64,000 bases of DNA from Sporolactobacillus sp. THM19-2 (GTDB taxonomy: Bacteria > Bacillota > Bacilli > Bacillales > Sporolactobacillaceae): assembly GCF_004153195.1 (NCBI RefSeq), contig NZ_SEMC01000002.1, positions 62,001 to 126,000 of the forward strand. Direction: 5' to 3'. Of the stretch, positions 1-64,000 are shown piece by piece; positions within the stretch are counted from its first letter, which is position 1; each line of letters starts with the position of its first letter. Under the pieces are notes generated by a model, which did no database searches, was not told the origin of the DNA, and worked only from the letters and a program-made list of their open reading frames with translations. The translations under genes and the position numbers were made by a program.

Positions 1-305
1 GTCAGAGCCAGATCAAGCGGATTGCCCGTCTGCCGGATGGCGCCGGGCGTCAGATCCAGACGGGTATCGCCGATTTTTGCCCCGCTGCCCGCACGGATGC
101 CGGAGGGAGTCAGCCGGCCCGCCTGATCGGTCTCGTCTGCTGCGGGATCGACATTACGGATGTTCTGAAAAAGCAGGTCGCTGAATGAGGCGTCCCGTCC
201 TTTGAACCCGGCCGTGCCGACGTTTGCTATATTGTCTGCCACAGTGGCCAGCTGCTGCTGGATCTGACCCAGTGTGACTGCTGTTGCCATCATTTGCCGC
301 TGCAT
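1..305 (-). CDS. flhP: Flagellar hook-basal body protein FlhP, 3' part cut by window edge
   Basis: FlgG/FlhP-family rod or hook-basal body protein, secreted by the flagellar export apparatus. Only about the first 101 codons are present. The start ATG at 303-305 follows GGGTGA at about 5 nt. The N-terminus reads MQRQMMATAVTLGQIQQQL, then ADNIANVGTAGFKGR, which is the rod-protein signature (B. subtilis: NNxANxxTxGYK) found at the start of all axial flagellar proteins. It lies 24 bp after flhO on the same strand, the B. subtilis order mbl-flhO-flhP. A more downstream ATG (codon 5 or 6) is possible. Confidence 0.88.
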   Translation of the reverse strand, partial: MQRQMMATAVTLGQIQQQLATVADNIANVGTAGFKGRDASFSDLLFQNIRNVDPAADETDQAGRLTPSGIRAGSGAKIGDTRLDLTPGAIRQTGNPLDLAL

Positions 306-329
306 ATGTTCACCCGCTTTTTAATGTGA

Positions 330-1148
330 TCAGCCGTTTACCCTGCCGACCTGATTGACTGCTTTATCCAGTGACTGATCCAGCATCAAGATGACTTTCT
401 GACTGGCTTCGAACGCCCGGTAGGCGGCCATCATGTCGGTGACCGTCTCATCCGGCGACACGTTCGATCCTTCGGTGAAGCCTTGCTTCAGCGTATAGGC
501 GATATCAGCCTGACCGGCTGCTGCGGGCAAAGCGTCTCCGCCGTTCAGGCGAAACAGGCTCCCGCCCTCTTTGACGAGTTGATGGGGATCAGCCGCGTAG
601 CTGACCGCAATCTGATCAGCTGCTGCACCGTTGAGCAGGATCGTTCCGTCTGGCGTCAGGTCAAACTGGTCGGAGGGAAGGCGAATCGGCTGACCCGCTG
701 TGCTGAGGACCAGATTGCCGTTGCTGTCGGTCAGTTCGCCCCTGGGACTGAGTGTAAAATGCCCGTTCCGCGTGTAGCGGGCCTCGCCAGCCGGTGTCCG
801 TACATTGAAGAGCAGCGCACCTTCCTGAGCACCGGTCTGCGGATTGACCGGAAGCTGTGAGGTGATTAGTGCCACATCTGTCGCCTTCCCAGTTTCCTTC
901 AGCTTCCCCTGGGTGAAGTCAGGGATCGTCTCATCCTGGTACACACCTGTCGCGATCGTGCCGACACGCTGAGGATTCGGTCGGTCGCCGCCGAGACGGT
1001 CGATCAGCATCTCCGGAAAGGAACGGAGTCTGTCCTGATCCTGCTTGTATCCGGGCGTATCGACATTGTTCAGGTTATTTGACAGCATCTCCTGGCGCCT
1101 CTGCTGGGCGATCATCGCGGAAGCCGCAGTGTAGAGCCCTCTGATCAT
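330..1148 (-). CDS. flhO: Flagellar hook-basal body protein FlhO
   Basis: 272-residue FlgG/FlhO-family protein of the flagellar rod or hook base, exported through the flagellar type III apparatus. The N-terminus MIRGLYTAASAMIAQQRRQ plus LSNNLNNVDTPGYKQD is the classical rod-protein motif. The C-terminus (NVSPDETVTDMMAAYRAFE, then KVILMLDQSLDKAVNQVGR) is the paired amphipathic helix used for assembly. The start ATG at 1146-1148 has GAGGTGA about 7 nt upstream. It follows mbl by 82 bp and precedes flhP by 24 bp, and is probably cotranscribed with flhP. Confidence 0.93.
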   Translation of the reverse strand: MIRGLYTAASAMIAQQRRQEMLSNNLNNVDTPGYKQDQDRLRSFPEMLIDRLGGDRPNPQRVGTIATGVYQDETIPDFTQGKLKETGKATDVALITSQLPVNPQTGAQEGALLFNVRTPAGEARYTRNGHFTLSPRGELTDSNGNLVLSTAGQPIRLPSDQFDLTPDGTILLNGAAADQIAVSYAADPHQLVKEGGSLFRLNGGDALPAAAGQADIAYTLKQGFTEGSNVSPDETVTDMMAAYRAFEASQKVILMLDQSLDKAVNQVGRVNG

Positions 1149-1174
1149 GGCGCTTCACCTCTTTTTTATGTATG

Positions 1175-1199
1175 AAAAGCAGGCGGGATGCCGGCTTTT
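1175..1199 (-). terminator. Possible weak terminator after mbl
   Basis: Imperfect hairpin (AAAAGC/GCTTTT plus three inner pairs across one mismatch) in the mbl-flhO gap, with the T residues of the distal arm next to the flhO leader. It may attenuate rather than end transcription. Confidence 0.35.
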
Positions 1200-1230
1200 C
1201 TTCTTTGCAAACGTTTTTTCCGTATGTTCG

Positions 1231-2232
1231 TCAATTTGCCTTACGTTTCGGTGCTTTATCCAGATGCTCCAGCATTTTTCCCGCGCCTTCAACGACACAG
1301 GTCAGCGGATTGTCCGCAACGACAACCGGCACCTGAAGTTCACTTGCCAGCAGCTGATCGATCCCGTGAAGCTGCGCGCCGCCGCCCGTCAGGATCACGC
1401 CGCGGTCAATGATGTCCGCTGAAAGTTCCGGCGGTGTCTGTTCGAGAACGTTTTTCGCCGCGCGGATGAGCGTGCCGATTGAGCCGGCCAGTGCTTCTTC
1501 TATTTCATTGGAATGAATGGTCAGCGTTTTCGGCAGACCGGTGACCATGTCGCGTCCACGGATATCCATCGACTCATCACGTGCATTTTTGAAAACGGTT
1601 CCTACCTGAATTTTAATTTGTTCAGCGGTTCGTTCACCGATCAGCAGTTTATACTTTTTCTTAATATAGTTGAGAATCTCCTGGTCAAATTTATCACCGG
1701 CAAGCTTAATCGACTGGGAGGTTACAATGTCGCCCATAGAGAGGACAGCAATATCCGTTGTTCCGCCACCGATATCAATCACCATATTACCGCTGGGTTC
1801 GAAAATTTCCATGCCGGCGCCGACCGCCGCAACTTTCGGCTCTTCTTCGAGGTAAACCTCCTTGCCTCCGCTGCGCTCAGCCGCCTGGCGAATCGCTTTC
1901 TTTTCCACCGAGGTGATATGAGTCGGTGTACAGATGAGAATCCGCGGCCTTTTCAAAAAACCTTTGACATTAATTTTATTTATAAAGTGAGTGAGCATCA
2001 TTTCTGTAATTTCAAAATCAGCGATGACACCGTCACGCAGCGGGCGGATAGCCACAATATTGCCGGGGGTGCGTCCTACCATACGTCTTGCTTCCTCACC
2101 GACTGCCAGCATTTGCCTCGTATCCGTATCCAAAGCAATGACCGACGGCTCGTTCAGGACAATCCCCCGGCCTTTCACATAAATCAGCACATTCGCTGTC
2201 CCAAGATCTATTCCAATATCTCTAGAGAACAC
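1231..2232 (-). CDS. mbl: Rod-shape determining MreB-like protein Mbl
   Basis: Bacterial actin of the MreB family that guides lateral cell-wall synthesis at the inner face of the membrane. Actin-fold phosphate motifs are visible: DIGIDLGTANVLIYVKGRG near the N-terminus, VIDIGGGTTDIAVLS in the middle and GVILTGGGAQLHGID near the C-terminus. I chose GTG at 2230-2232, preceded by GGGGAGG at about 10 nt. This gives 333 residues starting at FSRDIGIDLG, the length and start of B. subtilis Mbl. An upstream ATG (2281-2283) would add 17 unrelated residues and has no ribosome site. It lies directly downstream of spoIIID, as in B. subtilis. Confidence 0.95.
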   Translation of the reverse strand: MFSRDIGIDLGTANVLIYVKGRGIVLNEPSVIALDTDTRQMLAVGEEARRMVGRTPGNIVAIRPLRDGVIADFEITEMMLTHFINKINVKGFLKRPRILICTPTHITSVEKKAIRQAAERSGGKEVYLEEEPKVAAVGAGMEIFEPSGNMVIDIGGGTTDIAVLSMGDIVTSQSIKLAGDKFDQEILNYIKKKYKLLIGERTAEQIKIQVGTVFKNARDESMDIRGRDMVTGLPKTLTIHSNEIEEALAGSIGTLIRAAKNVLEQTPPELSADIIDRGVILTGGGAQLHGIDQLLASELQVPVVVADNPLTCVVEGAGKMLEHLDKAPKRKAN

Positions 2233-2423
2233 CTGTGTATTTCCTCCCCATCCGCTGGTCGTGCCAGTACGTTTATCATACATTATTTCATTTTAGCATA
2301 AATAGATGCAAACAGGGAGCTTGTCGGATAATAATTTTTGAGTACGACTTTTGTCGCAGATTGGCGGGCTGCTTGTGTGTGAGGTTTGTGCTGTGAATGG
2401 TGCGGGATGGCGTTGTACGGGAT

Positions 2424-2693
2424 TCAGGACTGGACCGCTTTCTCTGTCTCCTTCTGATATTTGAGCCGCGTTGCTTCTCCGCCGCGCAGATGGCGGATTG
2501 ATTTGTGATAGTCGAGAACTTTTTTCACCGCGCTCGCCAGTTCGGGATTGATGTCCGGCAGCCGCTCGGTGAGATCTTTGTGAACCGTACTTTTTGAAAC
2601 TCCGAACTCACGGGCGATTACCCGCACCGTCTTTTTTGTCTCCACGATATGCTTTCCAATCTTGATGGTACGCTCTTTGATGTAGTCGTGCAC
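2424..2693 (-). CDS. spoIIID: Mother-cell sporulation regulator SpoIIID
   Basis: Small DNA-binding regulator of mother-cell genes in the sigma-E to sigma-K stage. The 89-residue product is nearly identical to known SpoIIID over HDYIKERTIKIG, the helix-turn-helix VRVIAREFGVSKSTVHKDLT and the basic C-terminal HKSIRHLRGGEATRLKY. The GTG start at 2691-2693 has AGGAGG about 8 nt upstream. An in-frame upstream codon would add 14 non-homologous residues. mbl follows by about 190 bp. No convincing sigma-E promoter was identified upstream. Confidence 0.95.
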   Translation of the reverse strand: MHDYIKERTIKIGKHIVETKKTVRVIAREFGVSKSTVHKDLTERLPDINPELASAVKKVLDYHKSIRHLRGGEATRLKYQKETEKAVQS

Positions 2694-2935
2694 ACCACTC
2701 GCCTCCTGTAATCTGAAGATGCGAAATGAGACCATGTATGGAGGGAAACGGAAACCAGACGCTTTCCAGGCCCGCCGCGCTCACCTCGAAACCCCGTTTG
2801 TGAGTTTGTAACATCTTATTAAACGAGTTCCGGTTATATGCCAAAAAGTCAAGTAGGACAAGGGATCACGCCTGAAAGAGAAGGAACGGAGAAGTTTTGT
2901 AAAAGCACATCGTTGCTTAATTTGGAGTTCACCGG

Positions 2936-3370
2936 ATTCGGAGTTCGGATCGACTTTTCTGGAGTTTGGACCGACTTTTCTATGATTATAGGACCGACTT
3001 TTTTCGGGTTCGGACCAACTTTTTCGGGATTCGGACCGACTTTTTCAGGTTTTGGATCGACTTTCTCGAGATTCGGATCAACTTTCCTGAGATTTGGACC
3101 GACTTCTCCTGGATTTGGTCCAACTTTTCTATGATTATAGGACCAACTTTTTTCGGATTCGGATCAACTTTCCTGAGATTCGGACCAACTTTTCTCGGAT
3201 TCGGACCGACTTTCCTGAGATTCGGACCAACTTTTCTCGGATTCGGACCGACTTTCCTGAGATTCGGACCAACTTTTCTCGGATTCGGACCGACTTTCCT
3301 GAGTTTCGGATCGACTTTTTTCGGGTTCGGACCAACTTTTTCGGGATTCGGTCCAACTTTCCTGAGTATC
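2936..3370. repeat. Tandem 21-bp array, family F (about 20 units)
   Basis: Twenty copies of a core GGA(C/T)C(G/A)AC followed by a T-tract, starting at 2947, 2968, 2991, 3012 and so on to 3350. Spacing is 21 bp throughout except two 23-bp steps (2968 to 2991, 3117 to 3140), both containing TCTATGATTATA. Units from about 3179 to 3304 form three copies of a 42-bp dimer alternating GGACCAAC and GGACCGAC. Several frames are open on both strands only because of the repetition, and the 23-bp steps break any single peptide frame, so I treat it as non-coding. It fills most of the 709-bp gap between spoIIID and the NERD gene. The rest (2694-2935) shows nothing I recognise. Confidence 0.95.
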
Positions 3371-3402
3371 AAAAAAAGAACTCCCTGGTACAAAGGGAGT
3401 TC
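3371..3402 (-). terminator. Intrinsic terminator of the first NERD gene
   Basis: Perfect 8-bp stem GAACTCCC/GGGAGTTC followed on the minus strand by a run of seven T, immediately after the stop codon and abutting the last repeat unit. Confidence 0.9.
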
Positions 3403-4416
3403 TCAGCGGATGCGTCTGTTCATTCTGGATCTATCGTACTGATCGAAGTATTCATGGGATGGCCTGACATAGTATTGACCGGCCCCGCGGCCGGAGCCGG
3501 CAATATTTATATTCATTTTTTGCGTAAGTCGGTGGATCAATTGTCGATTCTCTGTGCCCAGCCACCAGCGGCCCTGTTTATTGGTCATCGTCTCCCCGCA
3601 TAACAGAAAGTAGTCCAGAATCATCTGTTCGTGGGCCGTTCGAGATGCCGTGCCGCAGCGCGGGCAGACCCAGGTGGCATAGACACGCCGCATGCCGAAC
3701 AAATGGCAGTGCGGGCAGCGAACGCCGCGCAGCAGGTTGTCCGGAAGTATCTGGTATTTCTCCAGAATATTCAGCGGTGGATCAGTATGTTCGTCGAGCA
3801 GCCGGCGTTCGATCTGATTCAGGTGAGAAAGGGTCGGGCTGTGTTTGTATTTTTCCATCAGCATGGCTAATTTGAAGGGAACCTGTTCGGCGTGAATCAC
3901 TTTATCACGCACTTCCCGGGAATTACTCGGGTTTTCAATGATTGTTGATGAGCTGGAAATGATTACGAGCGGTTCGATGGGGATTTGTGGCAGGCGGCGC
4001 GCATGAAGCCAGACATGCATCATATCACGCTGGCGATGGACCTGGACGATTGGATTGGGGAATCCGTCCCGCCGTCCGTTTAACAGTCGGATCATTTGCC
4101 CGGTAGCGGATTCGAACACGAGCGTTCCTGCATAATTTTTCACTTCTAAAATTAAGGCGAAATTTTCTTTAATGAGAAGAACATCCATCTGGAAAAAATG
4201 ATTCATCGCGTTTTCCCGGAGACCATAAAAAATTCTGAAATCCTCAGTCAGAAGATCGAGGTAGTAAGCGAGATTCTGCTCGCCGCGCCATCCGGTCAGC
4301 CTTCTGGCATGCTCCTCCTCAATCGGCATACAACCGGACCATCCTGGCGGCAGATGATCGAGCAGGGCCCCGGCCGTGAGCAGACGCAGCGGGGCGTATT
4401 GCTTTTTGCATTCCAT
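3403..4416 (-). CDS. NERD-domain protein with C-terminal zinc ribbon (copy 1)
   Basis: 337-residue nuclease-related-domain (NERD) protein. The restriction-endonuclease-like core is visible: GWRGEQNLAYYL, then FFQMDVLLI and LILEVKNYAG, giving the D...ExK catalytic pattern. A zinc ribbon (CPHC then CPRC) lies in the C-terminal third, followed by a basic tail. No signal peptide or membrane helix is evident. The start ATG at 4414-4416 follows AAAGGAGG at 5 nt; an upstream in-frame start would add 21 unlikely residues. The substrate is unknown and NERD proteins are only presumed nucleases. A paralogue of the same build lies at 23291-24256. Each copy borders a 21-bp array. Confidence 0.85.
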   Translation of the reverse strand: MECKKQYAPLRLLTAGALLDHLPPGWSGCMPIEEEHARRLTGWRGEQNLAYYLDLLTEDFRIFYGLRENAMNHFFQMDVLLIKENFALILEVKNYAGTLVFESATGQMIRLLNGRRDGFPNPIVQVHRQRDMMHVWLHARRLPQIPIEPLVIISSSSTIIENPSNSREVRDKVIHAEQVPFKLAMLMEKYKHSPTLSHLNQIERRLLDEHTDPPLNILEKYQILPDNLLRGVRCPHCHLFGMRRVYATWVCPRCGTASRTAHEQMILDYFLLCGETMTNKQGRWWLGTENRQLIHRLTQKMNINIAGSGRGAGQYYVRPSHEYFDQYDRSRMNRRIR

Positions 4417-4534
4417 TTCTTCCTCCTTTCGGGGGCATGATGATCTAATTCGTCCTGCGGGCAGGAAATTCCTGCACAATTTTTCAATATTTGTGTGTCA
4501 ATCCAGTATAATGGAGAAAAAAAGAGGTGGCCTG

Positions 4535-4885
4535 ATGAATCTATTGCTTATTCTATTAAAGATTATCCTACTGTCCGTCGCCGAATCGCTCCTGACTGTC
4601 GGGCTGATTCTTGGCATCTTTCATCTAATCTTTCGAATCAGGCGCATGACTGAGGAAAAGTGGCACACATTTTTTAAAACGCGGACTTTCGGAAAACTGG
4701 CCATCATTTGCGGAGCAGCACTGGTGCTGAGTTCCGCCATTGTATGCGCTGCGGGATTCACTGTTTACCGGATCACTGGGACAGATCACGCCCCGATTCT
4801 GTCCGTCATCCCGGTCGTTCTGGCACTGCCCGACTTAGTCAAAATGGTTCGGCATCGCACAGAAATTCAACAAAACTTCCATTAA
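4535..4885 (+). CDS. Small membrane protein of unknown function
   Basis: 116 residues with two or three hydrophobic segments: residues 2-33 (LLLILLKIILLSVAESLLTV onward), about 54-72 (LAIICGAALVLSSAIVCAAG) and about 84-95. A basic loop (RIRR) follows the first. I do not recognise the family. The ATG at 4535 has GAGGTGG about 5 nt upstream. It is divergent from the NERD gene and convergent with the chromate transporter pair, sharing their terminator hairpin. Confidence 0.65.
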   Translation: MNLLLILLKIILLSVAESLLTVGLILGIFHLIFRIRRMTEEKWHTFFKTRTFGKLAIICGAALVLSSAIVCAAGFTVYRITGTDHAPILSVIPVVLALPDLVKMVRHRTEIQQNFH

Positions 4886-4913
4886 AAAAGCTCTTCCCAA
4901 AAGGAAGAGCTTT
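4884..4913 (-). terminator. Terminator of the chromate transporter pair
   Basis: 11-bp stem AAAGCTCTTCC/GGAAGAGCTTT with a CAAAA-like loop, and a T-run on the minus-strand side. It overlaps the stop codons of both convergent genes and probably works in both directions. Confidence 0.85.
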
Positions 4914-5445
4914 AGCCCATGAACAGGCCGCCGATCAGAAGGGCACCGGCGATAACAAAGGCCGGATGGAGCCGGAATCGCTGCATCAGCACGAAACTTG
5001 CGGCTCCGATCAGGATCATCGGGAGCCAGCCGGATTCTGCCTGCGACGTTGAAAAGAAGTCCCAGGCCATCATGCCGAGCATGACCACGATGATCGGACG
5101 GATCAGGAGCGTCAGCCATTTGACCTTCGGCGAATCTTTAAACCGGTACAGCAGGCGAAGCAGCACAATCAGCAGAATCAGCGAAGGGCCGACCGTCGCC
5201 AGCAAAGCGACGATTGAACCTGGGATGCCTCCGACTTCATAACCGATATAGCCGGCCATTTTTGTCGCAATCGGTCCGGGCAGTGAGTTACCAAGTGCCA
5301 GAACGTTACTGAATTCACTGACGCTCATCCAGTGATAGCGGCTGACGACTTCGTTTTCAATCAGCGGAATCGATGCCGGGCCGCCGCCGTAGCCAAGGAT
5401 CCCCGGGATGAAAAAGGCGAGGAAAAGTTGCCAGAGAAGGGTCAT
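4912..5445 (-). CDS. Half-size chromate transporter subunit (CHR domain), second of pair
   Basis: 177-residue integral membrane protein of the CHR (ChrA) family. The short form carries one domain and works as a pair to export chromate. Signature LGYGGGPASIPLIENEVV near the N-terminus and LALGNSLPGPIATKMAGY before the helices. Its start overlaps the upstream CHR gene by 4 nt (ATGA), so translation is probably coupled. The pair resembles B. subtilis ywrA/ywrB, which also sit near ywrC and ywrD. The anion actually exported is inferred from the family only. Confidence 0.9.
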   Translation of the reverse strand: MTLLWQLFLAFFIPGILGYGGGPASIPLIENEVVSRYHWMSVSEFSNVLALGNSLPGPIATKMAGYIGYEVGGIPGSIVALLATVGPSLILLIVLLRLLYRFKDSPKVKWLTLLIRPIIVVMLGMMAWDFFSTSQAESGWLPMILIGAASFVLMQRFRLHPAFVIAGALLIGGLFMG

Positions 5446-6059
5446 TTACTCCCGCCTCCCGCCTGTTTTTTCTGAGGCTTAATCAGGACAACAAGCAGCG
5501 TCAGTGCAATCAGAATCGCCGGATGAATATGGAGCACTTCCATCAGCACGAAGCTGACGGCGATCAGAATCAGACTGATCAGCCAGCCCAGCCCCTTTTT
5601 CGCGCTGAAAAAAAAGCGCCAGGTCAGCTGGGCCATCAGGACGCCAACGACAGGCAGCACAGCTTCCGTCATGCCGCGGACCCAGCGCTGATCCCGGAAG
5701 GCAGACAGAAAACTAAGCAGGCCGGTCAGCAGCAGGACCGTCGGCAGAACAACCGCAATCAGAGCGGTGAGCAGCCCGCCGAATTTTTTCAGCTTCCAGC
5801 CGACGTACCCGGCCAGTTTCGTATTGATCGGTCCGGGCAGCGCGTTGGCGATCGCCACAAGATCACCGAACTCCTCAAGCGTCATCCATTTATATTTTTT
5901 CACCACTTCCGCCTCGATCAGCGGAATGCCGGACGGCCCTCCGCCGAAACTGAGGATCGACGAGCGGAAAAAGGCGATGAAAATGTCTGTGTAACGTGTG
6001 GAAGCTGAACCCCTTTTATGCACAGGCTCAGGCTGACTCTCTGTTTCCAGCTGTGTCAC
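5442..6059 (-). CDS. Half-size chromate transporter subunit (CHR domain), first of pair
   Basis: 205-residue CHR-domain membrane protein, partner of the following gene. LSFGGGPSGIPLIEAEVVKK and IANALPGPINTKLAGYVG match the family signatures; three or four hydrophobic helices follow, ending in a basic tail (KPQKKQAGGGSK). The GTG start at 6057-6059 has AGGAGG about 10 nt upstream. The operon is short (two genes) and ends at the hairpin at 4884-4913. The 110 bp between this gene and the ABC transporter hold no clear terminator. Confidence 0.9.
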   Translation of the reverse strand: MTQLETESQPEPVHKRGSASTRYTDIFIAFFRSSILSFGGGPSGIPLIEAEVVKKYKWMTLEEFGDLVAIANALPGPINTKLAGYVGWKLKKFGGLLTALIAVVLPTVLLLTGLLSFLSAFRDQRWVRGMTEAVLPVVGVLMAQLTWRFFFSAKKGLGWLISLILIAVSFVLMEVLHIHPAILIALTLLVVLIKPQKKQAGGGSK

Positions 6060-6172
6060 TATAACAATACCTCCTGATTACAGAGCAAATATATTCTGCA
6101 CGTCCCCTATATGATTGCATCATCTGCCTGTCATTTTACCCAATGATCATCAAAGGCAGTATCTTTTTCAAA

Positions 6173-7159
6173 CTATACAAAATGACATGCAACCCAATGC
6201 CCGTTTTCTTTCTGTTCAAGAGACGGAACCTTCTTACGGCAGATATCTTTAGCAAAAGGACACCGCGTGTGGAATCGGCAGCCTTCAGGAATATTTATCG
6301 GACTCGGAACTTCTCCCTTTAAAATGATCCGCTCACGATTTGTCTGATTTACCTGGGGAATAGCTGATAACAATGCCTTTAGATAAGGATGAAGCGGATG
6401 ATCAAAAATCTCCGTCTTGTTTGCGAGTTCAACGATTTGTCCGAGATACATAACGGCAACCCGATCACTGATATGCTTCACCACAGATAAGTCATGGGAA
6501 ATGAAAATATATGTGAGCTGATACTCTTTTTTCAGCTTTTGCAGGAGATTTAAAATCTGAGCCTGCACCGAAACATCCAGTGCAGATACAGCCTCATCAC
6601 AAACAATCATTTTAGGTTTCACAGCCAGTGCTCTGGCAATACTGATCCTTTGCCTCTGCCCGCCGCTGAATTCATGGGCATAGCGGTTGTAATAGGTTTT
6701 TTTCAACCCGACTTGCTCCAACAGATTTTCCACATATGTTCTACTGTCTTTTTCATTTACAATATGATGCGTGTTTACAATTTCTTTCAGCATACTTCCA
6801 ATAGTCATACGAGGATTTAATGAACCAAACGGATCCTGAAAAACCATTTGCATATCTTTTCTTAGTTTACGGATCTGATGATTCTTTAATTTTGTCAGCT
6901 CTATGCCTTCAAATTTCACTGATCCATCGGTCGGTTTCTGGAGCTGGAGGATTGAGCGCCCCATGGTTGATTTACCGCAACCAGATTCTCCGACGATGCC
7001 GAGTGTCTCACCTTTATTTACATAAAAATTAACATCATCTACTGCTTTTACAGTCTGGTACCGAAAACCTGCCAAACCTTTTTTAATATAGAAGAATTTT
7101 TTTAAATCCTTTACTTCCAGAAGTTTTTCTGAAGATACTGCGTCAGCATTTATCGACAA
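6173..7159 (-). CDS. Oligopeptide/dipeptide ABC transporter ATPase (OppF/DppF type)
   Basis: 328-residue ATPase of a peptide importer at the inner membrane face. Walker [17 protein letters not shown] signature [14 protein letters not shown], Walker [13 protein letters not shown] and switch HDLSVV are all present. The C-terminal oligopeptide-specific extension carries the cysteine cluster [15 protein letters not shown] typical of OppD/OppF. Its start overlaps the OppD-like gene by 10 nt. Last gene of the ggt-transporter operon. Confidence 0.93.
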
Positions 7160-8142
7160 GGGGATTCACTCCCTTTCACAACTTTAGATGAATACAACCA
7201 GCAGTGCACTTCATGACCATCTGTAAATTCAGGTGGTTTTGCTTTGGCACATATATCCATAGCAAAAGGACAGCGTGATACAAACCGGCACCCTCTCGGC
7301 ATTTCATCAGGTCCCGGAACGGTGCCCTTAATTGTTGGAAGCACTTCCCTGGTCTCATCCAATCTGGGAATGGAGTTAATTAACCCCTTGGTATATGGAT
7401 GCTTCGGATCATTAAAGAGCTGTTTCGTATTACCATATTCAACAACTTGTCCGGCATACATCACAATCACTTTATCTGCTACTTCAGAGACTACCCCCAA
7501 ATCATGGGTAATTAAAAGCAGGGACATGTTAAACTGATCCTTTAAATTCTGAATTAATTCGAGAATTTGCGCCTGGATGGTCACATCAAGTGCCGTCGTC
7601 GGTTCATCAGCAATCAGTAAACCCGGATGACAAATAAGTGCCATAGCAATCATAACCCTCTGTCTCATTCCACCGCTTAATTCATGAGGATATTGGCCGT
7701 ATCTTTTTTCCGGAGACGGAATCCCTACTAATTTGAGCATATGAATTGTTTGCTCTTTCGCTTCATGTTTACTTATCCTGGTATGGATACGTAAGACTTC
7801 CGCGATCTGGTGTCCAATCGAATGCAGGGGATTTAGTGCGGTCATCGGTTCCTGAAAAATCATTGAGATTTCTTTACCGCGAATTTTACTTAACTCTTTT
7901 TGACCCTGACGGCTTATGTCCTTGCCCTTATACAGAATATGTCCATTAATAATTTTACCGCCACTGGGAAGCAGTCCCATGATAGCAAGAGATGTCAAAC
8001 TTTTCCCGCAACCAGATTCACCAACAATACATAACGTCTGGCCTTCTTCTAGCACAAAACTTATGTCATCTATGACCGAAGTCCGTCCATAGCTTTGCTT
8101 AAAACCAATATTTAAATGGTCAACAGTCAAAATATTATTCAT
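7150..8142 (-). CDS. Oligopeptide/dipeptide ABC transporter ATPase (OppD/DppD type)
   Basis: 330 residues. Walker [15 protein letters not shown], signature ELSGGMRQRVMIAMAL, Walker B LLIADEPTTALDVT and the H-switch THDLGVV are intact. The C-terminal cysteine-rich segment GCRFVSRCPFAMDIC is that of the Opp/Dpp group. It pairs with the OppF-like ATPase to power the two permeases encoded just upstream. Confidence 0.93.
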   Translation of the reverse strand: MNNILTVDHLNIGFKQSYGRTSVIDDISFVLEEGQTLCIVGESGCGKSLTSLAIMGLLPSGGKIINGHILYKGKDISRQGQKELSKIRGKEISMIFQEPMTALNPLHSIGHQIAEVLRIHTRISKHEAKEQTIHMLKLVGIPSPEKRYGQYPHELSGGMRQRVMIAMALICHPGLLIADEPTTALDVTIQAQILELIQNLKDQFNMSLLLITHDLGVVSEVADKVIVMYAGQVVEYGNTKQLFNDPKHPYTKGLINSIPRLDETREVLPTIKGTVPGPDEMPRGCRFVSRCPFAMDICAKAKPPEFTDGHEVHCWLYSSKVVKGSESPCR

Positions 8143-8155
8143 ACCCGCACCTCGA

Positions 8156-9061
8156 TTACTTTAGCTTCGGATCTAACCAGTCATGGATTCCGTCTCCAAA
8201 TACATTGATGGAAATGACAGCCAGGAAGATAAACAAGCCTGGAAAGATTGATATCCACGGTGCCTGTGAAATATATCCCTGCCCTTCGGCAAGCATAGCT
8301 CCCCAGCTCGGTGTCGGTGGTTGTGTCCCTAACCCCAGATAGCTTAATGAAGCTTCAGCTATGATAGCCGCGGCAACGTTCAAAGTGGCCTGTACGATAA
8401 GCGGACCAAGTATATTGGGAAAAATGTGTCTGAGCATAATCGAAAAGTTTCGTAATCCTGATGCTCTTGCTGCTATAACATATTCCCGTTCTCTTTGCGA
8501 AAGCACCTCACCACGTGCCAGTCGAATAAAGTATGGTGTAAACACAAGTCCAATGGCCATCATTGCGTGGCTCAAGCTTGGCCCAAGGACCGCTGCAATA
8601 GTGAGTGCGAGAACAAGTGATGGAAAAGCCAGCATCGCATCAGTCAGTCTCATAATGATAAACTCATCCCAGAATCCCCTGAAATATCCTGACAGAACCC
8701 CCAGTGGAATACCGATAAGTAAAGCAATTCCAACAGATATCAGCCCGGCTTTTAATGATACCTGGGCTCCGAATATAATTCTTGACAGCAAATCTCTTCC
8801 TAAAGTATCTGTTCCAAACCAATGATCCGCAGATGGTGGCTGCAACGCCTGGGCATAATTCTGCTTTGTCGGATCAAAAGGCGCGATTAGTGGCGCAAAA
8901 ACTGCCATAATAATCAAAATAGAAACAAATATCCCGCCGAATACCGCAAGCTTATTATTCAATAACTTTGAGAAATGTCCGGTTCGTTTTCGCTTTATTT
9001 CCTCAGTCTTCTGAGTAATATGATTCTCGACATGTTCATTATTCAGTAAAGGTTTGCCCAT
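8156..9061 (-). CDS. Peptide ABC transporter permease (OppC/DppC type)
   Basis: 301-residue inner-membrane permease. A cytoplasmic N-terminal tail rich in charged residues precedes the first helix (about 40-60). The binding-protein-dependent transport signature (EAA loop) is seen as EYVIAARASGLRNFSIMLRH, with the C-terminal AEASLSYLGLGTQPP motif of DppC proteins. The start abuts the OppB-like gene (9061 shared base). Confidence 0.92.
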   Translation of the reverse strand: MGKPLLNNEHVENHITQKTEEIKRKRTGHFSKLLNNKLAVFGGIFVSILIIMAVFAPLIAPFDPTKQNYAQALQPPSADHWFGTDTLGRDLLSRIIFGAQVSLKAGLISVGIALLIGIPLGVLSGYFRGFWDEFIIMRLTDAMLAFPSLVLALTIAAVLGPSLSHAMMAIGLVFTPYFIRLARGEVLSQREREYVIAARASGLRNFSIMLRHIFPNILGPLIVQATLNVAAAIIAEASLSYLGLGTQPPTPSWGAMLAEGQGYISQAPWISIFPGLFIFLAVISINVFGDGIHDWLDPKLK

Positions 9062-10017
9062 TATTTAGATGCACCTCCCAGACTGATTCTGGGATCAAGC
9101 AGGGAATAGGCTATATCTACTATGAAGTTAACGAAGACTACTGCAAAGGCCATAAACAGGATAGCACCCTGTACAACCGGGAAATCCCTTGTCAGAATCG
9201 CATTAACGATGAGTTGACCCAGACCGGGGACAGCAAATATTGTTTCCGTAATTACAGCACCACCAAGAAATGATGATAGTTCAAGACCGGCGACAGTCAG
9301 AACAGGCAGCATGGCATTCCGCAATGCATGTTGAAAAACAACCGCCCGTTCAAGCAGACCTTTTGCAAACCCCGTTCTGATATAATCTGCCTGCATCACT
9401 TCAAGCAGACTGGAACGCAACATTCTCGTCAGCTGTGCAGACAATCGGATGCCAAGTGCAATGGAGGGCATAATCATCAGCACCAGGTTCCTCGCCGGAT
9501 TATCACTGAAGGGAACATATCCCGATGGAGGCAGCCACCCCAATGTCACCGACAAAAGGTAGATAAGCAGAATGCCCAGCCAGAATGCAGGGATGGATAC
9601 CCCTGAAAGAGCAAATACTGTTGTCAGATAATCCCATACTGTACCTTTGTGAACCGCACTAATGATCCCCACCGGTACAGCAATGACAATAGCCAGAACG
9701 AAAGCAAGTATCGTCAGCTCGACAGTAACAGGAATTTTACTTAACAAGATATCTGTTACTGGCGTGTGATCGGCCAGGGAGTAGCCAAGATTTCCCTGAA
9801 GAACACCGCCGACCCAATGCAGATACTGGATAAAAAGTGGATCATTAAGACCAAGGTTTTGACGTAAAGCAGCGAGCGCTTCCGGAGTAGCTTCCTGACC
9901 CAGCATGAGAACTGCCGGGTCACCTGGAATAACATTTATCAGGGCAAAAACCATGATGCTTACAAGAAACAAGATCACTACCATCAGAAAGAAGCGTCGC
10001 GCGATGTAATATAACAT
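9061..10017 (-). CDS. Peptide ABC transporter permease (OppB/DppB type)
   Basis: 318-residue permease with a first helix at 10-30 and the DppB/OppB markers NVIPGDPAVLMLGQEATPE near the N-terminus and ADYIRTGFAKGLLERAVVFQ as the ATPase-contact (EAA) loop. Forms the channel with the OppC-like subunit. It lies 17 bp downstream of the binding-protein gene. Confidence 0.92.
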   Translation of the reverse strand: MLYYIARRFFLMVVILFLVSIMVFALINVIPGDPAVLMLGQEATPEALAALRQNLGLNDPLFIQYLHWVGGVLQGNLGYSLADHTPVTDILLSKIPVTVELTILAFVLAIVIAVPVGIISAVHKGTVWDYLTTVFALSGVSIPAFWLGILLIYLLSVTLGWLPPSGYVPFSDNPARNLVLMIMPSIALGIRLSAQLTRMLRSSLLEVMQADYIRTGFAKGLLERAVVFQHALRNAMLPVLTVAGLELSSFLGGAVITETIFAVPGLGQLIVNAILTRDFPVVQGAILFMAFAVVFVNFIVDIAYSLLDPRISLGGASK

Positions 10018-10034
10018 AGTCGTCCTCCCCGCTG

Positions 10035-11576
10035 TTATTTAGATGAAATGGTATCAGGACGAATCATTGTATCCGGATAATGTACAAATCCATCAACGTT
10101 CTTCTTCATCGCTTTAAAGTCATTCGGATAATAGATAGAAATGTATGGCGCGTCTTTCCACAACTGTTGTGAAATTTTATGGTAGAGTTGTGTGCGTTCC
10201 TTCTGAGAAGTAACCGAACGCGCCTGGTTCAGCCATTTATCCACCTGTGGATTTGAGTATCCCATATCGTTATTTCCGCCATTTGTTATGAACCAGGAGT
10301 ATATTGTTCCATCCGGATCAATTCTGCCGCTCCAGCCGATGTTGATCGCATCAAAATTATGTTCTATTCCCTGCTGAATCATCGTACCGAATTCAACCAT
10401 TTCCAGTTTGACTGTGATGCCAATGTTTTTCAGCATTGATTGAATCATCTGTCCCAATTGCTGATTCTGCGCGCTTCCAGACGGTATTTTCAGTGTGAAA
10501 TGAATATTTTTCAACCCTGATTCCTTGATAAGCTGTTTCGCTTCAGTCACGTCTCCGTCCGGTACTTTTATACTCGAGTCATGTGCCCAGCTTCCCGCTG
10601 GAATCGGACTCGTTGCCGGGGTTACATAATTATGGAAAATAACCTTTGCTATAGATTTACGGTCGATGGCCAAATTAATTGCCTGACGTACTTTTACATT
10701 ATCCAGCGGTGCTCGATGCACATTCAACACAAGCCCCTGGAACCCGATGGCATCTTTTTCATCGATTTTGAGATTTGAATTTTTCTTAACTGTATCAATA
10801 TCTTTGTAGTCAACAGTATTCACAAGGTCCAGGTTACCTGAAGTCAGGTTTGTTAATCTCACGTTGCCATCGGCGAACGGACGATAGACAATCGTTGGTG
10901 TTTTCGGCTTGCCGCCCCAGTAATCTTTGAATGCTTTAACCGTAATATGATCCTGTTTAACTCGTTCAACGAACTGATAAGGACCTGTTCCGACTGGATG
11001 GTTTGAGAAGTTTTCCCCCTCTTTTTTAACTGCTGTGGGCGAGAGCATCATACCCGAACGGTCTGTTAAAATAGCCAGAAGCGGCGAGAAGGGTTGCTTC
11101 AGCGTTAACTGAACTCTGTAATCATCGAGCACTGTTACTTTGCTGATTAATCCAATTTCTGAAAGTCTCGGAGAAGCCATTTTCGGGTCAAGTTCTCTTT
11201 CAAAGTTGAACTTTACAGCTTCCGCATTAAACGCTGTTCCATCATGAAATTTAACATCTTTTCTCAGATCAAATGTATAAGTCTTTCCGTCTTTTGATAT
11301 TTTCCAGCTGGTTGCCAGCTCAGGTACGATTTTCCCGTTTTTATCAATGTCTACCAGTGAATTGTAAATACTCTGATAAACCTGTCTGTCAACTGCCGCC
11401 GATGATTTTTGCGGATCAAGCTGCGGCGGATCATTGTCCAGTCCAATGACCAGTTGTTTTTTTGTTGTGCCGGTTGCAGACTCTCCATTGTCGCCATTGT
11501 TGCTTCCACATCCTGAAACGATGACAAGCAGGAAAGTTAATGATAAAATAAGGAAACTTTTCAGTCTTAATCTCAT
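10035..11576 (-). CDS. Peptide ABC transporter solute-binding lipoprotein (SBP family 5)
   Basis: 513-residue extracellular binding protein anchored by lipid at Cys23 (signal peptide ending VIVSGC). The fold of the family 5 peptide-binding proteins is suggested by LVIGLDNDPPQLDPQKSS, by FDLRKDVKFHDGTAFNAEAV and by the late AINLAIDRKSIAKVI motif. Being the first transporter gene after the ywrD-like gamma-glutamyltransferase, it may capture gamma-glutamyl peptides or glutathione, but the ligand cannot be read from sequence. Confidence 0.92.
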   Translation of the reverse strand: MRLRLKSFLILSLTFLLVIVSGCGSNNGDNGESATGTTKKQLVIGLDNDPPQLDPQKSSAAVDRQVYQSIYNSLVDIDKNGKIVPELATSWKISKDGKTYTFDLRKDVKFHDGTAFNAEAVKFNFERELDPKMASPRLSEIGLISKVTVLDDYRVQLTLKQPFSPLLAILTDRSGMMLSPTAVKKEGENFSNHPVGTGPYQFVERVKQDHITVKAFKDYWGGKPKTPTIVYRPFADGNVRLTNLTSGNLDLVNTVDYKDIDTVKKNSNLKIDEKDAIGFQGLVLNVHRAPLDNVKVRQAINLAIDRKSIAKVIFHNYVTPATSPIPAGSWAHDSSIKVPDGDVTEAKQLIKESGLKNIHFTLKIPSGSAQNQQLGQMIQSMLKNIGITVKLEMVEFGTMIQQGIEHNFDAINIGWSGRIDPDGTIYSWFITNGGNNDMGYSNPQVDKWLNQARSVTSQKERTQLYHKISQQLWKDAPYISIYYPNDFKAMKKNVDGFVHYPDTMIRPDTISSK

Positions 11577-11650
11577 TCTGTTGATCCTCCCTGTATATGA
11601 ATTGCATGGGTAATCTGAAAATTAAAAACTTAATGACTGCATGCCGGACA

Positions 11651-13258
11651 TCACCAGGCGGCTACCACCCCGTCCGCCCGGGATTCAGTGCCACCGACGA
11701 GCACGCCGGTCTGATTGTTGCGCCAGATGATCTGGCCGCGCCCAAACGATCCGGAATCGGTGGCTACTCTGATATCGTGTCCCCGTCTTGCCAGTGCCTG
11801 AGCAATAGGGTTAGGAAAGGTCGGCTCAACCAGAATGGTTTGTCCGCTCATCCATTGCCATCTGGGCGCGTCGAGTGCCGCCTGCGGGTGCAGGTGAAAA
11901 TCAATGGTGTTGGTGAGTACCTGCAGGTGGCCCTGGGGCTGCATGAACCCGCCCATGACACCGAACGGGCCGACAGCTTCACCATCTCTGGTCAGAAAGC
12001 CGGGTATAATTGTATGATAGGTTTTCTTCCCCGGGGCGAGTGCGTTCGCGTCATCAGGGTTCAGGGAAAAGGTATGGCCCCGGTTCTGCAGGGCGATGCC
12101 GGTCCCGGGAACGACCAGTCCGGAGCCGAAGCCCATGTAATTGCTCTGAATATACGAGACCATGTTGCCTTCGCCGTCAGCTGCAGCGAGATAAACAGTT
12201 CCCCCTTTGGGTAAGGTACCGGGCAGAGGCTCCAGGGCCTCGCTTCCTATCCGTTTGCTGCGGGCAAGAGCATATTCGTCTGACAGTAACGCGGAGACTT
12301 CATCGTGCATGTCACGTGGGTCGGTGATATATTTTTTCCCGTCTGAAAAAGCAAGTTTCAGTGCTTCTATTTGTTTGTGGTATGTTTCTATTAAATTCTG
12401 ATCCGGATAGTTCAATTTTTTCAGAATGTTTAAGGCGATCAGTGCCACAATTCCCTGTCCGTTCGGCGGCAATTCCCAGACATCATACCCTCGATAATTG
12501 ATGGAAACGGGATCGACCCAGTCCGGATGATAGTTTTCCAGATCGGATTTTCGGATGAAGCCGCCGTTTTCTCTTGAAAATTTGTCTATTTTCTCGGCAA
12601 GTTCGCCTTTGTAAAAAGCTTCTGCCCCGGTCTCCGCTATGCATTCAAGTGTCCGTGCATGATCGGGGGAACGCCATAATTCGCCCGCTTTCGGTGCCCG
12701 TCCATCCGGCGCAAAAGTCCTGAACCAGGGCTCAAACATCTTATTGTGAAAAGACGCTTTAAATTTTTTATAAGAGATATTCCAATACTTCGCGAGACCT
12801 GCCGAGAGTGGATAACCCTTCCTTGCGTATTCGATGGCAGGTTTTAACACCTCCGTCAATGGTAGTCTGCCAAATTTAGCCGAACAGGCTGCCCATGCTG
12901 AGGGAGCGCCGGGGACCATGACTGGTTCGAATCCGTGTGCGGGCATTGAATTGTATCCTCTCCGTTTGATCGCATCGATTGAGATCGACTCTGGAGCAAC
13001 CCCGCTGGCATTTAATCCATGGAGCTTCCCCTTTGTCCAAATCAGAGCGAATGCATCACTTCCGATCCCATTGGAGGTGGGTTCAACAACGGTCAGACAG
13101 GCTGCTGTCGCTATTGCTGCATCGATCGCGTTACCTCCTTTTTTAAGGATATCGAGGCCGGCCTGTGCAGCAAGCGGCTGAGCTGTTGCCACCATTCCTT
13201 TATTTCCGAAAACCGGTGCTCTTCTTGAGGAAAATGGCTGATACTCAAAATCAAACAT
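11651..13258 (-). CDS. ywrD: Gamma-glutamyltransferase-like protein (YwrD type)
   Basis: 535-residue Ntn-hydrolase of the gamma-glutamyltransferase family. GMVATAQPLAAQAGLDIL, GGNAIDAAIATAACLTVVEP and GIGSDAFALI mark the large subunit. The expected autocleavage Thr is T354 in KGGTVYLAAADGEGN, starting the small subunit, and PFGVMGGFMQPQGHLQVL lies near the end. No signal peptide is seen, so unlike secreted Ggt it should act in the cytoplasm, as expected for YwrD. It heads the ABC transporter operon (74 bp to the binding protein, no terminator). GGAG lies about 10 nt before the ATG. Substrate is unproven. Confidence 0.88.
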   Translation of the reverse strand: MFDFEYQPFSSRRAPVFGNKGMVATAQPLAAQAGLDILKKGGNAIDAAIATAACLTVVEPTSNGIGSDAFALIWTKGKLHGLNASGVAPESISIDAIKRRGYNSMPAHGFEPVMVPGAPSAWAACSAKFGRLPLTEVLKPAIEYARKGYPLSAGLAKYWNISYKKFKASFHNKMFEPWFRTFAPDGRAPKAGELWRSPDHARTLECIAETGAEAFYKGELAEKIDKFSRENGGFIRKSDLENYHPDWVDPVSINYRGYDVWELPPNGQGIVALIALNILKKLNYPDQNLIETYHKQIEALKLAFSDGKKYITDPRDMHDEVSALLSDEYALARSKRIGSEALEPLPGTLPKGGTVYLAAADGEGNMVSYIQSNYMGFGSGLVVPGTGIALQNRGHTFSLNPDDANALAPGKKTYHTIIPGFLTRDGEAVGPFGVMGGFMQPQGHLQVLTNTIDFHLHPQAALDAPRWQWMSGQTILVEPTFPNPIAQALARRGHDIRVATDSGSFGRGQIIWRNNQTGVLVGGTESRADGVVAAW

Positions 13259-13338
13259 CCCTGATAAGCTCCTTTATCATAATATTTCGTTAACTATTAG
13301 ACAGGATATAGAACATATAAAGTAACAAACGGAACCAA

Positions 13339-13381
13339 TTTATGACATTATGTGTCTATTATTAATTAAACATGTCATAAA
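13339..13381. promoter_or_regulatory. Inverted repeat in the ywrD promoter region, candidate regulator site
   Basis: Nine-base arms TTTATGACA (13339-13347) and TGTCATAAA (13373-13381) are exact inverted complements separated by 25 bp of A/T-rich DNA. They sit about 80-120 bp upstream of the ywrD-like start and downstream of the Lrp/AsnC-type gene. Assignment to that regulator is inference from position. Confidence 0.45.
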
Positions 13382-13530
13382 TATTAACACATGTAAAATC
13401 ATTAGTTCTGATTATATGACTTTATGTTCTATGATTCAATACATTTTTCAAAAAATTATAATGGCTTTTTTAGCCCTGCTGAACTTTGGACCTTTCCCTT
13501 CATGCTTATTGGTTTCCATATGTTCCGGTT

Positions 13531-13980
13531 TTACAGTTTCAAGCCTGTCCGGCTTTTGAACCTCCGCAGCAAAATGTGACTGTTTACTCTCGTTATCCCC
13601 TTCATTGAATACAACTCTTTATTTGTGAAGTTTTCCAGCTGATGGAAATCTTCAACAAGAACATGCACATGCAGCATGCTCGGCCCTGTCATTTGATAGC
13701 AGCTGGCGACGCTCGGATTGCCGGCCAGTTTTCTGGCTACAGAAATCAAGGCTGCAGGTTCGCATTCCACTTCAAAAAAAGCGGATACCGTCTTCCCGGC
13801 AAGCTCAGAATTAATGACCACGCTGAATTTCTCGATAATTCCGTCTTTTAACATTTGATGTACACGTTCCCGAATGGCTACTCTTGACAGGTTCAGTTTT
13901 TTCCCAATGTCGACATATGACATTCTTCCGTCCTGAGTCAGACAATCCAGTATTCTCCGGTCTGTATCATCCAGTTTCAT
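13531..13980 (-). CDS. Lrp/AsnC-family transcriptional regulator (YwrC-like)
   Basis: 149-residue regulator. It has an N-terminal winged helix-turn-helix (LDDTDRRILDCLTQDGR, then YVDIGKKLNLSRVAIRERVH) and a RAM effector-binding domain from about residue 65 (VSAFFEVEC to the C-terminus). It probably responds to an amino acid or peptide and controls the adjacent ywrD-transporter operon, as local Lrp-type regulators often do; B. subtilis ywrC lies beside ywrD. The start is uncertain: ATG 13978-13980 fits family length but has a weak ribosome site (AGAGAAG). Frame-open GTG codons at 14025 and 14067 would add 15 or 29 residues. Confidence 0.85.
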   Translation of the reverse strand: MKLDDTDRRILDCLTQDGRMSYVDIGKKLNLSRVAIRERVHQMLKDGIIEKFSVVINSELAGKTVSAFFEVECEPAALISVARKLAGNPSVASCYQMTGPSMLHVHVLVEDFHQLENFTNKELYSMKGITRVNSHILLRRFKSRTGLKL

Positions 13981-14204
13981 CTGCTTCTCTACTGTCGAAC
14001 GCAAAGTGGATGTTACCGCATCCACCAGGCCCCCTGATTCAACAGTCAATTCCTCCTCGGGCTGCACTGAGGCTGTGTAAGTTTGTTTATGCTGCTCATG
14101 AACAGAACTAAGACAATGTGAAAGTATATTCTCTCCTTTTTCACATAATCCCTTACTTTTGTCAAGATATCAACTATTTACAAACATTTTGGTAGAATTA
14201 ATGC

Positions 14205-14233
14205 AAAAAAGCGATACGCGTTCTGCGTATCGC
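14205..14233 (-). terminator. Terminator of spoIIQ
   Basis: Perfect 9-bp stem GCGATACGC/GCGTATCGC, five-base loop, followed on the minus strand by six T. It lies 31 bp after the spoIIQ stop. Confidence 0.93.
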
Positions 14234-14264
14234 CGAATGTTGGTATTTACTTGTGTTCAGGGGA

Positions 14265-15146
14265 TCAGTTTTCACTCTGGTCGATGGATTCGCCTTCAGA
14301 CCGGTTTTCCATTGACTTGCTGCTGTCGGATTTGCCCTTTTCCTCGGATTTGGACGGGGCTTCCTTTTTTGCCGGGGCTTCCGGTGCCTTTTCTTCGAAC
14401 TTCGTTTTTTCTGCGGCAGACGGCTGACCTGAAGTCTTCTGAGCACCGACAGTTACTGCTTTAACTTCTGATGCTGCCTTGTCCATGTAGACTTCGGGGT
14501 TTACCGGAATGCCGTTCTTACGAATTTCGAAGTGGGCGTGAACCCCCATCGGCTTGTTAAATGCCGATGTGCCGGCAGTGCCGAGGGTTTCACCCTGCTT
14601 GACTTCCTGTCCCAGTTTGACGTCGAGTGAGGTCATACTCTGATAAAGCGTTTCAACGCCGTTCTTATGCTTCAGTGTCACGGTGTAGCCGAGGAGGCTG
14701 TCCTTCTTTGCTTCTGTTACTTTGCCGCTCATCGCCGCGTTGACCGCGAAAGCCTGTTCATCTTTCGCACCAATGTTGATGCCTGTATTTTGGGCGTATG
14801 TGTTGTCATAGTTTACGAGAGCGGCTTGCTGTTCCTGTTCGGTCCCGTCTGCATCATAGAACGGCTGAATGACTTCGGTGTCGGCTTTTGCGGCCGGCCA
14901 TTCGAAGACTTCTTCACCCGCATTCAGCGGAGCGGACGGATCATCCTGGTTGAAAACGACACGGTTCTGTTCTTCGGTGTCCTTCGCCTGATCGGCGCCT
15001 CTCATCTGAAAAAAGAGAATGCCGGTCAGAATCAGAGAGGCCACGCACAGATAGAGTGCGGGATAGAACCATCGCCGTCCGGCAAGTCTGCGCAGGCCGG
15101 ACTGTTCTTTTCCCTGCAGCTTCTTCTGGTCTTTGTTTTCTGTCAC
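14265..15146 (-). CDS. spoIIQ: Forespore engulfment protein SpoIIQ (degenerate LytM)
   Basis: 293-residue forespore membrane protein that pairs with SpoIIIAH across the intermembrane space during engulfment. It has a basic cytoplasmic N-terminus, one membrane helix (about 28-47), an extracytoplasmic M23/LytM domain (about 115-220) and an acidic/lysine-rich tail. In the LytM domain the first zinc site reads NTGINIG (Asn120 in place of the metal His) while GVHAHFEIRKNG keeps His203 and His205, so it should be enzymatically inactive like B. subtilis SpoIIQ. The GTG start at 15144-15146 follows GAGGTGA. A sigma-F-like promoter lies 20 bp upstream. Confidence 0.93.
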   Translation of the reverse strand: MTENKDQKKLQGKEQSGLRRLAGRRWFYPALYLCVASLILTGILFFQMRGADQAKDTEEQNRVVFNQDDPSAPLNAGEEVFEWPAAKADTEVIQPFYDADGTEQEQQAALVNYDNTYAQNTGINIGAKDEQAFAVNAAMSGKVTEAKKDSLLGYTVTLKHKNGVETLYQSMTSLDVKLGQEVKQGETLGTAGTSAFNKPMGVHAHFEIRKNGIPVNPEVYMDKAASEVKAVTVGAQKTSGQPSAAEKTKFEEKAPEAPAKKEAPSKSEEKGKSDSSKSMENRSEGESIDQSEN

Positions 15147-15165
15147 TTAATATCACCTCAGCAAT

Positions 15166-15195
15166 CATTCTGATCAGATTGCCGGTGATCTATAC
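15166..15195 (-). promoter_or_regulatory. Sigma-F-type promoter of spoIIQ
   Basis: On the minus strand GTATA (15191-15195), 15 bp, then GATCAGAATG (15166-15175). Against the sigma-F pattern GYWTA-N15-GGNNANAHTR only the second G of the -10 differs. SpoIIQ is sigma-F dependent in B. subtilis. Confidence 0.7.
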
Positions 15196-15246
15196 CTGTT
15201 TTCTTAAAAAATTGCTTTTTGCCGGATAAAATAGCTATTTTCTGAG

Positions 15247-15485
15247 ATTTATCCCGCCTAAGCGGGCCATACCCCCAGGGTTATGCATGCTCAGGTGGCC
15301 CGCAGCAGTCCGATGGGGTCGACGATTTGCTTGGATTGCGCGCAGACTAAAAACGAGGGCGGCCTGTACGCCTGCACGAACACATTGGCGGGGGTCGATA
15401 CTCCGGATGAGGCGCTCTATGGGCGTCCCCGTCGCAACGCCTGCTCAGGCACGTCCCTGTGCGTCGAACCCCCCCTTGATTGACG
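15247..15485. other. GC-rich, structure-prone unexplained intergenic segment
   Basis: About 240 bp between spoIID and the spoIIQ promoter, richer in G+C than its neighbours. The 5-bp hairpin CCCGC-CTAA-GCGGG competes with an 8-bp pairing GCGGGCCA/TGGCCCGC that shares the GCGGG arm. GGGGTCGA occurs twice (near 15315 and 15394) and can pair with TCGAACCCCCC near 15465. GCTCAGG also occurs twice. I could not match it to SRP RNA, tmRNA, 6S RNA, RNase P RNA or a known riboswitch. Short open frames here lack ribosome sites. Confidence 0.5.
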
Positions 15486-15492
15486 TTTCACT

Positions 15493-16494
15493 TTATTTCC
15501 GGACAAGAGCCTCATTCGGCCGAATCGTCATCTTACTGATCCGGGTTCCCGGATAATAATAGGTCACGATCTGGTCGGCCTTCTTTCCTTCACGGGCCAT
15601 CCCTTCCGCCCCATACTGGCTCATGCCGACACCATGCCCGCTGCCGACGGTACGCGCTGTCACCGTATTCCCTTTTCTTTTCAGGGTGAAGTCAGTCGAG
15701 CTCAGCCGGAGCTTCTCCCGGATCTGCCGGCCTGTGAAGGTTTTGCCGCCGATCTGATATCGGGCCACACGACCTGTCTCTGTTTTTTCAAGCGTTTTCC
15801 CGGCACTGCGTTTTCCCAGTGAAACGCCGAGTGCCTGCTCCACTTCGGCAACGCTTAATTTTTTCTCATTGTGAAATTTCGGCGACAGCTGATCCCAGGG
15901 ACTTGCAACAGACTTCAGATAGGGAACGTCTCCCGACCAGTAATCTTTGGCATTTTCCGTCCGGCCGTTGGCTGTTGAGAAAAAAACAGGCGAGATCAGT
16001 TTCCCCTGATAAGTAATGACCTGATTCTCCGTGTCGCTGACCGCCTGCTTCACTTTTTTTATTTTCCAGGCGTAATCCTTACCCCACAGGCGTTTCAATT
16101 CCGCCGTGCTGTGGTACACCTGATTGGCCACCGTGTCGCTGACCTTCGCCTCCGGATTTTCCATGATCCGGGCCATAATGTAGGTGCGGGCGGCGAGCGC
16201 CTGTGCTTTCAGAGCTTCCAGGCGGAATTTCGGCGGCATTTCCGAGCCAACGACACCGATCAGATAATCATCGAGCACGATGCGCTCCGTATGTTTTGTT
16301 TCCGAACGGACAACGGAAACCGTAATGGCCGGCGGCCGGGCCACCGTCTGTGATTCTGTGGACCGGCTGACCGGAGAGGCAGCAATGTCCTGAACCTGTT
16401 CTTTCGATTGACCGGAGAAGGGCAGGACGACCGCTGAAGGAATGATCAGTACGGCGAGTGCACAGATGATAAGCAGTGTGGCGATTTTTTTCAT
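15493..16494 (-). CDS. spoIID: Stage II sporulation protein D, lytic transglycosylase
   Basis: 333-residue membrane-anchored peptidoglycan transglycosylase of the engulfment complex (with SpoIIM and SpoIIP). N-terminal membrane anchor at about 5-25. The catalytic domain shows VVGSEMPPKFRLEALKAQAL, where the Glu of SEMP is the catalytic acid, then ARTYIMARI. The C-terminal GSGHGVGMSQYGAEGMA and VTYYYPGT motifs are diagnostic. GGAGGAG lies just before the ATG. Located after murAA as in B. subtilis. Confidence 0.95.
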   Translation of the reverse strand: MKKIATLLIICALAVLIIPSAVVLPFSGQSKEQVQDIAASPVSRSTESQTVARPPAITVSVVRSETKHTERIVLDDYLIGVVGSEMPPKFRLEALKAQALAARTYIMARIMENPEAKVSDTVANQVYHSTAELKRLWGKDYAWKIKKVKQAVSDTENQVITYQGKLISPVFFSTANGRTENAKDYWSGDVPYLKSVASPWDQLSPKFHNEKKLSVAEVEQALGVSLGKRSAGKTLEKTETGRVARYQIGGKTFTGRQIREKLRLSSTDFTLKRKGNTVTARTVGSGHGVGMSQYGAEGMAREGKKADQIVTYYYPGTRISKMTIRPNEALVRK

Positions 16495-16773
16495 GGGTCT
16501 CCTCCGGTGGTCGGATTTTGTTCCGCTGTAAGAAACACCAGCTTTTCTTTAGATATCCTATGCCTGTTTACCGGAAGACAGAACCCGCCGGTCCGCCATG
16601 AAAAGGGTATAAAAAAATTCAAATGACATACAATCCTCATTGAGCGCAGTGGTTTTTTTCAACCCGCCCATTCCGCCTCCTGACGTTCCGCGTTCATGAT
16701 ATGTTCCGTTTTATCAGGTTATGCTTTTTTTCGCGGGACAGGAAGGAATTTCCGCTTCTTCCGGAGAAGGGTA

Positions 16774-16798
16774 TAAAAAAATCGGCCATGATAGCCGA
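16774..16798 (-). terminator. Second hairpin-T-run downstream of murAA
   Basis: TCGGC/GCCGA stem with a 7-base loop followed on the minus strand by seven T, about 45 bp beyond the main murAA terminator. Confidence 0.6.
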
Positions 16799-16843
16799 AA
16801 TAGATAATGTAGCCTCGCTGATCTTTCAGCAAATTAAAACATG

Positions 16844-16867
16844 AAAAAAGGGCGATTGCTGTCGCCC
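16844..16867 (-). terminator. Terminator of murAA
   Basis: GGGCGA/TCGCCC stem followed by six T on the minus strand, 27 bp after the murAA stop. Confidence 0.85.
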
Positions 16868-16893
16868 CGGGTGTTCTTTTAATGAACCGGATT

Positions 16894-18228
16894 TCAGGCA
16901 AATTTGGGTTTGACGCTGCGCTGCGGTGATTCACTTTCGGCCGTTGCAGGGATCAGCTGTCCATCTTCACCGAGACGGACACGCTCGATATCTGCGCCAA
17001 GCGCCCGAAGTTTCCCGGTCAGATCCACATAACCACGATCAATGTGGTGCAATCTTCTGACCCGGGTATAGCCACTGGCAGCCAGTCCGGCAATGACCAG
17101 CGCCGCCCCGGCCCGAAGATCTGTTGCGGCCACTTCGGCACCCTGCAGGTCACAGTCCCCGCTGATGACGGCTGAACGTCCGTCAATTTTAATCGAGGCA
17201 TTCATGCGGCGAAATTCTTCGACATGCATGAAACGGTTTTCAAAGACAGTTTCAGTGATTACGGATGTCCCCTTTGCTTTCAGCATCAGTGCCATGAACT
17301 GCGGCTGAAGGTCGGTCGGGAAACCGGGGTGCGGCATGGTCTTGATGTCAACGGCCTTCAGACTGTCCGTACCAATGACCCGGACTCCTTCCGGCTCTTC
17401 GTTAACTTCTACACCGGCTTCACGCAGTTTGGCAATCAGCGGACGCAGGTCTTTAATATCCGAATCTTTAATCAGCACATTGCCGCCGGTAATCGCTGCC
17501 GCGATCATATACGTGCCGGCTTCGATCCGGTCAGGCAGGATCGTGTGTTCCGCGCCATGCAATTTTTTCACACCATGAATTGTGATTCTGCCGGTTCCGG
17601 CCCCGCTGACACGGGCACCCATGGCATTCAGATATTCAGCCAGGTTGACGATTTCCGGCTCACAGGCGGCATTTTCAAGCACGGTTTCCCCTTCCGCGAG
17701 AGATGCGGCCATGATAATGTTTTCCGTGGCACCGACACTCGGGAAGTCGAGATAAATCACGGTTCCCCTGAGTCTGCCTTCAACCTCTGCTTCGATGGAG
17801 CCGTTGCCGATACGAACTTTTGCCCCCATGGCTTCAAAGCCTTTCAAGTGCTGATCGATCGGCCTGGACCCGATCGCGCATCCGCCGGGCAGGGCAATTT
17901 TTGCATGCCCGACCCGCGCCAGAAGCGGCCCCATGACGAGGAATGAGGCCCGCATTTTCCGAACATATTCAAAAGGGGCTTCTGTATAGGGCTCTGCTGC
18001 GGCATTCACCATGATGGTCTTATTCTGATAATTAACCGACGTGTTTAAATAACGTAAAACTTCATTAATTGTGTATACATCAGCAAGTTCCGGTACATTA
18101 TATATTTTGCTTGTTCCCTCACTCGCCAGCATCGATGCGGCAATAACCGGGAGTACGGCATTTTTAGCGCCTTCAATTTCAACTGATCCGGATAGCCGTC
18201 TGCCTCCGTGAACAATAATCTTCTCCAA
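16894..18228 (-). CDS. murAA: UDP-N-acetylglucosamine 1-carboxyvinyltransferase MurAA
   Basis: 444-residue cytoplasmic enzyme that transfers enolpyruvate from PEP to UDP-GlcNAc, the first committed step of peptidoglycan synthesis. [15 protein letters not shown] and the active-site loop [18 protein letters not shown] (Cys117, fosfomycin target) are intact, as is the C-terminal [16 protein letters not shown] tail of about 20 residues beyond the usual end is polar. It lies between ywmB and spoIID as in B. subtilis. A second paralogue is at 45053-46348. Confidence 0.96.
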
Positions 18229-18307
18229 AACTTTTCCCCTCCGCGTCCATTTATATCTCTTCGCTCATCCGGAACAACCGTGCCGCGTTGAATGCTAAAT
18301 CTGATCA

Positions 18308-19048
18308 TCAGTACTCCTGCGTGATGATTGGTGTGCCGACGGTGATAACAGTCCGGTCTCTGTCATCCCGCAGTGCAACCTGAATGTTCATTTTCTTATT
18401 TCCAGAATTTATGCTATCGTTCCATGCCCTAGTATATGCTGAAATTGATACAAAGGTTTTTTCGTAAAAAGCCTCGGTCGCGCCGGCGGAAAAAGTCCTC
18501 AGAAAGTCATTTCCGGCCTCGCGTAAGCCAGACTCCATTTTATCATTGCTGTAGGCTCTGACACAAGAGAAAATATGCCCTTGCGAAAGGAAAATTTTTG
18601 TGATATCGTCGCGAATGTTTCGCTCCTGTTCTGTCCATTGCGGGCGGCTGAATGCGCCCGCTCCGGACTGGTAAATAATACCTATCCTGTATAACTTTCC
18701 AGCCGGCCAGGCCATATAAGACACACGGGTTTTCAGACCGGACTTTTCTTTCGATCCTGTCCAGCTGATCACGCCGTGCTGCTTTTTCTCCATGTGCCAC
18801 GCGTATTCGGGCTCTTTTTCCCTGATTTGTTCGATTCTTTGGGCGAATTCCGTTTCAGTCATCAGGTCTGCCTGCTGCTCGCGGGCATAAACATTCCACC
18901 CGGTTACCGTCGCCTGCCTGTCAAGTGTTTCAGCAAACAGCGCCACCCGGTCAATCGGATCGATATCCTTCTTTACGCTCTCAGCACCTGCCGGAAAGGC
19001 CGGCAGGAGCAGACTTAAAAAGATGATACACAGGACTTTTTTCTTCAT
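18308..19048 (-). CDS. ywmB: YwmB family protein (TATA-box-binding-like fold)
   Basis: 246-residue secreted or membrane-anchored protein of the YwmB family, function unknown. N-terminal signal-like segment (CIIFLSLLLPAFPAGAES). The body contains TGWNVYAREQ, KVSY-like strands and a C-terminal NIQVALRDDRDRTVITVGTP typical of the family. Position between ywzB and murAA matches B. subtilis, which supports the call more than any single motif. Confidence 0.82.
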   Translation of the reverse strand: MKKKVLCIIFLSLLLPAFPAGAESVKKDIDPIDRVALFAETLDRQATVTGWNVYAREQQADLMTETEFAQRIEQIREKEPEYAWHMEKKQHGVISWTGSKEKSGLKTRVSYMAWPAGKLYRIGIIYQSGAGAFSRPQWTEQERNIRDDITKIFLSQGHIFSCVRAYSNDKMESGLREAGNDFLRTFSAGATEAFYEKTFVSISAYTRAWNDSINSGNKKMNIQVALRDDRDRTVITVGTPIITQEY

Positions 19049-19151
19049 CGTTTTGCGCCCCTCTCCTGTTCTCAGTATTGCCTGCCAAGAGAGAAGGGCA
19101 TACGTGGTACTTTTCGTTATTTTTCGCGCTCTTGCAACATCTGTTTCACTT

Positions 19152-19385
19152 TTAGCCGTAGATCTGTGGCAAAGTCATCGACCAGTTGACGTAGTCCAGA
19201 AAGAAGCGGGCCACCGGATAACTGACGGCGAGGGCCAGCAGAATATACAGCATTCGTGCCTGCAGACTTTTCGGATGTCTGAATAAAAGGTCAAATTTCA
19301 GGCTCTGAAGGGCCCACCAGGTTAAAATGAAGACAACGATGTGAACGAACAGACTGATCAGCGCCTGTAAACCGACTTGACTCAT
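19152..19385 (-). CDS. ywzB: DUF1146 family membrane protein YwzB
   Basis: 77-residue protein with two membrane helices (about 6-24 and 42-58) and the family ending YPVARFFLDYVNWSMTLPQI. The ATG at 19383-19385 has AGGTGA about 8 nt upstream; an upstream frame extension of 32 residues lacks helices and was rejected. In B. subtilis ywzB directly follows atpC; here about 6 kb of other genes separates them. Confidence 0.85.
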   Translation of the reverse strand: MSQVGLQALISLFVHIVVFILTWWALQSLKFDLLFRHPKSLQARMLYILLALAVSYPVARFFLDYVNWSMTLPQIYG

Positions 19386-19704
19386 TATTTCTGTCACCTG
19401 CCCCGTATGCTGTGATATCCGCACTTCTCGGGCGGAGGCGGGGTCCGCATCCATCACCTGCTTGTCATATTCCTGTAACATAAATTTAATCTAAAATAAA
19501 CCTTTCCTTGTGAATATTTTAACGCGGTTTCCATAAAATAACCATACTTTTTTCGATAATCGTTTATTCCGAATTATCTCTTACATAATGAAAATTTAAT
19601 CAGTTCAGAACGGTTTCATATCGTTGTCCATCTGCTTTTTTTTGTGCTAAAACAGAATACAGGGAGTGTAACAACCCCTGCATCTTATATAGGAGGTTTT
19701 CCAT

Positions 19705-20253
19705 ATGGCGGAACGATTAGTCAGTGCAAAGGCACCACAATTCAAACTGGATTGCGTCAATCCGGACGGTTCATTCGGAAAGGCGGATCTTGAGGAAAAT
19801 ATAAGGAACGGCGTTTGGACGGTTTTCTTTTTCTATCCAATGGACTTTACCTTTGTCTGCCCGACAGAAATTACAGCGTTCAGCGATCGCTATGAAGATT
19901 TCAAAAAACTGAACGCAGACATTATCGGCTGCTCCTGCGATACCATTTATACCCATCAGCAGTGGATGAAGACTTCACGCAAAGAGGGCGGAATCGGTAA
20001 GATCAATTTCCGCCTCGCTGCCGACCATACCCATGAGGCAGCCGAAAAATACGGCGTTCTGATCGAAGAGGAAGGCGTTGCCCTGCGTGGTCTGTTTATC
20101 ATTGACCCCAGCGGCAACCTGCGCTACTCGGTTGTCAATGATAACAACATCGGCCGCAGTGTCGATGAAACGCTGCGTGTTCTTCAGGCGCTGCAGACCG
20201 GCGGCATGTGTCCGGCCAACTGGCAGCCTGGTGACGATACGCTGCATGTGTGA
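19705..20253 (+). CDS. Typical 2-Cys peroxiredoxin (YkuU/AhpC-TSA family)
   Basis: 182-residue cytoplasmic peroxidase reducing H2O2 and organic peroxides. The peroxidatic Cys lies in MDFTFVCPTEITAFSDR, the resolving Cys in QTGGMCPANWQPGD near the C-terminus, and RGLFIIDPSGNLRYSVV is the usual strand pair. Closest in pattern to B. subtilis YkuU. TAGGAGG lies 9 nt before the ATG. The 319-bp region upstream (19386-19704) is A/T-rich; a sigma-A promoter near 19624-19655 is plausible but not clear, and I saw no PerR box. Confidence 0.93.
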   Translation: MAERLVSAKAPQFKLDCVNPDGSFGKADLEENIRNGVWTVFFFYPMDFTFVCPTEITAFSDRYEDFKKLNADIIGCSCDTIYTHQQWMKTSRKEGGIGKINFRLAADHTHEAAEKYGVLIEEEGVALRGLFIIDPSGNLRYSVVNDNNIGRSVDETLRVLQALQTGGMCPANWQPGDDTLHV

Positions 20254-20310
20254 TCAGGAAGCTATTGCACAAACCGAAGAGCTGTGTTAGGTTTTATATG
20301 TAAACAATTT

Positions 20311-20410
20311 CATGCTTATACTAGGGGAGCCGGCGGCCGGCTGAGAGTAAGACACTAGGTCTTTGACCCTTTAAACCTGATCTGGGTGATGCCAGCGTAG
20401 GGAAGTATGC
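20311..20410 (+). promoter_or_regulatory. TPP riboswitch (THI element)
   Basis: The conserved aptamer is complete: ACTAGGGGAGCC, GGCTGAGAGTAAGAC, TTTGACCCTTTAAACCTGAT, CTGGGTGATGCCAGCGTAGG and GAAGT closing helix P1. It senses thiamine pyrophosphate and precedes the thiW-thiD-thiM-thiE operon with a terminator just downstream, so it should switch off transcription when TPP is high. Confidence 0.97.
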
Positions 20411-20425
20411 TTCAATCAGATGATA

Positions 20426-20459
20426 AACGCAGACCAGATGTAACTGGGCTGCGTTTTTT
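20426..20459 (+). terminator. Riboswitch-controlled terminator of the thi operon
   Basis: AACGCAG/CTGCGTT stem followed by a T-run, 16 bp after the aptamer and 98 bp before the thiW start; the expression platform of the TPP riboswitch. Confidence 0.92.
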
Positions 20460-20556
20460 GTTTAGAGAAAGTCCTTTGTGGTCTCTGTCGGTGCCTGCAA
20501 TATGCTTCATTTTTCCATGGCCGCCCGCTTTCGCTGCCTGTCTGGAGGTGATCTTT

Positions 20557-21063
20557 ATGAAACCGCTTTACAAGATGACCCTGTCCGCACTGCTTGTCGC
20601 AGTCGGTACACTTGCGGGTCATATACTCTACATCCCGCTCGGTGTCACGCGTATTTTTCCTGTTCAGCATATTCTTAACGTACTTGGTGCTGTGATTCTG
20701 GGTCCCTTCTATACCGTGGGCAATGCGTTTGCCATCTCGCTCCTGCGTAACCTTCTGGGAACCGGATCGATTTTTGCTTTTCCGGGGAGCATGATCGGGG
20801 CGCTTCTTGCCGGACTGATGTTCATCTGGCTCAAAAGTCCGTTCGCCGCTGCCGTCGGGGAAATTTTTGGAACCGGTATCCTCGGCGCCCTGGTTTCCTT
20901 TCCGATTGCCCGGTTCGTCCTCGGGCAGGATCTGGCCGCCGGATTTTTCGTCATTCCGTTTCTTCTGTCAACGACCTGCGGCAGTCTCATCGCCTGTGTC
21001 CTGTTGAAAACTTTCGCTTTGAATCCACGTCTGTCACATTTTTTAAAGGGGGCTAGAAAATGA
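20557..21063 (+). CDS. thiW: ThiW, thiazole-specific ECF transporter substrate subunit
   Basis: 168-residue membrane protein with about five helices, predicted to bind hydroxyethylthiazole as the S-component of an energy-coupling-factor importer. Motifs of the ThiW family: ILYIPLGVTRIFPVQHILN and GSIFAFPGSMIGALLAG. The ATG at 20557 follows GGAGGTGA at 5 nt. Its stop overlaps the thiD start (ATGA). The shared EcfA/EcfT components are not in this window. Confidence 0.93.
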   Translation: MKPLYKMTLSALLVAVGTLAGHILYIPLGVTRIFPVQHILNVLGAVILGPFYTVGNAFAISLLRNLLGTGSIFAFPGSMIGALLAGLMFIWLKSPFAAAVGEIFGTGILGALVSFPIARFVLGQDLAAGFFVIPFLLSTTCGSLIACVLLKTFALNPRLSHFLKGARK

Positions 21064-21866
21064 GAACAGCTTTAACAATTGCCGGATCGGATTCCGGCGG
21101 CGGTGCCGGCATTCAGGCCGACCTGAAAACTTTTTCCGCACTCGGCGTCTTTGGCATGAGCGCCATCGTCAGCGTGACGGCGCAAAATACACTCGGCGTG
21201 CGGGATGTCGCGGATCTTTCACCAAAAATAATCGGTGAGCAGATGGATGCCGTTTTTCAGGATATCCCGGTCGGTGCGGTAAAAATCGGTATGGTCTCGA
21301 ACAGTGGAGCGATTGACCGGATTGCAGAAAAGCTCAGCTTTTATCAGCCGGGATGGATTGTGCTTGATCCGGTGATGGTCTCAAAGAGCGGGTACGACCT
21401 GCTGAAGCCGGAAGCCCGGAAGACCCTGACTGACCGACTTCTCCCGCTTGCTTCCGTTGTTACGCCGAATCTTTTTGAAGCATCAAAACTGGTCGGCCGG
21501 CGTATTGACTCGATAGACAGCATGCACGAGGCGGCGCTGGAAATTTTTCAGATGGGGCCGAAAAGTGTGCTTGTAAAGGGCGGACATCTGCTCAAAGAAC
21601 CTGTGGATGTTTTCTATGACGGCCGGCAGTTTCACACCTTTGAAGGCCGGCATATTGACACGAAAAATACCCACGGGACCGGGTGCACCCTCTCCTCAGC
21701 GATCGCTGCTTACCTCGCACGCGGCAAGCAGCTGAAAGAGGCTGTCGGACTGGCTAAGGACTATGTACAGGGGGCTATCGAGCATAGCCTCTCGCTCGGC
21801 CACGGATTTGGGCCAACCCATCACTTTTATCGCTGGTATCCGGAAAGCGAGGTGCTGCAGAAATGA
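21060..21866 (+). CDS. thiD: Hydroxymethylpyrimidine/phosphomethylpyrimidine kinase ThiD
   Basis: 268-residue ribokinase-like enzyme phosphorylating HMP and HMP-P for thiamine synthesis. ALTIAGSDSGGGAGIQADLK at the start, VLDPVMVSKSGYDLL in the middle, and the anion-hole/catalytic NTHGTGCTLSSAIAAYLA near the end. Overlaps thiW and thiM by 4 nt on either side. Confidence 0.96.
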   Translation: MRTALTIAGSDSGGGAGIQADLKTFSALGVFGMSAIVSVTAQNTLGVRDVADLSPKIIGEQMDAVFQDIPVGAVKIGMVSNSGAIDRIAEKLSFYQPGWIVLDPVMVSKSGYDLLKPEARKTLTDRLLPLASVVTPNLFEASKLVGRRIDSIDSMHEAALEIFQMGPKSVLVKGGHLLKEPVDVFYDGRQFHTFEGRHIDTKNTHGTGCTLSSAIAAYLARGKQLKEAVGLAKDYVQGAIEHSLSLGHGFGPTHHFYRWYPESEVLQK

Positions 21867-22684
21867 TCTCAGCAGAAAAGTTGTATCACAGCTTTTTGAA
21901 AATTCGCGAGGAGCGCCCGCTGATTCACCACATTACCAATGCGGTAACGATCAATGACTGTGCCAATGCCACGCTCGCAGTCGGCGCAAGCCCCGTTATG
22001 GCAGACAGTCCGGACGAAACGGCGGACATGGCCGCCCAGGCCTCAGCTCTCGTGCTGAATATTGGCACCCTGACTGAAACGTCCATTACCGCGATGATAC
22101 GCGCCGGGCAATCCGCCCACCGCTGCCAGGTGCCGGTTATTTTCGATCCGGTCGGTGCCGGATCCACGCCGTTTCGCAGGCAGACCGTGTTCAGGATCCT
22201 CGATGCCGTTCATCCCGACATCATATGCGGTAATATGTCGGAAATAAAGGTGCTTGCCGGGATGGAGGCACGATCCCGGGGCGTGGATGCCGGTGACAGG
22301 ATGGATCATGCCGGGAAAATTGCCCGTGACCTCGCGCGGCGTCTCGGTTCAGTGATTGCCATTACCGGAGCCGCGGATGCGGTCTCTGACGGCAGGCGGA
22401 CGTTCATCCTGCATAACGGAGTCGCCCGGCTTGCTTCGGTGACCGGCACCGGTTGTATGACCGACTCACTGATCGCCGCCTTTGCCGGGGTTCTCGAGGA
22501 CCGACTGGAAGCGGCCGTCTGTGGGATCATAACCATGGGGCTGTCCGGTGAAAAAGCGGAGGCCTTACTTGCGGACGCGGACGGGATCGGCACATTTAAA
22601 GTGCGCCTGTTTGACGCCTTTTCGACTCTTGATGCACATGACTTTTCAAAGGGGGCTATTGAAGATGGCCGTGTCGAATCCTGA
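21863..22684 (+). CDS. thiM: Hydroxyethylthiazole kinase ThiM
   Basis: 273-residue kinase that salvages 4-methyl-5-hydroxyethylthiazole. PLIHHITNAVTINDCANATL, VGASPVMADSPDE, VIFDPVGAGSTPFR and VTGTGCMTDSLIAAF are classical ThiM motifs. Overlaps thiD by 4 nt and thiE by 20 nt. With thiW, thiD and thiE it forms a thiazole and HMP salvage route rather than full de novo synthesis. Confidence 0.96.
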   Translation: MISAEKLYHSFLKIREERPLIHHITNAVTINDCANATLAVGASPVMADSPDETADMAAQASALVLNIGTLTETSITAMIRAGQSAHRCQVPVIFDPVGAGSTPFRRQTVFRILDAVHPDIICGNMSEIKVLAGMEARSRGVDAGDRMDHAGKIARDLARRLGSVIAITGAADAVSDGRRTFILHNGVARLASVTGTGCMTDSLIAAFAGVLEDRLEAAVCGIITMGLSGEKAEALLADADGIGTFKVRLFDAFSTLDAHDFSKGAIEDGRVES

Positions 22685-23306
22685 TTATACCCTGTATCTT
22701 GTGACCGGGCCGTTTGATCCGAAAGCAGCAGATTTATATTTTCAGAAAGTCGAGGAGGCGCTGCGCGGGGGCGTCACCCTGCTCCAGTTGCGGGAAAAGA
22801 CAGCTTCTTCAAGAACGATGTTTGAGGTAGCCTGTAAGCTGAATTCCCTCGCCGACCGTTACCATGTGCCGCTGATTATCAATGACCGGGTGGACATTGC
22901 CCTGGCTGCGGGCGCGGACGGCGTTCACGTCGGGCAGGAGGACCTGCCGGCGGACAAGGTCCGGCAGCTGGTCGGCAGTGAAAAAATCGTCGGCGTCTCG
23001 GCCTCAACCGTTGCGGAAGCCATCCGGGCAGAGAAGGACGGTGCAGATTATATTGGGGCAGGCAGCCTGTTTCCCACCCGCTCGAAGTCGGACGCGACAC
23101 GCGTCTCGGCCGATGTGCTGCATGCCATTCGCCAGGCGGTCGGCCTGCCGATTGTCGGAATCGGGGGGATCGACCGGTCAACGCTCAACCAGATTGACCC
23201 GAACGACATCGACGGCGTGGCTGTGATATCGGCAATCTGGTCACAGGATGATACGCTGAATGCCGCCAGGGCCCTGCGTGATCAATGGAATCATGTCGGG
23301 AGATGA
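22665..23306 (+). CDS. thiE: Thiamine-phosphate synthase ThiE
   Basis: 213-residue TIM-barrel enzyme joining HMP-PP and thiazole phosphate. TLYLVTGPFD, GGVTLLQLREK, LIINDRVDIALAAGADGVHV, GVSASTVAEAIRAEKDGADY and PIVGIGGI are present. The ATG at 22665 lies within the end of thiM and is preceded by AAAGGGGG at about 9 nt. The 3' end overlaps the convergent NERD gene by 16 bp, with no terminator between. Confidence 0.95.
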   Translation: MAVSNPDYTLYLVTGPFDPKAADLYFQKVEEALRGGVTLLQLREKTASSRTMFEVACKLNSLADRYHVPLIINDRVDIALAAGADGVHVGQEDLPADKVRQLVGSEKIVGVSASTVAEAIRAEKDGADYIGAGSLFPTRSKSDATRVSADVLHAIRQAVGLPIVGIGGIDRSTLNQIDPNDIDGVAVISAIWSQDDTLNAARALRDQWNHVGR

Positions 23307-24256
23307 TAGAGGGTCCCTTTCGTACTGCCAGTTGCCGGCAAGTTCATTTTTTGCAGCATTTTTCTCGTAACCGATTCTGATGCTATTCTCAGGAATGCCC
23401 GGCATTCCTGATTTGTTATTGTCGATTTGAATAACAGAGCGTAATGCTTCAGCGCTTCTGCGTGCGCCGTTTTTGACCGATGATGGCATATGGGACAGTG
23501 CCACTGTCCCATTTTCCATATCATGCCATATCTTTCACACTTGGGACACTGGACACCTGTTACAATCTGATTTGGGAGAACGTGATAGACTTCAAATACA
23601 TTTTGCACCAGTTTTTCATGCGCATCATTTAAATTTTTTTCCATACGTATCATCTGGGATCGGGTGAATACCTGTTGGGGGTGTTTTTGTGTCAGGGCAG
23701 TGAGTCTCTGGGGAACTCTTTCGATGAGACATGCGTTTTTGAAAAAATTTTCATCGGCATCCTCGACGTCAAGAATCACATTAGGGGAACTGAAAATAAT
23801 TTGTTTTTCAACAGGGACACTCGGCCATTTCCGGTAACGGAACCATTCCTGCAGCTGCTTATAATGCCGTTCAGCCTGAGTGACCGGATCTGAAAAACGT
23901 TGCAGCTCCCCAGTGGGCGTCTTACGTGTCATCTGGTGTAATTTTGAGTGAATTTTTACTATACCTGAAATGTGCTTCACTTCCAGCATCAGAAGGGTAC
24001 CTGGTGTAATCACGATCCGGTCAAGTTCAAAATGATGAAGTCCATCATTCAATCTGAGATTCTTAATGATTGCTATGTCGTCGCGAGGCATATAACTAAG
24101 GTGGTAATCCACCTCCCTCTCGCCTCTGTGTCCAGTGAGATAGTAATTCAATTGTTGCTGTAATTCTTCTTTTTTCTTTGCCGGACCGGTGAATCTGGCC
24201 ACCAGTGCCTGAAGCTGGCGAACGTGGTAGGGCAACTCATCAGACGGTTTCTTCAT
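23291..24256 (-). CDS. NERD-domain protein with C-terminal zinc ribbon (copy 2)
   Basis: 321 residues, same architecture as the gene at 3403-4416. HRGEREVDYHLSYM, then HFELDRIVI and LLMLEVKHISGIV give the D...ExK nuclease-like core. The zinc ribbon is CPKC then CPIC (RYGMIWKMGQWH between), followed by HRSKTAHAEALKHYALL. No membrane segment. GAGGTGA lies about 6 nt before the ATG. The role is unknown. It borders the large 21-bp array, whose longest minus-strand open frame ends about 250 bp upstream of this gene. Confidence 0.85.
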   Translation of the reverse strand: MKKPSDELPYHVRQLQALVARFTGPAKKKEELQQQLNYYLTGHRGEREVDYHLSYMPRDDIAIIKNLRLNDGLHHFELDRIVITPGTLLMLEVKHISGIVKIHSKLHQMTRKTPTGELQRFSDPVTQAERHYKQLQEWFRYRKWPSVPVEKQIIFSSPNVILDVEDADENFFKNACLIERVPQRLTALTQKHPQQVFTRSQMIRMEKNLNDAHEKLVQNVFEVYHVLPNQIVTGVQCPKCERYGMIWKMGQWHCPICHHRSKTAHAEALKHYALLFKSTITNQECRAFLRIASESVTRKMLQKMNLPATGSTKGTLYHLPT

Positions 24257-24527
24257 ACATTCACCTCTTTCTATAAGGTAAGATTCGACCCTGTTTGACC
24301 CTGTTTACAAGATTCGACCTGAAGGAACAAAATCCTTTTCCTTTTTCCCATTTTTACAGTTCATTTTATTTTCAGTTCAACCTTTGTTCACATTTACAGG
24401 ACTGGATTCTTGCGTGAAAGCTGTGGATCTGGATCAACCAGGAAAAATGTTGGCCTGGGGGTGGTATATTTCTGCAAGGGCTGGGTTTTTCAGTTGGTGG
24501 ATGGAATTACGGCCTGGCGGGCCGCAA
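24257..24527. other. Gap between second NERD gene and repeat array
   Basis: Contains short internal repeats (AAGATTCGACC twice, CTGTTTGAC/CTGTTTACA near 24280-24320) and a degenerate start of the TTCAGC array (TTCAGT at 24489). The NERD promoter is presumably here; no confident -10/-35 pair was found. Confidence 0.4.
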
Positions 24528-25413
24528 TTCAGCCGGGCGGTCCTCCTTTTCAGCCGGGTTGACCCACTTTTCAGCCAGATCCCCACTTTTTTCAGCCGGC
24601 GGGCCGGAATTCAGCCGGATCTCATCATTATTCAGCCGGGTGGACCCACTTTTCAGCCAGATCCCGAATTTTTTCAGCCGGGTCTCCTCTTTTTTCAGCC
24701 GCCCCCGAATTTTTTCAGCCAGCGCGCCGGAATTCAGCCGGGTACCGGCACTTTTCAGCCGGGTTTCCACTTTTTTCAGCCGCTTCTGAATTTTTTCAGC
24801 CAGCGGGCCGGAATTCAGCCGGTCCTCAACTTTATTCAGCCGGGTGGACCCACTTTTCAGCCGGGTCTCCTCTTTTTTCAGCCGCTCCCGAATTTTTTCA
24901 GCCAGCGCGCCGGAATTCAGCCGGGTACCGGCACTTTTCAGCCGGGTTTCCACTTTTTTCAGCCGGGTCCCCACTTTTTTCAGCCGCTCCTGAATTTTTT
25001 CAGCCGCCGGACCGGAATTCAGCTGGATCTCATCATTATTCAGCCGGGTCGCGGCACTTTTCAGCCGGGTGGTCCTCTTTTTCAGCCAGATCCCCACTTT
25101 TTTCAGCCGCTCCCGAATTTTTTCAGCCGGCGAGCCGGAATTCAGCCGGGTACCGGCACTTTTCAGCCGGGTTTCCACTTTTTTCAGCCGCTTCTGAATT
25201 TTTTCAGCCAGCGGGCCGGAATTCAGCCGGATCTCAGCATTATTCAGCCGAGCAGACCTCTTTTTCAGCCGGGTCCCCACTTTTTTCAGCCGCTCCTGAA
25301 TTTTTTCAGCCAGCGGGCCGGAATTCAGCCGGTTCTCAACTTTATTCAGCCGGGTGGACCCACTTTTCAGCCGGGTCTCCTCCTTTTTCAGCCGCTCCTG
25401 AATTTTTTCAGCT
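24528..25413. repeat. Large TTCAGCC array, family Q (44 units)
   Basis: I counted 44 TTCAGC motifs from 24528 to 25407. Steps are mostly 21 bp, but each super-unit ends with a 20-bp and then a 19-bp step (seven pairs), giving complete super-units of 81, 102 or 123 bp, all divisible by 3. Consequently one minus-strand frame stays open from a GTG at 25421 to 24507 (304 codons), with heptads such as RLKKVGTRLKSAGTRLNSG that could form a coiled coil. No ribosome site precedes that GTG, and the plus strand is open over 403 codons too, so coding is unproven. Confidence 0.93.
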
Positions 25414-25458
25414 GGCACCACAAGCGGCTGGCTGCCACCACAATTTTCATCCGGCGCA

Positions 25459-25494
25459 CAAAAAAGGAAGAGCCAGTTGGCTCTTCCTTTTTTT
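25459..25494 (-). terminator. Terminator of the atp operon
   Basis: 15-bp stem AAAAAGGAAGAGCCA paired with TGGCTCTTCCTTTTT across a 2-base centre, T-rich on both sides, directly after atpC. The repeat array starts 46 bp beyond it. Confidence 0.92.
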
Positions 25495-25502
25495 CGATAT
25501 CG

Positions 25503-25931
25503 TCATACTTTCGGAACCGTGTCATCAATCGCGGCTGTTTCCAGGCGAAGTTCGGCGCGTTTCTGTTTCAGACGGGCTTCAAAGTAACCTTCTGAGGTTT
25601 CGTGAAGTCTGTCGAGTGCGGCATCGGCTTCAGCCTTAGCCTTTTTGGCACGTTCAACGTCGATTTGATCTTTCATTTCGGCTGCTTCCGAAAGAATCGT
25701 GATGCGGTCGCGGCTAACCTGGATGAAGCCACCATGGACCGCGGCGTAGTCTGTGATTTTTTCATCTTCGTGTTTGAGACGAACAAGAGCGATCTGGAGC
25801 GGTGCGACAATTGGCATGTGATGGGGCAGGATGCCCATGTCGCCGTTTGCCGACCGGACGCAAACCATGTGGACGTCTCCTTCATACACTTTGCCTGCGG
25901 GTGTGACGATCTCCGTATGCACAGTGCTCAT
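25503..25931 (-). CDS. atpC: ATP synthase epsilon subunit
   Basis: 142-residue F1 epsilon subunit coupling rotation and regulating ATP hydrolysis. N-terminal beta-sandwich (VHTEIVTPAGKVYEGDVHMV, DMGILPHHMPIVAPL) and C-terminal helix pair (AKKAKAEADAALDRLHE). 40 bp after atpD; last gene of the operon. Confidence 0.96.
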   Translation of the reverse strand: MSTVHTEIVTPAGKVYEGDVHMVCVRSANGDMGILPHHMPIVAPLQIALVRLKHEDEKITDYAAVHGGFIQVSRDRITILSEAAEMKDQIDVERAKKAKAEADAALDRLHETSEGYFEARLKQKRAELRLETAAIDDTVPKV

Positions 25932-25971
25932 CTGTCAGCCCCCTTTTCCGGCCCGGGCGATGTGTCGCGCA

Positions 25972-27420
<1,449 letters not shown>

Positions 27421-27448
27421 TTAAAAACCCGATTTTCGTGTTCCCGTA

Positions 27449-28318
27449 TTATTCGAGGGCGGCAGCTCCGCCGACAATTTCAGTAATTTCCTGAGTAATC
27501 GCTGCCTGACGCGCACGGTTGAACGACAGCGACAGGTTGTCGATAATATCGTTCGCGTTATCCGACGCGCTCCTCATGGCAGTTGAACGTGCCGCGTGCT
27601 CAGCCGCTTTGGCATCGAGCAGAGCACCGTAGATCTGCCCTTCTGCGTAGAGTGGCAGCAGTTTATCAAGCACTTCGTCTTCATCAGGTTCATAGGCATA
27701 ATTGGTCTTCTTTGTTGCCTCGCTCAATACATTCTGTATCGGAAGGAGCTGGCTGTCGACAAGCCTCTGTGTCATCGCATTGACAAAGTGGTTATAGATC
27801 AGATGCAGCACATCAATTTTTTTATCATCATAAAGTGCGACCATTTTCCTTGCCAGCCCAATCGTATCATCAAAGGTCAGTATATCCGGCATGTCCGTCT
27901 GGCTGTAAACGACCGGGTAATTGCGCTTCCTGAAAAAATTCAGCCCAACCTTACCAGTGACAATAATGGTATATTCCTCCGGGGAGTGATGGTTTTTCCG
28001 AATCAGCTCCTGGGTATATTTCAGGATATTACCATTGTAAGCTCCGGCAAGTCCGCGGTCGGCGGTGATCACAAAATAGGCGGCCTTTTTTACCGGACGG
28101 CTCTCGAGCATGGGATGCCTGCTGTTCGCCTCCGACTGTTTTCCGCTGGCAATACTGGCAACGACTTCTTTCAGGCCTTCCATGTAAGCCACGTAATTCT
28201 GCGCACTGTTCTGTGCATGATTGAGCTTCGCAGCCGAAACCATCTGCATGGCTTTGGTAATTTTGCGCATCTTTTTGGTAGAAGCAATCTTCTCCTTAAT
28301 GTCGCGCATCGAAGGCAT
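27449..28318 (-). CDS. atpG: ATP synthase gamma subunit
   Basis: 289-residue rotor shaft of F1. N-terminal MRDIKEKIASTKKMRKITKA and C-terminal SLSFNRARQAAITQEITEI helices form the coiled coil; ITADRGLAGAYNGNI is the conserved central strand region. Confidence 0.97.
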   Translation of the reverse strand: MPSMRDIKEKIASTKKMRKITKAMQMVSAAKLNHAQNSAQNYVAYMEGLKEVVASIASGKQSEANSRHPMLESRPVKKAAYFVITADRGLAGAYNGNILKYTQELIRKNHHSPEEYTIIVTGKVGLNFFRKRNYPVVYSQTDMPDILTFDDTIGLARKMVALYDDKKIDVLHLIYNHFVNAMTQRLVDSQLLPIQNVLSEATKKTNYAYEPDEDEVLDKLLPLYAEGQIYGALLDAKAAEHAARSTAMRSASDNANDIIDNLSLSFNRARQAAITQEITEIVGGAAALE

Positions 28319-28350
28319 ATTCGTTCACCACCTTTTAATCCTGAATCAAG

Positions 28351-30414
<2,064 letters not shown>

Positions 30415-30418
<4 letters not shown>

Positions 30419-30900
30419 TGCTGGTTCCCCACCTGTTTCATCAACTGGTCAATCTCTTTTGTATAATCTTTGGCATTGATCTCTTTTTCAAGCACTTTGG
30501 AAGCCAGCATCACGGAGAGATCAGCCACTTCATCACGTATCGAAGCAATGGCTTTGGCCTTTTCACTGTCAATTTCTTCGTGTGCTTCCTTAATCAGGAG
30601 ATCGGAGCGGTTTTTCGCCGCATCGATAATGCTTTTCGACTCGGCAGCTGCCTGGCTTTTCGCCTGTTCGATCAAGTCTCGCGATTCGCGGCGCATCTTG
30701 TCAAGTTCACTTTTCTGCTGATCCAGATATTTCTGAGCTTCATCGCGGTTGCCTTCAGCTTCATTGATCTGATTATTGATATATTTTCTGCGTTTTTCCA
30801 TTACTCTTGCAATCGGTCCAACAGCCTTCCAGGCAACAAGCGCCATCAGAATCAGAAAAATGACGATTTGAGCCAGAATTGTTCCCAGGGAAAATTGCAT
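30415..30900 (-). CDS. atpF: ATP synthase b subunit
   Basis: 161-residue peripheral stalk subunit: one N-terminal membrane helix (about 5-25, LGTILAQIVIFLILMALVAW) followed by a long charged coiled coil. The ATG at 30898-30900 has AAAGGAG about 11 nt upstream; an in-frame GTG seven codons earlier lacks a ribosome site. Confidence 0.95.
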
Positions 30901-31011
30901 ATACTCTGCCACTCCTTTCACTCATTGATTGGCCGGCACCCTTTCGGAAAATCCGGTTTTTGTTTCATTTGAAAGAAAGCGGGGGCGATGTGTCCCCCAC
31001 CTCATTTTTGA

Positions 31012-31290
<279 letters not shown>

Positions 31291-31306
31291 TCATGAGCCC
31301 GTGCGG

Positions 31307-32047
31307 CTATTCCGCCGACACTTTCTGCCCGATGTAGACCATGGCCAGTACGGTAAAAATGTAAGCCTGGATCACGCCGACGAAGACTGAAAAGCCCATC
31401 CAGGCGGCAAGCGGGAGCGCCGTTAAATACAGTGTACCCTGCCGCAGAATCAGGATCAGCACTTCTCCGGCAAAGATGTTCGCCCACAGACGGGCGGCGT
31501 GTGTTACCGGCTTGGCCAGTTCATCAATGATATTAAATGGCAGCATCCATGCATAAGGCTTGAAATAATCTTTTACATAGGTGCCCGGATGCTTCACCAC
31601 ACCTGCGAAGTGAGAATAAATCAAGACAGCTCCGGCCATGGCGACAGTGACGTTCAGGTCCGAAGTCGGTGATTTAAACCAGCTCACTTCATGTGTCGAC
31701 TTCAGCATATCCGCTGTAATGCCCAGTTGCGGAATCGGTCCTGCTACTTCCGCAGTAACAATGACGATAACGCCCAGCAGGTTGGAGATCATGATAAAGA
31801 GGAAAGTCGTCAGGGCGAAGCTGATATACTTGTACGATTCCTTTTTTTCCATCATGATCCCCGTGATCCCGCTAATAAAATCGATCACGTATTCCATCAC
31901 ATTCTGCTTACCCGACGGCCGGATAGTCAGTTTCCGTGTCAGCGCTGTGACAAGCAGAAAAACAAGGATGGCTGCAACCACACTGCCAATAATCACCGTG
32001 AGATCAAAGGTCATACCGAGAAACTTAACTTTCGGAGTCAGATCCAA
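31307..32047 (-). CDS. atpB: ATP synthase a subunit
   Basis: 246-residue proton-channel subunit with five or six helices. The essential Arg lies in THAARLWANIFAGEVLI; NIIDELAKPVTH precedes it. I chose TTG at 32045-32047, preceded by GGGGGGAG at 4-5 nt, giving MDLTPKVKFLGMTFDL and a length matching B. subtilis AtpB (244). An ATG six codons upstream (32063-32065) has no ribosome site. The frame stays open for another 50 codons upstream without homology. Confidence 0.93.
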   Translation of the reverse strand: MDLTPKVKFLGMTFDLTVIIGSVVAAILVFLLVTALTRKLTIRPSGKQNVMEYVIDFISGITGIMMEKKESYKYISFALTTFLFIMISNLLGVIVIVTAEVAGPIPQLGITADMLKSTHEVSWFKSPTSDLNVTVAMAGAVLIYSHFAGVVKHPGTYVKDYFKPYAWMLPFNIIDELAKPVTHAARLWANIFAGEVLILILRQGTLYLTALPLAAWMGFSVFVGVIQAYIFTVLAMVYIGQKVSAE

Positions 32048-32343
32048 GAGTCTCCCCCCCTTCATCCGAACATAATGTGTTTCTCTTTTCACCGACTGAA
32101 GATACAGATTCCTGATAACAGGGCGACACAACCTGTCCGAATCGTATGAAGCGACCCGGCGGACCCGTTCCATTGTATGTAAACTCCGGGCTGCGATACA
32201 TGTTGCCCGCCCCATTAGAATAGTAGTTATATAAACCGGCTGATCCGCCGGGAAGGTTTGTCGGGGCTTCCCGGTTTCTACAACCAGATTATCCCAGGAT
32301 TGCAGAATTCAAACATGGACAGAAAAATAATCTCTGTCATTGC
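32048..32343 (-). other. Structured atpZ-atpB gap; atpI not recognised
   Basis: On the minus strand an ATG overlapping the atpZ stop opens only a 12-codon frame (MSNDRDYFSVHV). There follow CCGGGAAG/CTTCCCGG and an outer AAACCGG/CCGGTTT pairing (about 32231-32277) before the atpB start. B. subtilis has a ~127-residue atpI at this place; nothing here resembles it. Confidence 0.5.
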
Positions 32344-32565
32344 TCATTTTTTCATAAAAGATTTCAGCGTATAAAAACAGCTGAGCAATCCGAAGAAGAA
32401 TCCGGCAACCGCAAGAATGGGCAGCCACAGACGGGATGTGCCAAAGCGGTGGTCCAGATAATTTCCGCCCAGCGCGCCGATAATGATAAAGGCGAAAATT
32501 TCAAATCCCATGGCACTGACGACGGCGGCCATATAAAGTGGATTATCCTTCTTATCGCCCTTCAT
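32344..32565 (-). CDS. atpZ: AtpZ/AtpI-like small membrane protein
   Basis: 73 residues, two membrane helices (about 11-33 and 45-65), conserved GALGGNYLDHRFGTSRLWLPI and AGFFFGLLSCFYTLKSF of the AtpZ/AtpI family (PF09527-like). Members are thought to help Mg2+/Ca2+ handling or c-ring assembly. First gene of the atp operon, 145 bp after the promoter. GGGAGG lies before the ATG. Confidence 0.85.
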   Translation of the reverse strand: MKGDKKDNPLYMAAVVSAMGFEIFAFIIIGALGGNYLDHRFGTSRLWLPILAVAGFFFGLLSCFYTLKSFMKK

Positions 32566-32709
32566 GATTCAGCCTCCCGATGATTCAAACATTCGCCGGC
32601 TTACCGAAAAACGTGGGACATGACACAATTTATGCATATTTGTGTCTGACAGAATTGAGAAAAAAGAGCGGGTCCATCTGCGCCTCAGCTAAATGAGCAC
32701 TACCTTTAC

Positions 32710-32739
32710 ATTTTATCGAAAGCGCTGTCTTGATGTCAA
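32710..32739 (-). promoter_or_regulatory. Sigma-A promoter of the atp operon
   Basis: Minus-strand TTGACA (perfect -35, 32734-32739), 18-bp spacer, TAAAAT (32710-32715). About 145 bp upstream of atpZ. The rest of the 373-bp gap (32566-32938) is A/T-rich with no further signal I can name. Confidence 0.82.
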
Positions 32740-32938
32740 CATATACCGACATTTTTTGTGATATCGGTCATTGAAAATGTCAGCGCAGGGTACATGGAAG
32801 ATCAACTCCGCTTTTTCTCTATAATTAAAATTCTAACCAATTTTCTTGATCACTGCACAGTTGAAATGTGACAAAACAAGAACAAAGAAAATATATACCG
32901 CAATATTTTCTGCCGGTGAAAAATAATTTTCATTTTTG

Positions 32939-33568
32939 TTATTTGGTTCCAAACAGTCGGTCTCCGGCGTCGCCAAGCCCGGGAATAATATAGCCATGTT
33001 CATTCAACCGTTCATCGAGCGCCGCGAGATAAATATCTACATCCGGATGTGCCTCCTGCACCATCTTTACCCCTTCCGGAGCGCCGATCAGGCACATCAG
33101 CTTGATATTACCGGCTCCATGTTTCTTCAAGAGCGTAATCGTTTCAGCTGCTGTGCCGCCTGTCGCCAGCATGGGATCAACGATAATCAGGTCACGTTCG
33201 GCAATGTCGGTCGGCATTTTAAAATAATATTCTACCGGTTTGAGCGTTTTCGGGTCACGGAAAAGGCCGACATGACCGACTTTTGCCGCAGGAATCAGAT
33301 TAAGCATGCCATTGACCATACCGAGCCCGGCGCGGAGAACCGGAACGATGCCGAGCTTTTTCCCGGTCAGTTGATACGCTTTTGCTTTTGCTACAGGTGT
33401 CTGAACCTCTACCTCTTCAAGCGGCAGGTCACGTGTGATTTCAAAAGCCATCAGCATCGCGATTTCGTCAACAAGTTCGCGGAAGGCCTTGGTTCCGGTC
33501 TCCTTATTGCGGATCATGGTCAGTTTATGCTGTATCAGCGGGTGATCCAGTACAACCAGCTTTCCCAT
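32939..33568 (-). CDS. upp: Uracil phosphoribosyltransferase
   Basis: 209-residue salvage enzyme converting uracil and PRPP to [39 protein letters not shown] loop [17 protein letters not shown] and the C-terminal [16 protein letters not shown] uracil-binding motif are intact. The ATG at 33566-33568 follows GGGGGTGA; an in-frame extension of 36 residues was rejected. Confidence 0.97.
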
Positions 33569-33715
33569 ATTTCTCACCCCCATTTCATCATTCTGTGGCT
33601 TGATCACCGGCCTGATGATGCCCGCCCCCGTTCCTGAATCATACCCGGGGACGGGCTCTCCAGTCAGCGCAGCCAATATATATAATAGAGGAAACCTGAC
33701 CGATCTGCCACCTCG

Positions 33716-34972
33716 TCAGGCAAAAACTCCGGCACCCTGTGCATAGAGCGGGTGTTTCTCAGTCAGCGCAGCTGCACGGTCAGCTGCCTCTTTCAATACC
33801 GCCTCATCATCCGGGTGTTTCAGAGCCGCTGCGATAATGGAGGCTACTTCTTTCATATCCTCTTCCTTGAATCCACGTGTCGTCACAGCCGGTGTCCCCA
33901 TACGGATGCCACTGGTGACAAACGGTTTTTCCGGATCGAATGGAATGGTATTTTTATTCGTTGTAATGCCAATGCTGTCCAGCACGGCTTCTGCTTTTTT
34001 CCCGGTGATACCCAGATTGCGGACATCTACGAGGACGAGATGATTATCCGTTCCACCTGATACAAGATTCAGGCCATTTTCCTGGAGGGCTGCCGCAAAC
34101 GCTTTGGCGTTGGCAACGATCTGTGCCGAATACGTTTTGAATGCCGGCTGCAGATCTTCACCGAATGCCACGGCTTTCGCTGCAATAATGTGCATCAACG
34201 GTCCGCCCTGGATGCCCGGGAAGATCGCCTTGTCCAGCTTTTTCGCAAATTTTTTCTTGCAGAAGATCATTCCGCCGCGTGGCCCGCGCAGGGTTTTATG
34301 CGTCGTGGTGGTGACAAAATCGCAATACGGGATCGGGCTTGGATGCAGACCGGTGGCAACAAGTCCGGCGATGTGTGCCATGTCGACCATCAGATAAGCG
34401 CCGATTTCGTCGGCAATTTCGCGGAATTTCTTAAAGTCGATGATACGCGGGTAAGCACTGGCACCGGCAACGATCAGTTTTGGCCTGTATTTCAGGGCCT
34501 GGCTGCGCACTTCGTCATAATCAATGCGCTGCGTGTCCCTTCTTACTCCGTAATCAACAAAATGATAGAGCTGACCACTGAAATTGACTTTGCTGCCATG
34601 GGTCAGATGCCCGCCATGTGAAAGACGCATGCCAAGCACGGTGTCGCCCGGTTCCAGAATCGTGTCATAAACCGCCATATTCGCCTGAGCACCTGAATGA
34701 GGCTGGACGTTAACGTGTTCCGCACCAAACAGCTTCAGGGCTCTGTCTCTTGCCAGATTTTCTACAATATCGACGTATTCACAGCCGCCGTAATAGCGAT
34801 GTCCGGGATAACCTTCTGCATATTTATTGGTCAGAACCGAACCCGCTGCTTCGAGTACGGCTTCACTGACAAAATTTTCTGAGGCAATCAGTTCAATCTT
34901 CTTTCTCTGCCTGCCCAGTTCCTGCTCGATTGCCTTGAAAACTTCCGGATCCTGCTGTTTCATGCTTGTCAT
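33716..34972 (-). CDS. glyA: Serine hydroxymethyltransferase
   Basis: 418-residue PLP enzyme interconverting serine and glycine with tetrahydrofolate. [40 protein letters not shown] and the PLP-lysine motif [17 protein letters not shown] are present. GGAG lies 12 nt before the first ATG; a second ATG three codons later is possible. Followed by upp as in B. subtilis. Confidence 0.97.
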
Positions 34973-35162
34973 GAATGAGTTGCACTCCTCTCAGAAATTA
35001 GGGATAGTAAAAAATCAGGTAGGTTTCCTGTTCGAAAAGTCTGATTCATGTAAAGTTTATCACATTTTCTCCAGATTAAGAAAAAGAAATCGGCCGAACA
35101 GGTCGATTCGTACCTGACTTTACGGAATGGCTGAATACGGAGCTTCCGGGACCAGGTGAGGC

Positions 35163-35300
35163 ATTCAGCCCATTGCTCCGTTTATCCGGCCGAGATGCAC
35201 CATGATTCAGCCTATTGCGCCGTTCATCCGGCTGGAACGCCCCATGATTCAGCCTATTGCGCCGTTCATCCGGCCGGAATGCACCATGATTTCAGCCGGA
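35163..35300. repeat. Three 42-bp repeats of the TTCAGCC type (family Q)
   Basis: Near-identical 42-bp units ATTCAGCCTATTGCGCCGTT... at 35163-35204, 35205-35246 and 35247-35288, then a degenerate copy. The unit is twice 21 bp and contains TTCAGCC and TTCATCCGG. It occupies the glyA-ywlG gap (34973-35389), 48 bp beyond the ywlG terminator; the remaining gap presumably holds the glyA promoter, not clearly identified. Confidence 0.9.
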
Positions 35301-35347
35301 TGATCTGTTGATCCGGGCGCGGCCCTGAATTTCCGCCGGAACGCACG

Positions 35348-35388
35348 AAAAAGCAGGAGAACGGATTGGGATTGACTCCGTTCTCCTG
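35348..35388 (-). terminator. Terminator of ywlG
   Basis: 12-bp stem CAGGAGAACGGA/TCCGTTCTCCTG with an 11-base loop, T-run on the minus strand. Confidence 0.9.
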
Positions 35389-35389
35389 T

Positions 35390-35968
35390 TTATAAACAGG
35401 TGCGGCCCGAGGTTTCTTTTTCCGGATAGACCGCGCGTTCGCCGCCGATCAGCTTCGGGCGGGTGCGGGCCATGACAAGATGGGCCTCGCCGATCTGCCT
35501 GACCTGACTTCTGACCGGTACGGCTACGTGTTTCAGATGCATGCCGATCAGCGTGTCACCGATATCCAGTCCGCCATCGGCACGGATAAATTCCACAACG
35601 ACCGGATGGGAAAGATGTTCCCAGGCATAGGCGGCCATCGAGCCTCCGGCGTGTGGAATCGGGCGGACGGTAACAGGATCGAAATGCCGTTGTTCGGCGA
35701 CTTCCCGGTCCAGCACAAGGGCCCGGTTCAGATGCTCGCAGCACTGAAAGGCAAAATGTACACCTGTCCGGTCGTGGCAGGTTTTTATTGCCTGATATAT
35801 GGCGGCAGCGATCTCCGGCGAACCGGATGTGCCGATTCGGTTGCCGCGTACTTCACTTGTACTGCAGCCAAGAACCAGTAAATGGCGTTCATCAAAAGGC
35901 ATAGCCGCGGCCAGATCGTTCAGCGCGCGGCCAACTTCATCTATGAGCTGCTGACTGTAATTTTCCAT
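35390..35968 (-). CDS. ywlG: YwlG family protein (DUF436, TIGR01440)
   Basis: About 192-residue protein of unknown function conserved in Firmicutes. LLVLGCSTSEVRGNRIGTSGS, CCEHLNRALVLDREVAEQR, PHAGGSMAAYAWE and DTLIGMHLKHVAVPVR are characteristic. Three successive ATG codons begin the frame (up to 35974); the third is best spaced from AAGG. Upstream of glyA as in B. subtilis, but ywlE and ywlF are missing from the cluster here. Confidence 0.88.
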   Translation of the reverse strand: MENYSQQLIDEVGRALNDLAAAMPFDERHLLVLGCSTSEVRGNRIGTSGSPEIAAAIYQAIKTCHDRTGVHFAFQCCEHLNRALVLDREVAEQRHFDPVTVRPIPHAGGSMAAYAWEHLSHPVVVEFIRADGGLDIGDTLIGMHLKHVAVPVRSQVRQIGEAHLVMARTRPKLIGGERAVYPEKETSGRTCL

Positions 35969-36101
35969 CATCATGTCCTTCCCAGAGTACAGGCGTTCAT
36001 TTCTATTACAATTATAACAGCTTGCGCCACTTTGGGCAGGATTATGTCATTTCCCGGGAAATTTTGGCGGAATCCACAGGGCGGCGTCGCAGGAAGGCTG
36101 A

Positions 36102-36671
36102 TTACAGATGAAGATGGAAGATCAGTTTCAACCCGAAAAAGAGCAGAATCAGCCCGCCAATCATTTCGCCAAACCGGCCAAAATAATTTTTTGTACGCCT
36201 CCCTAAATAAAAGCCCGTCCAGGCCATGATCATACTGACCACACCGAAAAGAAGAATAGCCGCCACCCCGCGCGCGCCGAACAGGCCCATGCTCAGACCG
36301 ACGGAGAAACTGTCGATACTGACGCTCATGGAAAAGAGCAGCATGCCCGTATCCGATGTGATATCCAGTTCCCTGCCACTCTTTTTCCGGCTGAGTACGG
36401 TAAAAATCATCTGGGCACCGATCAGAAGAAGCAGAATGCCTCCGGCGATGGCGGCAATCTCGCCAAATTGATCAGAGAGCAGATGTCCGAGTATCATACC
36501 TGACAGGGGCATCAGCATGTGAAAAAGCCCGATCCACAAGCCGGTTTTTGCTACATTCCGTAAGCGTGAGTCCGTCATTCCCATCCCCATACATACGGAA
36601 AAAGCGTCCATACCCAGTGCCAGTGCCATCATAAGAATGGCAAATCCCTGCCCAATCAGCTGTTCGACCAT
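36102..36671 (-). CDS. mntP: Manganese efflux pump MntP
   Basis: 189-residue membrane protein with six helices in two homologous halves, exporting Mn2+. The conserved aspartates appear as LALGMDAFSVCMGMG and MSVSIDSFSVGLSMGLFG. The ATG at 36669-36671 follows AAAGGGG at about 7 nt. Corresponds to B. subtilis ywlD. No yybP-ykoY riboswitch is seen in the short upstream gap. Confidence 0.93.
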   Translation of the reverse strand: MVEQLIGQGFAILMMALALGMDAFSVCMGMGMTDSRLRNVAKTGLWIGLFHMLMPLSGMILGHLLSDQFGEIAAIAGGILLLLIGAQMIFTVLSRKKSGRELDITSDTGMLLFSMSVSIDSFSVGLSMGLFGARGVAAILLFGVVSMIMAWTGFYLGRRTKNYFGRFGEMIGGLILLFFGLKLIFHLHL

Positions 36672-36731
36672 GGCTGTTCCCCTTTCCAGTCCCATGATGC
36701 AATTTATGCATGTCCCGGGGTGGTTAGAAGG

Positions 36732-36762
36732 AGAAAAGGGGATCCCGATCAGGAATCCCCTT
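36732..36762 (-). terminator. Terminator of ywlC
   Basis: AAGGGGAT/ATCCCCTT stem with an 11-base loop followed by TTTT on the minus strand. Confidence 0.75.
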
Positions 36763-36777
36763 AATCAAACGTTTATT

Positions 36778-37821
36778 TTATTCAACGATTCTGCCGCCTG
36801 CCGCCTTAGACAGCCGGTTCATAATCGCTTTACCGATTCCGGTTTCCGGAAAGGTTTCACTGTAGATCACGTTGACTTTTTTCGAATTAAAATCACGGAG
36901 GACCGCAAACAGCCGGTGGGCAACAGTTTTCAGGTCACTGCGTCTGCCGCAGCAGAGGACGACGTCCGCTTCCGGGAAGGCTTCACGGTTTTCTTCCGTT
37001 GTCAGAACGCCTACCCGCCGTTCGCTATTCTTTTCGTCGGTAATCAGTTCCTGAATTTTTTCTTTACCGGCCGGAACAAGAAGCATGGTTGCGTCCGGGG
37101 CATAGTGCTTATATTTCATTCCGGGCGCTTTCGGAATCTGATCAGGCCGGGTCAGGCCGGGGTCATCAGCTACCGTACCGGCCACCTGTTCCAACTGCTC
37201 TTTGGAAATACCGCCGGGGCGCAGAATTGTAATCGGGGTCAATGTGCAATCGACGACGGTCGATTCAACCCCGACACCCGTCTCTCCGCCATCGATGATT
37301 CCGGCAATTTTTCCATTCAGATCGTGATAAACGTGTTCGGCTTTAGTTGGGCTCGGGTGCCCCGAACTGTTAGCAGACGGTGCGGCAATCGGCAGCCCGG
37401 ATGCCAGAATCAGGGCACGGGCAACCGGATGGGCCGGCATTCGGACGGCAACAGTAGACAGTCCGGCAGTCACGGTATCCGATACCTCACCGCGTGAAGG
37501 AAGAACAAGCGTCATCGGTCCGGGCCAGAAGGCATCCATCAGTTTTTTCGCCATCGGATTAATATCTGTACAGATTTCCCGTACCTGCTCCGTCGTGGCG
37601 ACATGGACAATCAGCGGGTTGTCGCTTGGTCTGCCTTTTGCTTCGTAGATTTTCCTGACTGAGTCCCTGAATTTAGCGTTTCCGCCCAGGCCATAGACGG
37701 TCTCCGTCGGGAAGGCGATGATTTCACCTCTTGCAAGACAGGCGGCCGCCTCCCTGATCTGCGGGTCGTCCGCGAGACCTTCAGCCCCGGGGTCCACCCG
37801 CCACAGTTTTGTCTCTGTCAT
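36778..37821 (-). CDS. ywlC: L-threonylcarbamoyladenylate synthase (Sua5/YwlC)
   Basis: 347-residue two-domain enzyme that makes threonylcarbamoyl-AMP for the t6A tRNA modification. N-terminal YrdC domain: IIAFPTETVYGLGGNAKF, KGRPSDNPLIVHV, VAVRMPAHPVARALI, PSANSSGHPSPT. C-terminal Sua5 domain with the linker APGMKYKHYAPDA. RBS AAGGGGAT before the ATG. Next to spoIIR as in B. subtilis. Confidence 0.95.
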   Translation of the reverse strand: MTETKLWRVDPGAEGLADDPQIREAAACLARGEIIAFPTETVYGLGGNAKFRDSVRKIYEAKGRPSDNPLIVHVATTEQVREICTDINPMAKKLMDAFWPGPMTLVLPSRGEVSDTVTAGLSTVAVRMPAHPVARALILASGLPIAAPSANSSGHPSPTKAEHVYHDLNGKIAGIIDGGETGVGVESTVVDCTLTPITILRPGGISKEQLEQVAGTVADDPGLTRPDQIPKAPGMKYKHYAPDATMLLVPAGKEKIQELITDEKNSERRVGVLTTEENREAFPEADVVLCCGRRSDLKTVAHRLFAVLRDFNSKKVNVIYSETFPETGIGKAIMNRLSKAAGGRIVE

Positions 37822-37929
37822 TTTTTGTGATCCCCTTTTTTCCGCATTAAGGAGACCGGCGTCTCTGCCGGCCTCACAATATAATCAGTATAACACAATG
37901 TGTCTATGAGTCTGTGATGATGCTCTGAA

Positions 37930-38562
37930 TCAGTCAAACAGTTGTCGTATTTTGTTGAAAAGATCGCCGGCGAAAGACCGAACTTCAATCTTTTTTTCTG
38001 ATTTTTCCCGTTCAGGTTCCGCAGCTTGTGTCTCCGGCATTGCCGAACTTGCCTGTGCAGGGACGGCCTCACTGTTTGAAAAGTCGAGGAAACAGAGCGG
38101 CGGGAAGAGCACACACCACCAGTTTGCCCCCTTTCCATCGCCGAGGGTAATGACAAGGGCCTTATATTCACCGGCAGGATATACGTACTCCCCGTACATT
38201 TTAGTTGGAAAATCCGCCTGACCGAGTTTGATCGTAAAGGTGGGGTCGGCATGAACCCTGCGCAGTGTACGCATGACGGTCTGTCGCAGTTCAGGCAGAT
38301 GCGCGTGGATGATTTTCTCGGCCTGTTCCGGGGATTCCAGATTCTGCACCCATCCGCTGATATCGCGGTTGATCGCATCGCGTACCTGACGCTTGACCAC
38401 CTGATCGGCCGGCGAATCGCTGTTTGCCAGGATGCGCAGCCGGATTGCGTCTTTCGGAATCGGGTCCTGATCATCCGCCCTGGACGAATGGCTCTGAGTA
38501 AAAAACAGGACGCCTGTGAGAATAATAGTGAATAGAAAAATAAGTGCCAGTGATCTTTTCAT
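37930..38562 (-). CDS. spoIIR: Forespore signalling protein SpoIIR
   Basis: 210-residue secreted signal made in the forespore that triggers SpoIIGA cleavage of pro-sigma-E in the mother cell. N-terminal signal segment (6-22). The family core IRLRILANSDSPADQVVKRQ, VRDAINRDISGW, YPAGEYKALVITLGDGKGAN and WWCVLFPPLCFLD is clear. A strong ribosome site (AAGGAGG) and a sigma-F-like promoter precede it. Confidence 0.95.
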   Translation of the reverse strand: MKRSLALIFLFTIILTGVLFFTQSHSSRADDQDPIPKDAIRLRILANSDSPADQVVKRQVRDAINRDISGWVQNLESPEQAEKIIHAHLPELRQTVMRTLRRVHADPTFTIKLGQADFPTKMYGEYVYPAGEYKALVITLGDGKGANWWCVLFPPLCFLDFSNSEAVPAQASSAMPETQAAEPEREKSEKKIEVRSFAGDLFNKIRQLFD

Positions 38563-38583
38563 CCTTCCCGCCTCCTTACCCGA

Positions 38584-38613
38584 CAGTGTGGGCAGGAAGC
38601 GGAACGATTAAAC
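38584..38613 (-). promoter_or_regulatory. Sigma-F-type promoter of spoIIR
   Basis: Minus-strand GTTTA (38609-38613), exactly 15 bp, then GCCCACACTG (38584-38593): matches GYWTA-N15-GGNNANAHTR except the second G. SpoIIR is a sigma-F gene in B. subtilis. Confidence 0.7.
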
Positions 38614-38626
38614 CTGTTGTACGACT

Positions 38627-39496
38627 TTATTTTTTTCGAAGGACAGCCAGGACATTACGGTCCAGTCCCGCAATATCCTTTTCGACTGCCAGCGCTTCGA
38701 TCCGATTAGGAAAAGTGCTCCGGATCAGCCCGGAGATGGCCTGCCCCTGTTCCGCACCGATTTCAAAGCCAAGGAGGAAAAGCGGACCGGTGGAAAAAGC
38801 AGTTACTCCCCGGAGGATCTGCCGGTAACAGTCCAGCCCGTCTCCCCCGCCGAAAAGAGCCAGATGCGGCTCGAAATCTTTAACCGTATCGTCCAGCTGC
38901 TCCATCCCGGTGCGGGAGATATAGGGCGGATTTGACACGAGAATATCATAGTGCAGGCCGGCGAGCGGCACGGTCAGGTCCCCCGGGCGAAAGTCAACTT
39001 TTGCACCCAGGTGGCGCGCATTTTCTCCGGCAACAGCCAGTGCCTCGCAGGAGATATCCGTTGCCGTGACGTGCCAGTCCGGATGTTCCAGGGCGAGCGT
39101 AATAGCAATCGCCCCGCTTCCGGTACCGATATCGCAGACCTCAAGTTTTTTATCTGGAAAAAAACGCCCGGCCCATTTTCCGATGCGATAGACCAGTTCT
39201 TCTGTTTCCTGACGCGGGATCAGTACGGCAGGCGTGACTTTAAACATACGCCCGTAAAAAGGCGCCTGTCCGAGCATATACTGGACAGGTGCGCCGGTTT
39301 TCACATGTTCCGCAACGCGTTCCCGAAACCATGCCTCATCCTGCCGGGTGAGCAGGTCACGGTTATTGACGAACAGGTCGGTTCGCGACAGGTGCAGCCG
39401 GGAGCAGAGCAGAATTTCACCAATATTTTCATCTCGATGATTTTCTTTTAAAAAAGCAGATGCCCATTTGAGCGCTTCATATCTCCTGAGTGTCAT
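38627..39496 (-). CDS. prmC: Release factor glutamine methyltransferase PrmC
   Basis: 289-residue SAM-dependent enzyme methylating the GGQ glutamine of release factors. SAM motif [18 protein letters not shown] and catalytic NPPY in [30 protein letters not shown] is the family substrate motif. Overlaps prfA by 4 nt, fitting its role on PrfA. Confidence 0.96.
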
Positions 39497-40566
39497 CGGG
39501 CATCCGCCTGCTCCATTTTTTTCGACTGATCGTCCATGATTAAAGCATTTATGATCTCGTCCAGATTGCCGCTCAGGACCTGGTCCAGCTGATGAATCGT
39601 CAGGCCAATCCGGTGGTCGGTCACCCGGTTTTGAGAAAAATTATAGGTCCGGATCCGCTCGGAACGATCGCCCGTTCCGACGGCCGATCTCCGGGTGGAG
39701 TCGTATTTTTCCTGCGCTTCTCTCTGATACTTGTCATATACACGGGCACGCAGGACTTTCATCGCTTTTTCCTTATTCTTGATCTGTGAGCGTTCTTCCT
39801 GACAGGAGACGACAATGCCTGTCGGGATGTGCGTCAGCCGGATAGCGGACATCGTCGTATTGACACTTTGTCCTCCCGGTCCGCTCGACGCGAACCGGTC
39901 CACCCGGATATCTTTTTCATTCAGATTGACCTCGACTTCCTTTGCTTCCGGAAGCACGGCGACGGTTGCGGTTGATGTATGAATCCGGCCGCCGGACTCT
40001 GTTTCCGGAACGCGCTGGACCCGGTGAGCCCCGTTTTCATATTTCAGCCGGGACCAGGCACCCCGTCCGGTGATCATAAAAACAATTTCCTTATACCCGC
40101 CGATACCGTTAGGACTGGCATCAATGACTTCCGTCTTCCATTGATGATGTTCAGCATAGCGCGAGTACATGCGGAACAGATCACCGGCAAAAAGTGCCGC
40201 CTCATCGCCGCCGGCCGCGCCGCGGATTTCAACAATAACGTTGCGGCTGTCATTCGGATCTTTCGGAATCAGGAGCTGCCTGAGCTGTTTTTCCAGCCTG
40301 CTTTTTTCTTTTTCCAGGCGGGCAATCTCATCGCGGACCATACCTTTCATCGCATCATCCAGAGATTCGTCAAGCATCGACTTCGACTCATTAAGCTCGT
40401 GATCCGCCTTCTGGTAGCGACGATAAACAGTAACGGTTTCCTGCAGATCAGACTGCTCCTTCGAATATCGGCGCAGTTTATCATGATCGCTGATCACCTC
40501 CGGATCGGCGAGCAGCTGATTCAATTTTTCATAGCGTTCTTCCATGGATTGCAAACGTTCAAACAT
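39493..40566 (-). CDS. prfA: Peptide chain release factor 1
   Basis: 357-residue release factor reading UAA and UAG. The catalytic GGQ lies in [40 protein letters not shown] and the codon-recognition region are normal. Preceded by a start after GGTGGAAAA; followed at once by prmC. Confidence 0.97.
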
Positions 40567-40667
40567 TTTTCCACCTCATCCGTCACAGAGAAAACGCTTT
40601 ACGGGCTGTTTCTCTACCCATCATTATATGATATGCGACTTCAGACCGTCAAAGAGCGGGGATACCG

Positions 40668-41240
40668 TCAGATCGGCGGATGAGCGTAGCAGTGACGGCA
40701 AACCGGATAGTAGCTTTCGTTACCGCCGATCTGGATCTGTTCTCCTTCGTAAATGGGCTTGCCGTCTTTGTCAATCCGCAGATTCATCGTCGCCTTCCGT
40801 TCACAGAACCAGCAGATCGTCTTCATTTCCTCTATCTTGTCGGCATAGATCAGGAGATATTTACTGCCTTCGAACAGTTCATTGCGAAAATCATTTTTCA
40901 GCCCGAAACCCATGACCGGAATGTGGCAATCATCGACAATCCGGGCAAGCTGAAGGACGTGCGCTTTGGTCAGAAATTGCGCTTCATCGACAAGGACGCA
41001 GTGCGGCCGCGGCTGATAATCGGCAACGATACGGTAAATATCTGTTTCTTGAAAAACAGGAATAGCCGGGCGTTTAAACCCGATCCGGCTGGAGATCGAT
41101 CCTACCTCCTCCCTGTTATCCAGACCTGAGGTAAACAGCAGGACCGACTTCCCCTGCTCCTCATAATTATGAGCTACTTTAATAATCTCTATTGATTTTC
41201 CACTGTTCATCGCACCATATTTAAAAAAGAGCTGTGCCAT
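40668..41240 (-). CDS. tdk: Thymidine kinase
   Basis: 190-residue type II thymidine kinase. P-loop [20 protein letters not shown], catalytic Asp-Glu in [14 protein letters not shown], zinc site with [13 protein letters not shown] and the C-terminal CRHC. ATG 41238-41240 (MAQLFFKYG) fits the family start; the ATG three codons upstream is the alternative. The 21-bp array begins only about 20 bp upstream, so no ordinary promoter is visible between array and start. Confidence 0.95.
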
Positions 41241-41261
41241 CGCATGCATTTTCCTTTCTCT

Positions 41262-41707
41262 GTACCGGATTCGGATCGACTTTTCGTGGAGTTGGACCGA
41301 CTTTTTCCGGATTGGGATCAACTTTTCAGGAATTCGGATCAACTTTTTCCGGATTTGGACCAACTTTTTCCGAAGATTCGGACCGACTTTTTTCGGGTTT
41401 GGACCGACTTTCCTGTGGTTCGGACCGACTTTTTCCGGATCCGGTCCAACTTTTCGAGAATTCGGACCGACTTTTTTCGGGTTTGGACCGACTTTTTCCG
41501 GATTTGGACCAACTTTTTCCGAAGATTCGGATCAACTTTTTCCGGATTCGGACCAACTTTTCACGGATTTGGACCGACTTTTCTGTGGTTCGGACCGACT
41601 TTTTTCGGGTTTGGACCAACTTTTTCCGGATTTGGACCAACTTTTCTGTGATTCGGACCAACTTTTCTGTGATTCGGACCGACTTTTTCCGGATTCGGAC
41701 CGACTGT
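41262..41707. repeat. Tandem 21-bp array, family F (21 units)
   Basis: Twenty-one GG(A/T)(C/T)C(G/A)AC cores from 41273 to 41697 followed by T-tracts. All steps are 21 bp except two of 23 bp (41357 to 41380, 41506 to 41529), both carrying CCGAAGATTC. Same orientation and consensus as the array at 2936-3370. It lies between the rpmE terminator and the tdk ribosome site. Confidence 0.95.
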
Positions 41708-41785
41708 CCGGCTTCCGGAAGTGGTTATACAAAAAGCAGACAGGAGATCCTGCCTGCAGATTCATCTATTTCATAAATCGGGCAA

Positions 41786-41827
41786 ATAAAAACGGCTGAT
41801 TCCGCCGGGCAGCGAAAAGTGCCGTTT
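41786..41827 (-). terminator. Terminator of rpmE
   Basis: AAACGGC/GCCGTTT outer stem with a 24-base internal region and T residues on the minus strand, 15 bp after the rpmE stop. Confidence 0.65.
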
Positions 41828-41842
41828 CTTTTCCGGAGCAAC

Positions 41843-42088
41843 TTATTTGATATTGTATTTCCGTTTAAACCGATCGACACGTCCGCCTTTGTCTGCAAAT
41901 TTCTGGCGGCCTGTGTAGAATGGATGTGAGTCGGAACTTACTTCGACAGTGATTAGCGGGTATTCGTTACCGTCTTCCCATTTAACTGTCTGATTGGATG
42001 TTTTGGTTGATCCGCTCAAAAACTTAAAACCGGTACTTGAATCCATAAATACAACCTTATGATAGTCGGGATGGATACCTGGTTTCAA
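41843..42088 (-). CDS. rpmE2: Ribosomal protein L31, type B
   Basis: 81-residue zinc-free (type B) L31. [19 protein letters not shown] lacks the CxxC pair of type [21 protein letters not shown] is the conserved end. I chose TTG at 42086-42088 (AAAGGAG 9 nt upstream) because the family starts at MK-GIHP; an ATG three codons earlier touches the ribosome site. It sits in the rho-rpmE-tdk position where B. subtilis has the zinc-binding type. Confidence 0.92.
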
Positions 42089-42249
42089 TTCATTCATCTC
42101 CTTTGCGCCCTGATTAATCTTCCAAACCAGAGTCAGTTCATTATGCACAACGAGTATTATATCAGCCGGATAAGCAATTTGCAAGCTGACGTTTGAGATG
42201 AGGATGGGTTCGGCGGCCCTTCCTCACATTTTTCCTGTACTTACCGCTG

Positions 42250-43524
42250 TCAGTTTTGTGAGTGTGCGAGTCCGTTTTTCTCTTTTTCAAACAGATCGAA
42301 AAATTCCTGATTATTTTTGGTTGATTTGATTCGTTTGTAGAAGTTCTCAACGAATTCAGGGGATTCATCCATCGTCTTGCGCATAGTCCACAGATTATCC
42401 AGATGCTCCCGGTCGACAATCAGTTCCTCTTTACGCGTGCTGGAGCGGCGAATGTCAATGGCCGGGAAGATCCGCCGTTCAGCAAGACGGCGGTCAAGAT
42501 GCAGTTCCATGTTACCTGTACCCTTGAATTCTTCATAGATCACGTCGTCCATCCGTGAACCGGTATCAATCAGCGCGGTGGCAAGAATGGTCAGGCTGCC
42601 GCCTTCTTCGATATTGCGCGCAGCCCCGAAGAATTTCTTCGGTTTGTGAAGGGCGGCAGGATCAATACCGCCGGAGAGCGTCCGGCCGCTGGGCGGAATC
42701 ACGAGATTATAGGCCCGGGCGAGCCGGGTGATACTGTCCATCAGAATGACGACATCATGTTTCTGTTCAACAAGGCGCATCGCACGTTCGAGAACAAGTT
42801 CCGAAACTTTGACATGGTTTTCCGGTACTTCATCAAAAGTTGAGCTGACGACATCGCCTTTTACCGAACGTTCAATGTCCGTGACTTCTTCAGGACGTTC
42901 ATCGACGAGCAGGACAATCAGGTCGACGTCCGGATAATTAAAGGTGATACTGCCCGCAACTTCTTTCAGCAGTGTCGTTTTCCCGGCTTTCGGTGGAGCA
43001 ACGATCAGCCCGCGCTGGCCAAAACCGACCGGAGCGATCATATCAATAATCCGCGTGGAAAAATTTTCTTTTGAGGTTTCAAGAACCATATGCCGGTTGG
43101 GATACAGCGGGGTCAGAGCCGGAAAGTGAACACGTTCCCTGGCCATATCCGGATTTTCTCCGTTGACCGCTTCCACACGAAGCAGTCCAAAATAACGTTC
43201 GTTTTCCTTCGGCGGCCGTACTTTTCCGGTCACTTTATCACCGTTACGCAGGTCAAACCTGCGAATCTGTGAGGCGGAGATGTAAATATCTTCCGAGCTT
43301 GGCGAATAATTGATCGGTCTTAAAAAGCCGAATCCTTCCGTCGGGATGATATCCAGCACACCTTCCATTAATGACAGGCCGTCACTTTCCGCTTCTTTTT
43401 TCAGGATCGAAAAAATCAGTTCCCTTTTTGTGAGCTTGCTGTAATAGGAAACTTTGTGCAGTTTAGCCTGCTGATATAATTCTTTAAGTTTCATATTTTC
43501 CAATTCTGCCAGTGTAATTGCCAT
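42250..43524 (-). CDS. rho: Transcription termination factor Rho
   Basis: 424-residue hexameric RNA helicase. N-terminal helical domain ([20 protein letters not shown]), cold-shock-like RNA-binding domain ([20 protein letters not shown]), Walker [21 protein letters not shown], Walker [17 protein letters not shown] and Q-loop [13 protein letters not shown] are all intact. Confidence 0.97.
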
Positions 43525-43940
43525 CCTTGCACCACATTTCTTAATATTTATTTTTCATACCTGTACTGTCTGATAGATGATGATGAGAAGCCGGGTTCGG
43601 TCCGCGTGCATGACCGTCCTGTCTGAGAGACTATACCATTTCATTCACTATTGCGGATGTTAAGATTTGCTTTGGAGAAAAGGCAGGAGCTTAAATTAAT
43701 TGAGTTTTGCCTGCCGAGGAGCAGGCGGGCTGGTGATTCATGATTGAAGAGTGCGTGATTTAATCCCATATGACAAATGATCTGTTATTCCTTTACTCAA
43801 GTTATTTGTAGCATATTATACCCATTAAATCAACTATTAGTACATAAAAATGCCTGAACAGAGAAAATGGTGAAAAAAAACGTTCCGGCCGGCAGCCGGA
43901 GTTTCGTTTTTCTCATCCTTTTTTTCCACTTCCTGAGAGA
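43525..43940. other. Gap upstream of rho
   Basis: About 415 bp of A/T-rich DNA. It holds one small hairpin (GCCTGC/GCAGGC near 43709-43727) that could belong to the rho leader. I see no gene; short frames near 43867 are low-complexity. Confidence 0.45.
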
Positions 43941-43970
43941 TAAAAAAATCAGAGAGGATCGTTTCCTCTC
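43941..43970 (-). terminator. Terminator of the zinc-ribbon membrane protein gene
   Basis: GAGAGG/CCTCTC stem, 7-base loop, followed by seven T on the minus strand; 29 bp after the stop. Confidence 0.85.
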
Positions 43971-43998
43971 CGATCATCAGGCGGCCGGTCAGGTAGGA

Positions 43999-44805
43999 TC
44001 AGAATCCCATGGGATTGAAACGCTCCAGTTCCTCAACAATGGACTGTATCATCGACATGCCGACAATAACAAGATAGATCGTCTGCGCAATACCGGTCAG
44101 GACAAGGGTGATCAGAAACGTATAAATCCGGTCGAACCTGTCATTTGATTTACAGGTAAAGGCTATAGAGGTTTCCGGTATGAACAGCAGGAAGATCCCG
44201 GCATAGAGCAACACGAATGATAAGAAATTATTGATATGTACCAGTTCCAGCAGGAAAAACAGGGCCATGACAAAGACACTGAGTGTTGCCTGCCCCATAA
44301 ACTGACTGACGAAGGTGTGAAACGGCATGGTCGTTTTAAAAATCAGATGGACAATGGCAAAGACAACCAGCGCTGTAACGAAAATAAAGAATCCTGCCGT
44401 GAAAAACAGTTTAAAAAACATCCCTGTCATATTAGGCAGCGGAACATCAGAAGAGCCAAAATAACCCAGAGCGCTTGAAGCCGCGTTCCGTGTCAGGAGG
44501 ACAATACCGAGCGAAAAGAAGAAAGAGTAAAGCACCATGCTGATATAGCCATATAAGTGACTGGTCTCTTCATAGGATGCGTTAACCGGATGTTTCAGAG
44601 TCCGGATCAGGAATCCCCAGTAACTTTTCGCGATTTTTTTCCCCTTGCTGGCGGCAGCGTTAATCTGATCTCCGGTTGCTGCCCGATTGCTGCTCGCGCT
44701 GTGACCCGTCGCGGCTGTCTGCTGTGCTGCCTGCAGCGGCGTCCCGCAGTGTGTGCAGAATTTACTGTCGTCATCATTTTCCCGTCCACAATTCGGACAT
44801 TTCAT
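43999..44805 (-). CDS. Zinc-ribbon membrane protein of unknown function
   Basis: 268 residues. An N-terminal zinc ribbon (CPNCGRENDDDSKFCTHCG) and a low-complexity linker (about 25-55) precede five or six membrane helices (about 88-110, 125-155, 165-205, 210-250). No catalytic motif seen. It lies between murA2 and rho, where B. subtilis has glpX. A shorter zinc-ribbon protein at 58910-59488 shares only the ribbon type. Confidence 0.8.
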   Translation of the reverse strand: MKCPNCGRENDDDSKFCTHCGTPLQAAQQTAATGHSASSNRAATGDQINAAASKGKKIAKSYWGFLIRTLKHPVNASYEETSHLYGYISMVLYSFFFSLGIVLLTRNAASSALGYFGSSDVPLPNMTGMFFKLFFTAGFFIFVTALVVFAIVHLIFKTTMPFHTFVSQFMGQATLSVFVMALFFLLELVHINNFLSFVLLYAGIFLLFIPETSIAFTCKSNDRFDRIYTFLITLVLTGIAQTIYLVIVGMSMIQSIVEELERFNPMGF

Positions 44806-44971
44806 AGTGTAACCCCCACATCAAGACTTATTTAATTTATAAATAACTGCGAAAAATAAATAGACTCTATCATTGTAAATATAAACCTATTGAAAATCAA
44901 TCATAGTTTGAAAATTTCCCCATAAATGCCGACAGCGGGATTCGCCGGGCGGCTGTCCATCGCTTCCGCGC

Positions 44972-45004
44972 AAAAAGAAGATTCCGTTTACCGGAATCTT
45001 CTTT
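44972..45004 (-). terminator. Terminator of murA2
   Basis: 12-bp stem AAGAAGATTCCG/CGGAATCTTCTT, five-base loop, T-rich on the minus strand. Confidence 0.9.
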
Positions 45005-45052
45005 ACCTGTTCCTGTTTGTTTGCTGTTCAGGCAAGGGCTCGGCCCTTACCA

Positions 45053-46348
45053 TTACTCCTGCTCTCTGATGTTCTCGCGTATTTCAGATTCATCGGCATG
45101 CTCACGCCAGACGTGTGCGCCAATGCTGCTCAGTTTTTCCATAATATGATCGTATCCGCGGTCAACATGCTCCACACCGCTGATTTCTGTTATGCCGTCT
45201 GCCATCAGACCGGCAACAATTAACGACGCGCCGGCACGCAGATCAGTGGCTCTGACTTTCGCACCCTGAAGGCTCGTGATACCGGTGAGGATCGCTGAAC
45301 GCCCTTCAAGTTTGACATCCGCCCCCATCCGGCGCAGTTCATCGATATGTTTAAATCGGGCGCCGTAAATCGTATCGGTAATGATGCTTGTTCCCTCTGC
45401 CTGGGTCAGGAGAGAGGTAATCGGCTGCTGCAGGTCCGTCGGGAATCCGGGATAAACCAGCGTTTTGACATCCACCGCCTTAAGCGGTCCCTTGCTTTTC
45501 GATACGAGCATCTGATCCTCACCGGTCTGCACGTCCGCGCCCATTTCACGGAGCTTCGCCGTGAGAGATTCGACATGCTGAGGGATGACGTTATCAATCA
45601 GCAGTTCACGACCGACTGCCGCACCGATGATCATGAAGGTGCCCGCTTCAATGCGGTCGGGAATAATCATATGGCGGCATCCGTGAAGTTCACGCACGCC
45701 TTCTATACGTATGACATCGGTACCGGCACCCTTGATTTTCGCCCCCATACTTGTCAGAAGGGTCGCTACATCAATAATTTCAGGCTCCTTGGCCACGTTT
45801 TCGATAATCGTTTTGCCTTCAGCGCAGACAGCGGCAAGCATGATATTGATTGTCGCCCCGACACTGACGACGTCCAGGTAGATCCGGGCACCGTGCAGTC
45901 GTTCCGCCCGGAGATAGATGGCCCCGCGCTCATTGGTCACTTTCGCGCCGAGCGCTTCAAAGCCCTTGATGTGCTGGTCGATCGGACGCGGACCAAGGTT
46001 ACATCCGCCCGGCAATCCGATCACTGCTTTGTGGAACCGTCCAAGCATCGCTCCCATCAGATAGTAGGAGGCGCGCAGTTTTTTCACGGCTCCGTTGGGC
46101 AGAGGCATATCGACCATGTCACGCGGATCGACAGTCAGCGTATGATTCTGAAAAGAGATCTTCCCACCAATTTCGCGAAGCAGTCTGCAGAGCGTACGGA
46201 CATCTGATATATCCGGAAGCTGATCAATGGTGACCGGAGAATTGGCTAGAATGGTGGCGGGAATCAGTGCAACCGCACTGTTTTTGGCACCGCTTATCTG
46301 AACGGTCCCGGTAAGCTGGTGACCGCCTTCAATAAGTAATTTGTCCAT
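45053..46348 (-). CDS. murAB: UDP-N-acetylglucosamine 1-carboxyvinyltransferase MurAB (second MurA)
   Basis: 431-residue second Mur[16 protein letters not shown] and active-site [18 protein letters not shown] (Cys116) are intact, as is [18 protein letters not shown]. The ATG at 46346-46348 (MDKLLIEGG) follows AAAGGAAA; upstream in-frame ATGs add unrelated residues. Two murA copies are normal in low-GC Gram-positives. It follows spo0F directly; fbaA and tal, which stand between them in B. subtilis, are absent. Confidence 0.95.
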
Positions 46349-46521
46349 AATCTGTCTACTTTCCTTTCCCATTTTGCACGTATCCCCCTGTTCTTCCCCG
46401 GGGAGGCGTGCATCTGGCATAAAGCCGGTTTATGTATCACCTGTGCCGGTCCCATGAACAGCTCTGTCTGATCAGTAAAATGCGTTTCGGACGATGCTGA
46501 TAACCCTATATAGTATAACAT

Positions 46522-46554
46522 AAAAAAGCCCCCGGCTGAACCTCAATCAGCCGG
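46522..46554 (-). terminator. Terminator of spo0F
   Basis: CCGGCTGA/TCAGCCGG stem with a 7-base loop followed by six T on the minus strand, directly after the stop. Confidence 0.92.
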
Positions 46555-46555
46555 T

Positions 46556-46942
46556 TCACGCCAGAGTCACTTCATGCCTGATCGCTGCCATCAGTTCGGC
46601 AAGGTCGAACGGTTTGGTAAAACAGGTGATTGCCCCTTCTCCGATTAATTGACTGATCATCTTTTTATCCGTATAAGCCATCATAATCATCACTTTAATG
46701 TCGGAATTTATCCTTTTTATTTCCCTCAGTGCGTCTGCCCCATTTATCCCGGGGATATTCATATCAAGCAGAACCAGATCCGGATACTGTTTCCGGACCA
46801 CTTCAAGGGCCTGTCTGCCGTTTCCAGCCACAATCGGCCGGAAGCCTTCTTTTTTGATACATTCGCTGAGTAAAAGGCGAATGCCGGGCTCGTCATCAAC
46901 AATCAATATTTCCCCGGATGGTTCCGAATCAACGTGATCCAT
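46556..46942 (-). CDS. spo0F: Sporulation phosphorelay response regulator Spo0F
   Basis: 128-residue single receiver domain, the intermediate between sporulation kinases and Spo0B. Acidic pair Asp16/Asp17, phosphorylation site Asp60 (LVLLDMNIPG) and Lys110 (FTKPFD) are present. The conserved Thr/Ser of receivers (Thr82 in B. subtilis) is replaced by Met88 in VMIMMAYTDKK, which is unusual. No output domain. Lies downstream of pyrG as in B. subtilis. Confidence 0.93.
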   Translation of the reverse strand: MDHVDSEPSGEILIVDDEPGIRLLLSECIKKEGFRPIVAGNGRQALEVVRKQYPDLVLLDMNIPGINGADALREIKRINSDIKVMIMMAYTDKKMISQLIGEGAITCFTKPFDLAELMAAIRHEVTLA

Positions 46943-46988
46943 CTCGATCCCTCCTGATGCTATTCCTGGGCGGCCATGTCTGTCAAAA

Positions 46989-47018
46989 GGGTTCTTCGCG
47001 GAAACCTGCTTTTCCTGC
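46989..47018 (-). promoter_or_regulatory. Candidate sigma-H promoter of spo0F
   Basis: Minus-strand GCAGGAAAA (47010-47018) fits the sigma-H -35 RNAGGAWWW fully; 12 bp later GAAGAACCC fits RNNGAATWW only in part. B. subtilis spo0F is sigma-H controlled. Confidence 0.42.
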
Positions 47019-47029
47019 CTGTTGAAAAA

Positions 47030-47054
47030 AGAAAAACCGGATGCACAGCATCCG
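47030..47054 (-). terminator. Terminator of pyrG
   Basis: CGGATGC/GCATCCG stem with a three-base loop followed by GTTTTTC on the minus strand. Confidence 0.85.
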
Positions 47055-47074
47055 CCCCCTTACTGATCTGTCCT

Positions 47075-48676
<1,602 letters not shown>

Positions 48677-48902
48677 TCACAAATCCCCCTTATCACACCA
48701 TTCGGTCAGGCGAAGCCTTTGCACCCGGATAATATATGAAATCATGATTAAATTTAAAGAAAATCCTGCCGACTGGTCAGTCGCAGGCAACGCCAGAGAC
48801 TTTGTTTTTCTGAACTTTTTCCCACAAAAATTGATCCTTTTATCAAGTATAAAAAGATCGCGGTTGAGCCTCAGTTGCCCTTACTGTACGTTCCAACAGC
48901 TA

Positions 48903-48975
48903 TAAAAAAAGAAAAGCGCTGCCGCTCCTTTTCGGGAGGGCCCGCTCTTTTTCCAAAACGGTCTATAATTAGCCC
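48903..48975 (-). promoter_or_regulatory. pyrG leader: GGGC start site and attenuator hairpin
   Basis: The predicted transcript starts GGGCTAATTATAG (first G at 48975, 7 nt after the -10). Then comes a C/U-rich hairpin arm (GCGGGCCCTCCC), loop CGAAAA, GGAGCGGC, and a T-run ending near 48903. In B. subtilis, low CTP makes polymerase add extra G at GGGC, and the G-tract pairs with the C/U-rich arm to prevent termination. The outer stem is imperfect here. Confidence 0.72.
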
Positions 48976-48981
48976 TTTGCA

Positions 48982-49010
48982 ATTCTAACAAACTTGACCA
49001 GATGAATCAA
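48982..49010 (-). promoter_or_regulatory. Sigma-A promoter of pyrG
   Basis: Minus-strand TTGATT (49005-49010), 17-bp spacer, TAGAAT (48982-48987), with the GGGC start 7 nt downstream. Confidence 0.75.
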
Positions 49011-49063
49011 GTAGATTTTTTCCGGTTTCTGTAAAGACCTGAGAGGTTATTCGTTATCCTCAT

Positions 49064-49504
49064 TCATATCCATGGCATTTTTTTGATCCGGCGGACATCA
49101 TCATCATCCTGATCACCATAATCCTCTTCATCCGTGTCATCCACATCATCAGAATCATCTTCATCTTCATCGTCGTTATCTTCATCGTAGTCATCGAATC
49201 CGTCTTCAGCGATTTTATTCTTCTTGTACTGTTCGTCACCCAGCGTCTTGGCCACATCGTCTTCACGCTGATCGATCGGATACCAGTTACGCAGCGCCCA
49301 TAAATTATGTCCGACATTCAGAAACCGGCCGTCCAAAGTAAGCGTTGTGTACAGACGTGCGAGCGATTCGCCGTTATCGGTTTCGATTTCATCCTTTGTT
49401 AAAATCTGATCTGTCATTTCATAAAAGTTTTTCGGTTCTTTAGCCGCCGCCAATATATCATACAGTTGATCTACTTTCGACTTCTCAGCTACATGTTCTC
49501 CCAC
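49064..49504 (-). CDS. rpoE: RNA polymerase delta subunit
   Basis: About 146 residues. N-terminal HARE-HTH-like domain (KVDQLYDILAAAKEPKNFYE, TLDGRFLNVGHNLWALRNWY, YPIDQRED) and a long acidic tail (from about residue 95, nearly all Asp/Glu) that displaces nucleic acid from polymerase. The GTG at 49502-49504 is 9 nt from AAAGG; an ATG three codons upstream touches the ribosome site. Upstream of pyrG as in B. subtilis. The 49505-49872 gap shows nothing beyond likely divergent promoters. Confidence 0.88.
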   Translation of the reverse strand: MGEHVAEKSKVDQLYDILAAAKEPKNFYEMTDQILTKDEIETDNGESLARLYTTLTLDGRFLNVGHNLWALRNWYPIDQREDDVAKTLGDEQYKKNKIAEDGFDDYDEDNDDEDEDDSDDVDDTDEEDYGDQDDDDVRRIKKMPWI

Positions 49505-49872
49505 TGAAAACATCCTTTCTTTCGTCCATTGCCCGCATCCGGGCACCTGCCAGGTTCCTGTAAAGAATACAGGCTCCGCGCGTGAAAAGTTATACACTAC
49601 ATACAATAATCCGTATTTATTTGAAAAGCAAGCCCGGGGGCTGAAAAACAGGTATCCGGTTTTCCCCGGTTTTTTCTGCCGGTCTCAGCAGGTGAGCGTT
49701 TTCCCCGCTGTGAATGCTCTTGCGCCCTGTCAAACAGGCGAATGACCTTTTTTCCATCTCCTGCATATGATATCTGAAATATCATGACCCTCTCGCCCTT
49801 TCATAGAGGATCGTGTCCTTTAAACCACAGACAGTTGCAAGCGTGTCAATCTGAATAGAAAGGGTTGTTCAC

Positions 49873-51306
49873 ATGTCCGGATTATCACTGACCCACTGGC
49901 TGTATGCTCTTTCCACCCTGGTCATTATCGTGATTATGATCTGTCGCAGGGGAATTGTTATGCCCACCCTGATCGGGACCTTTTTCGTTGCCTCCGTCTA
50001 TCATTCCTCTGTTATCGATGGGTTGAAAGCCACATTCAATGCCAGCCTGGTGGCCGCGCAGGAGCTGTTCCACATCTTTCTGATTATCACACTGATGATG
50101 GCCTTGCTAAAGTCTCTCGGGGACCTGGGGGCAGATCAGAAGATGATTGCTCCCATCCGAAAAGTGATGAAGAACGGCCATTTGTCCTTTCTGATGCTGA
50201 TCATTGCAACCTATATGATCTCTCTTTTCTTCTGGCCGACACCGGCTGTCCCGCTGATTTGCACGTTGCTGCTTCCTGCTGCGGTGAAAGCCGGGCTGCC
50301 CCGGATGGCAGTAGCGATGACTGTTTCAATCGCCGGCCAGGGCATGGCCCTGTCTTCTGATTATATCATGCAGGCCGCACCGGCGCTGACCGCAAAATCG
50401 GCGGGGCTGGACGTTAGCCTGGTGGCTGACCGGGCGATGATTCTGTCGCTGATTACAGGTGCGGTTGCCCTGCTGACCGCTTACCTGATGTTCCGCAAGA
50501 GCATCCAGCCCGCCGGTCAGCAGCATACCGTCGATGAACCGGCCGATATCCATGGTCCGGGCGCTCGTAAAGGCAGTGGCCCCTCCGTAATCCCTTCAGG
50601 AAAAGAAAAATGGTCGCGGATTTTTGCCATCCTTGTTCCCCTGACCCTGCTTGCCATTATGTGCTACATGTTTGCGACAAAACTGTTGCCAAACTCAGGA
50701 AGCAGCATGGAAGGGGGAGAAGGTGCAGCCTTTATCGGCGGTGTTGCGGTGATTCTGCTGATCCTGACCTGCATACCGGTCTGGGGTATAGATGCGTTTG
50801 ACAAAATCAGCCAGCACCTGACGGATGGATTTATTTTCTCCTTCCGGTCCATGGGACCTGTCATCCCGATCTCGGGATTCTTTCTCCTCGGCAGTTCGGA
50901 TTTCTCAGGCAAGATTTTATCGAATACGCAGAAAGCTCCGGACTTTCTCTTTGATCTTATACAATCCGTTCAGGATAATATCCCGCAAAGCGGATTTCTT
51001 GTTGCCGCAGTCATTCTGATTGTGGGTCTCATTACCGGACTGGACGGTTCCGGCTTCTCCGGTCTGCCGCTGGTCGGCGGACTGTCCGCCGCCCTGGCCA
51101 CCACACAGATTGACGGAACGGCTCTTGCGGCTGTGGGTCAGATGGGAGCCATCTGGAGCGGGGGCGGCACGATTGTTGCCTGGTCATCGCTTGTTGCCAT
51201 TGCTGCATTCTGCCGCGTCTCGCCTGTTGACCTCGTCAGAAAAAATTTCATCCCGGTGATGGCCGGGTTAATCGTATCGACGCTGATTGCGGTCGTGATC
51301 TGGTAA
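49873..51306 (+). CDS. Integral membrane transporter, GntP/ion-transporter-like
   Basis: 477 residues with about twelve helices and one charged central loop (about 210-245). Features include SLFFWPTPAVPLICTLLLPA, a re-entrant-like GLITGLDGSGFSGLPLVGG and MGAIWSGGGTIVAWSS near the C-terminus, the sort of Gly/Ser-rich hairpins seen in the ion-transporter superfamily. Substrate not predictable. AGAAAGGG precedes the ATG. Monocistronic by position. Confidence 0.78.
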   Translation: MSGLSLTHWLYALSTLVIIVIMICRRGIVMPTLIGTFFVASVYHSSVIDGLKATFNASLVAAQELFHIFLIITLMMALLKSLGDLGADQKMIAPIRKVMKNGHLSFLMLIIATYMISLFFWPTPAVPLICTLLLPAAVKAGLPRMAVAMTVSIAGQGMALSSDYIMQAAPALTAKSAGLDVSLVADRAMILSLITGAVALLTAYLMFRKSIQPAGQQHTVDEPADIHGPGARKGSGPSVIPSGKEKWSRIFAILVPLTLLAIMCYMFATKLLPNSGSSMEGGEGAAFIGGVAVILLILTCIPVWGIDAFDKISQHLTDGFIFSFRSMGPVIPISGFFLLGSSDFSGKILSNTQKAPDFLFDLIQSVQDNIPQSGFLVAAVILIVGLITGLDGSGFSGLPLVGGLSAALATTQIDGTALAAVGQMGAIWSGGGTIVAWSSLVAIAAFCRVSPVDLVRKNFIPVMAGLIVSTLIAVVIW

Positions 51307-51440
51307 CGCATTCGGGTAAAAAAGGGCTATCAGTGCCTTTCGGGACCGGTTTTTTTGGGAAAAAGAGGGCAACAAAGCTGCAGCGCCTGCGACTTCGTTT
51401 TTCTTCAGGTAGGCATCAGTTATCCGGCCGGGCCCCTTCA

Positions 51441-51487
51441 TTCAGCTGTTCCTCCGTCTGTTTCAGCCGGACCCGCCTAATCAGCCG
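51441..51487. repeat. Short TTCAGC cluster (family Q remnant)
   Basis: TTCAGC at 51441 and 51462 (21 bp apart) and a TCAGCC at 51481, in the same orientation as the larger arrays. Too short to be sure it is more than chance. Confidence 0.5.
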
Positions 51488-51590
51488 ATCTGAATGAAAT
51501 GCGCCGGAAATCTATACATTACTGAAATCAGGATATATTATGAGTATACACTCTCCGGAAAGGCTTCCGGAAACACAAGGGGACATACGC

Positions 51591-52799
51591 ATGAACCTGC
51601 TCTGGACCGGTATAACTATTCTGCTGATTATTCTGCTGCTGATTGCCGGCGCATTACTTGACATTGTCACCGGCCTGAAGGTCAGACATCCGAAACTCCC
51701 GGAACGGAAAGCAGTATCAGGACAGAACCGGCTGCTTTACTTTACACAGGGGCGGGAACTGTTCCATGACATGCTTCGGGAAATCAGTGAAGCGAAAGAT
51801 CATATCCATTTATCTTTCTTTATTTTTGAGGCAGACAACGTCGGCAGGCAATGGCTGGACCTGCTGAAGAAGAAAGCGGCAGAAGGCGTTGAGGTTCGGC
51901 TGCTTGTTGACTTTCTCGCGGCATTCAAACTGCGGTCCAAAAAAGCGGAACTGGCACGTGCCGGGGTTCAGCTGGCCTTCTCCGGCAAAGTCGGATTTCC
52001 CTTCACCGTTTACGCGCTGAACCGGCGCAATCACCGGAAGATAGGGGTCATTGACGGCAGGGTCGGTTATTTCGGCGGTTTCAATGTCAGTCGTGACTAC
52101 CTCGGCCAGACTCCTGAGAAGGGGCCATGGCATGACAACCATCTGAAAGTTGTGGGAGAGAGTGTGGCTGAACTGCAGCGCCGGTTTCTCGAAGACTGGC
52201 GCCGTTCAGGCGGCAGCGTAGCGGATCGGCGCGCTTTCTTCCCCAAACATGAAAAAGGACCGTCGAAGCTGGTTCTGATTGCAACAGACGGGAAGCAGAT
52301 TGAAACGATTTTTGCTGAAAAGCTGGCAGCCGCGCGCGAGTCGATTATAATCGGTTCCCCTTACTTTATCCCGAGCCGGAAACTGATGGACGTACTCATG
52401 GATCGCCTTGAGCATGGCGTAAAACTGATGATATTATTGCCAATGAAACGGGATCATGCACTGGTCCGGCCGGCATCTTTCCACTACCTTCAGCCACTTA
52501 TTGAAAAAGGAGCCGGACTCTTTCATTTTTATCAGGGCTTTTTCCATTCCAAAGCCTTTGTTGTCGATCGAAAGCTGGCCTATATCGGTACCACAAATTT
52601 CGACCAGCGGAGCTTTTTCCTGAATGATGAGCTGTCCGGATTTACCGACGATCCGGTGATTGTCCGCAATGTTCTCGATCAGCTGCAGCGGGAGATCCGC
52701 AACTTTTCGGTAGAAGTGGACGCCGCAAAGGTACGGAACCGTTCACCAATCGAGAAACTGAAAACCATCTGTTCCGCCTGGTTCAGTTTTTTCCTGTGA
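51591..52799 (+). CDS. Cardiolipin synthase, phospholipase D family (ClsB/YwjE-like)
   Basis: 402-residue membrane enzyme condensing phosphatidylglycerol into cardiolipin. One N-terminal helix (about 5-25), then two PLD domains with HKD motifs: NHRKIGVIDGRVGYFGGFN and FHSKAFVVDRKLAYIGTTNF. The ATG at 51591 has AAGGGG 8 nt upstream; an in-frame ATG at 51540 would add 17 residues before the helix. The single helix and length resemble B. subtilis YwjE. Confidence 0.9.
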   Translation: MNLLWTGITILLIILLLIAGALLDIVTGLKVRHPKLPERKAVSGQNRLLYFTQGRELFHDMLREISEAKDHIHLSFFIFEADNVGRQWLDLLKKKAAEGVEVRLLVDFLAAFKLRSKKAELARAGVQLAFSGKVGFPFTVYALNRRNHRKIGVIDGRVGYFGGFNVSRDYLGQTPEKGPWHDNHLKVVGESVAELQRRFLEDWRRSGGSVADRRAFFPKHEKGPSKLVLIATDGKQIETIFAEKLAAARESIIIGSPYFIPSRKLMDVLMDRLEHGVKLMILLPMKRDHALVRPASFHYLQPLIEKGAGLFHFYQGFFHSKAFVVDRKLAYIGTTNFDQRSFFLNDELSGFTDDPVIVRNVLDQLQREIRNFSVEVDAAKVRNRSPIEKLKTICSAWFSFFL

Positions 52800-52804
52800 A
52801 ATAG

Positions 52805-52849
52805 AAAATCCGGCGTTCCCACAGTTTCGAGGGAACGCCGGATTTTTTC
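52805..52849. terminator. Bidirectional terminator between cls and argS
   Basis: Perfect 14-bp stem AATCCGGCGTTCCC/GGGAACGCCGGATT, 10-base loop, T-rich on both exit sides; separates two convergent genes. Confidence 0.95.
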
Positions 52850-52852
52850 AGA

Positions 52853-54523
52853 TTACATTTGATCCGGCGCATGAACACCGATCAGATCCATACCATTTTT
52901 TAATGTTATCCGCACGGCCTTCATCAGAGCGACACGGGCTTTACTGAGCGGTATGTTCGTCTCATCAAGCACTTTTTCCGCATTATAAAAGCTGTGAAGT
53001 TTCGATGCGAGATCAAACAGATACGACGGGATATGCTGAATCGCAAGTTTTGCCGCACTGCCCGCAACCACCGACGGGAACTCACCGAGCTGCTTCAGCA
53101 GATCAATTTCCTTTTCGCCGGACAGTAAGCTCAGATCGATCGACTCAGAGGGCTTTGTATCGAGGCTTTCCGCCCGTTTCAACATACTCGTGATTCTTGC
53201 AAAAGCATACTGAACATAATAAACCGGATTTTCGTTGGAACGGGAAATTGCAAGATCCAGATCAAAGTCCAGATGCGTGTCCGCACTCCGCATGGCAAAG
53301 AAATAACGTGCGGCATCGACGCCGACGTCTTCCATCAGTTCACGCATCGTTACCGCTTTACCGGTTCGCTTGCTCATCTTAACCTTTTCCCCGTTCTTAA
53401 ACAGGTTGACGAGCTGAATAATCTGTACATTCAGCTTATCGGGATCATAGCCAAGTTCGGCCAGCGCGGCCTTCATTCTCGGGACATACCCGTGGTGATC
53501 GGCACCGAGTACGTCGATCAGGCGGTCAAACCCGCGGTCAAACTTATCTTTATGATAGGAAATATCCGGGGTAAAGTAGGTATAGGTACCGTCTGATTTA
53601 ATCAGCACGCGGTCTTTGTCGTCTCCGTGTTCCGAGGTCTTCAGCCAGACGGCGTTGTCCTTTTCAAATGTTTCCCCTTTATCCTTCAGCATGTCCAGTG
53701 CCGCTTCAACTTTGTGTGTTTCATACAGTGAACGCTCCGAATACCAGCGATCGAACGTCACCCGGAAGTCGGCCAGATCCTTCCTGATGCCCCGCATCAG
53801 ATGATCCACACCAAAGTTGCGGAAGAAACGCAGGCGTTCTTCTTTCGGTTTTGCTTCAAGCGTGCCGCCATATTTCTCCACGAGCTGATCGGCGAGTTCG
53901 ATTATATCCTTGCCATGGTAGCCGTTTTCAGGAATTTCGGCATTTTTCCCAAGCGCCTGCAGGTAGCGTGCCTCAAGAGAAACAGCGAGATTCGTGATCT
54001 GATTGCCACCATCATTAATATAGTATTCCGCACTGGCCCTGTAGCCGGCTTTGTTCAGCAGTTTACAGAGCGTATCACCGACCGCCGCGCCGCGCGCATG
54101 ACCGAGATGCAGGCTGCCGGTCGGGTTCGCCGAAACAAACTCAACAAGCACTTTCTCACCGCCACCGCTGCCCGAAGCGCCGTAGGCATCCCCCGCTTTG
54201 ATAATCGCCGGAATCAGATCCGTCAGATACTGATTATCAAGGAAAAAGTTGATAAAGCCCGGCCCTGCCACCTCAATTTTGCGGATATGACCCTTCTTCC
54301 TGTCAAAATGGGCGACCAGTTCTTCAGCTATTTTTCGTGGTGCCATCTTGGCGATCCGGGCCAGCTGCATCGCCATATTCGTCGCAAAATCGCCGTGTGC
54401 TTTATCCTTCGGCACTTCCAGCACAATGTCCGGAATCTGCTCTTCAGATGCAAGTCCTGCTTTCAGCACGGCCTGTTTTATTTCTTCTTTCAATTGTTCT
54501 TTGACCTGTTCGACAATTGCCAT
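52853..54523 (-). CDS. argS: Arginyl-tRNA synthetase
   Basis: 556-residue class I synthetase. [20 protein letters not shown] contains the HLGH (HIGH-type) signature, and [20 protein letters not shown] holds the KMSK-type motif. N-terminal Add-1 domain and C-terminal DALR anticodon-binding domain ([20 protein letters not shown]) are present. GGAGGG before the ATG. Downstream of ywiB; no T-box motif upstream. Confidence 0.98.
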
Positions 54524-54707
54524 GTTTTACCCTCCAAAAAATACATACAGAACCACCTCAGACTGCGGGCTGTCTTTATCACTTCTGCTGCTTTTCATTG
54601 CCTATTTTCCGCGGAACGATTCGTAGGCTTCCAATATATGGATTCCAGAGCCCCGGCTCGCTGCCTGCAGGCGTCCCGCGCCCTTCCGCTCCAGTCAGCC
54701 TGAAACA

Positions 54708-55115
54708 TTATAATCGCTTAAAGCTCCATGTGATCCGGAAGGTCCCGGCATCTTCTCCCTGAATGTTCAGCCGGTAGACCAGACCGGCTGCGCCGGATCC
54801 GGACTCCGGACTCCAGGTCGCCGTGATGCTTTCAGCAGCCGCTTCCGTAGCCAGGTTGCCAGACGGTGTCCCAAGCTCCCCGTGCAGGCTTTTCCCAAGT
54901 TTCAGCGGCTGCCTCAGCGGATACTGACCTCTGCGCCTGATCAGTGCTTCACCCTTCGTAAACTTAATGATATATTGTGAAGTGCCTTCTGCACGGTATG
55001 TCAGATAAAAGCCATCCGTTCCCTCTTTCAGCCGGCCACGAAGCGACATGCGAAGCGGGCTGCGGCTGCCGGGTATCCGGCTGACCCATTCAATTTCAAT
55101 CTCTTGAGACGTCAC
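54708..55115 (-). CDS. ywiB: YwiB family protein (DUF1934)
   Basis: 135-residue calycin-like beta-barrel protein of unknown function. Family features: GFYLTYRAEGTSQYIIKFTK, GEALIRRRGQYPLRQPLKLG, YRLNIQGEDAGTFRITWSF. The GTG at 55113-55115 follows AGGAGG at 7 nt; a frame-open GTG ten codons upstream has no ribosome site. Adjacent to argS as in B. subtilis. Confidence 0.88.
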   Translation of the reverse strand: MTSQEIEIEWVSRIPGSRSPLRMSLRGRLKEGTDGFYLTYRAEGTSQYIIKFTKGEALIRRRGQYPLRQPLKLGKSLHGELGTPSGNLATEAAAESITATWSPESGSGAAGLVYRLNIQGEDAGTFRITWSFKRL

Positions 55116-55284
55116 GCTCTGGCCTCCTGCGAAATAAAACCGCACTTTTCCATACTCATATAACTATAAAATATTGGACAGCTCCGGGCAAGGCTAATCC
55201 GCCTTTTTTCGCATAAATCCGTTAAAAAGACCTGTGGCCGGCCGCCTTCATCATTTTTACCTGCTGATGCGTTTTCCAGACCAT

Positions 55285-55314
55285 GTTTATAAAAAGGGGG
55301 ACTGAACCATACTG
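55285..55314 (+). promoter_or_regulatory. Forespore (sigma-F/G-type) promoter of pbpG
   Basis: GTTTA (55285-55289), 18 bp, CATACTG (55308-55314): fits the sigma-G pattern GHATR-N18-CATWMTA with two mismatches; read as sigma-F (N15, then AACCATACTG) it lacks the GG. B. subtilis pbpG is a forespore gene. Confidence 0.55.
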
Positions 55315-55347
55315 GATAGCAGAATAGTCCATGAGGAGGTGCTGCCG

Positions 55348-57393
55348 ATGCGTTTTATCTCCTGGGTACGGAAAAGAAGTCCGGCGTTTCGCCTGGCGCA
55401 GCTTGGCGGTGCAGTGATCTGCGCCACACTTGCTGCGGCCGGTCTCCTTGTTCTTGCTGCGAAACTGGCAGGGCCGATGGATTTTCCCGCCTCGGCTCCG
55501 GCGACATTTTATGACAATCGCGGCAAACTGATTGGCAAATGGGAGAGCGCTAACCGGCAATGGGTAGCAATCGACCGTATGTCGCCATCGGTGAAACTGG
55601 CGACTCTGGCCATTGAAGACCGGCACTTTTTTCACCATAACGGGTTCGATCTGAAGCGTATTGCCGCCTCGGCACTGATCGATCTGCGTACCCTGTCCAA
55701 GAAACAGGGAGCGAGCACCATTACGATGCAATATGCGAAGAACCTGTTCCTGACGAATGAAAAAACGTGGCTGCGCAAAGTCGCTGAAGTTTTTTACACC
55801 CTCCGTCTTGAAATGAATGAGCCGAAAAAGAAAATTCTCGAAGGGTACCTGAACACAATCTATTATGGGCACGGGGCCTATGGCATCGAAGCCGCTGCGA
55901 AAATCTATTTTAATAAAAAAGCGGGGGATCTCTCGCTTGCCGAATCCAGTATGATCGCCGGAATTCCGAACGGGCCGGGCGTCTTTTCCCCTTTTCTCAA
56001 TTATCACAAAGCAAAAGAACGGCAGCGCGTAGTGCTGAAGACGATGGTCGACAGCGGATTCCTCTCTAAAGAACGGGCAGATGCCGCCTATCGGGCGGAT
56101 CTGCATCTGGCGGATGGTGAACGGAAACCGGCTGATCGACCAGCCCCTTATTTCCAGGATGCCGTACGTAAAGAGTTGACTGAGAAACTGCATTTTACGA
56201 CGAAAGAACTCGATTCAGGCGGGCTGAACGTCTATACGACGCTCGATGCAGAGACGCAGCAATCGGCCGAATACTGGGTTAAGAAAACCATTCCGGAGCA
56301 ATCGGCGATCCAGACGGCACTCATTGCCATGGATCCGAAAACAGGCGGGGTCGTGGCCATGGTAGGAGGGCGTCACTATAAAGAGAGTCCATTTAACCGC
56401 GCGGTAACCGCCAGACGGACACCAGGGTCTGCAATGAAACCGTTTCTCTATTATGCGGCACTGCGGAACGGGTTTACTCCGGCTACACTGCTGAAGAGTG
56501 AGCCGACATCCTTTACATACGATGACGGGCGGAGAACGTATGCGCCGGACAACTTTGGCGGGTATTATGCGAATGGGCCGATCACGATGGCTCAGGCCCT
56601 CGCGCTGTCCGATAATGTTTTCGCTGTAAAAACGCACCTTGCGATCGGTATGGAAAAAATGATTGCCGCCGCCCGGCGTGCGGGTATCACCAGTCCGCTC
56701 GCCGCCATCCCGTCACTTGCACTCGGATCCCGGCCGGTCAGTGTCATCGAGATGGCACGGTCCTATGCCACTCTGGCAAATGAAGGAGCGCGGATCCGGC
56801 CGGCACTTGTGACCAAAGTGACCGACCGGGAAGGAAAGGTGCTCTATGCCTGGCTGCCGGAACACAGGCAGGTACTGAACCGTCAGACTTCTTTTGTTCT
56901 GTCACAGATGATGACCGGAATTTTCGATAAGCGGCTCAACGGCTATACGAAAGTGACCGGCGCGCAGGTGGCCGGGCAGCTGACACATAAAATCGCCGCA
57001 AAAACCGGGTCGACCTCTTCCGACAGCTGGATGGCCGGATTCACGCCGGAGCTGGTCAGTGCGGTCTGGGTCGGCTATGACAAGGGGAAAACGATCAGCA
57101 CCTATCCGGAAACCGGTTATGCCAAAGACATCTGGTCGCATTTCATGCAGAGCGCGCTGGATGGCCAGCCGCGGAACAGTTTCGATCCGCCCAAGGGCGT
57201 CGTCAGCGTCAGCATCGATCCAAAAACCGGATTACGTGCCGGCGGGACATGCCCCGGCCGGCCTACCTGGTTTGTCAAAGGTACAGAACCGACAACCTAT
57301 TGCGACGGCAAGGAGCGCCACAAAGAACAGGGAAAGAAGAAAAAAGTGGAGAAAAAAAGCTTATTTGAGCATCTGTTCCAGTGGTGGCGCTGA
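55348..57393 (+). CDS. pbpG: Bifunctional penicillin-binding protein 1A family (PbpG/YwhE)
   Basis: 681-residue class A PBP with one N-terminal helix (about 20-40). GT51 glycosyltransferase: LAIEDRHFFHHNGFD (catalytic Glu90), GASTITMQYAKNLFL, KKILEGYLNTIYYGHGAYGI. Transpeptidase: Ser361 in GSAMK, Ser421-Asp-Asn, Lys552-Thr-Gly. Lys-rich C-terminus. The ATG at 55348 follows GAGGAGG at 8 nt. In B. subtilis PbpG acts in spore cortex and germ-cell-wall synthesis; the promoter above supports the same role. Confidence 0.94.
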   Translation: MRFISWVRKRSPAFRLAQLGGAVICATLAAAGLLVLAAKLAGPMDFPASAPATFYDNRGKLIGKWESANRQWVAIDRMSPSVKLATLAIEDRHFFHHNGFDLKRIAASALIDLRTLSKKQGASTITMQYAKNLFLTNEKTWLRKVAEVFYTLRLEMNEPKKKILEGYLNTIYYGHGAYGIEAAAKIYFNKKAGDLSLAESSMIAGIPNGPGVFSPFLNYHKAKERQRVVLKTMVDSGFLSKERADAAYRADLHLADGERKPADRPAPYFQDAVRKELTEKLHFTTKELDSGGLNVYTTLDAETQQSAEYWVKKTIPEQSAIQTALIAMDPKTGGVVAMVGGRHYKESPFNRAVTARRTPGSAMKPFLYYAALRNGFTPATLLKSEPTSFTYDDGRRTYAPDNFGGYYANGPITMAQALALSDNVFAVKTHLAIGMEKMIAAARRAGITSPLAAIPSLALGSRPVSVIEMARSYATLANEGARIRPALVTKVTDREGKVLYAWLPEHRQVLNRQTSFVLSQMMTGIFDKRLNGYTKVTGAQVAGQLTHKIAAKTGSTSSDSWMAGFTPELVSAVWVGYDKGKTISTYPETGYAKDIWSHFMQSALDGQPRNSFDPPKGVVSVSIDPKTGLRAGGTCPGRPTWFVKGTEPTTYCDGKERHKEQGKKKKVEKKSLFEHLFQWWR

Positions 57394-57454
57394 ACAGGCA
57401 TGCGCGATGCGCCGGAATAACAGAATACTGGCCCGGTGCAGAGGCGCGCTGCGT

Positions 57455-57503
57455 TTTGGGGCGTTGGGGCGTTGGGGCGTTGGGCGTTGGGGCGGTTGGG
57501 CGG
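57455..57503 (+). repeat. G-rich 8-bp tandem repeat
   Basis: Several copies of TTGGGGCG with small indels just after pbpG and just before the TTCAGCC array. Runs of three to four G on the plus strand could form a G-quadruplex. Confidence 0.7.
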
Positions 57504-57505
57504 GA

Positions 57506-57782
57506 TTCAGCCGATTTGTCCGGTTTTTCAGCCGATATGCTCATGAATTCAGCCGGATCACGCGATGATTCAGCCGACTACCGTGGTTTTTCAGCCAGTA
57601 CGCTAATGGATTCAGCCGGTCCTCACAGTTTTTCAGCCACGCAGGTTTTTAGCCGGTATACTCATGATGATTCAGCCAGTTCACACGGTTTTTCAGCCGA
57701 TCCATGCAGTGATTCAGCCGGTGTGCTCATGAATTCAGCCGGTCCTCACAGTTTTTCAGCCGGTTCACCTGGCTTTTCAACC
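57506..57782. repeat. TTCAGCC 21-bp array, family Q, first of a pair
   Basis: About thirteen units starting TTCAGCC or close variants, 21 bp apart (for example 57506, 57527). Alternating inner sequences such as GGTCCTCACAGTTT and ATGCTCATGAA recur. Ends in a CACGCACACACTGCGCGC segment that is repeated near 58124. Confidence 0.9.
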
Positions 57783-57832
57783 ACGCACACACTGCGCGCC
57801 GCGGTCACCGGTTGAGGGGCATCCTAACTTGA

Positions 57833-57866
57833 TTGAGGCTTTCCGAACAGGAAAGCCTCCTTTTTA
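57833..57866 (+). terminator. Intrinsic terminator (first of a duplicated pair)
   Basis: GAGGCTTTCC/GGAAAGCCTC 10-bp stem with a five-base loop, then CTTTTT. Probably ends pbpG readthrough. Confidence 0.85.
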
Positions 57867-57884
57867 GATCGATTAATGCGGTTA

Positions 57885-58124
57885 ATCAGCCCGTATGCTC
57901 ATGAATTCAGCCGACTACCGTAGCTTTTCAGCCGGTACGCTCATGAATTCAGCCGGATCACGCAGGTTTTTAGCCGGTATACTCATGATGATTCAGCCAG
58001 TTCACACGGTTTTTCAGCCAGTGTGCTGATGGATTCAGCCGGATCACGCACGTTTTCAGCCGATCCATGCAATGATTCAGCCAGTGTGCTCATGAATTCA
58101 GCCGGTCCTCACAGCTTTTCAGCC
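57885..58124. repeat. TTCAGCC 21-bp array, family Q, second of a pair
   Basis: About eleven units of the same 21-bp type and orientation as 57506-57782, sharing blocks such as TTTTTAGCCGGTATACTCAT with it, and again ending in a CACGCACACACTGCGCGC-like segment and a near-identical terminator. The two blocks look like a segmental duplication. Confidence 0.9.
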
Positions 58125-58179
58125 ACGCACGCACACACTGCGCGCTGCGGTCACCAGATGGGGGGGCAACTACCTTTGA

Positions 58180-58211
58180 TTGAGGCTTTCCGGACAGGAA
58201 AGCCTCTTTTT
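58180..58211 (+). terminator. Intrinsic terminator (second of a duplicated pair)
   Basis: GAGGCTTTCC/GGAAAGCCTC stem followed by TTTTTC; differs from the hairpin at 57833 only in the loop. Lies between the array and the convergent ywhD. Confidence 0.85.
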
Positions 58212-58230
58212 CAGGAAGAGTCCTGCATTT

Positions 58231-58782
58231 TTAATTGCCCAGATGCGCTTTCAGTTCGGGGTTGGCACGTGCCCATTGTCCGGGATCAATCTTCTCGAGG
58301 AAGGTTCGCAGTACTTTTTTTGAAGGGGTATCCATTTCATCCAGGACGACTTTTCCTTTCAACGCCTGGCCCATTTTGTTCACATGGTCAGCGAGGAGCT
58401 TATAGCCGCGTCTGATCTCGCGGTTAATGATCATTTCTGCTGCAGCGGCACCCTCGTAGTGCGGGCCGTCTTTTGTCACTTCTGTATTGACCCAGATCAG
58501 CCAGTATTTTTTCCCGCCGCCCTGCAGATCGGCCTTATCGCCCGTGAAACGGATTCTTCGCTCGACATCACTGCGGGCGTGCAGTGCGCCCATATCAACC
58601 TGCGCCGTCCCCGCTTCAACATCGATAATCACCGGCGACATATTATCGAGATTGACCAGTCCCGCACCGAACCCGCCATGACCCTTTGTCGCGTCGCCTT
58701 TTATAATATTAAATCCCGATTTTTTCGGATCCTGACTGAAAATATCCACTCCGTTCACCCTCTCAAAAGTGATATAGCTCAC
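58231..58782 (-). CDS. ywhD: YwhD family protein
   Basis: 183-residue conserved protein of unknown function found next to pbpG in Bacillus. GFGAGLVNLDNMSPVIIDVE, GALHARSDVERRIRFT, KKYWLIWVNTEVTKDGPHYE and EMIINREIRRGYKLLADHVN are distinctive. Cytoplasmic by composition. Convergent with pbpG across the arrays, whereas the order ywhD-pbpG itself is conserved. Confidence 0.9.
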   Translation of the reverse strand: MSYITFERVNGVDIFSQDPKKSGFNIIKGDATKGHGGFGAGLVNLDNMSPVIIDVEAGTAQVDMGALHARSDVERRIRFTGDKADLQGGGKKYWLIWVNTEVTKDGPHYEGAAAAEMIINREIRRGYKLLADHVNKMGQALKGKVVLDEMDTPSKKVLRTFLEKIDPGQWARANPELKAHLGN

Positions 58783-58861
58783 GCTTTAATCAGTCTCATT
58801 TTATCATATTTACCGGCTCAACCGCATTAGAGATACCCTCGAGATACTTTCGGGTAACAGC

Positions 58862-58887
58862 AAAAAAAGCCGGCACAGGCTGCCGGC
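58862..58887 (-). terminator. Terminator of the zinc-ribbon protein gene
   Basis: GCCGGCA/TGCCGGC stem, five-base loop, seven T on the minus strand; 23 bp after the stop. Confidence 0.9.
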
Positions 58888-58909
58888 AGCATGACGATCC
58901 TTCTTTTTC

Positions 58910-59488
58910 TCATCTGCTGATACTAAAATGATCGATCTTCCACTTTCCTTTTTCTTTTATCAATTCAAAGCCCAGCTGCCTTTTTGTCCCATCATCAAAG
59001 GTGAGGGCAGCCAGGACACCGGCATATTTCGTATCAGATGATTTCTGCTCGCGGACAATACGGATATTTTTGATCTCGGCTGTCCCCTCATGAACGAGTT
59101 CGTACAGTGTCGCAGTCATTTTTTCTCTACTGTATTGATTGTTATCCTTAAGATCAAGAATCGTTATTTCCGCAATCTGCTTTTCTGCATCATTATATTT
59201 ACCGGCTCTGGCATATTCAAGAAATTGTCCGGTCACACCGGACGGACTGTTATCCGGCATCTGGCGGAAGAAGAAAAAGGCGACTACCGCAAGAATGACG
59301 CAGGGGATGATCCATTTCCGGTTTCTCTTCACAAATTCTGTAACAGAACGACTCTGATCTTCTGAGCGGGCAGCCCGACCGGTTGTCACTGTTTCAGCCG
59401 GTTCAGCGAGTCTTTGTCCGCAACGGGTACAGAACTTCTGACCCGGTTCACATTTTGAGCCGCAGTTACGGCAAAAATTTTCAGCCAT
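58910..59488 (-). CDS. Zinc-ribbon, single-helix membrane protein
   Basis: 192 residues. A double CxxC zinc ribbon (CRNCGSKCEPGQKFCTRCG), a charged linker and one membrane helix (about 55-70, WIIPCVILAVVAFFFFRQ) precede an extracytoplasmic NTF2-like/DUF4878-type domain (GQFLEYARAGKYNDAEKQI to the end). The family is not otherwise recognised; such proteins are often stress or envelope linked, but nothing here shows that. Confidence 0.8.
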   Translation of the reverse strand: MAENFCRNCGSKCEPGQKFCTRCGQRLAEPAETVTTGRAARSEDQSRSVTEFVKRNRKWIIPCVILAVVAFFFFRQMPDNSPSGVTGQFLEYARAGKYNDAEKQIAEITILDLKDNNQYSREKMTATLYELVHEGTAEIKNIRIVREQKSSDTKYAGVLAALTFDDGTKRQLGFELIKEKGKWKIDHFSISR

Positions 59489-59960
59489 TGTTCTTACCTC
59501 TTTTCTGTTTTAACGTACAATGATCAACGTACTTATTCAGCTGAGTCTTCTTTAATCAGCCTTCAGACTTTCCTGAATGATCCTCCAGAAATCGGCACCG
59601 CCATTTTCCATCAACCGGATCACCGCATTTTGGACAAAGAGAGATCACCTGCCTTCCCCTTGCGAATATCGATGGCCAGATATTCATTATGTATTTACCG
59701 GATATTCCTTTTATGTAAAAATAAACCATCACCAGCATTAATCATCATTATATCGATAATCCCGGTTCTTTTGAACCCTTTTCAGCAGATTCTGAGATTT
59801 ATTCCTGGCGCGTGGCGTATGCCTGACCGGGGTCTGTTTTATGGCTGCCGGCAAACGGCCTGTCCGGTCACATTCGCAAAAAAGCCTGAACCATTGCCAA
59901 ACAGCCCGTCAACGCTTATTCTTGTATTAGCAATCAATCTGTCTGGGGGATTCACTGAAG
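59489..59960. other. Gap with a possible small zinc-ribbon frame
   Basis: 472 bp. On the minus strand an open frame at 59556-59738 encodes up to 60 residues ending with a CPKCGDPVDGKWRCRF motif; it could be a tiny zinc-ribbon gene or the remnant of one, but the ribosome site (AAAAGG) is poorly spaced. No terminator or promoter is clear. Confidence 0.3.
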
Positions 59961-60191
59961 ATGATTTTGATCCGATGCATTAAAAATGTTTACGGGGAAA
60001 CAGGAAGCCCTGCCATGGATCTGCTCGAGGAAAGGCTCCTGTTCAGAAAAGATCATTTTTATATGGCAGATCAGGACGGCGAAGGGCATCTGCTGACTCA
60101 GGACGAGGAAGGCGAGCCGCACGTGATCGCCGACGGCACAGATATTCTGACCGGAGATTCCTGGTTCCATGAGCATTTCGTCGTCGCCTGA
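59961..60191 (+). CDS. Small acidic hypothetical protein
   Basis: 76 residues, rich in Asp, Glu and Gly (FYMADQDGEGHLLTQDEEGE), no helix or motif that I recognise. The ribosome site is weak (GGGGGA 11 nt upstream). It precedes the PC4-like gene by 36 bp and may share its transcript and the terminator at 60465. Confidence 0.55.
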   Translation: MILIRCIKNVYGETGSPAMDLLEERLLFRKDHFYMADQDGEGHLLTQDEEGEPHVIADGTDILTGDSWFHEHFVVA

Positions 60192-60227
60192 GCGGCACGC
60201 AGTCAGACATCAGCAGGAGGGAAATGT

Positions 60228-60458
60228 ATGGCAGGTATTGACTATAACATTGTAAAAAATATCGGGACCGTATCTCAGTCACCGAAAGGCTGGGAAAAGC
60301 AGCTGAATGTGATCAGCTGGAACGGACGCCCGCCGAAATATGATCTTCGCGACTGGGCACCGGACGGGCAGAAGATGGGTAAAGGCATCACCCTGACGCT
60401 TGATGAACTGAAGGCGTTGAAGCGGCTCCTGAATCATATGGAAGAACTGGATCAATGA
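60228..60458 (+). CDS. YdbC/PC4-family ssDNA-binding protein
   Basis: 76-residue protein with the transcriptional coactivator p15/PC4 fold: KQLNVISWNGRPPKYDLRDW, then MGKGITLTLDELKALKRLL. Bacterial YdbC-type members bind single-stranded DNA as dimers. AGGAGGG lies 6 nt before the ATG. Downstream terminator at 60465-60502. Confidence 0.9.
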   Translation: MAGIDYNIVKNIGTVSQSPKGWEKQLNVISWNGRPPKYDLRDWAPDGQKMGKGITLTLDELKALKRLLNHMEELDQ

Positions 60459-60464
60459 AAAGGA

Positions 60465-60502
60465 TGAACGCTCTGTCATAAAGACGAAGCGTTCATTTTT
60501 TT
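60465..60502 (+). terminator. Terminator of the PC4-like gene
   Basis: TGAACGCT/AGCGTTCA stem with a 15-base loop followed by seven T. Confidence 0.9.
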
Positions 60503-60617
60503 GCCCGGGGCGCTGCTGTTCCGTGAAAACGAGCCAACCCGAATCACGATCATTGAATTCCGGCAGACATTCCGATACACTCAGATTAACAAACGATAAG
60601 TTAAGGGGTGATGACGC

Positions 60618-61814
60618 ATGTCCGCTGATTGTCAGACCGATTGTATTGCGCCATGGCAGGGACATTTTGGACTGGAACGGGAAAATCTGAGGATCAATCC
60701 CGACGGAACACTGGCACTGACTCCGCATCCCCGTGCGTTTGGTAATAAACTGACCCATCCCCAAATTACGACCGATTTTTCCGAGAGCCAGCTGGAACTG
60801 GTGACACCCGTCACCTCTTCCCTGCATGAGGCCCAGTCGCAGCTGGACTGCCTCACGCAGAAGGTCTGTCGCGGTCTCGGCCCGGAACTGCTCTGGCCGC
60901 TCAGTAACCCGCCTGCCGAACTCCCACCGGAAAATCAGATTCCTGTGGCCAACTTCGGACCGGAAGGACGGGATAAAACCGACTACCGGTATTACCTGGC
61001 AAAAAAATACGGGCGCTACAAACAATTATACTGCGGTCTGCATTTTAACTGCTCCTTTGACGGACTTTCCGGTAAAACAGCCGGTGAGAAAAACCATTTC
61101 TATCTGCATCTGGCCGCGCAGGCGATGCGTTACCGGTTCTTTCTCATCCATCTGCTGGCGGCAAGTCCCGGGCGGAAGCCTGACGCGATGTACCGGTCTG
61201 TCCGCCTGAGCGTGCACGGGTATCGAAATACTGAAGTGATCCATCCCGATTACAGCGATGCCAAAGCTTATCTCGCCTCTCTTTTGGAGGCAATCAGAGA
61301 AGGAAAAATTGAGGGGCCGCGTGAACTGTATCATCAGGTTCGGATCAAGGGCAGAGGGTTCGAAAATCCGGATGAGGAACCTGAGGCCACACGAATCGAA
61401 CTGCGCATCCCGGACCTGAATCCCTTTTACCCGTCCGGTATCAGTCTGGATGATCTCTATCTGATGCATCTTTTTCTCATATGGGCGGCCAATGCGGAGG
61501 ACGAAGCTTTTGATCAGGATGCTCAGAAAAAAGCAGATGCACTGGCTGATCAGGCGGCACTGATGGACGTAAGTGAACCCTTGAAGAGCGAAATCGACCG
61601 GGTATTTGAGCGACTTGGCAGCTTTGCCCGAAGTCTGACGCTTCCTGAAGGTTATCTCCACGCTCTGGACGTAGCGAAAAAGCGGTGGCGTAATCCGCAA
61701 AAGCGCTATGCTGAGCGCCTGATCACACGTTTTCAGAGGGGAGAAACGGGGCTTAACCTGGCCCGCAGGCTGAAAAATACCTTTATTCATAAGATGGAAG
61801 ATATATGTTCCTGA
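60618..61814 (+). CDS. gshA: Glutamate-cysteine ligase (GshA type)
   Basis: 398-residue ATP-dependent ligase making gamma-glutamylcysteine. HFGLERENLRINPDGTLALT, THPQITTDFSESQLELVTP, LYCGLHFNCSFD and RIELRIPDLNPFYPSGIS match GshA and the N-terminal part of GshAB/GshF. It lacks the C-terminal ATP-grasp domain of GshF, and no gshB is in the window, so the product may be gamma-Glu-Cys or a separate GshB is needed. AAGGGGTGA lies before the ATG. A TTG-started membrane gene follows by 13 bp. Confidence 0.92.
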   Translation: MSADCQTDCIAPWQGHFGLERENLRINPDGTLALTPHPRAFGNKLTHPQITTDFSESQLELVTPVTSSLHEAQSQLDCLTQKVCRGLGPELLWPLSNPPAELPPENQIPVANFGPEGRDKTDYRYYLAKKYGRYKQLYCGLHFNCSFDGLSGKTAGEKNHFYLHLAAQAMRYRFFLIHLLAASPGRKPDAMYRSVRLSVHGYRNTEVIHPDYSDAKAYLASLLEAIREGKIEGPRELYHQVRIKGRGFENPDEEPEATRIELRIPDLNPFYPSGISLDDLYLMHLFLIWAANAEDEAFDQDAQKKADALADQAALMDVSEPLKSEIDRVFERLGSFARSLTLPEGYLHALDVAKKRWRNPQKRYAERLITRFQRGETGLNLARRLKNTFIHKMEDICS

Positions 61815-61827
61815 GGAGGCGCTTTCA

Positions 61828-62133
61828 TTGTTTGTTGCCGGACTGTTCATCTGCACCCTTGCAGCCGCTTACCTGATTTTCTTCGGACTTGTGATCTGGA
61901 AGAAAGAAGAGCTGCAGCTGCTGACTTTTTTCAATGAAAAACAATTCCACGGCGATCGGCATAAACTCGCCCGGGCAGCCGGACGATTCTTTATTCTGAC
62001 AGGCATCCTTGCCTTTCTTCTTCCCTTTTCCCTCCACTTTATCCACGTACTGACAGGTGTCGTTTTCGCTTTCGTTGTTATAGGCGGCATCGCCGTCCTG
62101 ATTTTCTATTACCACAAATGGAACAGCGCGTGA
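61828..62133 (+). CDS. Small membrane protein, DUF3784-like
   Basis: 101 residues with three hydrophobic segments (about 2-24, 50-68, 74-94) and a charged loop (FFNEKQFHGDRHKLARAAGR). This build resembles DUF3784 proteins; function unknown. The TTG at 61828 has GAGGAGG about 8 nt upstream and no ATG or GTG is available. Probably cotranscribed with gshA. Confidence 0.7.
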   Translation: MFVAGLFICTLAAAYLIFFGLVIWKKEELQLLTFFNEKQFHGDRHKLARAAGRFFILTGILAFLLPFSLHFIHVLTGVVFAFVVIGGIAVLIFYYHKWNSA

Positions 62134-62264
62134 TGCAAAAAGTGAAGGATGTCCCCTTTTAGCAGGCGTCGTCAACTCGCCTGTGAGCCGCAGCAGGCGA
62201 TGCACACCGTAACCAAAAAATCACGATGAAGCGCACCTGACCGACAGGGTCATCATGATTCCCG

Positions 62265-62798
62265 TCAGAATGAATGACCCGTCAGTCCCGATGCCTGAGA
62301 ACTGACCTGGCATTCAGCATAGAGCTCTGAAATATACGTATAGGCGCAATTGACCTCTTCCGGTCCGGATGCCCCGATGACGGTACGCGCTTTTTCCGCC
62401 GCACGTTTCCGGGGCAGGTGGTCAAAATAAAGAAGTGTGGATACGAGTTCCAGAAAATCCGTACGCTCGGAAACCAGTTTTTCCACATCGTCTTTCACAT
62501 CCGGAAGAATGTGCTTATAGTGATACAGAAAGCCTTTCCCTGCCTCAGACAGGCGATAGCCGGGCGTTGACTCGCTGCCTGATCGACCTTCCTCAAGGAC
62601 GAATCCGAAGTCGCACAATTCCTCCAGCTGCATGGACAGCTCGTCCGAATAGGGGCCATAAAATTGAAAATGATAGGTTTCGTAAAATGGGAAACCCAGT
62701 TTCTGCAATATGTAAACGATTTTCTGCAATTTTTTACGACCGGGCATCACACCTGCCTGATCAATCAGGGCAGCAATTTTCGCATGATCTTCCAACAT
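62265..62798 (-). CDS. ywgA: YwgA family protein
   Basis: 177-residue conserved protein of unknown function. GRKKLQKIVYILQKLGFPFY and YHFQFYGPYSDELSMQLEEL resemble the SocA/Panacea-like antitoxin-associated fold; VEKLVSERTDFLELVSTLLY follows. Next to ywfO as in B. subtilis, 69 bp downstream of it and likely cotranscribed. Confidence 0.88.
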   Translation of the reverse strand: MLEDHAKIAALIDQAGVMPGRKKLQKIVYILQKLGFPFYETYHFQFYGPYSDELSMQLEELCDFGFVLEEGRSGSESTPGYRLSEAGKGFLYHYKHILPDVKDDVEKLVSERTDFLELVSTLLYFDHLPRKRAAEKARTVIGASGPEEVNCAYTYISELYAECQVSSQASGLTGHSF

Positions 62799-62867
62799 TG
62801 TTCATTCCCCCAAAATCACCTGTCTGATTCATTGATCCTGAAAGTCCAGGATACGTCTCCGGCGCTT

Positions 62868-64000
62868 TCAGATATGTAAAAGTCCGCAGATTTTCTTTTT
62901 CCAAGTGGAATCCGGCAGAGCGAGCACCCTGTCTTTCGGATAATACAGTTTATGATCCGTCCGCCTTTTCCCCGTGATTGCGCGTACGACTTCCGATTCA
63001 CGGGAGAGCTCATGCAGGCTCCCGTCCGGCATCAGTAGCTGGATTGGAAGGCGTTCTTCTTCTTTTCCCGGGCGGTAAAAGTCATACGGACAGTCTGATG
63101 AAGAATCGACTTCGAGATAATATTCCGGATCAATACCTGCCGCCCGAAACGCCTCAGTCAGTTCTTCACCAGCGGACAAGCTGTCTTTGGACAGCTGGAC
63201 ATATTTGAACAGACGCCGGTTCATAAAACGGCTGCAGAGGTCGCTGAGTATCGGATCCGCCTCATCCTGCCAGACCTGAAAATAATACATCATCACCGAC
63301 TCATCAAGTCTGAGATAATCACGGAGCGTCATGTGCCCTTCAAAAAGTGAAATCAGCGGAACGGGAACATGTTTGAACTGAAATCCCTTCTGATACAGTA
63401 TTCTGGCCCGATGGAGAATCTTCGTCAGAATGACTTCCGCACTGCGCGTCACCGGGTGAAAGTAGACCTGCCAGTACATCTGATAGCGGCTCATGATATA
63501 ATCCTCCACCGCGTGCATTCCGCTCGATTTAAAGACAATCTGACTGTCTCCCGGCCGCATGACCCGCCAGATCCGCTCCATATCAAAGTGTCCGTAGCTG
63601 ACACCGGTAAAATAGGCATCCCGCAGGAGATAATCCATCCGGTCAGCATCAATCTGGCTGGAAATCAGACTGACGACCATCCGGTTTTTATACGTATGAC
63701 CAATCACATCAGCCACCTTCTCCGGAAGGCCGCCTTCTGCCCCTTCGAGCAGGCGGTGAATTTCCGTGTCCCCGAGAATGATCGCCTGTGTGAACTGTTC
63801 ATGGTTGGTTCCGAAGACCTTTTCAAAGGAATGGGAAAACGGGCCGTGGCCAACGTCGTGCAGAAGTGCGGCGCAGAGTGCGATCATGGTCTCGCCGTCA
63901 TCCCAGTCGCCTCTATTTTTGAAAATACCAATCACGCGCCGGGCAATCTCATAAACACCAAGTGAATGGCCGAAACGGCTGTGTTCTGCTCCGTGAAAAG
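62868..64000 (-). CDS. ywfO: HD-domain phosphohydrolase YwfO, 5' end cut by window edge
   Basis: At least 377 C-terminal residues of an SpoT/dGTPase-like HD protein. The visible metal-site residues include GAEHSRFGHSLGVYEIARR (read at the very edge) and the HD pair in ALLHDVGHGPFSHSFEKVF, with IDADRMDYLLRDAYFTGVS giving the last Asp. Full-length YwfO is about 433 residues, so some 55 are missing upstream. Probably a (d)NTP triphosphohydrolase; substrate not shown. Confidence 0.9.
   Translation of the reverse strand, partial: FHGAEHSRFGHSLGVYEIARRVIGIFKNRGDWDDGETMIALCAALLHDVGHGPFSHSFEKVFGTNHEQFTQAIILGDTEIHRLLEGAEGGLPEKVADVIGHTYKNRMVVSLISSQIDADRMDYLLRDAYFTGVSYGHFDMERIWRVMRPGDSQIVFKSSGMHAVEDYIMSRYQMYWQVYFHPVTRSAEVILTKILHRARILYQKGFQFKHVPVPLISLFEGHMTLRDYLRLDESVMMYYFQVWQDEADPILSDLCSRFMNRRLFKYVQLSKDSLSAGEELTEAFRAAGIDPEYYLEVDSSSDCPYDFYRPGKEEERLPIQLLMPDGSLHELSRESEVVRAITGKRRTDHKLYYPKDRVLALPDSTWKKKICGLLHI

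Follow-up and report, generated by a model that had tools for sequence, protein, structure and literature searches.

The 21-bp arrays of a Sporolactobacillus-like genome, together with their counterparts in related genera, point to an undescribed family of putative protein-binding DNA elements, proposed on the basis of sequence comparison, in which the layout is constant and the repeated word differs between species. The words are direct and non-palindromic, comprise 8-10 bp and recur with a period of 20-21 bp. The arrays may be phased protein sites located behind terminators, most likely serving as a polar transcription barrier, a reading to which we assign a probability of roughly 0.37. Considering its parts separately, the binding of a protein is probable, and a barrier function, granted that a protein is bound, falls somewhat short of an even chance.

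The window (the whole stretch of DNA that was analysed, 64,000 nucleotides) contains arrays of two words at 21-bp spacing, each array adjoining a hairpin. TRF delimited arrays at 2937-3366, 24527-25412, 35163-35297, 41265-41705, 57611-57764 and 57886-58085; reading of the sequence widened the last two to ~57506-57782 and ~57885-58124 and made visible a remnant near 51441. Hairpins with T-runs were located by a terminator scan of the window. The features are the following, with the source in brackets.

2937..3366, minus strand: array of ~20 units (20 words counted) with a 21-bp period, minus-strand word AAAGTYGRTCC (TRF)
3368..3404, minus strand: hairpin resembling an intrinsic terminator, belonging to the NERD-domain gene; the last word lies 8 bp away (terminator scan)
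3403..4479, minus strand: upstream gene, NERD domain protein (Pfam PF08378)
24527..25412, minus strand: array of ~42 units (42 words counted) spaced 19/20/21 bp, minus-strand word GGCTGAA (TRF)
25455..25490, minus strand, also 25463-25498, plus strand: hairpin behind atpC, each strand bearing a T-run (terminator scan)
25503..25931, minus strand: upstream gene atpC, ATP synthase epsilon (Pfam PF02823)
35163..35297, minus strand: short array, 42-bp period, degenerate TTCAGCC/TTCATCC units (TRF, sequence)
35346..35388, minus strand, also 35354-35396, plus strand: hairpin behind the DUF436 (YwlG) gene (terminator scan)
35390..35974, minus strand: upstream gene, DUF436 (Pfam PF04260)
41265..41707, minus strand: array of ~21 units (21 words counted), word AAAGTYGRTCC (TRF)
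41728..41757, minus strand: hairpin with T-run, 21 bp from the array (terminator scan)
41843..42184, minus strand: upstream gene rpmE, ribosomal protein L31 (Pfam PF01197)
51441..51490, minus strand: remnant of ~three degenerate TTCAGCC units (sequence)
57506..57782, minus strand: array, 12 exact GGCTGAA words and degenerate units (TRF, sequence)
57835..57867, plus strand: hairpin, T-run on the plus strand, copy 1 of a tandem duplication (terminator scan, alignment)
57885..58124, minus strand: array, 10 exact GGCTGAA words and degenerate units, copy 2 of the duplication (TRF, sequence, alignment)
58182..58214, plus strand: hairpin, copy 2 of the duplication (terminator scan, alignment)
58231..58782, minus strand: gene on the motif-5' side, YwhD family (Pfam PF08741)

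The arrays proved real and wider than claimed in the first-pass annotation, both words lying beside hairpins and recurring elsewhere in the genome as well as at the same loci of a second strain. Specifically, GGAYCRACTTT with at most one mismatch was found at 51 sites in the window, compared with 4.7 +/- 2.1 in 100 shuffles. The single orientation described for all arrays of the window was borne out. Six hairpin-linked arrays had been counted and a hairpin does adjoin each; the independent cases are nevertheless five, because the arrays and hairpins at 57.5-58.2 kb represent a tandem duplication (alignment), with a single array in strain G010. The minus-strand terminator assigned to this locus could not be maintained, since both T-runs face the plus strand between convergent genes. 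Next to rpmE the array adjoins a hairpin as stated, but the terminator at 41728-41757 is closer than the one named at 41786. The two unit sequences, presented as unrelated, are not wholly so, since GGACCCACTTT, which differs from the other word at one position, occurs at three sites within TTCAGCC units of the 24.5-kb array. GGACCAACTTTT is an array word in Sporolactobacillus. The genes flanking the window arrays, where a Pfam match exists, are housekeeping, sporulation or unknown genes, and an Rfam scan of the window yielded a TPP riboswitch only.

Enrichment next to terminators, which had been set beforehand as a test, was evident: a terminator lies within 120 bp of 26 of 38 arrays vs 22% expected. 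Location between convergent genes was observed for 14/38 (14% of background placements) and location between divergent genes for 0/38. Polarity was analysed in 15 arrays of G010 and 12 of Fictibacillus G308. In 23/27 the motif and its 5'-side gene share a strand, and in 23/27 the motif is co-directional with replication; by reading, six arrays deviate from at least one of these rules (two agree with the gene only, two with replication only and two with neither), and the four of 27 that are not behind a co-oriented gene count against the barrier reading. The suggested polarity by replichore is thus compatible with the co-direction, but gene strand explains it equally well, so that a replication or segregation mark is not required. 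Such a mark, whether serving replication, segregation or the organisation of the nucleoid, is in our view doubtful; it would be consistent with co-direction and with the observation that all 15 arrays found in G010 fall in the origin-proximal half of the chromosome; against it, the Fictibacillus word family is also present at 1.24, 1.54 and 2.41 Mb, toward the terminus, and arrays of one genome carry different words. Beyond the window, polarity is not uniform: in the draft genome, with its contigs unordered, TTCAGCC triples numbered 71 on the plus and 8 on the minus strand (backwards-read control, 3 and 0) and GGAYC pairs 57 and 2 (control, 0 and 0).

The spacing was assessed in the noncoding DNA of 80 Bacillales loci, a chain being defined as at least three consecutive identical 7-mers. 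Chain regions numbered 43 at spacings 20/21, 33 at 21/22 and 8 at 19/20, all remaining bins from 10 to 38 gave 0, and additional peaks occurred at 39-42, 50-53 and 58-63. In Fictibacillus the GTGGACAGT words are spaced by exactly 21 in 48/51 cases and by 42 in 3. This 20/21/42 rule fits B-DNA turns. An element acting at the RNA level, through binding sites on read-through RNA, or one encoding short repeat peptides (7 codons per 21 nt) suits such a rule less well and is very improbable. At least one stop-free frame exists in four of five window arrays, the 24.5-kb array having two that extend over 885 bp and its counterpart in G010 likewise two, and folding reached z=-2.3 in one of six arrays; against this, the other five show no folding advantage over shuffles (z from -1.4 to +1.3), and among the 12 Fictibacillus G308 arrays no frame is open throughout, the best being open in 6/12, although in 11/12 of them, short spans as they are, at least one frame is open.

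Unit columns were more unequal than under a uniform-rate null in 25/31 arrays, uniform rates standing in six. In five comparisons of orthologous arrays, differences amounted to 4/200 in the word vs 52/240 in the spacer (p=7e-11), the arrays having been detected in both genomes via repeated words, which favours conserved words; within these arrays the words are nearly fixed and the 12-14 bp spacers between them drift. The proposal of a DNA-level function over chance minisatellites is supported by the 20-21 bp spacing and by the retention of words while spacers drift. Neutral minisatellites, arising by slippage and growing by chance behind terminators as insertions there are harmless, would account for the unit numbers that vary at the same loci between strains G000 and G010 and for the tandem duplication indicated by higher-order periods in the 24.5-kb array (TRF). 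They are improbable, however, as slippage offers no reason to pick 21 bp while avoiding other lengths, and spacers within arrays are far less alike than words, which are conserved between species. The G000 vs G010 word and spacer rates (0.068 vs 0.194) were set aside as evidence because non-orthologous units had been aligned and words marked by similarity. A local complementary target of the words was also rejected, reverse-complement words numbering 7 vs 2.8 +/- 1.9 within 500 bp and 32 vs 27.2 +/- 7.1 within 5 kb; the enrichment of same-strand words (18 vs 3.1 within 500 bp) is expected from array edges and neighbouring arrays.

TTCAGCC triples were detected in 2/150 genomes of the order and 3/149 of the phylum, G000 counted both times, and therefore the word is lineage-specific. 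The architecture is not restricted to the two words of this genome, as other genera show it with many different words. The 43 regions with 20/21-bp chains are distributed over 25 of the 80 Bacillales loci, and the 55 loci devoid of an array count against the binding-site reading. At the rpmB locus an exact-test chain was present in 1/30 loci (30 of 120 matching genomes), and a second rpmB array, in L357, was visible through its tail only; random stretches, several of them <20 kb, contained 20/21 chains in 0/20 order and 0/20 phylum samples. Based on these counts, array density differs strongly by locus and genus, the YwlG zone being rich. Single 8-mer pairs at distance 21 exceed neighbouring distances in random stretches too (5 and 7 regions), missed small coding regions being one possible cause. 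One E. coli 50-kb stretch had no chain at any spacing tested. In phage contigs the GTGGACAGTA pair gave 0 matches and the TTCAGCC triple was found in 42 stretches.

In the mechanism proposed for the barrier, a predicted DNA-binding protein would recognise the 8-10 bp non-palindromic word, each array being a row of its sites, and would assemble cooperatively along a single face of the helix, therefore placing the sites two turns (20-21 bp) apart and all in the same direction. Such rows would be maintained directly behind intrinsic terminators at gene 3' ends, and their likeliest job would be that of a second-line polar barrier stopping or insulating RNA polymerase that leaves the gene. Between species, words differ even behind the same terminator with similar downstream flanks, and one Fictibacillus genome has at least six words, two of which precede one shared conserved tail, an awkward fit to a single binder. 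Since several words coexist in a genome, more than one protein would be needed, or else paralogues whose specificities diverge. As protein-bound barriers, the arrays would give Bacillales a second layer of transcription ending; on this reading and on the decoy reading below alike, the words would provide a direct handle for finding the cognate proteins. An element defined by geometry (a word per two helical turns, in one direction, behind a terminator) escapes homology-based annotation.

A live rival, although an unlikely one, is that the arrays are sets of transposase sites, in the manner of IS21, Tn7 or Mu, belonging to a non-autonomous element which inserts behind terminators. Repeated transposase sites at IS21 ends are described in PMC11208146. 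In Fictibacillus G308 the GTGGACAGT arrays resemble dispersed copies of 4-6 units each, five of the 12 share the terminal unit GTCGACAGTAAG, and four have an inverted, TAATCTGTCC-like companion (3-5 units by exact chain) ~75-95 bp further on; the paired arrays enclose no gene, which argues against this rival, as do same-site arrays with different words despite similar downstream flanks. An IstA match was obtained in 12 of 17 array-bearing genomes searched (10 over the cut-off), and G308, G312, G313, G316 and G317 (5/17) had no match at E<=0.001. Both ends of an IS21 copy in Terrilactibacillus (L284) hold GGCTCAAT, the array word of that genome, which favours the transposon reading; in the other IS21 loci checked, array words were not found as end repeats, and likely end repeats (noncoding 8-mers) are spaced 22 (L285, L288) or 24 (L287, L290, L307), while in L302 a single repeat has a spacing of 21 and adjoins a hit below threshold. 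The IS21 hypothesis is weakened but stays in contention. It is also conceivable, though quite doubtful, that the arrays form a diversifying system of chromosomal DNA words. Each array, homogeneous and phased with the helix, would repeat an arbitrary word that undergoes concerted renewal and is replaced from species to species under a constant architecture. The arbitrariness and rapid turnover of the words would be explained by one form of this, a decoy bank: iteron- or transposase-like sites, placed behind terminators where they are harmless, would titrate the initiators of plasmids and the transposases of transposons that enter the cell. The arrays would in that case document conflict with mobile DNA, a record so far unrecognised. 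The sole hint in this direction is the sharing of GGCTCAAT by arrays and IS21 ends in Terrilactibacillus.

No earlier description of such arrays was found by full-text literature search, and several known systems share part of their features. REP/BIME elements are located at gene 3' ends, as are the arrays. Those of enterobacteria and pseudomonads are likewise scattered over extragenic DNA and are bound by gyrase, among other proteins; REPs are palindromic, of 20-40 bp, whereas the arrays consist of direct, strictly phased units, non-palindromic as read from the array words, with a word that changes between species. VNTR/minisatellites also have tandem units in strain-variable number, but the arrays share mainly the word, their spacers being far less alike, one period is dominant and unit columns are unequally conserved. 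CRISPR arrays comprise long repeats, long spacers and cas genes; here, words are of 8-10 bp and the period of 20-21 bp. The TAACTGA heptamer repeats of Beggiatoaceae are intergenic direct repeats of 2-43 copies; most of those in the main genome precede a start codon by no more than a few nucleotides, and a post-transcriptional role was proposed for them (PMC4679880). The arrays resemble them as intergenic direct repeats of a short word and differ in that TAACTGA is, in that account, one fixed heptamer. IS21 ends also carry repeated words, that of L284 being equal to an array word; unlike the arrays, their likely end repeats are spaced 22-24, with other words in the remaining copies. Finally, plasmid iterons are direct repeats about two turns apart, in few copies, with a cognate word for one protein. 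The arrays are likewise direct repeats at two helical turns but, unlike iterons, they are chromosomal, lie at many loci behind terminators and use several words per genome.

The tandem arrays of the window, rows of a short direct word repeated every 20-21 bp (two helix turns) with free spacers, were recovered by Tandem Repeats Finder (TRF) at period 21 or multiples of it, and reading of the sequence agreed with the first-pass annotation:

2937-3366, word on the minus strand, AAAGTYGRTCC array
41265-41707, word on the minus strand, AAAGTYGRTCC array
24527-25412, word on the minus strand, GGCTGAA array
57506-57782, word on the minus strand, GGCTGAA array
57885-58124, word on the minus strand, GGCTGAA array
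at 35163 and at 51441, word on the minus strand, degenerate GGCTGAA units

As had been proposed, the main arrays adjoin a hairpin on the 5' side of the word, with a minus-strand gene beyond it (NERD protein, atpC, DUF436/ywlG, rpmE and ywhD). The six main arrays claimed are present but not all independent, since the pair at 57.5-58.2 kb, flanked by convergent genes, is a single tandem duplication of array and hairpin, leaving five independent cases. The 885-bp array at 24527-25412 lacks stops in two frames (+0 and -0), and its 20- and 19-bp units are paired, giving several higher-order periods that are multiples of three. An 8-bp microsatellite, TTGGGGCG, lies immediately ahead of the 57.5-kb array (57456-57502, TRF), and a TPP riboswitch (20313-20420) was the sole Rfam match of the window at gathering score.

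The window belongs to a 3.0-Mb draft genome whose YwlG protein has its nearest named match in Sporolactobacillus vineae, at 78% identity. G010, another genome of this species (contig of 3,224,419 bp), carries arrays at the same loci with differing unit numbers. In the genus, three of 15 genomes contain the GGAYC pair (59, 54 and 1 matches) and four contain the TTCAGCC triple (79, 105, 2 and 1 matches, the single one having another period). Contig C1 of G010 also contains two CRISPR-like arrays of period 65-68 with repeats unlike each other (1.340-1.344 and 1.590-1.597 Mb) and two equally scoring copies of an IS21 transposase (115797 and 1590694).

Other Sporolactobacillus also have 21-bp arrays at ywlG loci, built from other words (S. 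vineae, S. putidus and Sporolactobacillus sp. THM7-7; TRF), and so do two Terrilactibacillus and various Bacillaceae. Over 68 loci the smallest period was 20-21 in 41 of 64 noncoding arrays and 40-42 in five (TRF), and 8-mer autocorrelation counted 79 noncoding regions for a distance of 21 and 29 for 20, compared with a level of about 8-12 for distances of 8-19 and 22-38. The strictest test, requiring a chain of at least three copies of one 7-mer, each d or d+1 from the last, yielded 43 regions at 20/21 in 80 loci (21 of them from Fictibacillus), 33 at 21/22 and 8 at 19/20; the remaining bins between 10 and 38 were empty, and additional peaks lay at 39-42, 50-53 and 58-63; 25 of the 80 loci had at least one region at 20/21. 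Chains at 20/21 occurred in 0/20 random stretches from the order and 0/20 from the phylum, where pairs of 8-mers 21 bp apart also showed a slight excess; 30 rpmB loci gave one chain and 50 kb of E. coli none. Compared with the ywlG zone, in which arrays are plentiful, these sets give few chains or none, so the arrays concentrate in certain genera and loci. In Bacillus solitudinis (L154, 12801-14507), about 84 units form a 1.7-kb array with a word, TTGCTGAAAA, similar to GGCTGAAAA of the window. A second repeat class, of period 52-53 bp (about five helical turns), was observed at loci L112, L128, L130 and L141, with an internal palindrome in L141.

Within arrays of at least four units, columns were more unequal than a uniform-rate model permits in 25 of 31 arrays, with mean pairwise identity of 0.92-1.0 in the best eight columns and 0.29-0.72 in the others, a contrast partly built in because detection demands repeated 7-mers. 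The comparison between species is cleaner: orthologous Fictibacillus arrays showed 4/200 differences in words versus 52/240 in spacers (p=7e-11; five gap-free comparisons, three array families), the choice of arrays detected in both genomes still favouring conserved words. In Fictibacillus loci, the same terminators are followed by different words at a spacing of about 21 bp, as listed here for ywlG and for a gene that we take to be upp-like:

downstream of the upp-like gene, TGAGCGAAA: L137, L138, L153
downstream of the upp-like gene, TGAGCGTAA: L119
downstream of the upp-like gene, CAGGTGRWN: L144
downstream of the upp-like gene, CTGCGTGGA: L143
downstream of the upp-like gene, TATGTGCC: L115
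downstream of the upp-like gene, TTCGATAATAAAA: L116
downstream of the upp-like gene, array absent: L129
downstream of ywlG, AACTYGTGGATTCA: nine loci, with as few as two units in L129
downstream of ywlG, CCGCAAGTAA: L116
downstream of ywlG, array not evident: L115

A common tail, GAACGTGTAATAAATAAAAGAACACGTACCG and its variants, closes arrays of TGAGCGAAA, TGAGCGTAA, CAGGTGG and TGCGTGRAA, two of which coexist in one genome, that of F. phosphorivorans (G308). The word is swapped array by array and the architecture maintained.

Gene context was co-directional in 24, convergent in 14 and divergent in none of 38 of the 43 regions (5 at a locus edge were set aside, and the cases, including orthologous arrays of several species, are not all independent), versus 64%, 14% and 14% of background placements, edges included. 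The terminator of the upstream gene was no more than 120 bp away in 26/38 and no more than 200 bp away in 32/38, compared with 22% and 30% for the background. In the genome-wide sets of G010 and G308, 4 of 27 arrays had no co-oriented gene on the 5' side.

Fixed polarity along the replichore had also been claimed. Taking the G010 origin between 762 and 795 kb (skew and gene strand), the motif was co-directional with replication in 12/15 arrays of G010 (280,057 by TRF only) and 11/12 of G308, 23/27 in all; the rule that it follows the strand of the 5'-side gene fits equally well (12/15 and 11/12, again 23/27), so the two rules are inseparable here. Behind head-on genes, the arrays at G010 1,540,959 and G308 2,414,718 follow the gene; the latter gene, of 62 aa and presumably L28-like, was the query of the rpmB-locus search. 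Those at G010 947,942 and G308 506,100 follow replication and not the gene, and those at G010 280,057 and 958,084 neither. Each of the 15 arrays found in G010 falls within the origin-proximal half, a limit not seen for Fictibacillus sites; they occupy C1 280,057-1,541,580 and 3,213,723, within 0.8 Mb of the origin, and neither word pattern was matched at 1.55-3.21 Mb.

The pattern GTGGACAGT-N(9-14)-GTGGACAGT had 24 matches in G308, all with a spacing of 21 bp exactly; three other genomes had none. Twelve of these arrays were read (11 from stretches picked for them, one from nine other stretches); they span 72-114 bp with 4-6 units, spaced by 21 bp in 48/51 cases and 42 bp in 3/51. Eight have a same-strand terminator no more than 64 bp away 5' of the array, five share an identical final unit, and four have an inverted, TAATCTGTCC-like companion array with 21-bp spacing about 75-95 bp beyond:

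C10 83056, inverted companion array
C10 506288, inverted companion array
C10 3293967, inverted companion array
C17 13171, inverted companion array

Since the G308 arrays resemble dispersed copies, they may be of mobile-element origin, for instance as transposon ends. IstA (NF033546) was matched in 12 of 17 array-bearing genomes, above the cut-off in 10, but gave no match in five, G308 among them, and probable end repeats next to IS21 genes are spaced by 22 or 24 bp. Of the loci checked, Terrilactibacillus L284 was the only one in which an array word was found as an IS21 end repeat: GGCTCAAT, the array word of that genome, occurs in both IS21 ends (1338 and 3861); this single agreement may be due to chance, yet it counts in favour of transposon ends.

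A protein assembling cooperatively along one helix face would account for the 20-21 bp rule and its multiples, the one-way non-palindromic words and the free spacers, and the association of the arrays with 3' ends and terminators suggests that it could insulate the region beyond the terminator or act there as a barrier. RNA folding, coding and neutral slippage fit less well than such a protein: five of six folded arrays were unremarkable as RNA, and open frames are present in four of five window arrays, but no frame is open in all 12 arrays of G308. The weak point of the binding-protein reading is the presence of many words per genome, beyond any single binder, which motivates the idea that the arrays form a decoy bank titrating the initiator or transposase of incoming plasmids and transposons. 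Full-text searches of the open literature, some of them aimed at known families, listed no description of such arrays, and an earlier one may exist, for example in subscription papers. The nearest described elements include the TAACTGA repeats of Beggiatoaceae (PMC4679880), IS21 terminal repeats (PMC11208146) and REP/BIME elements.
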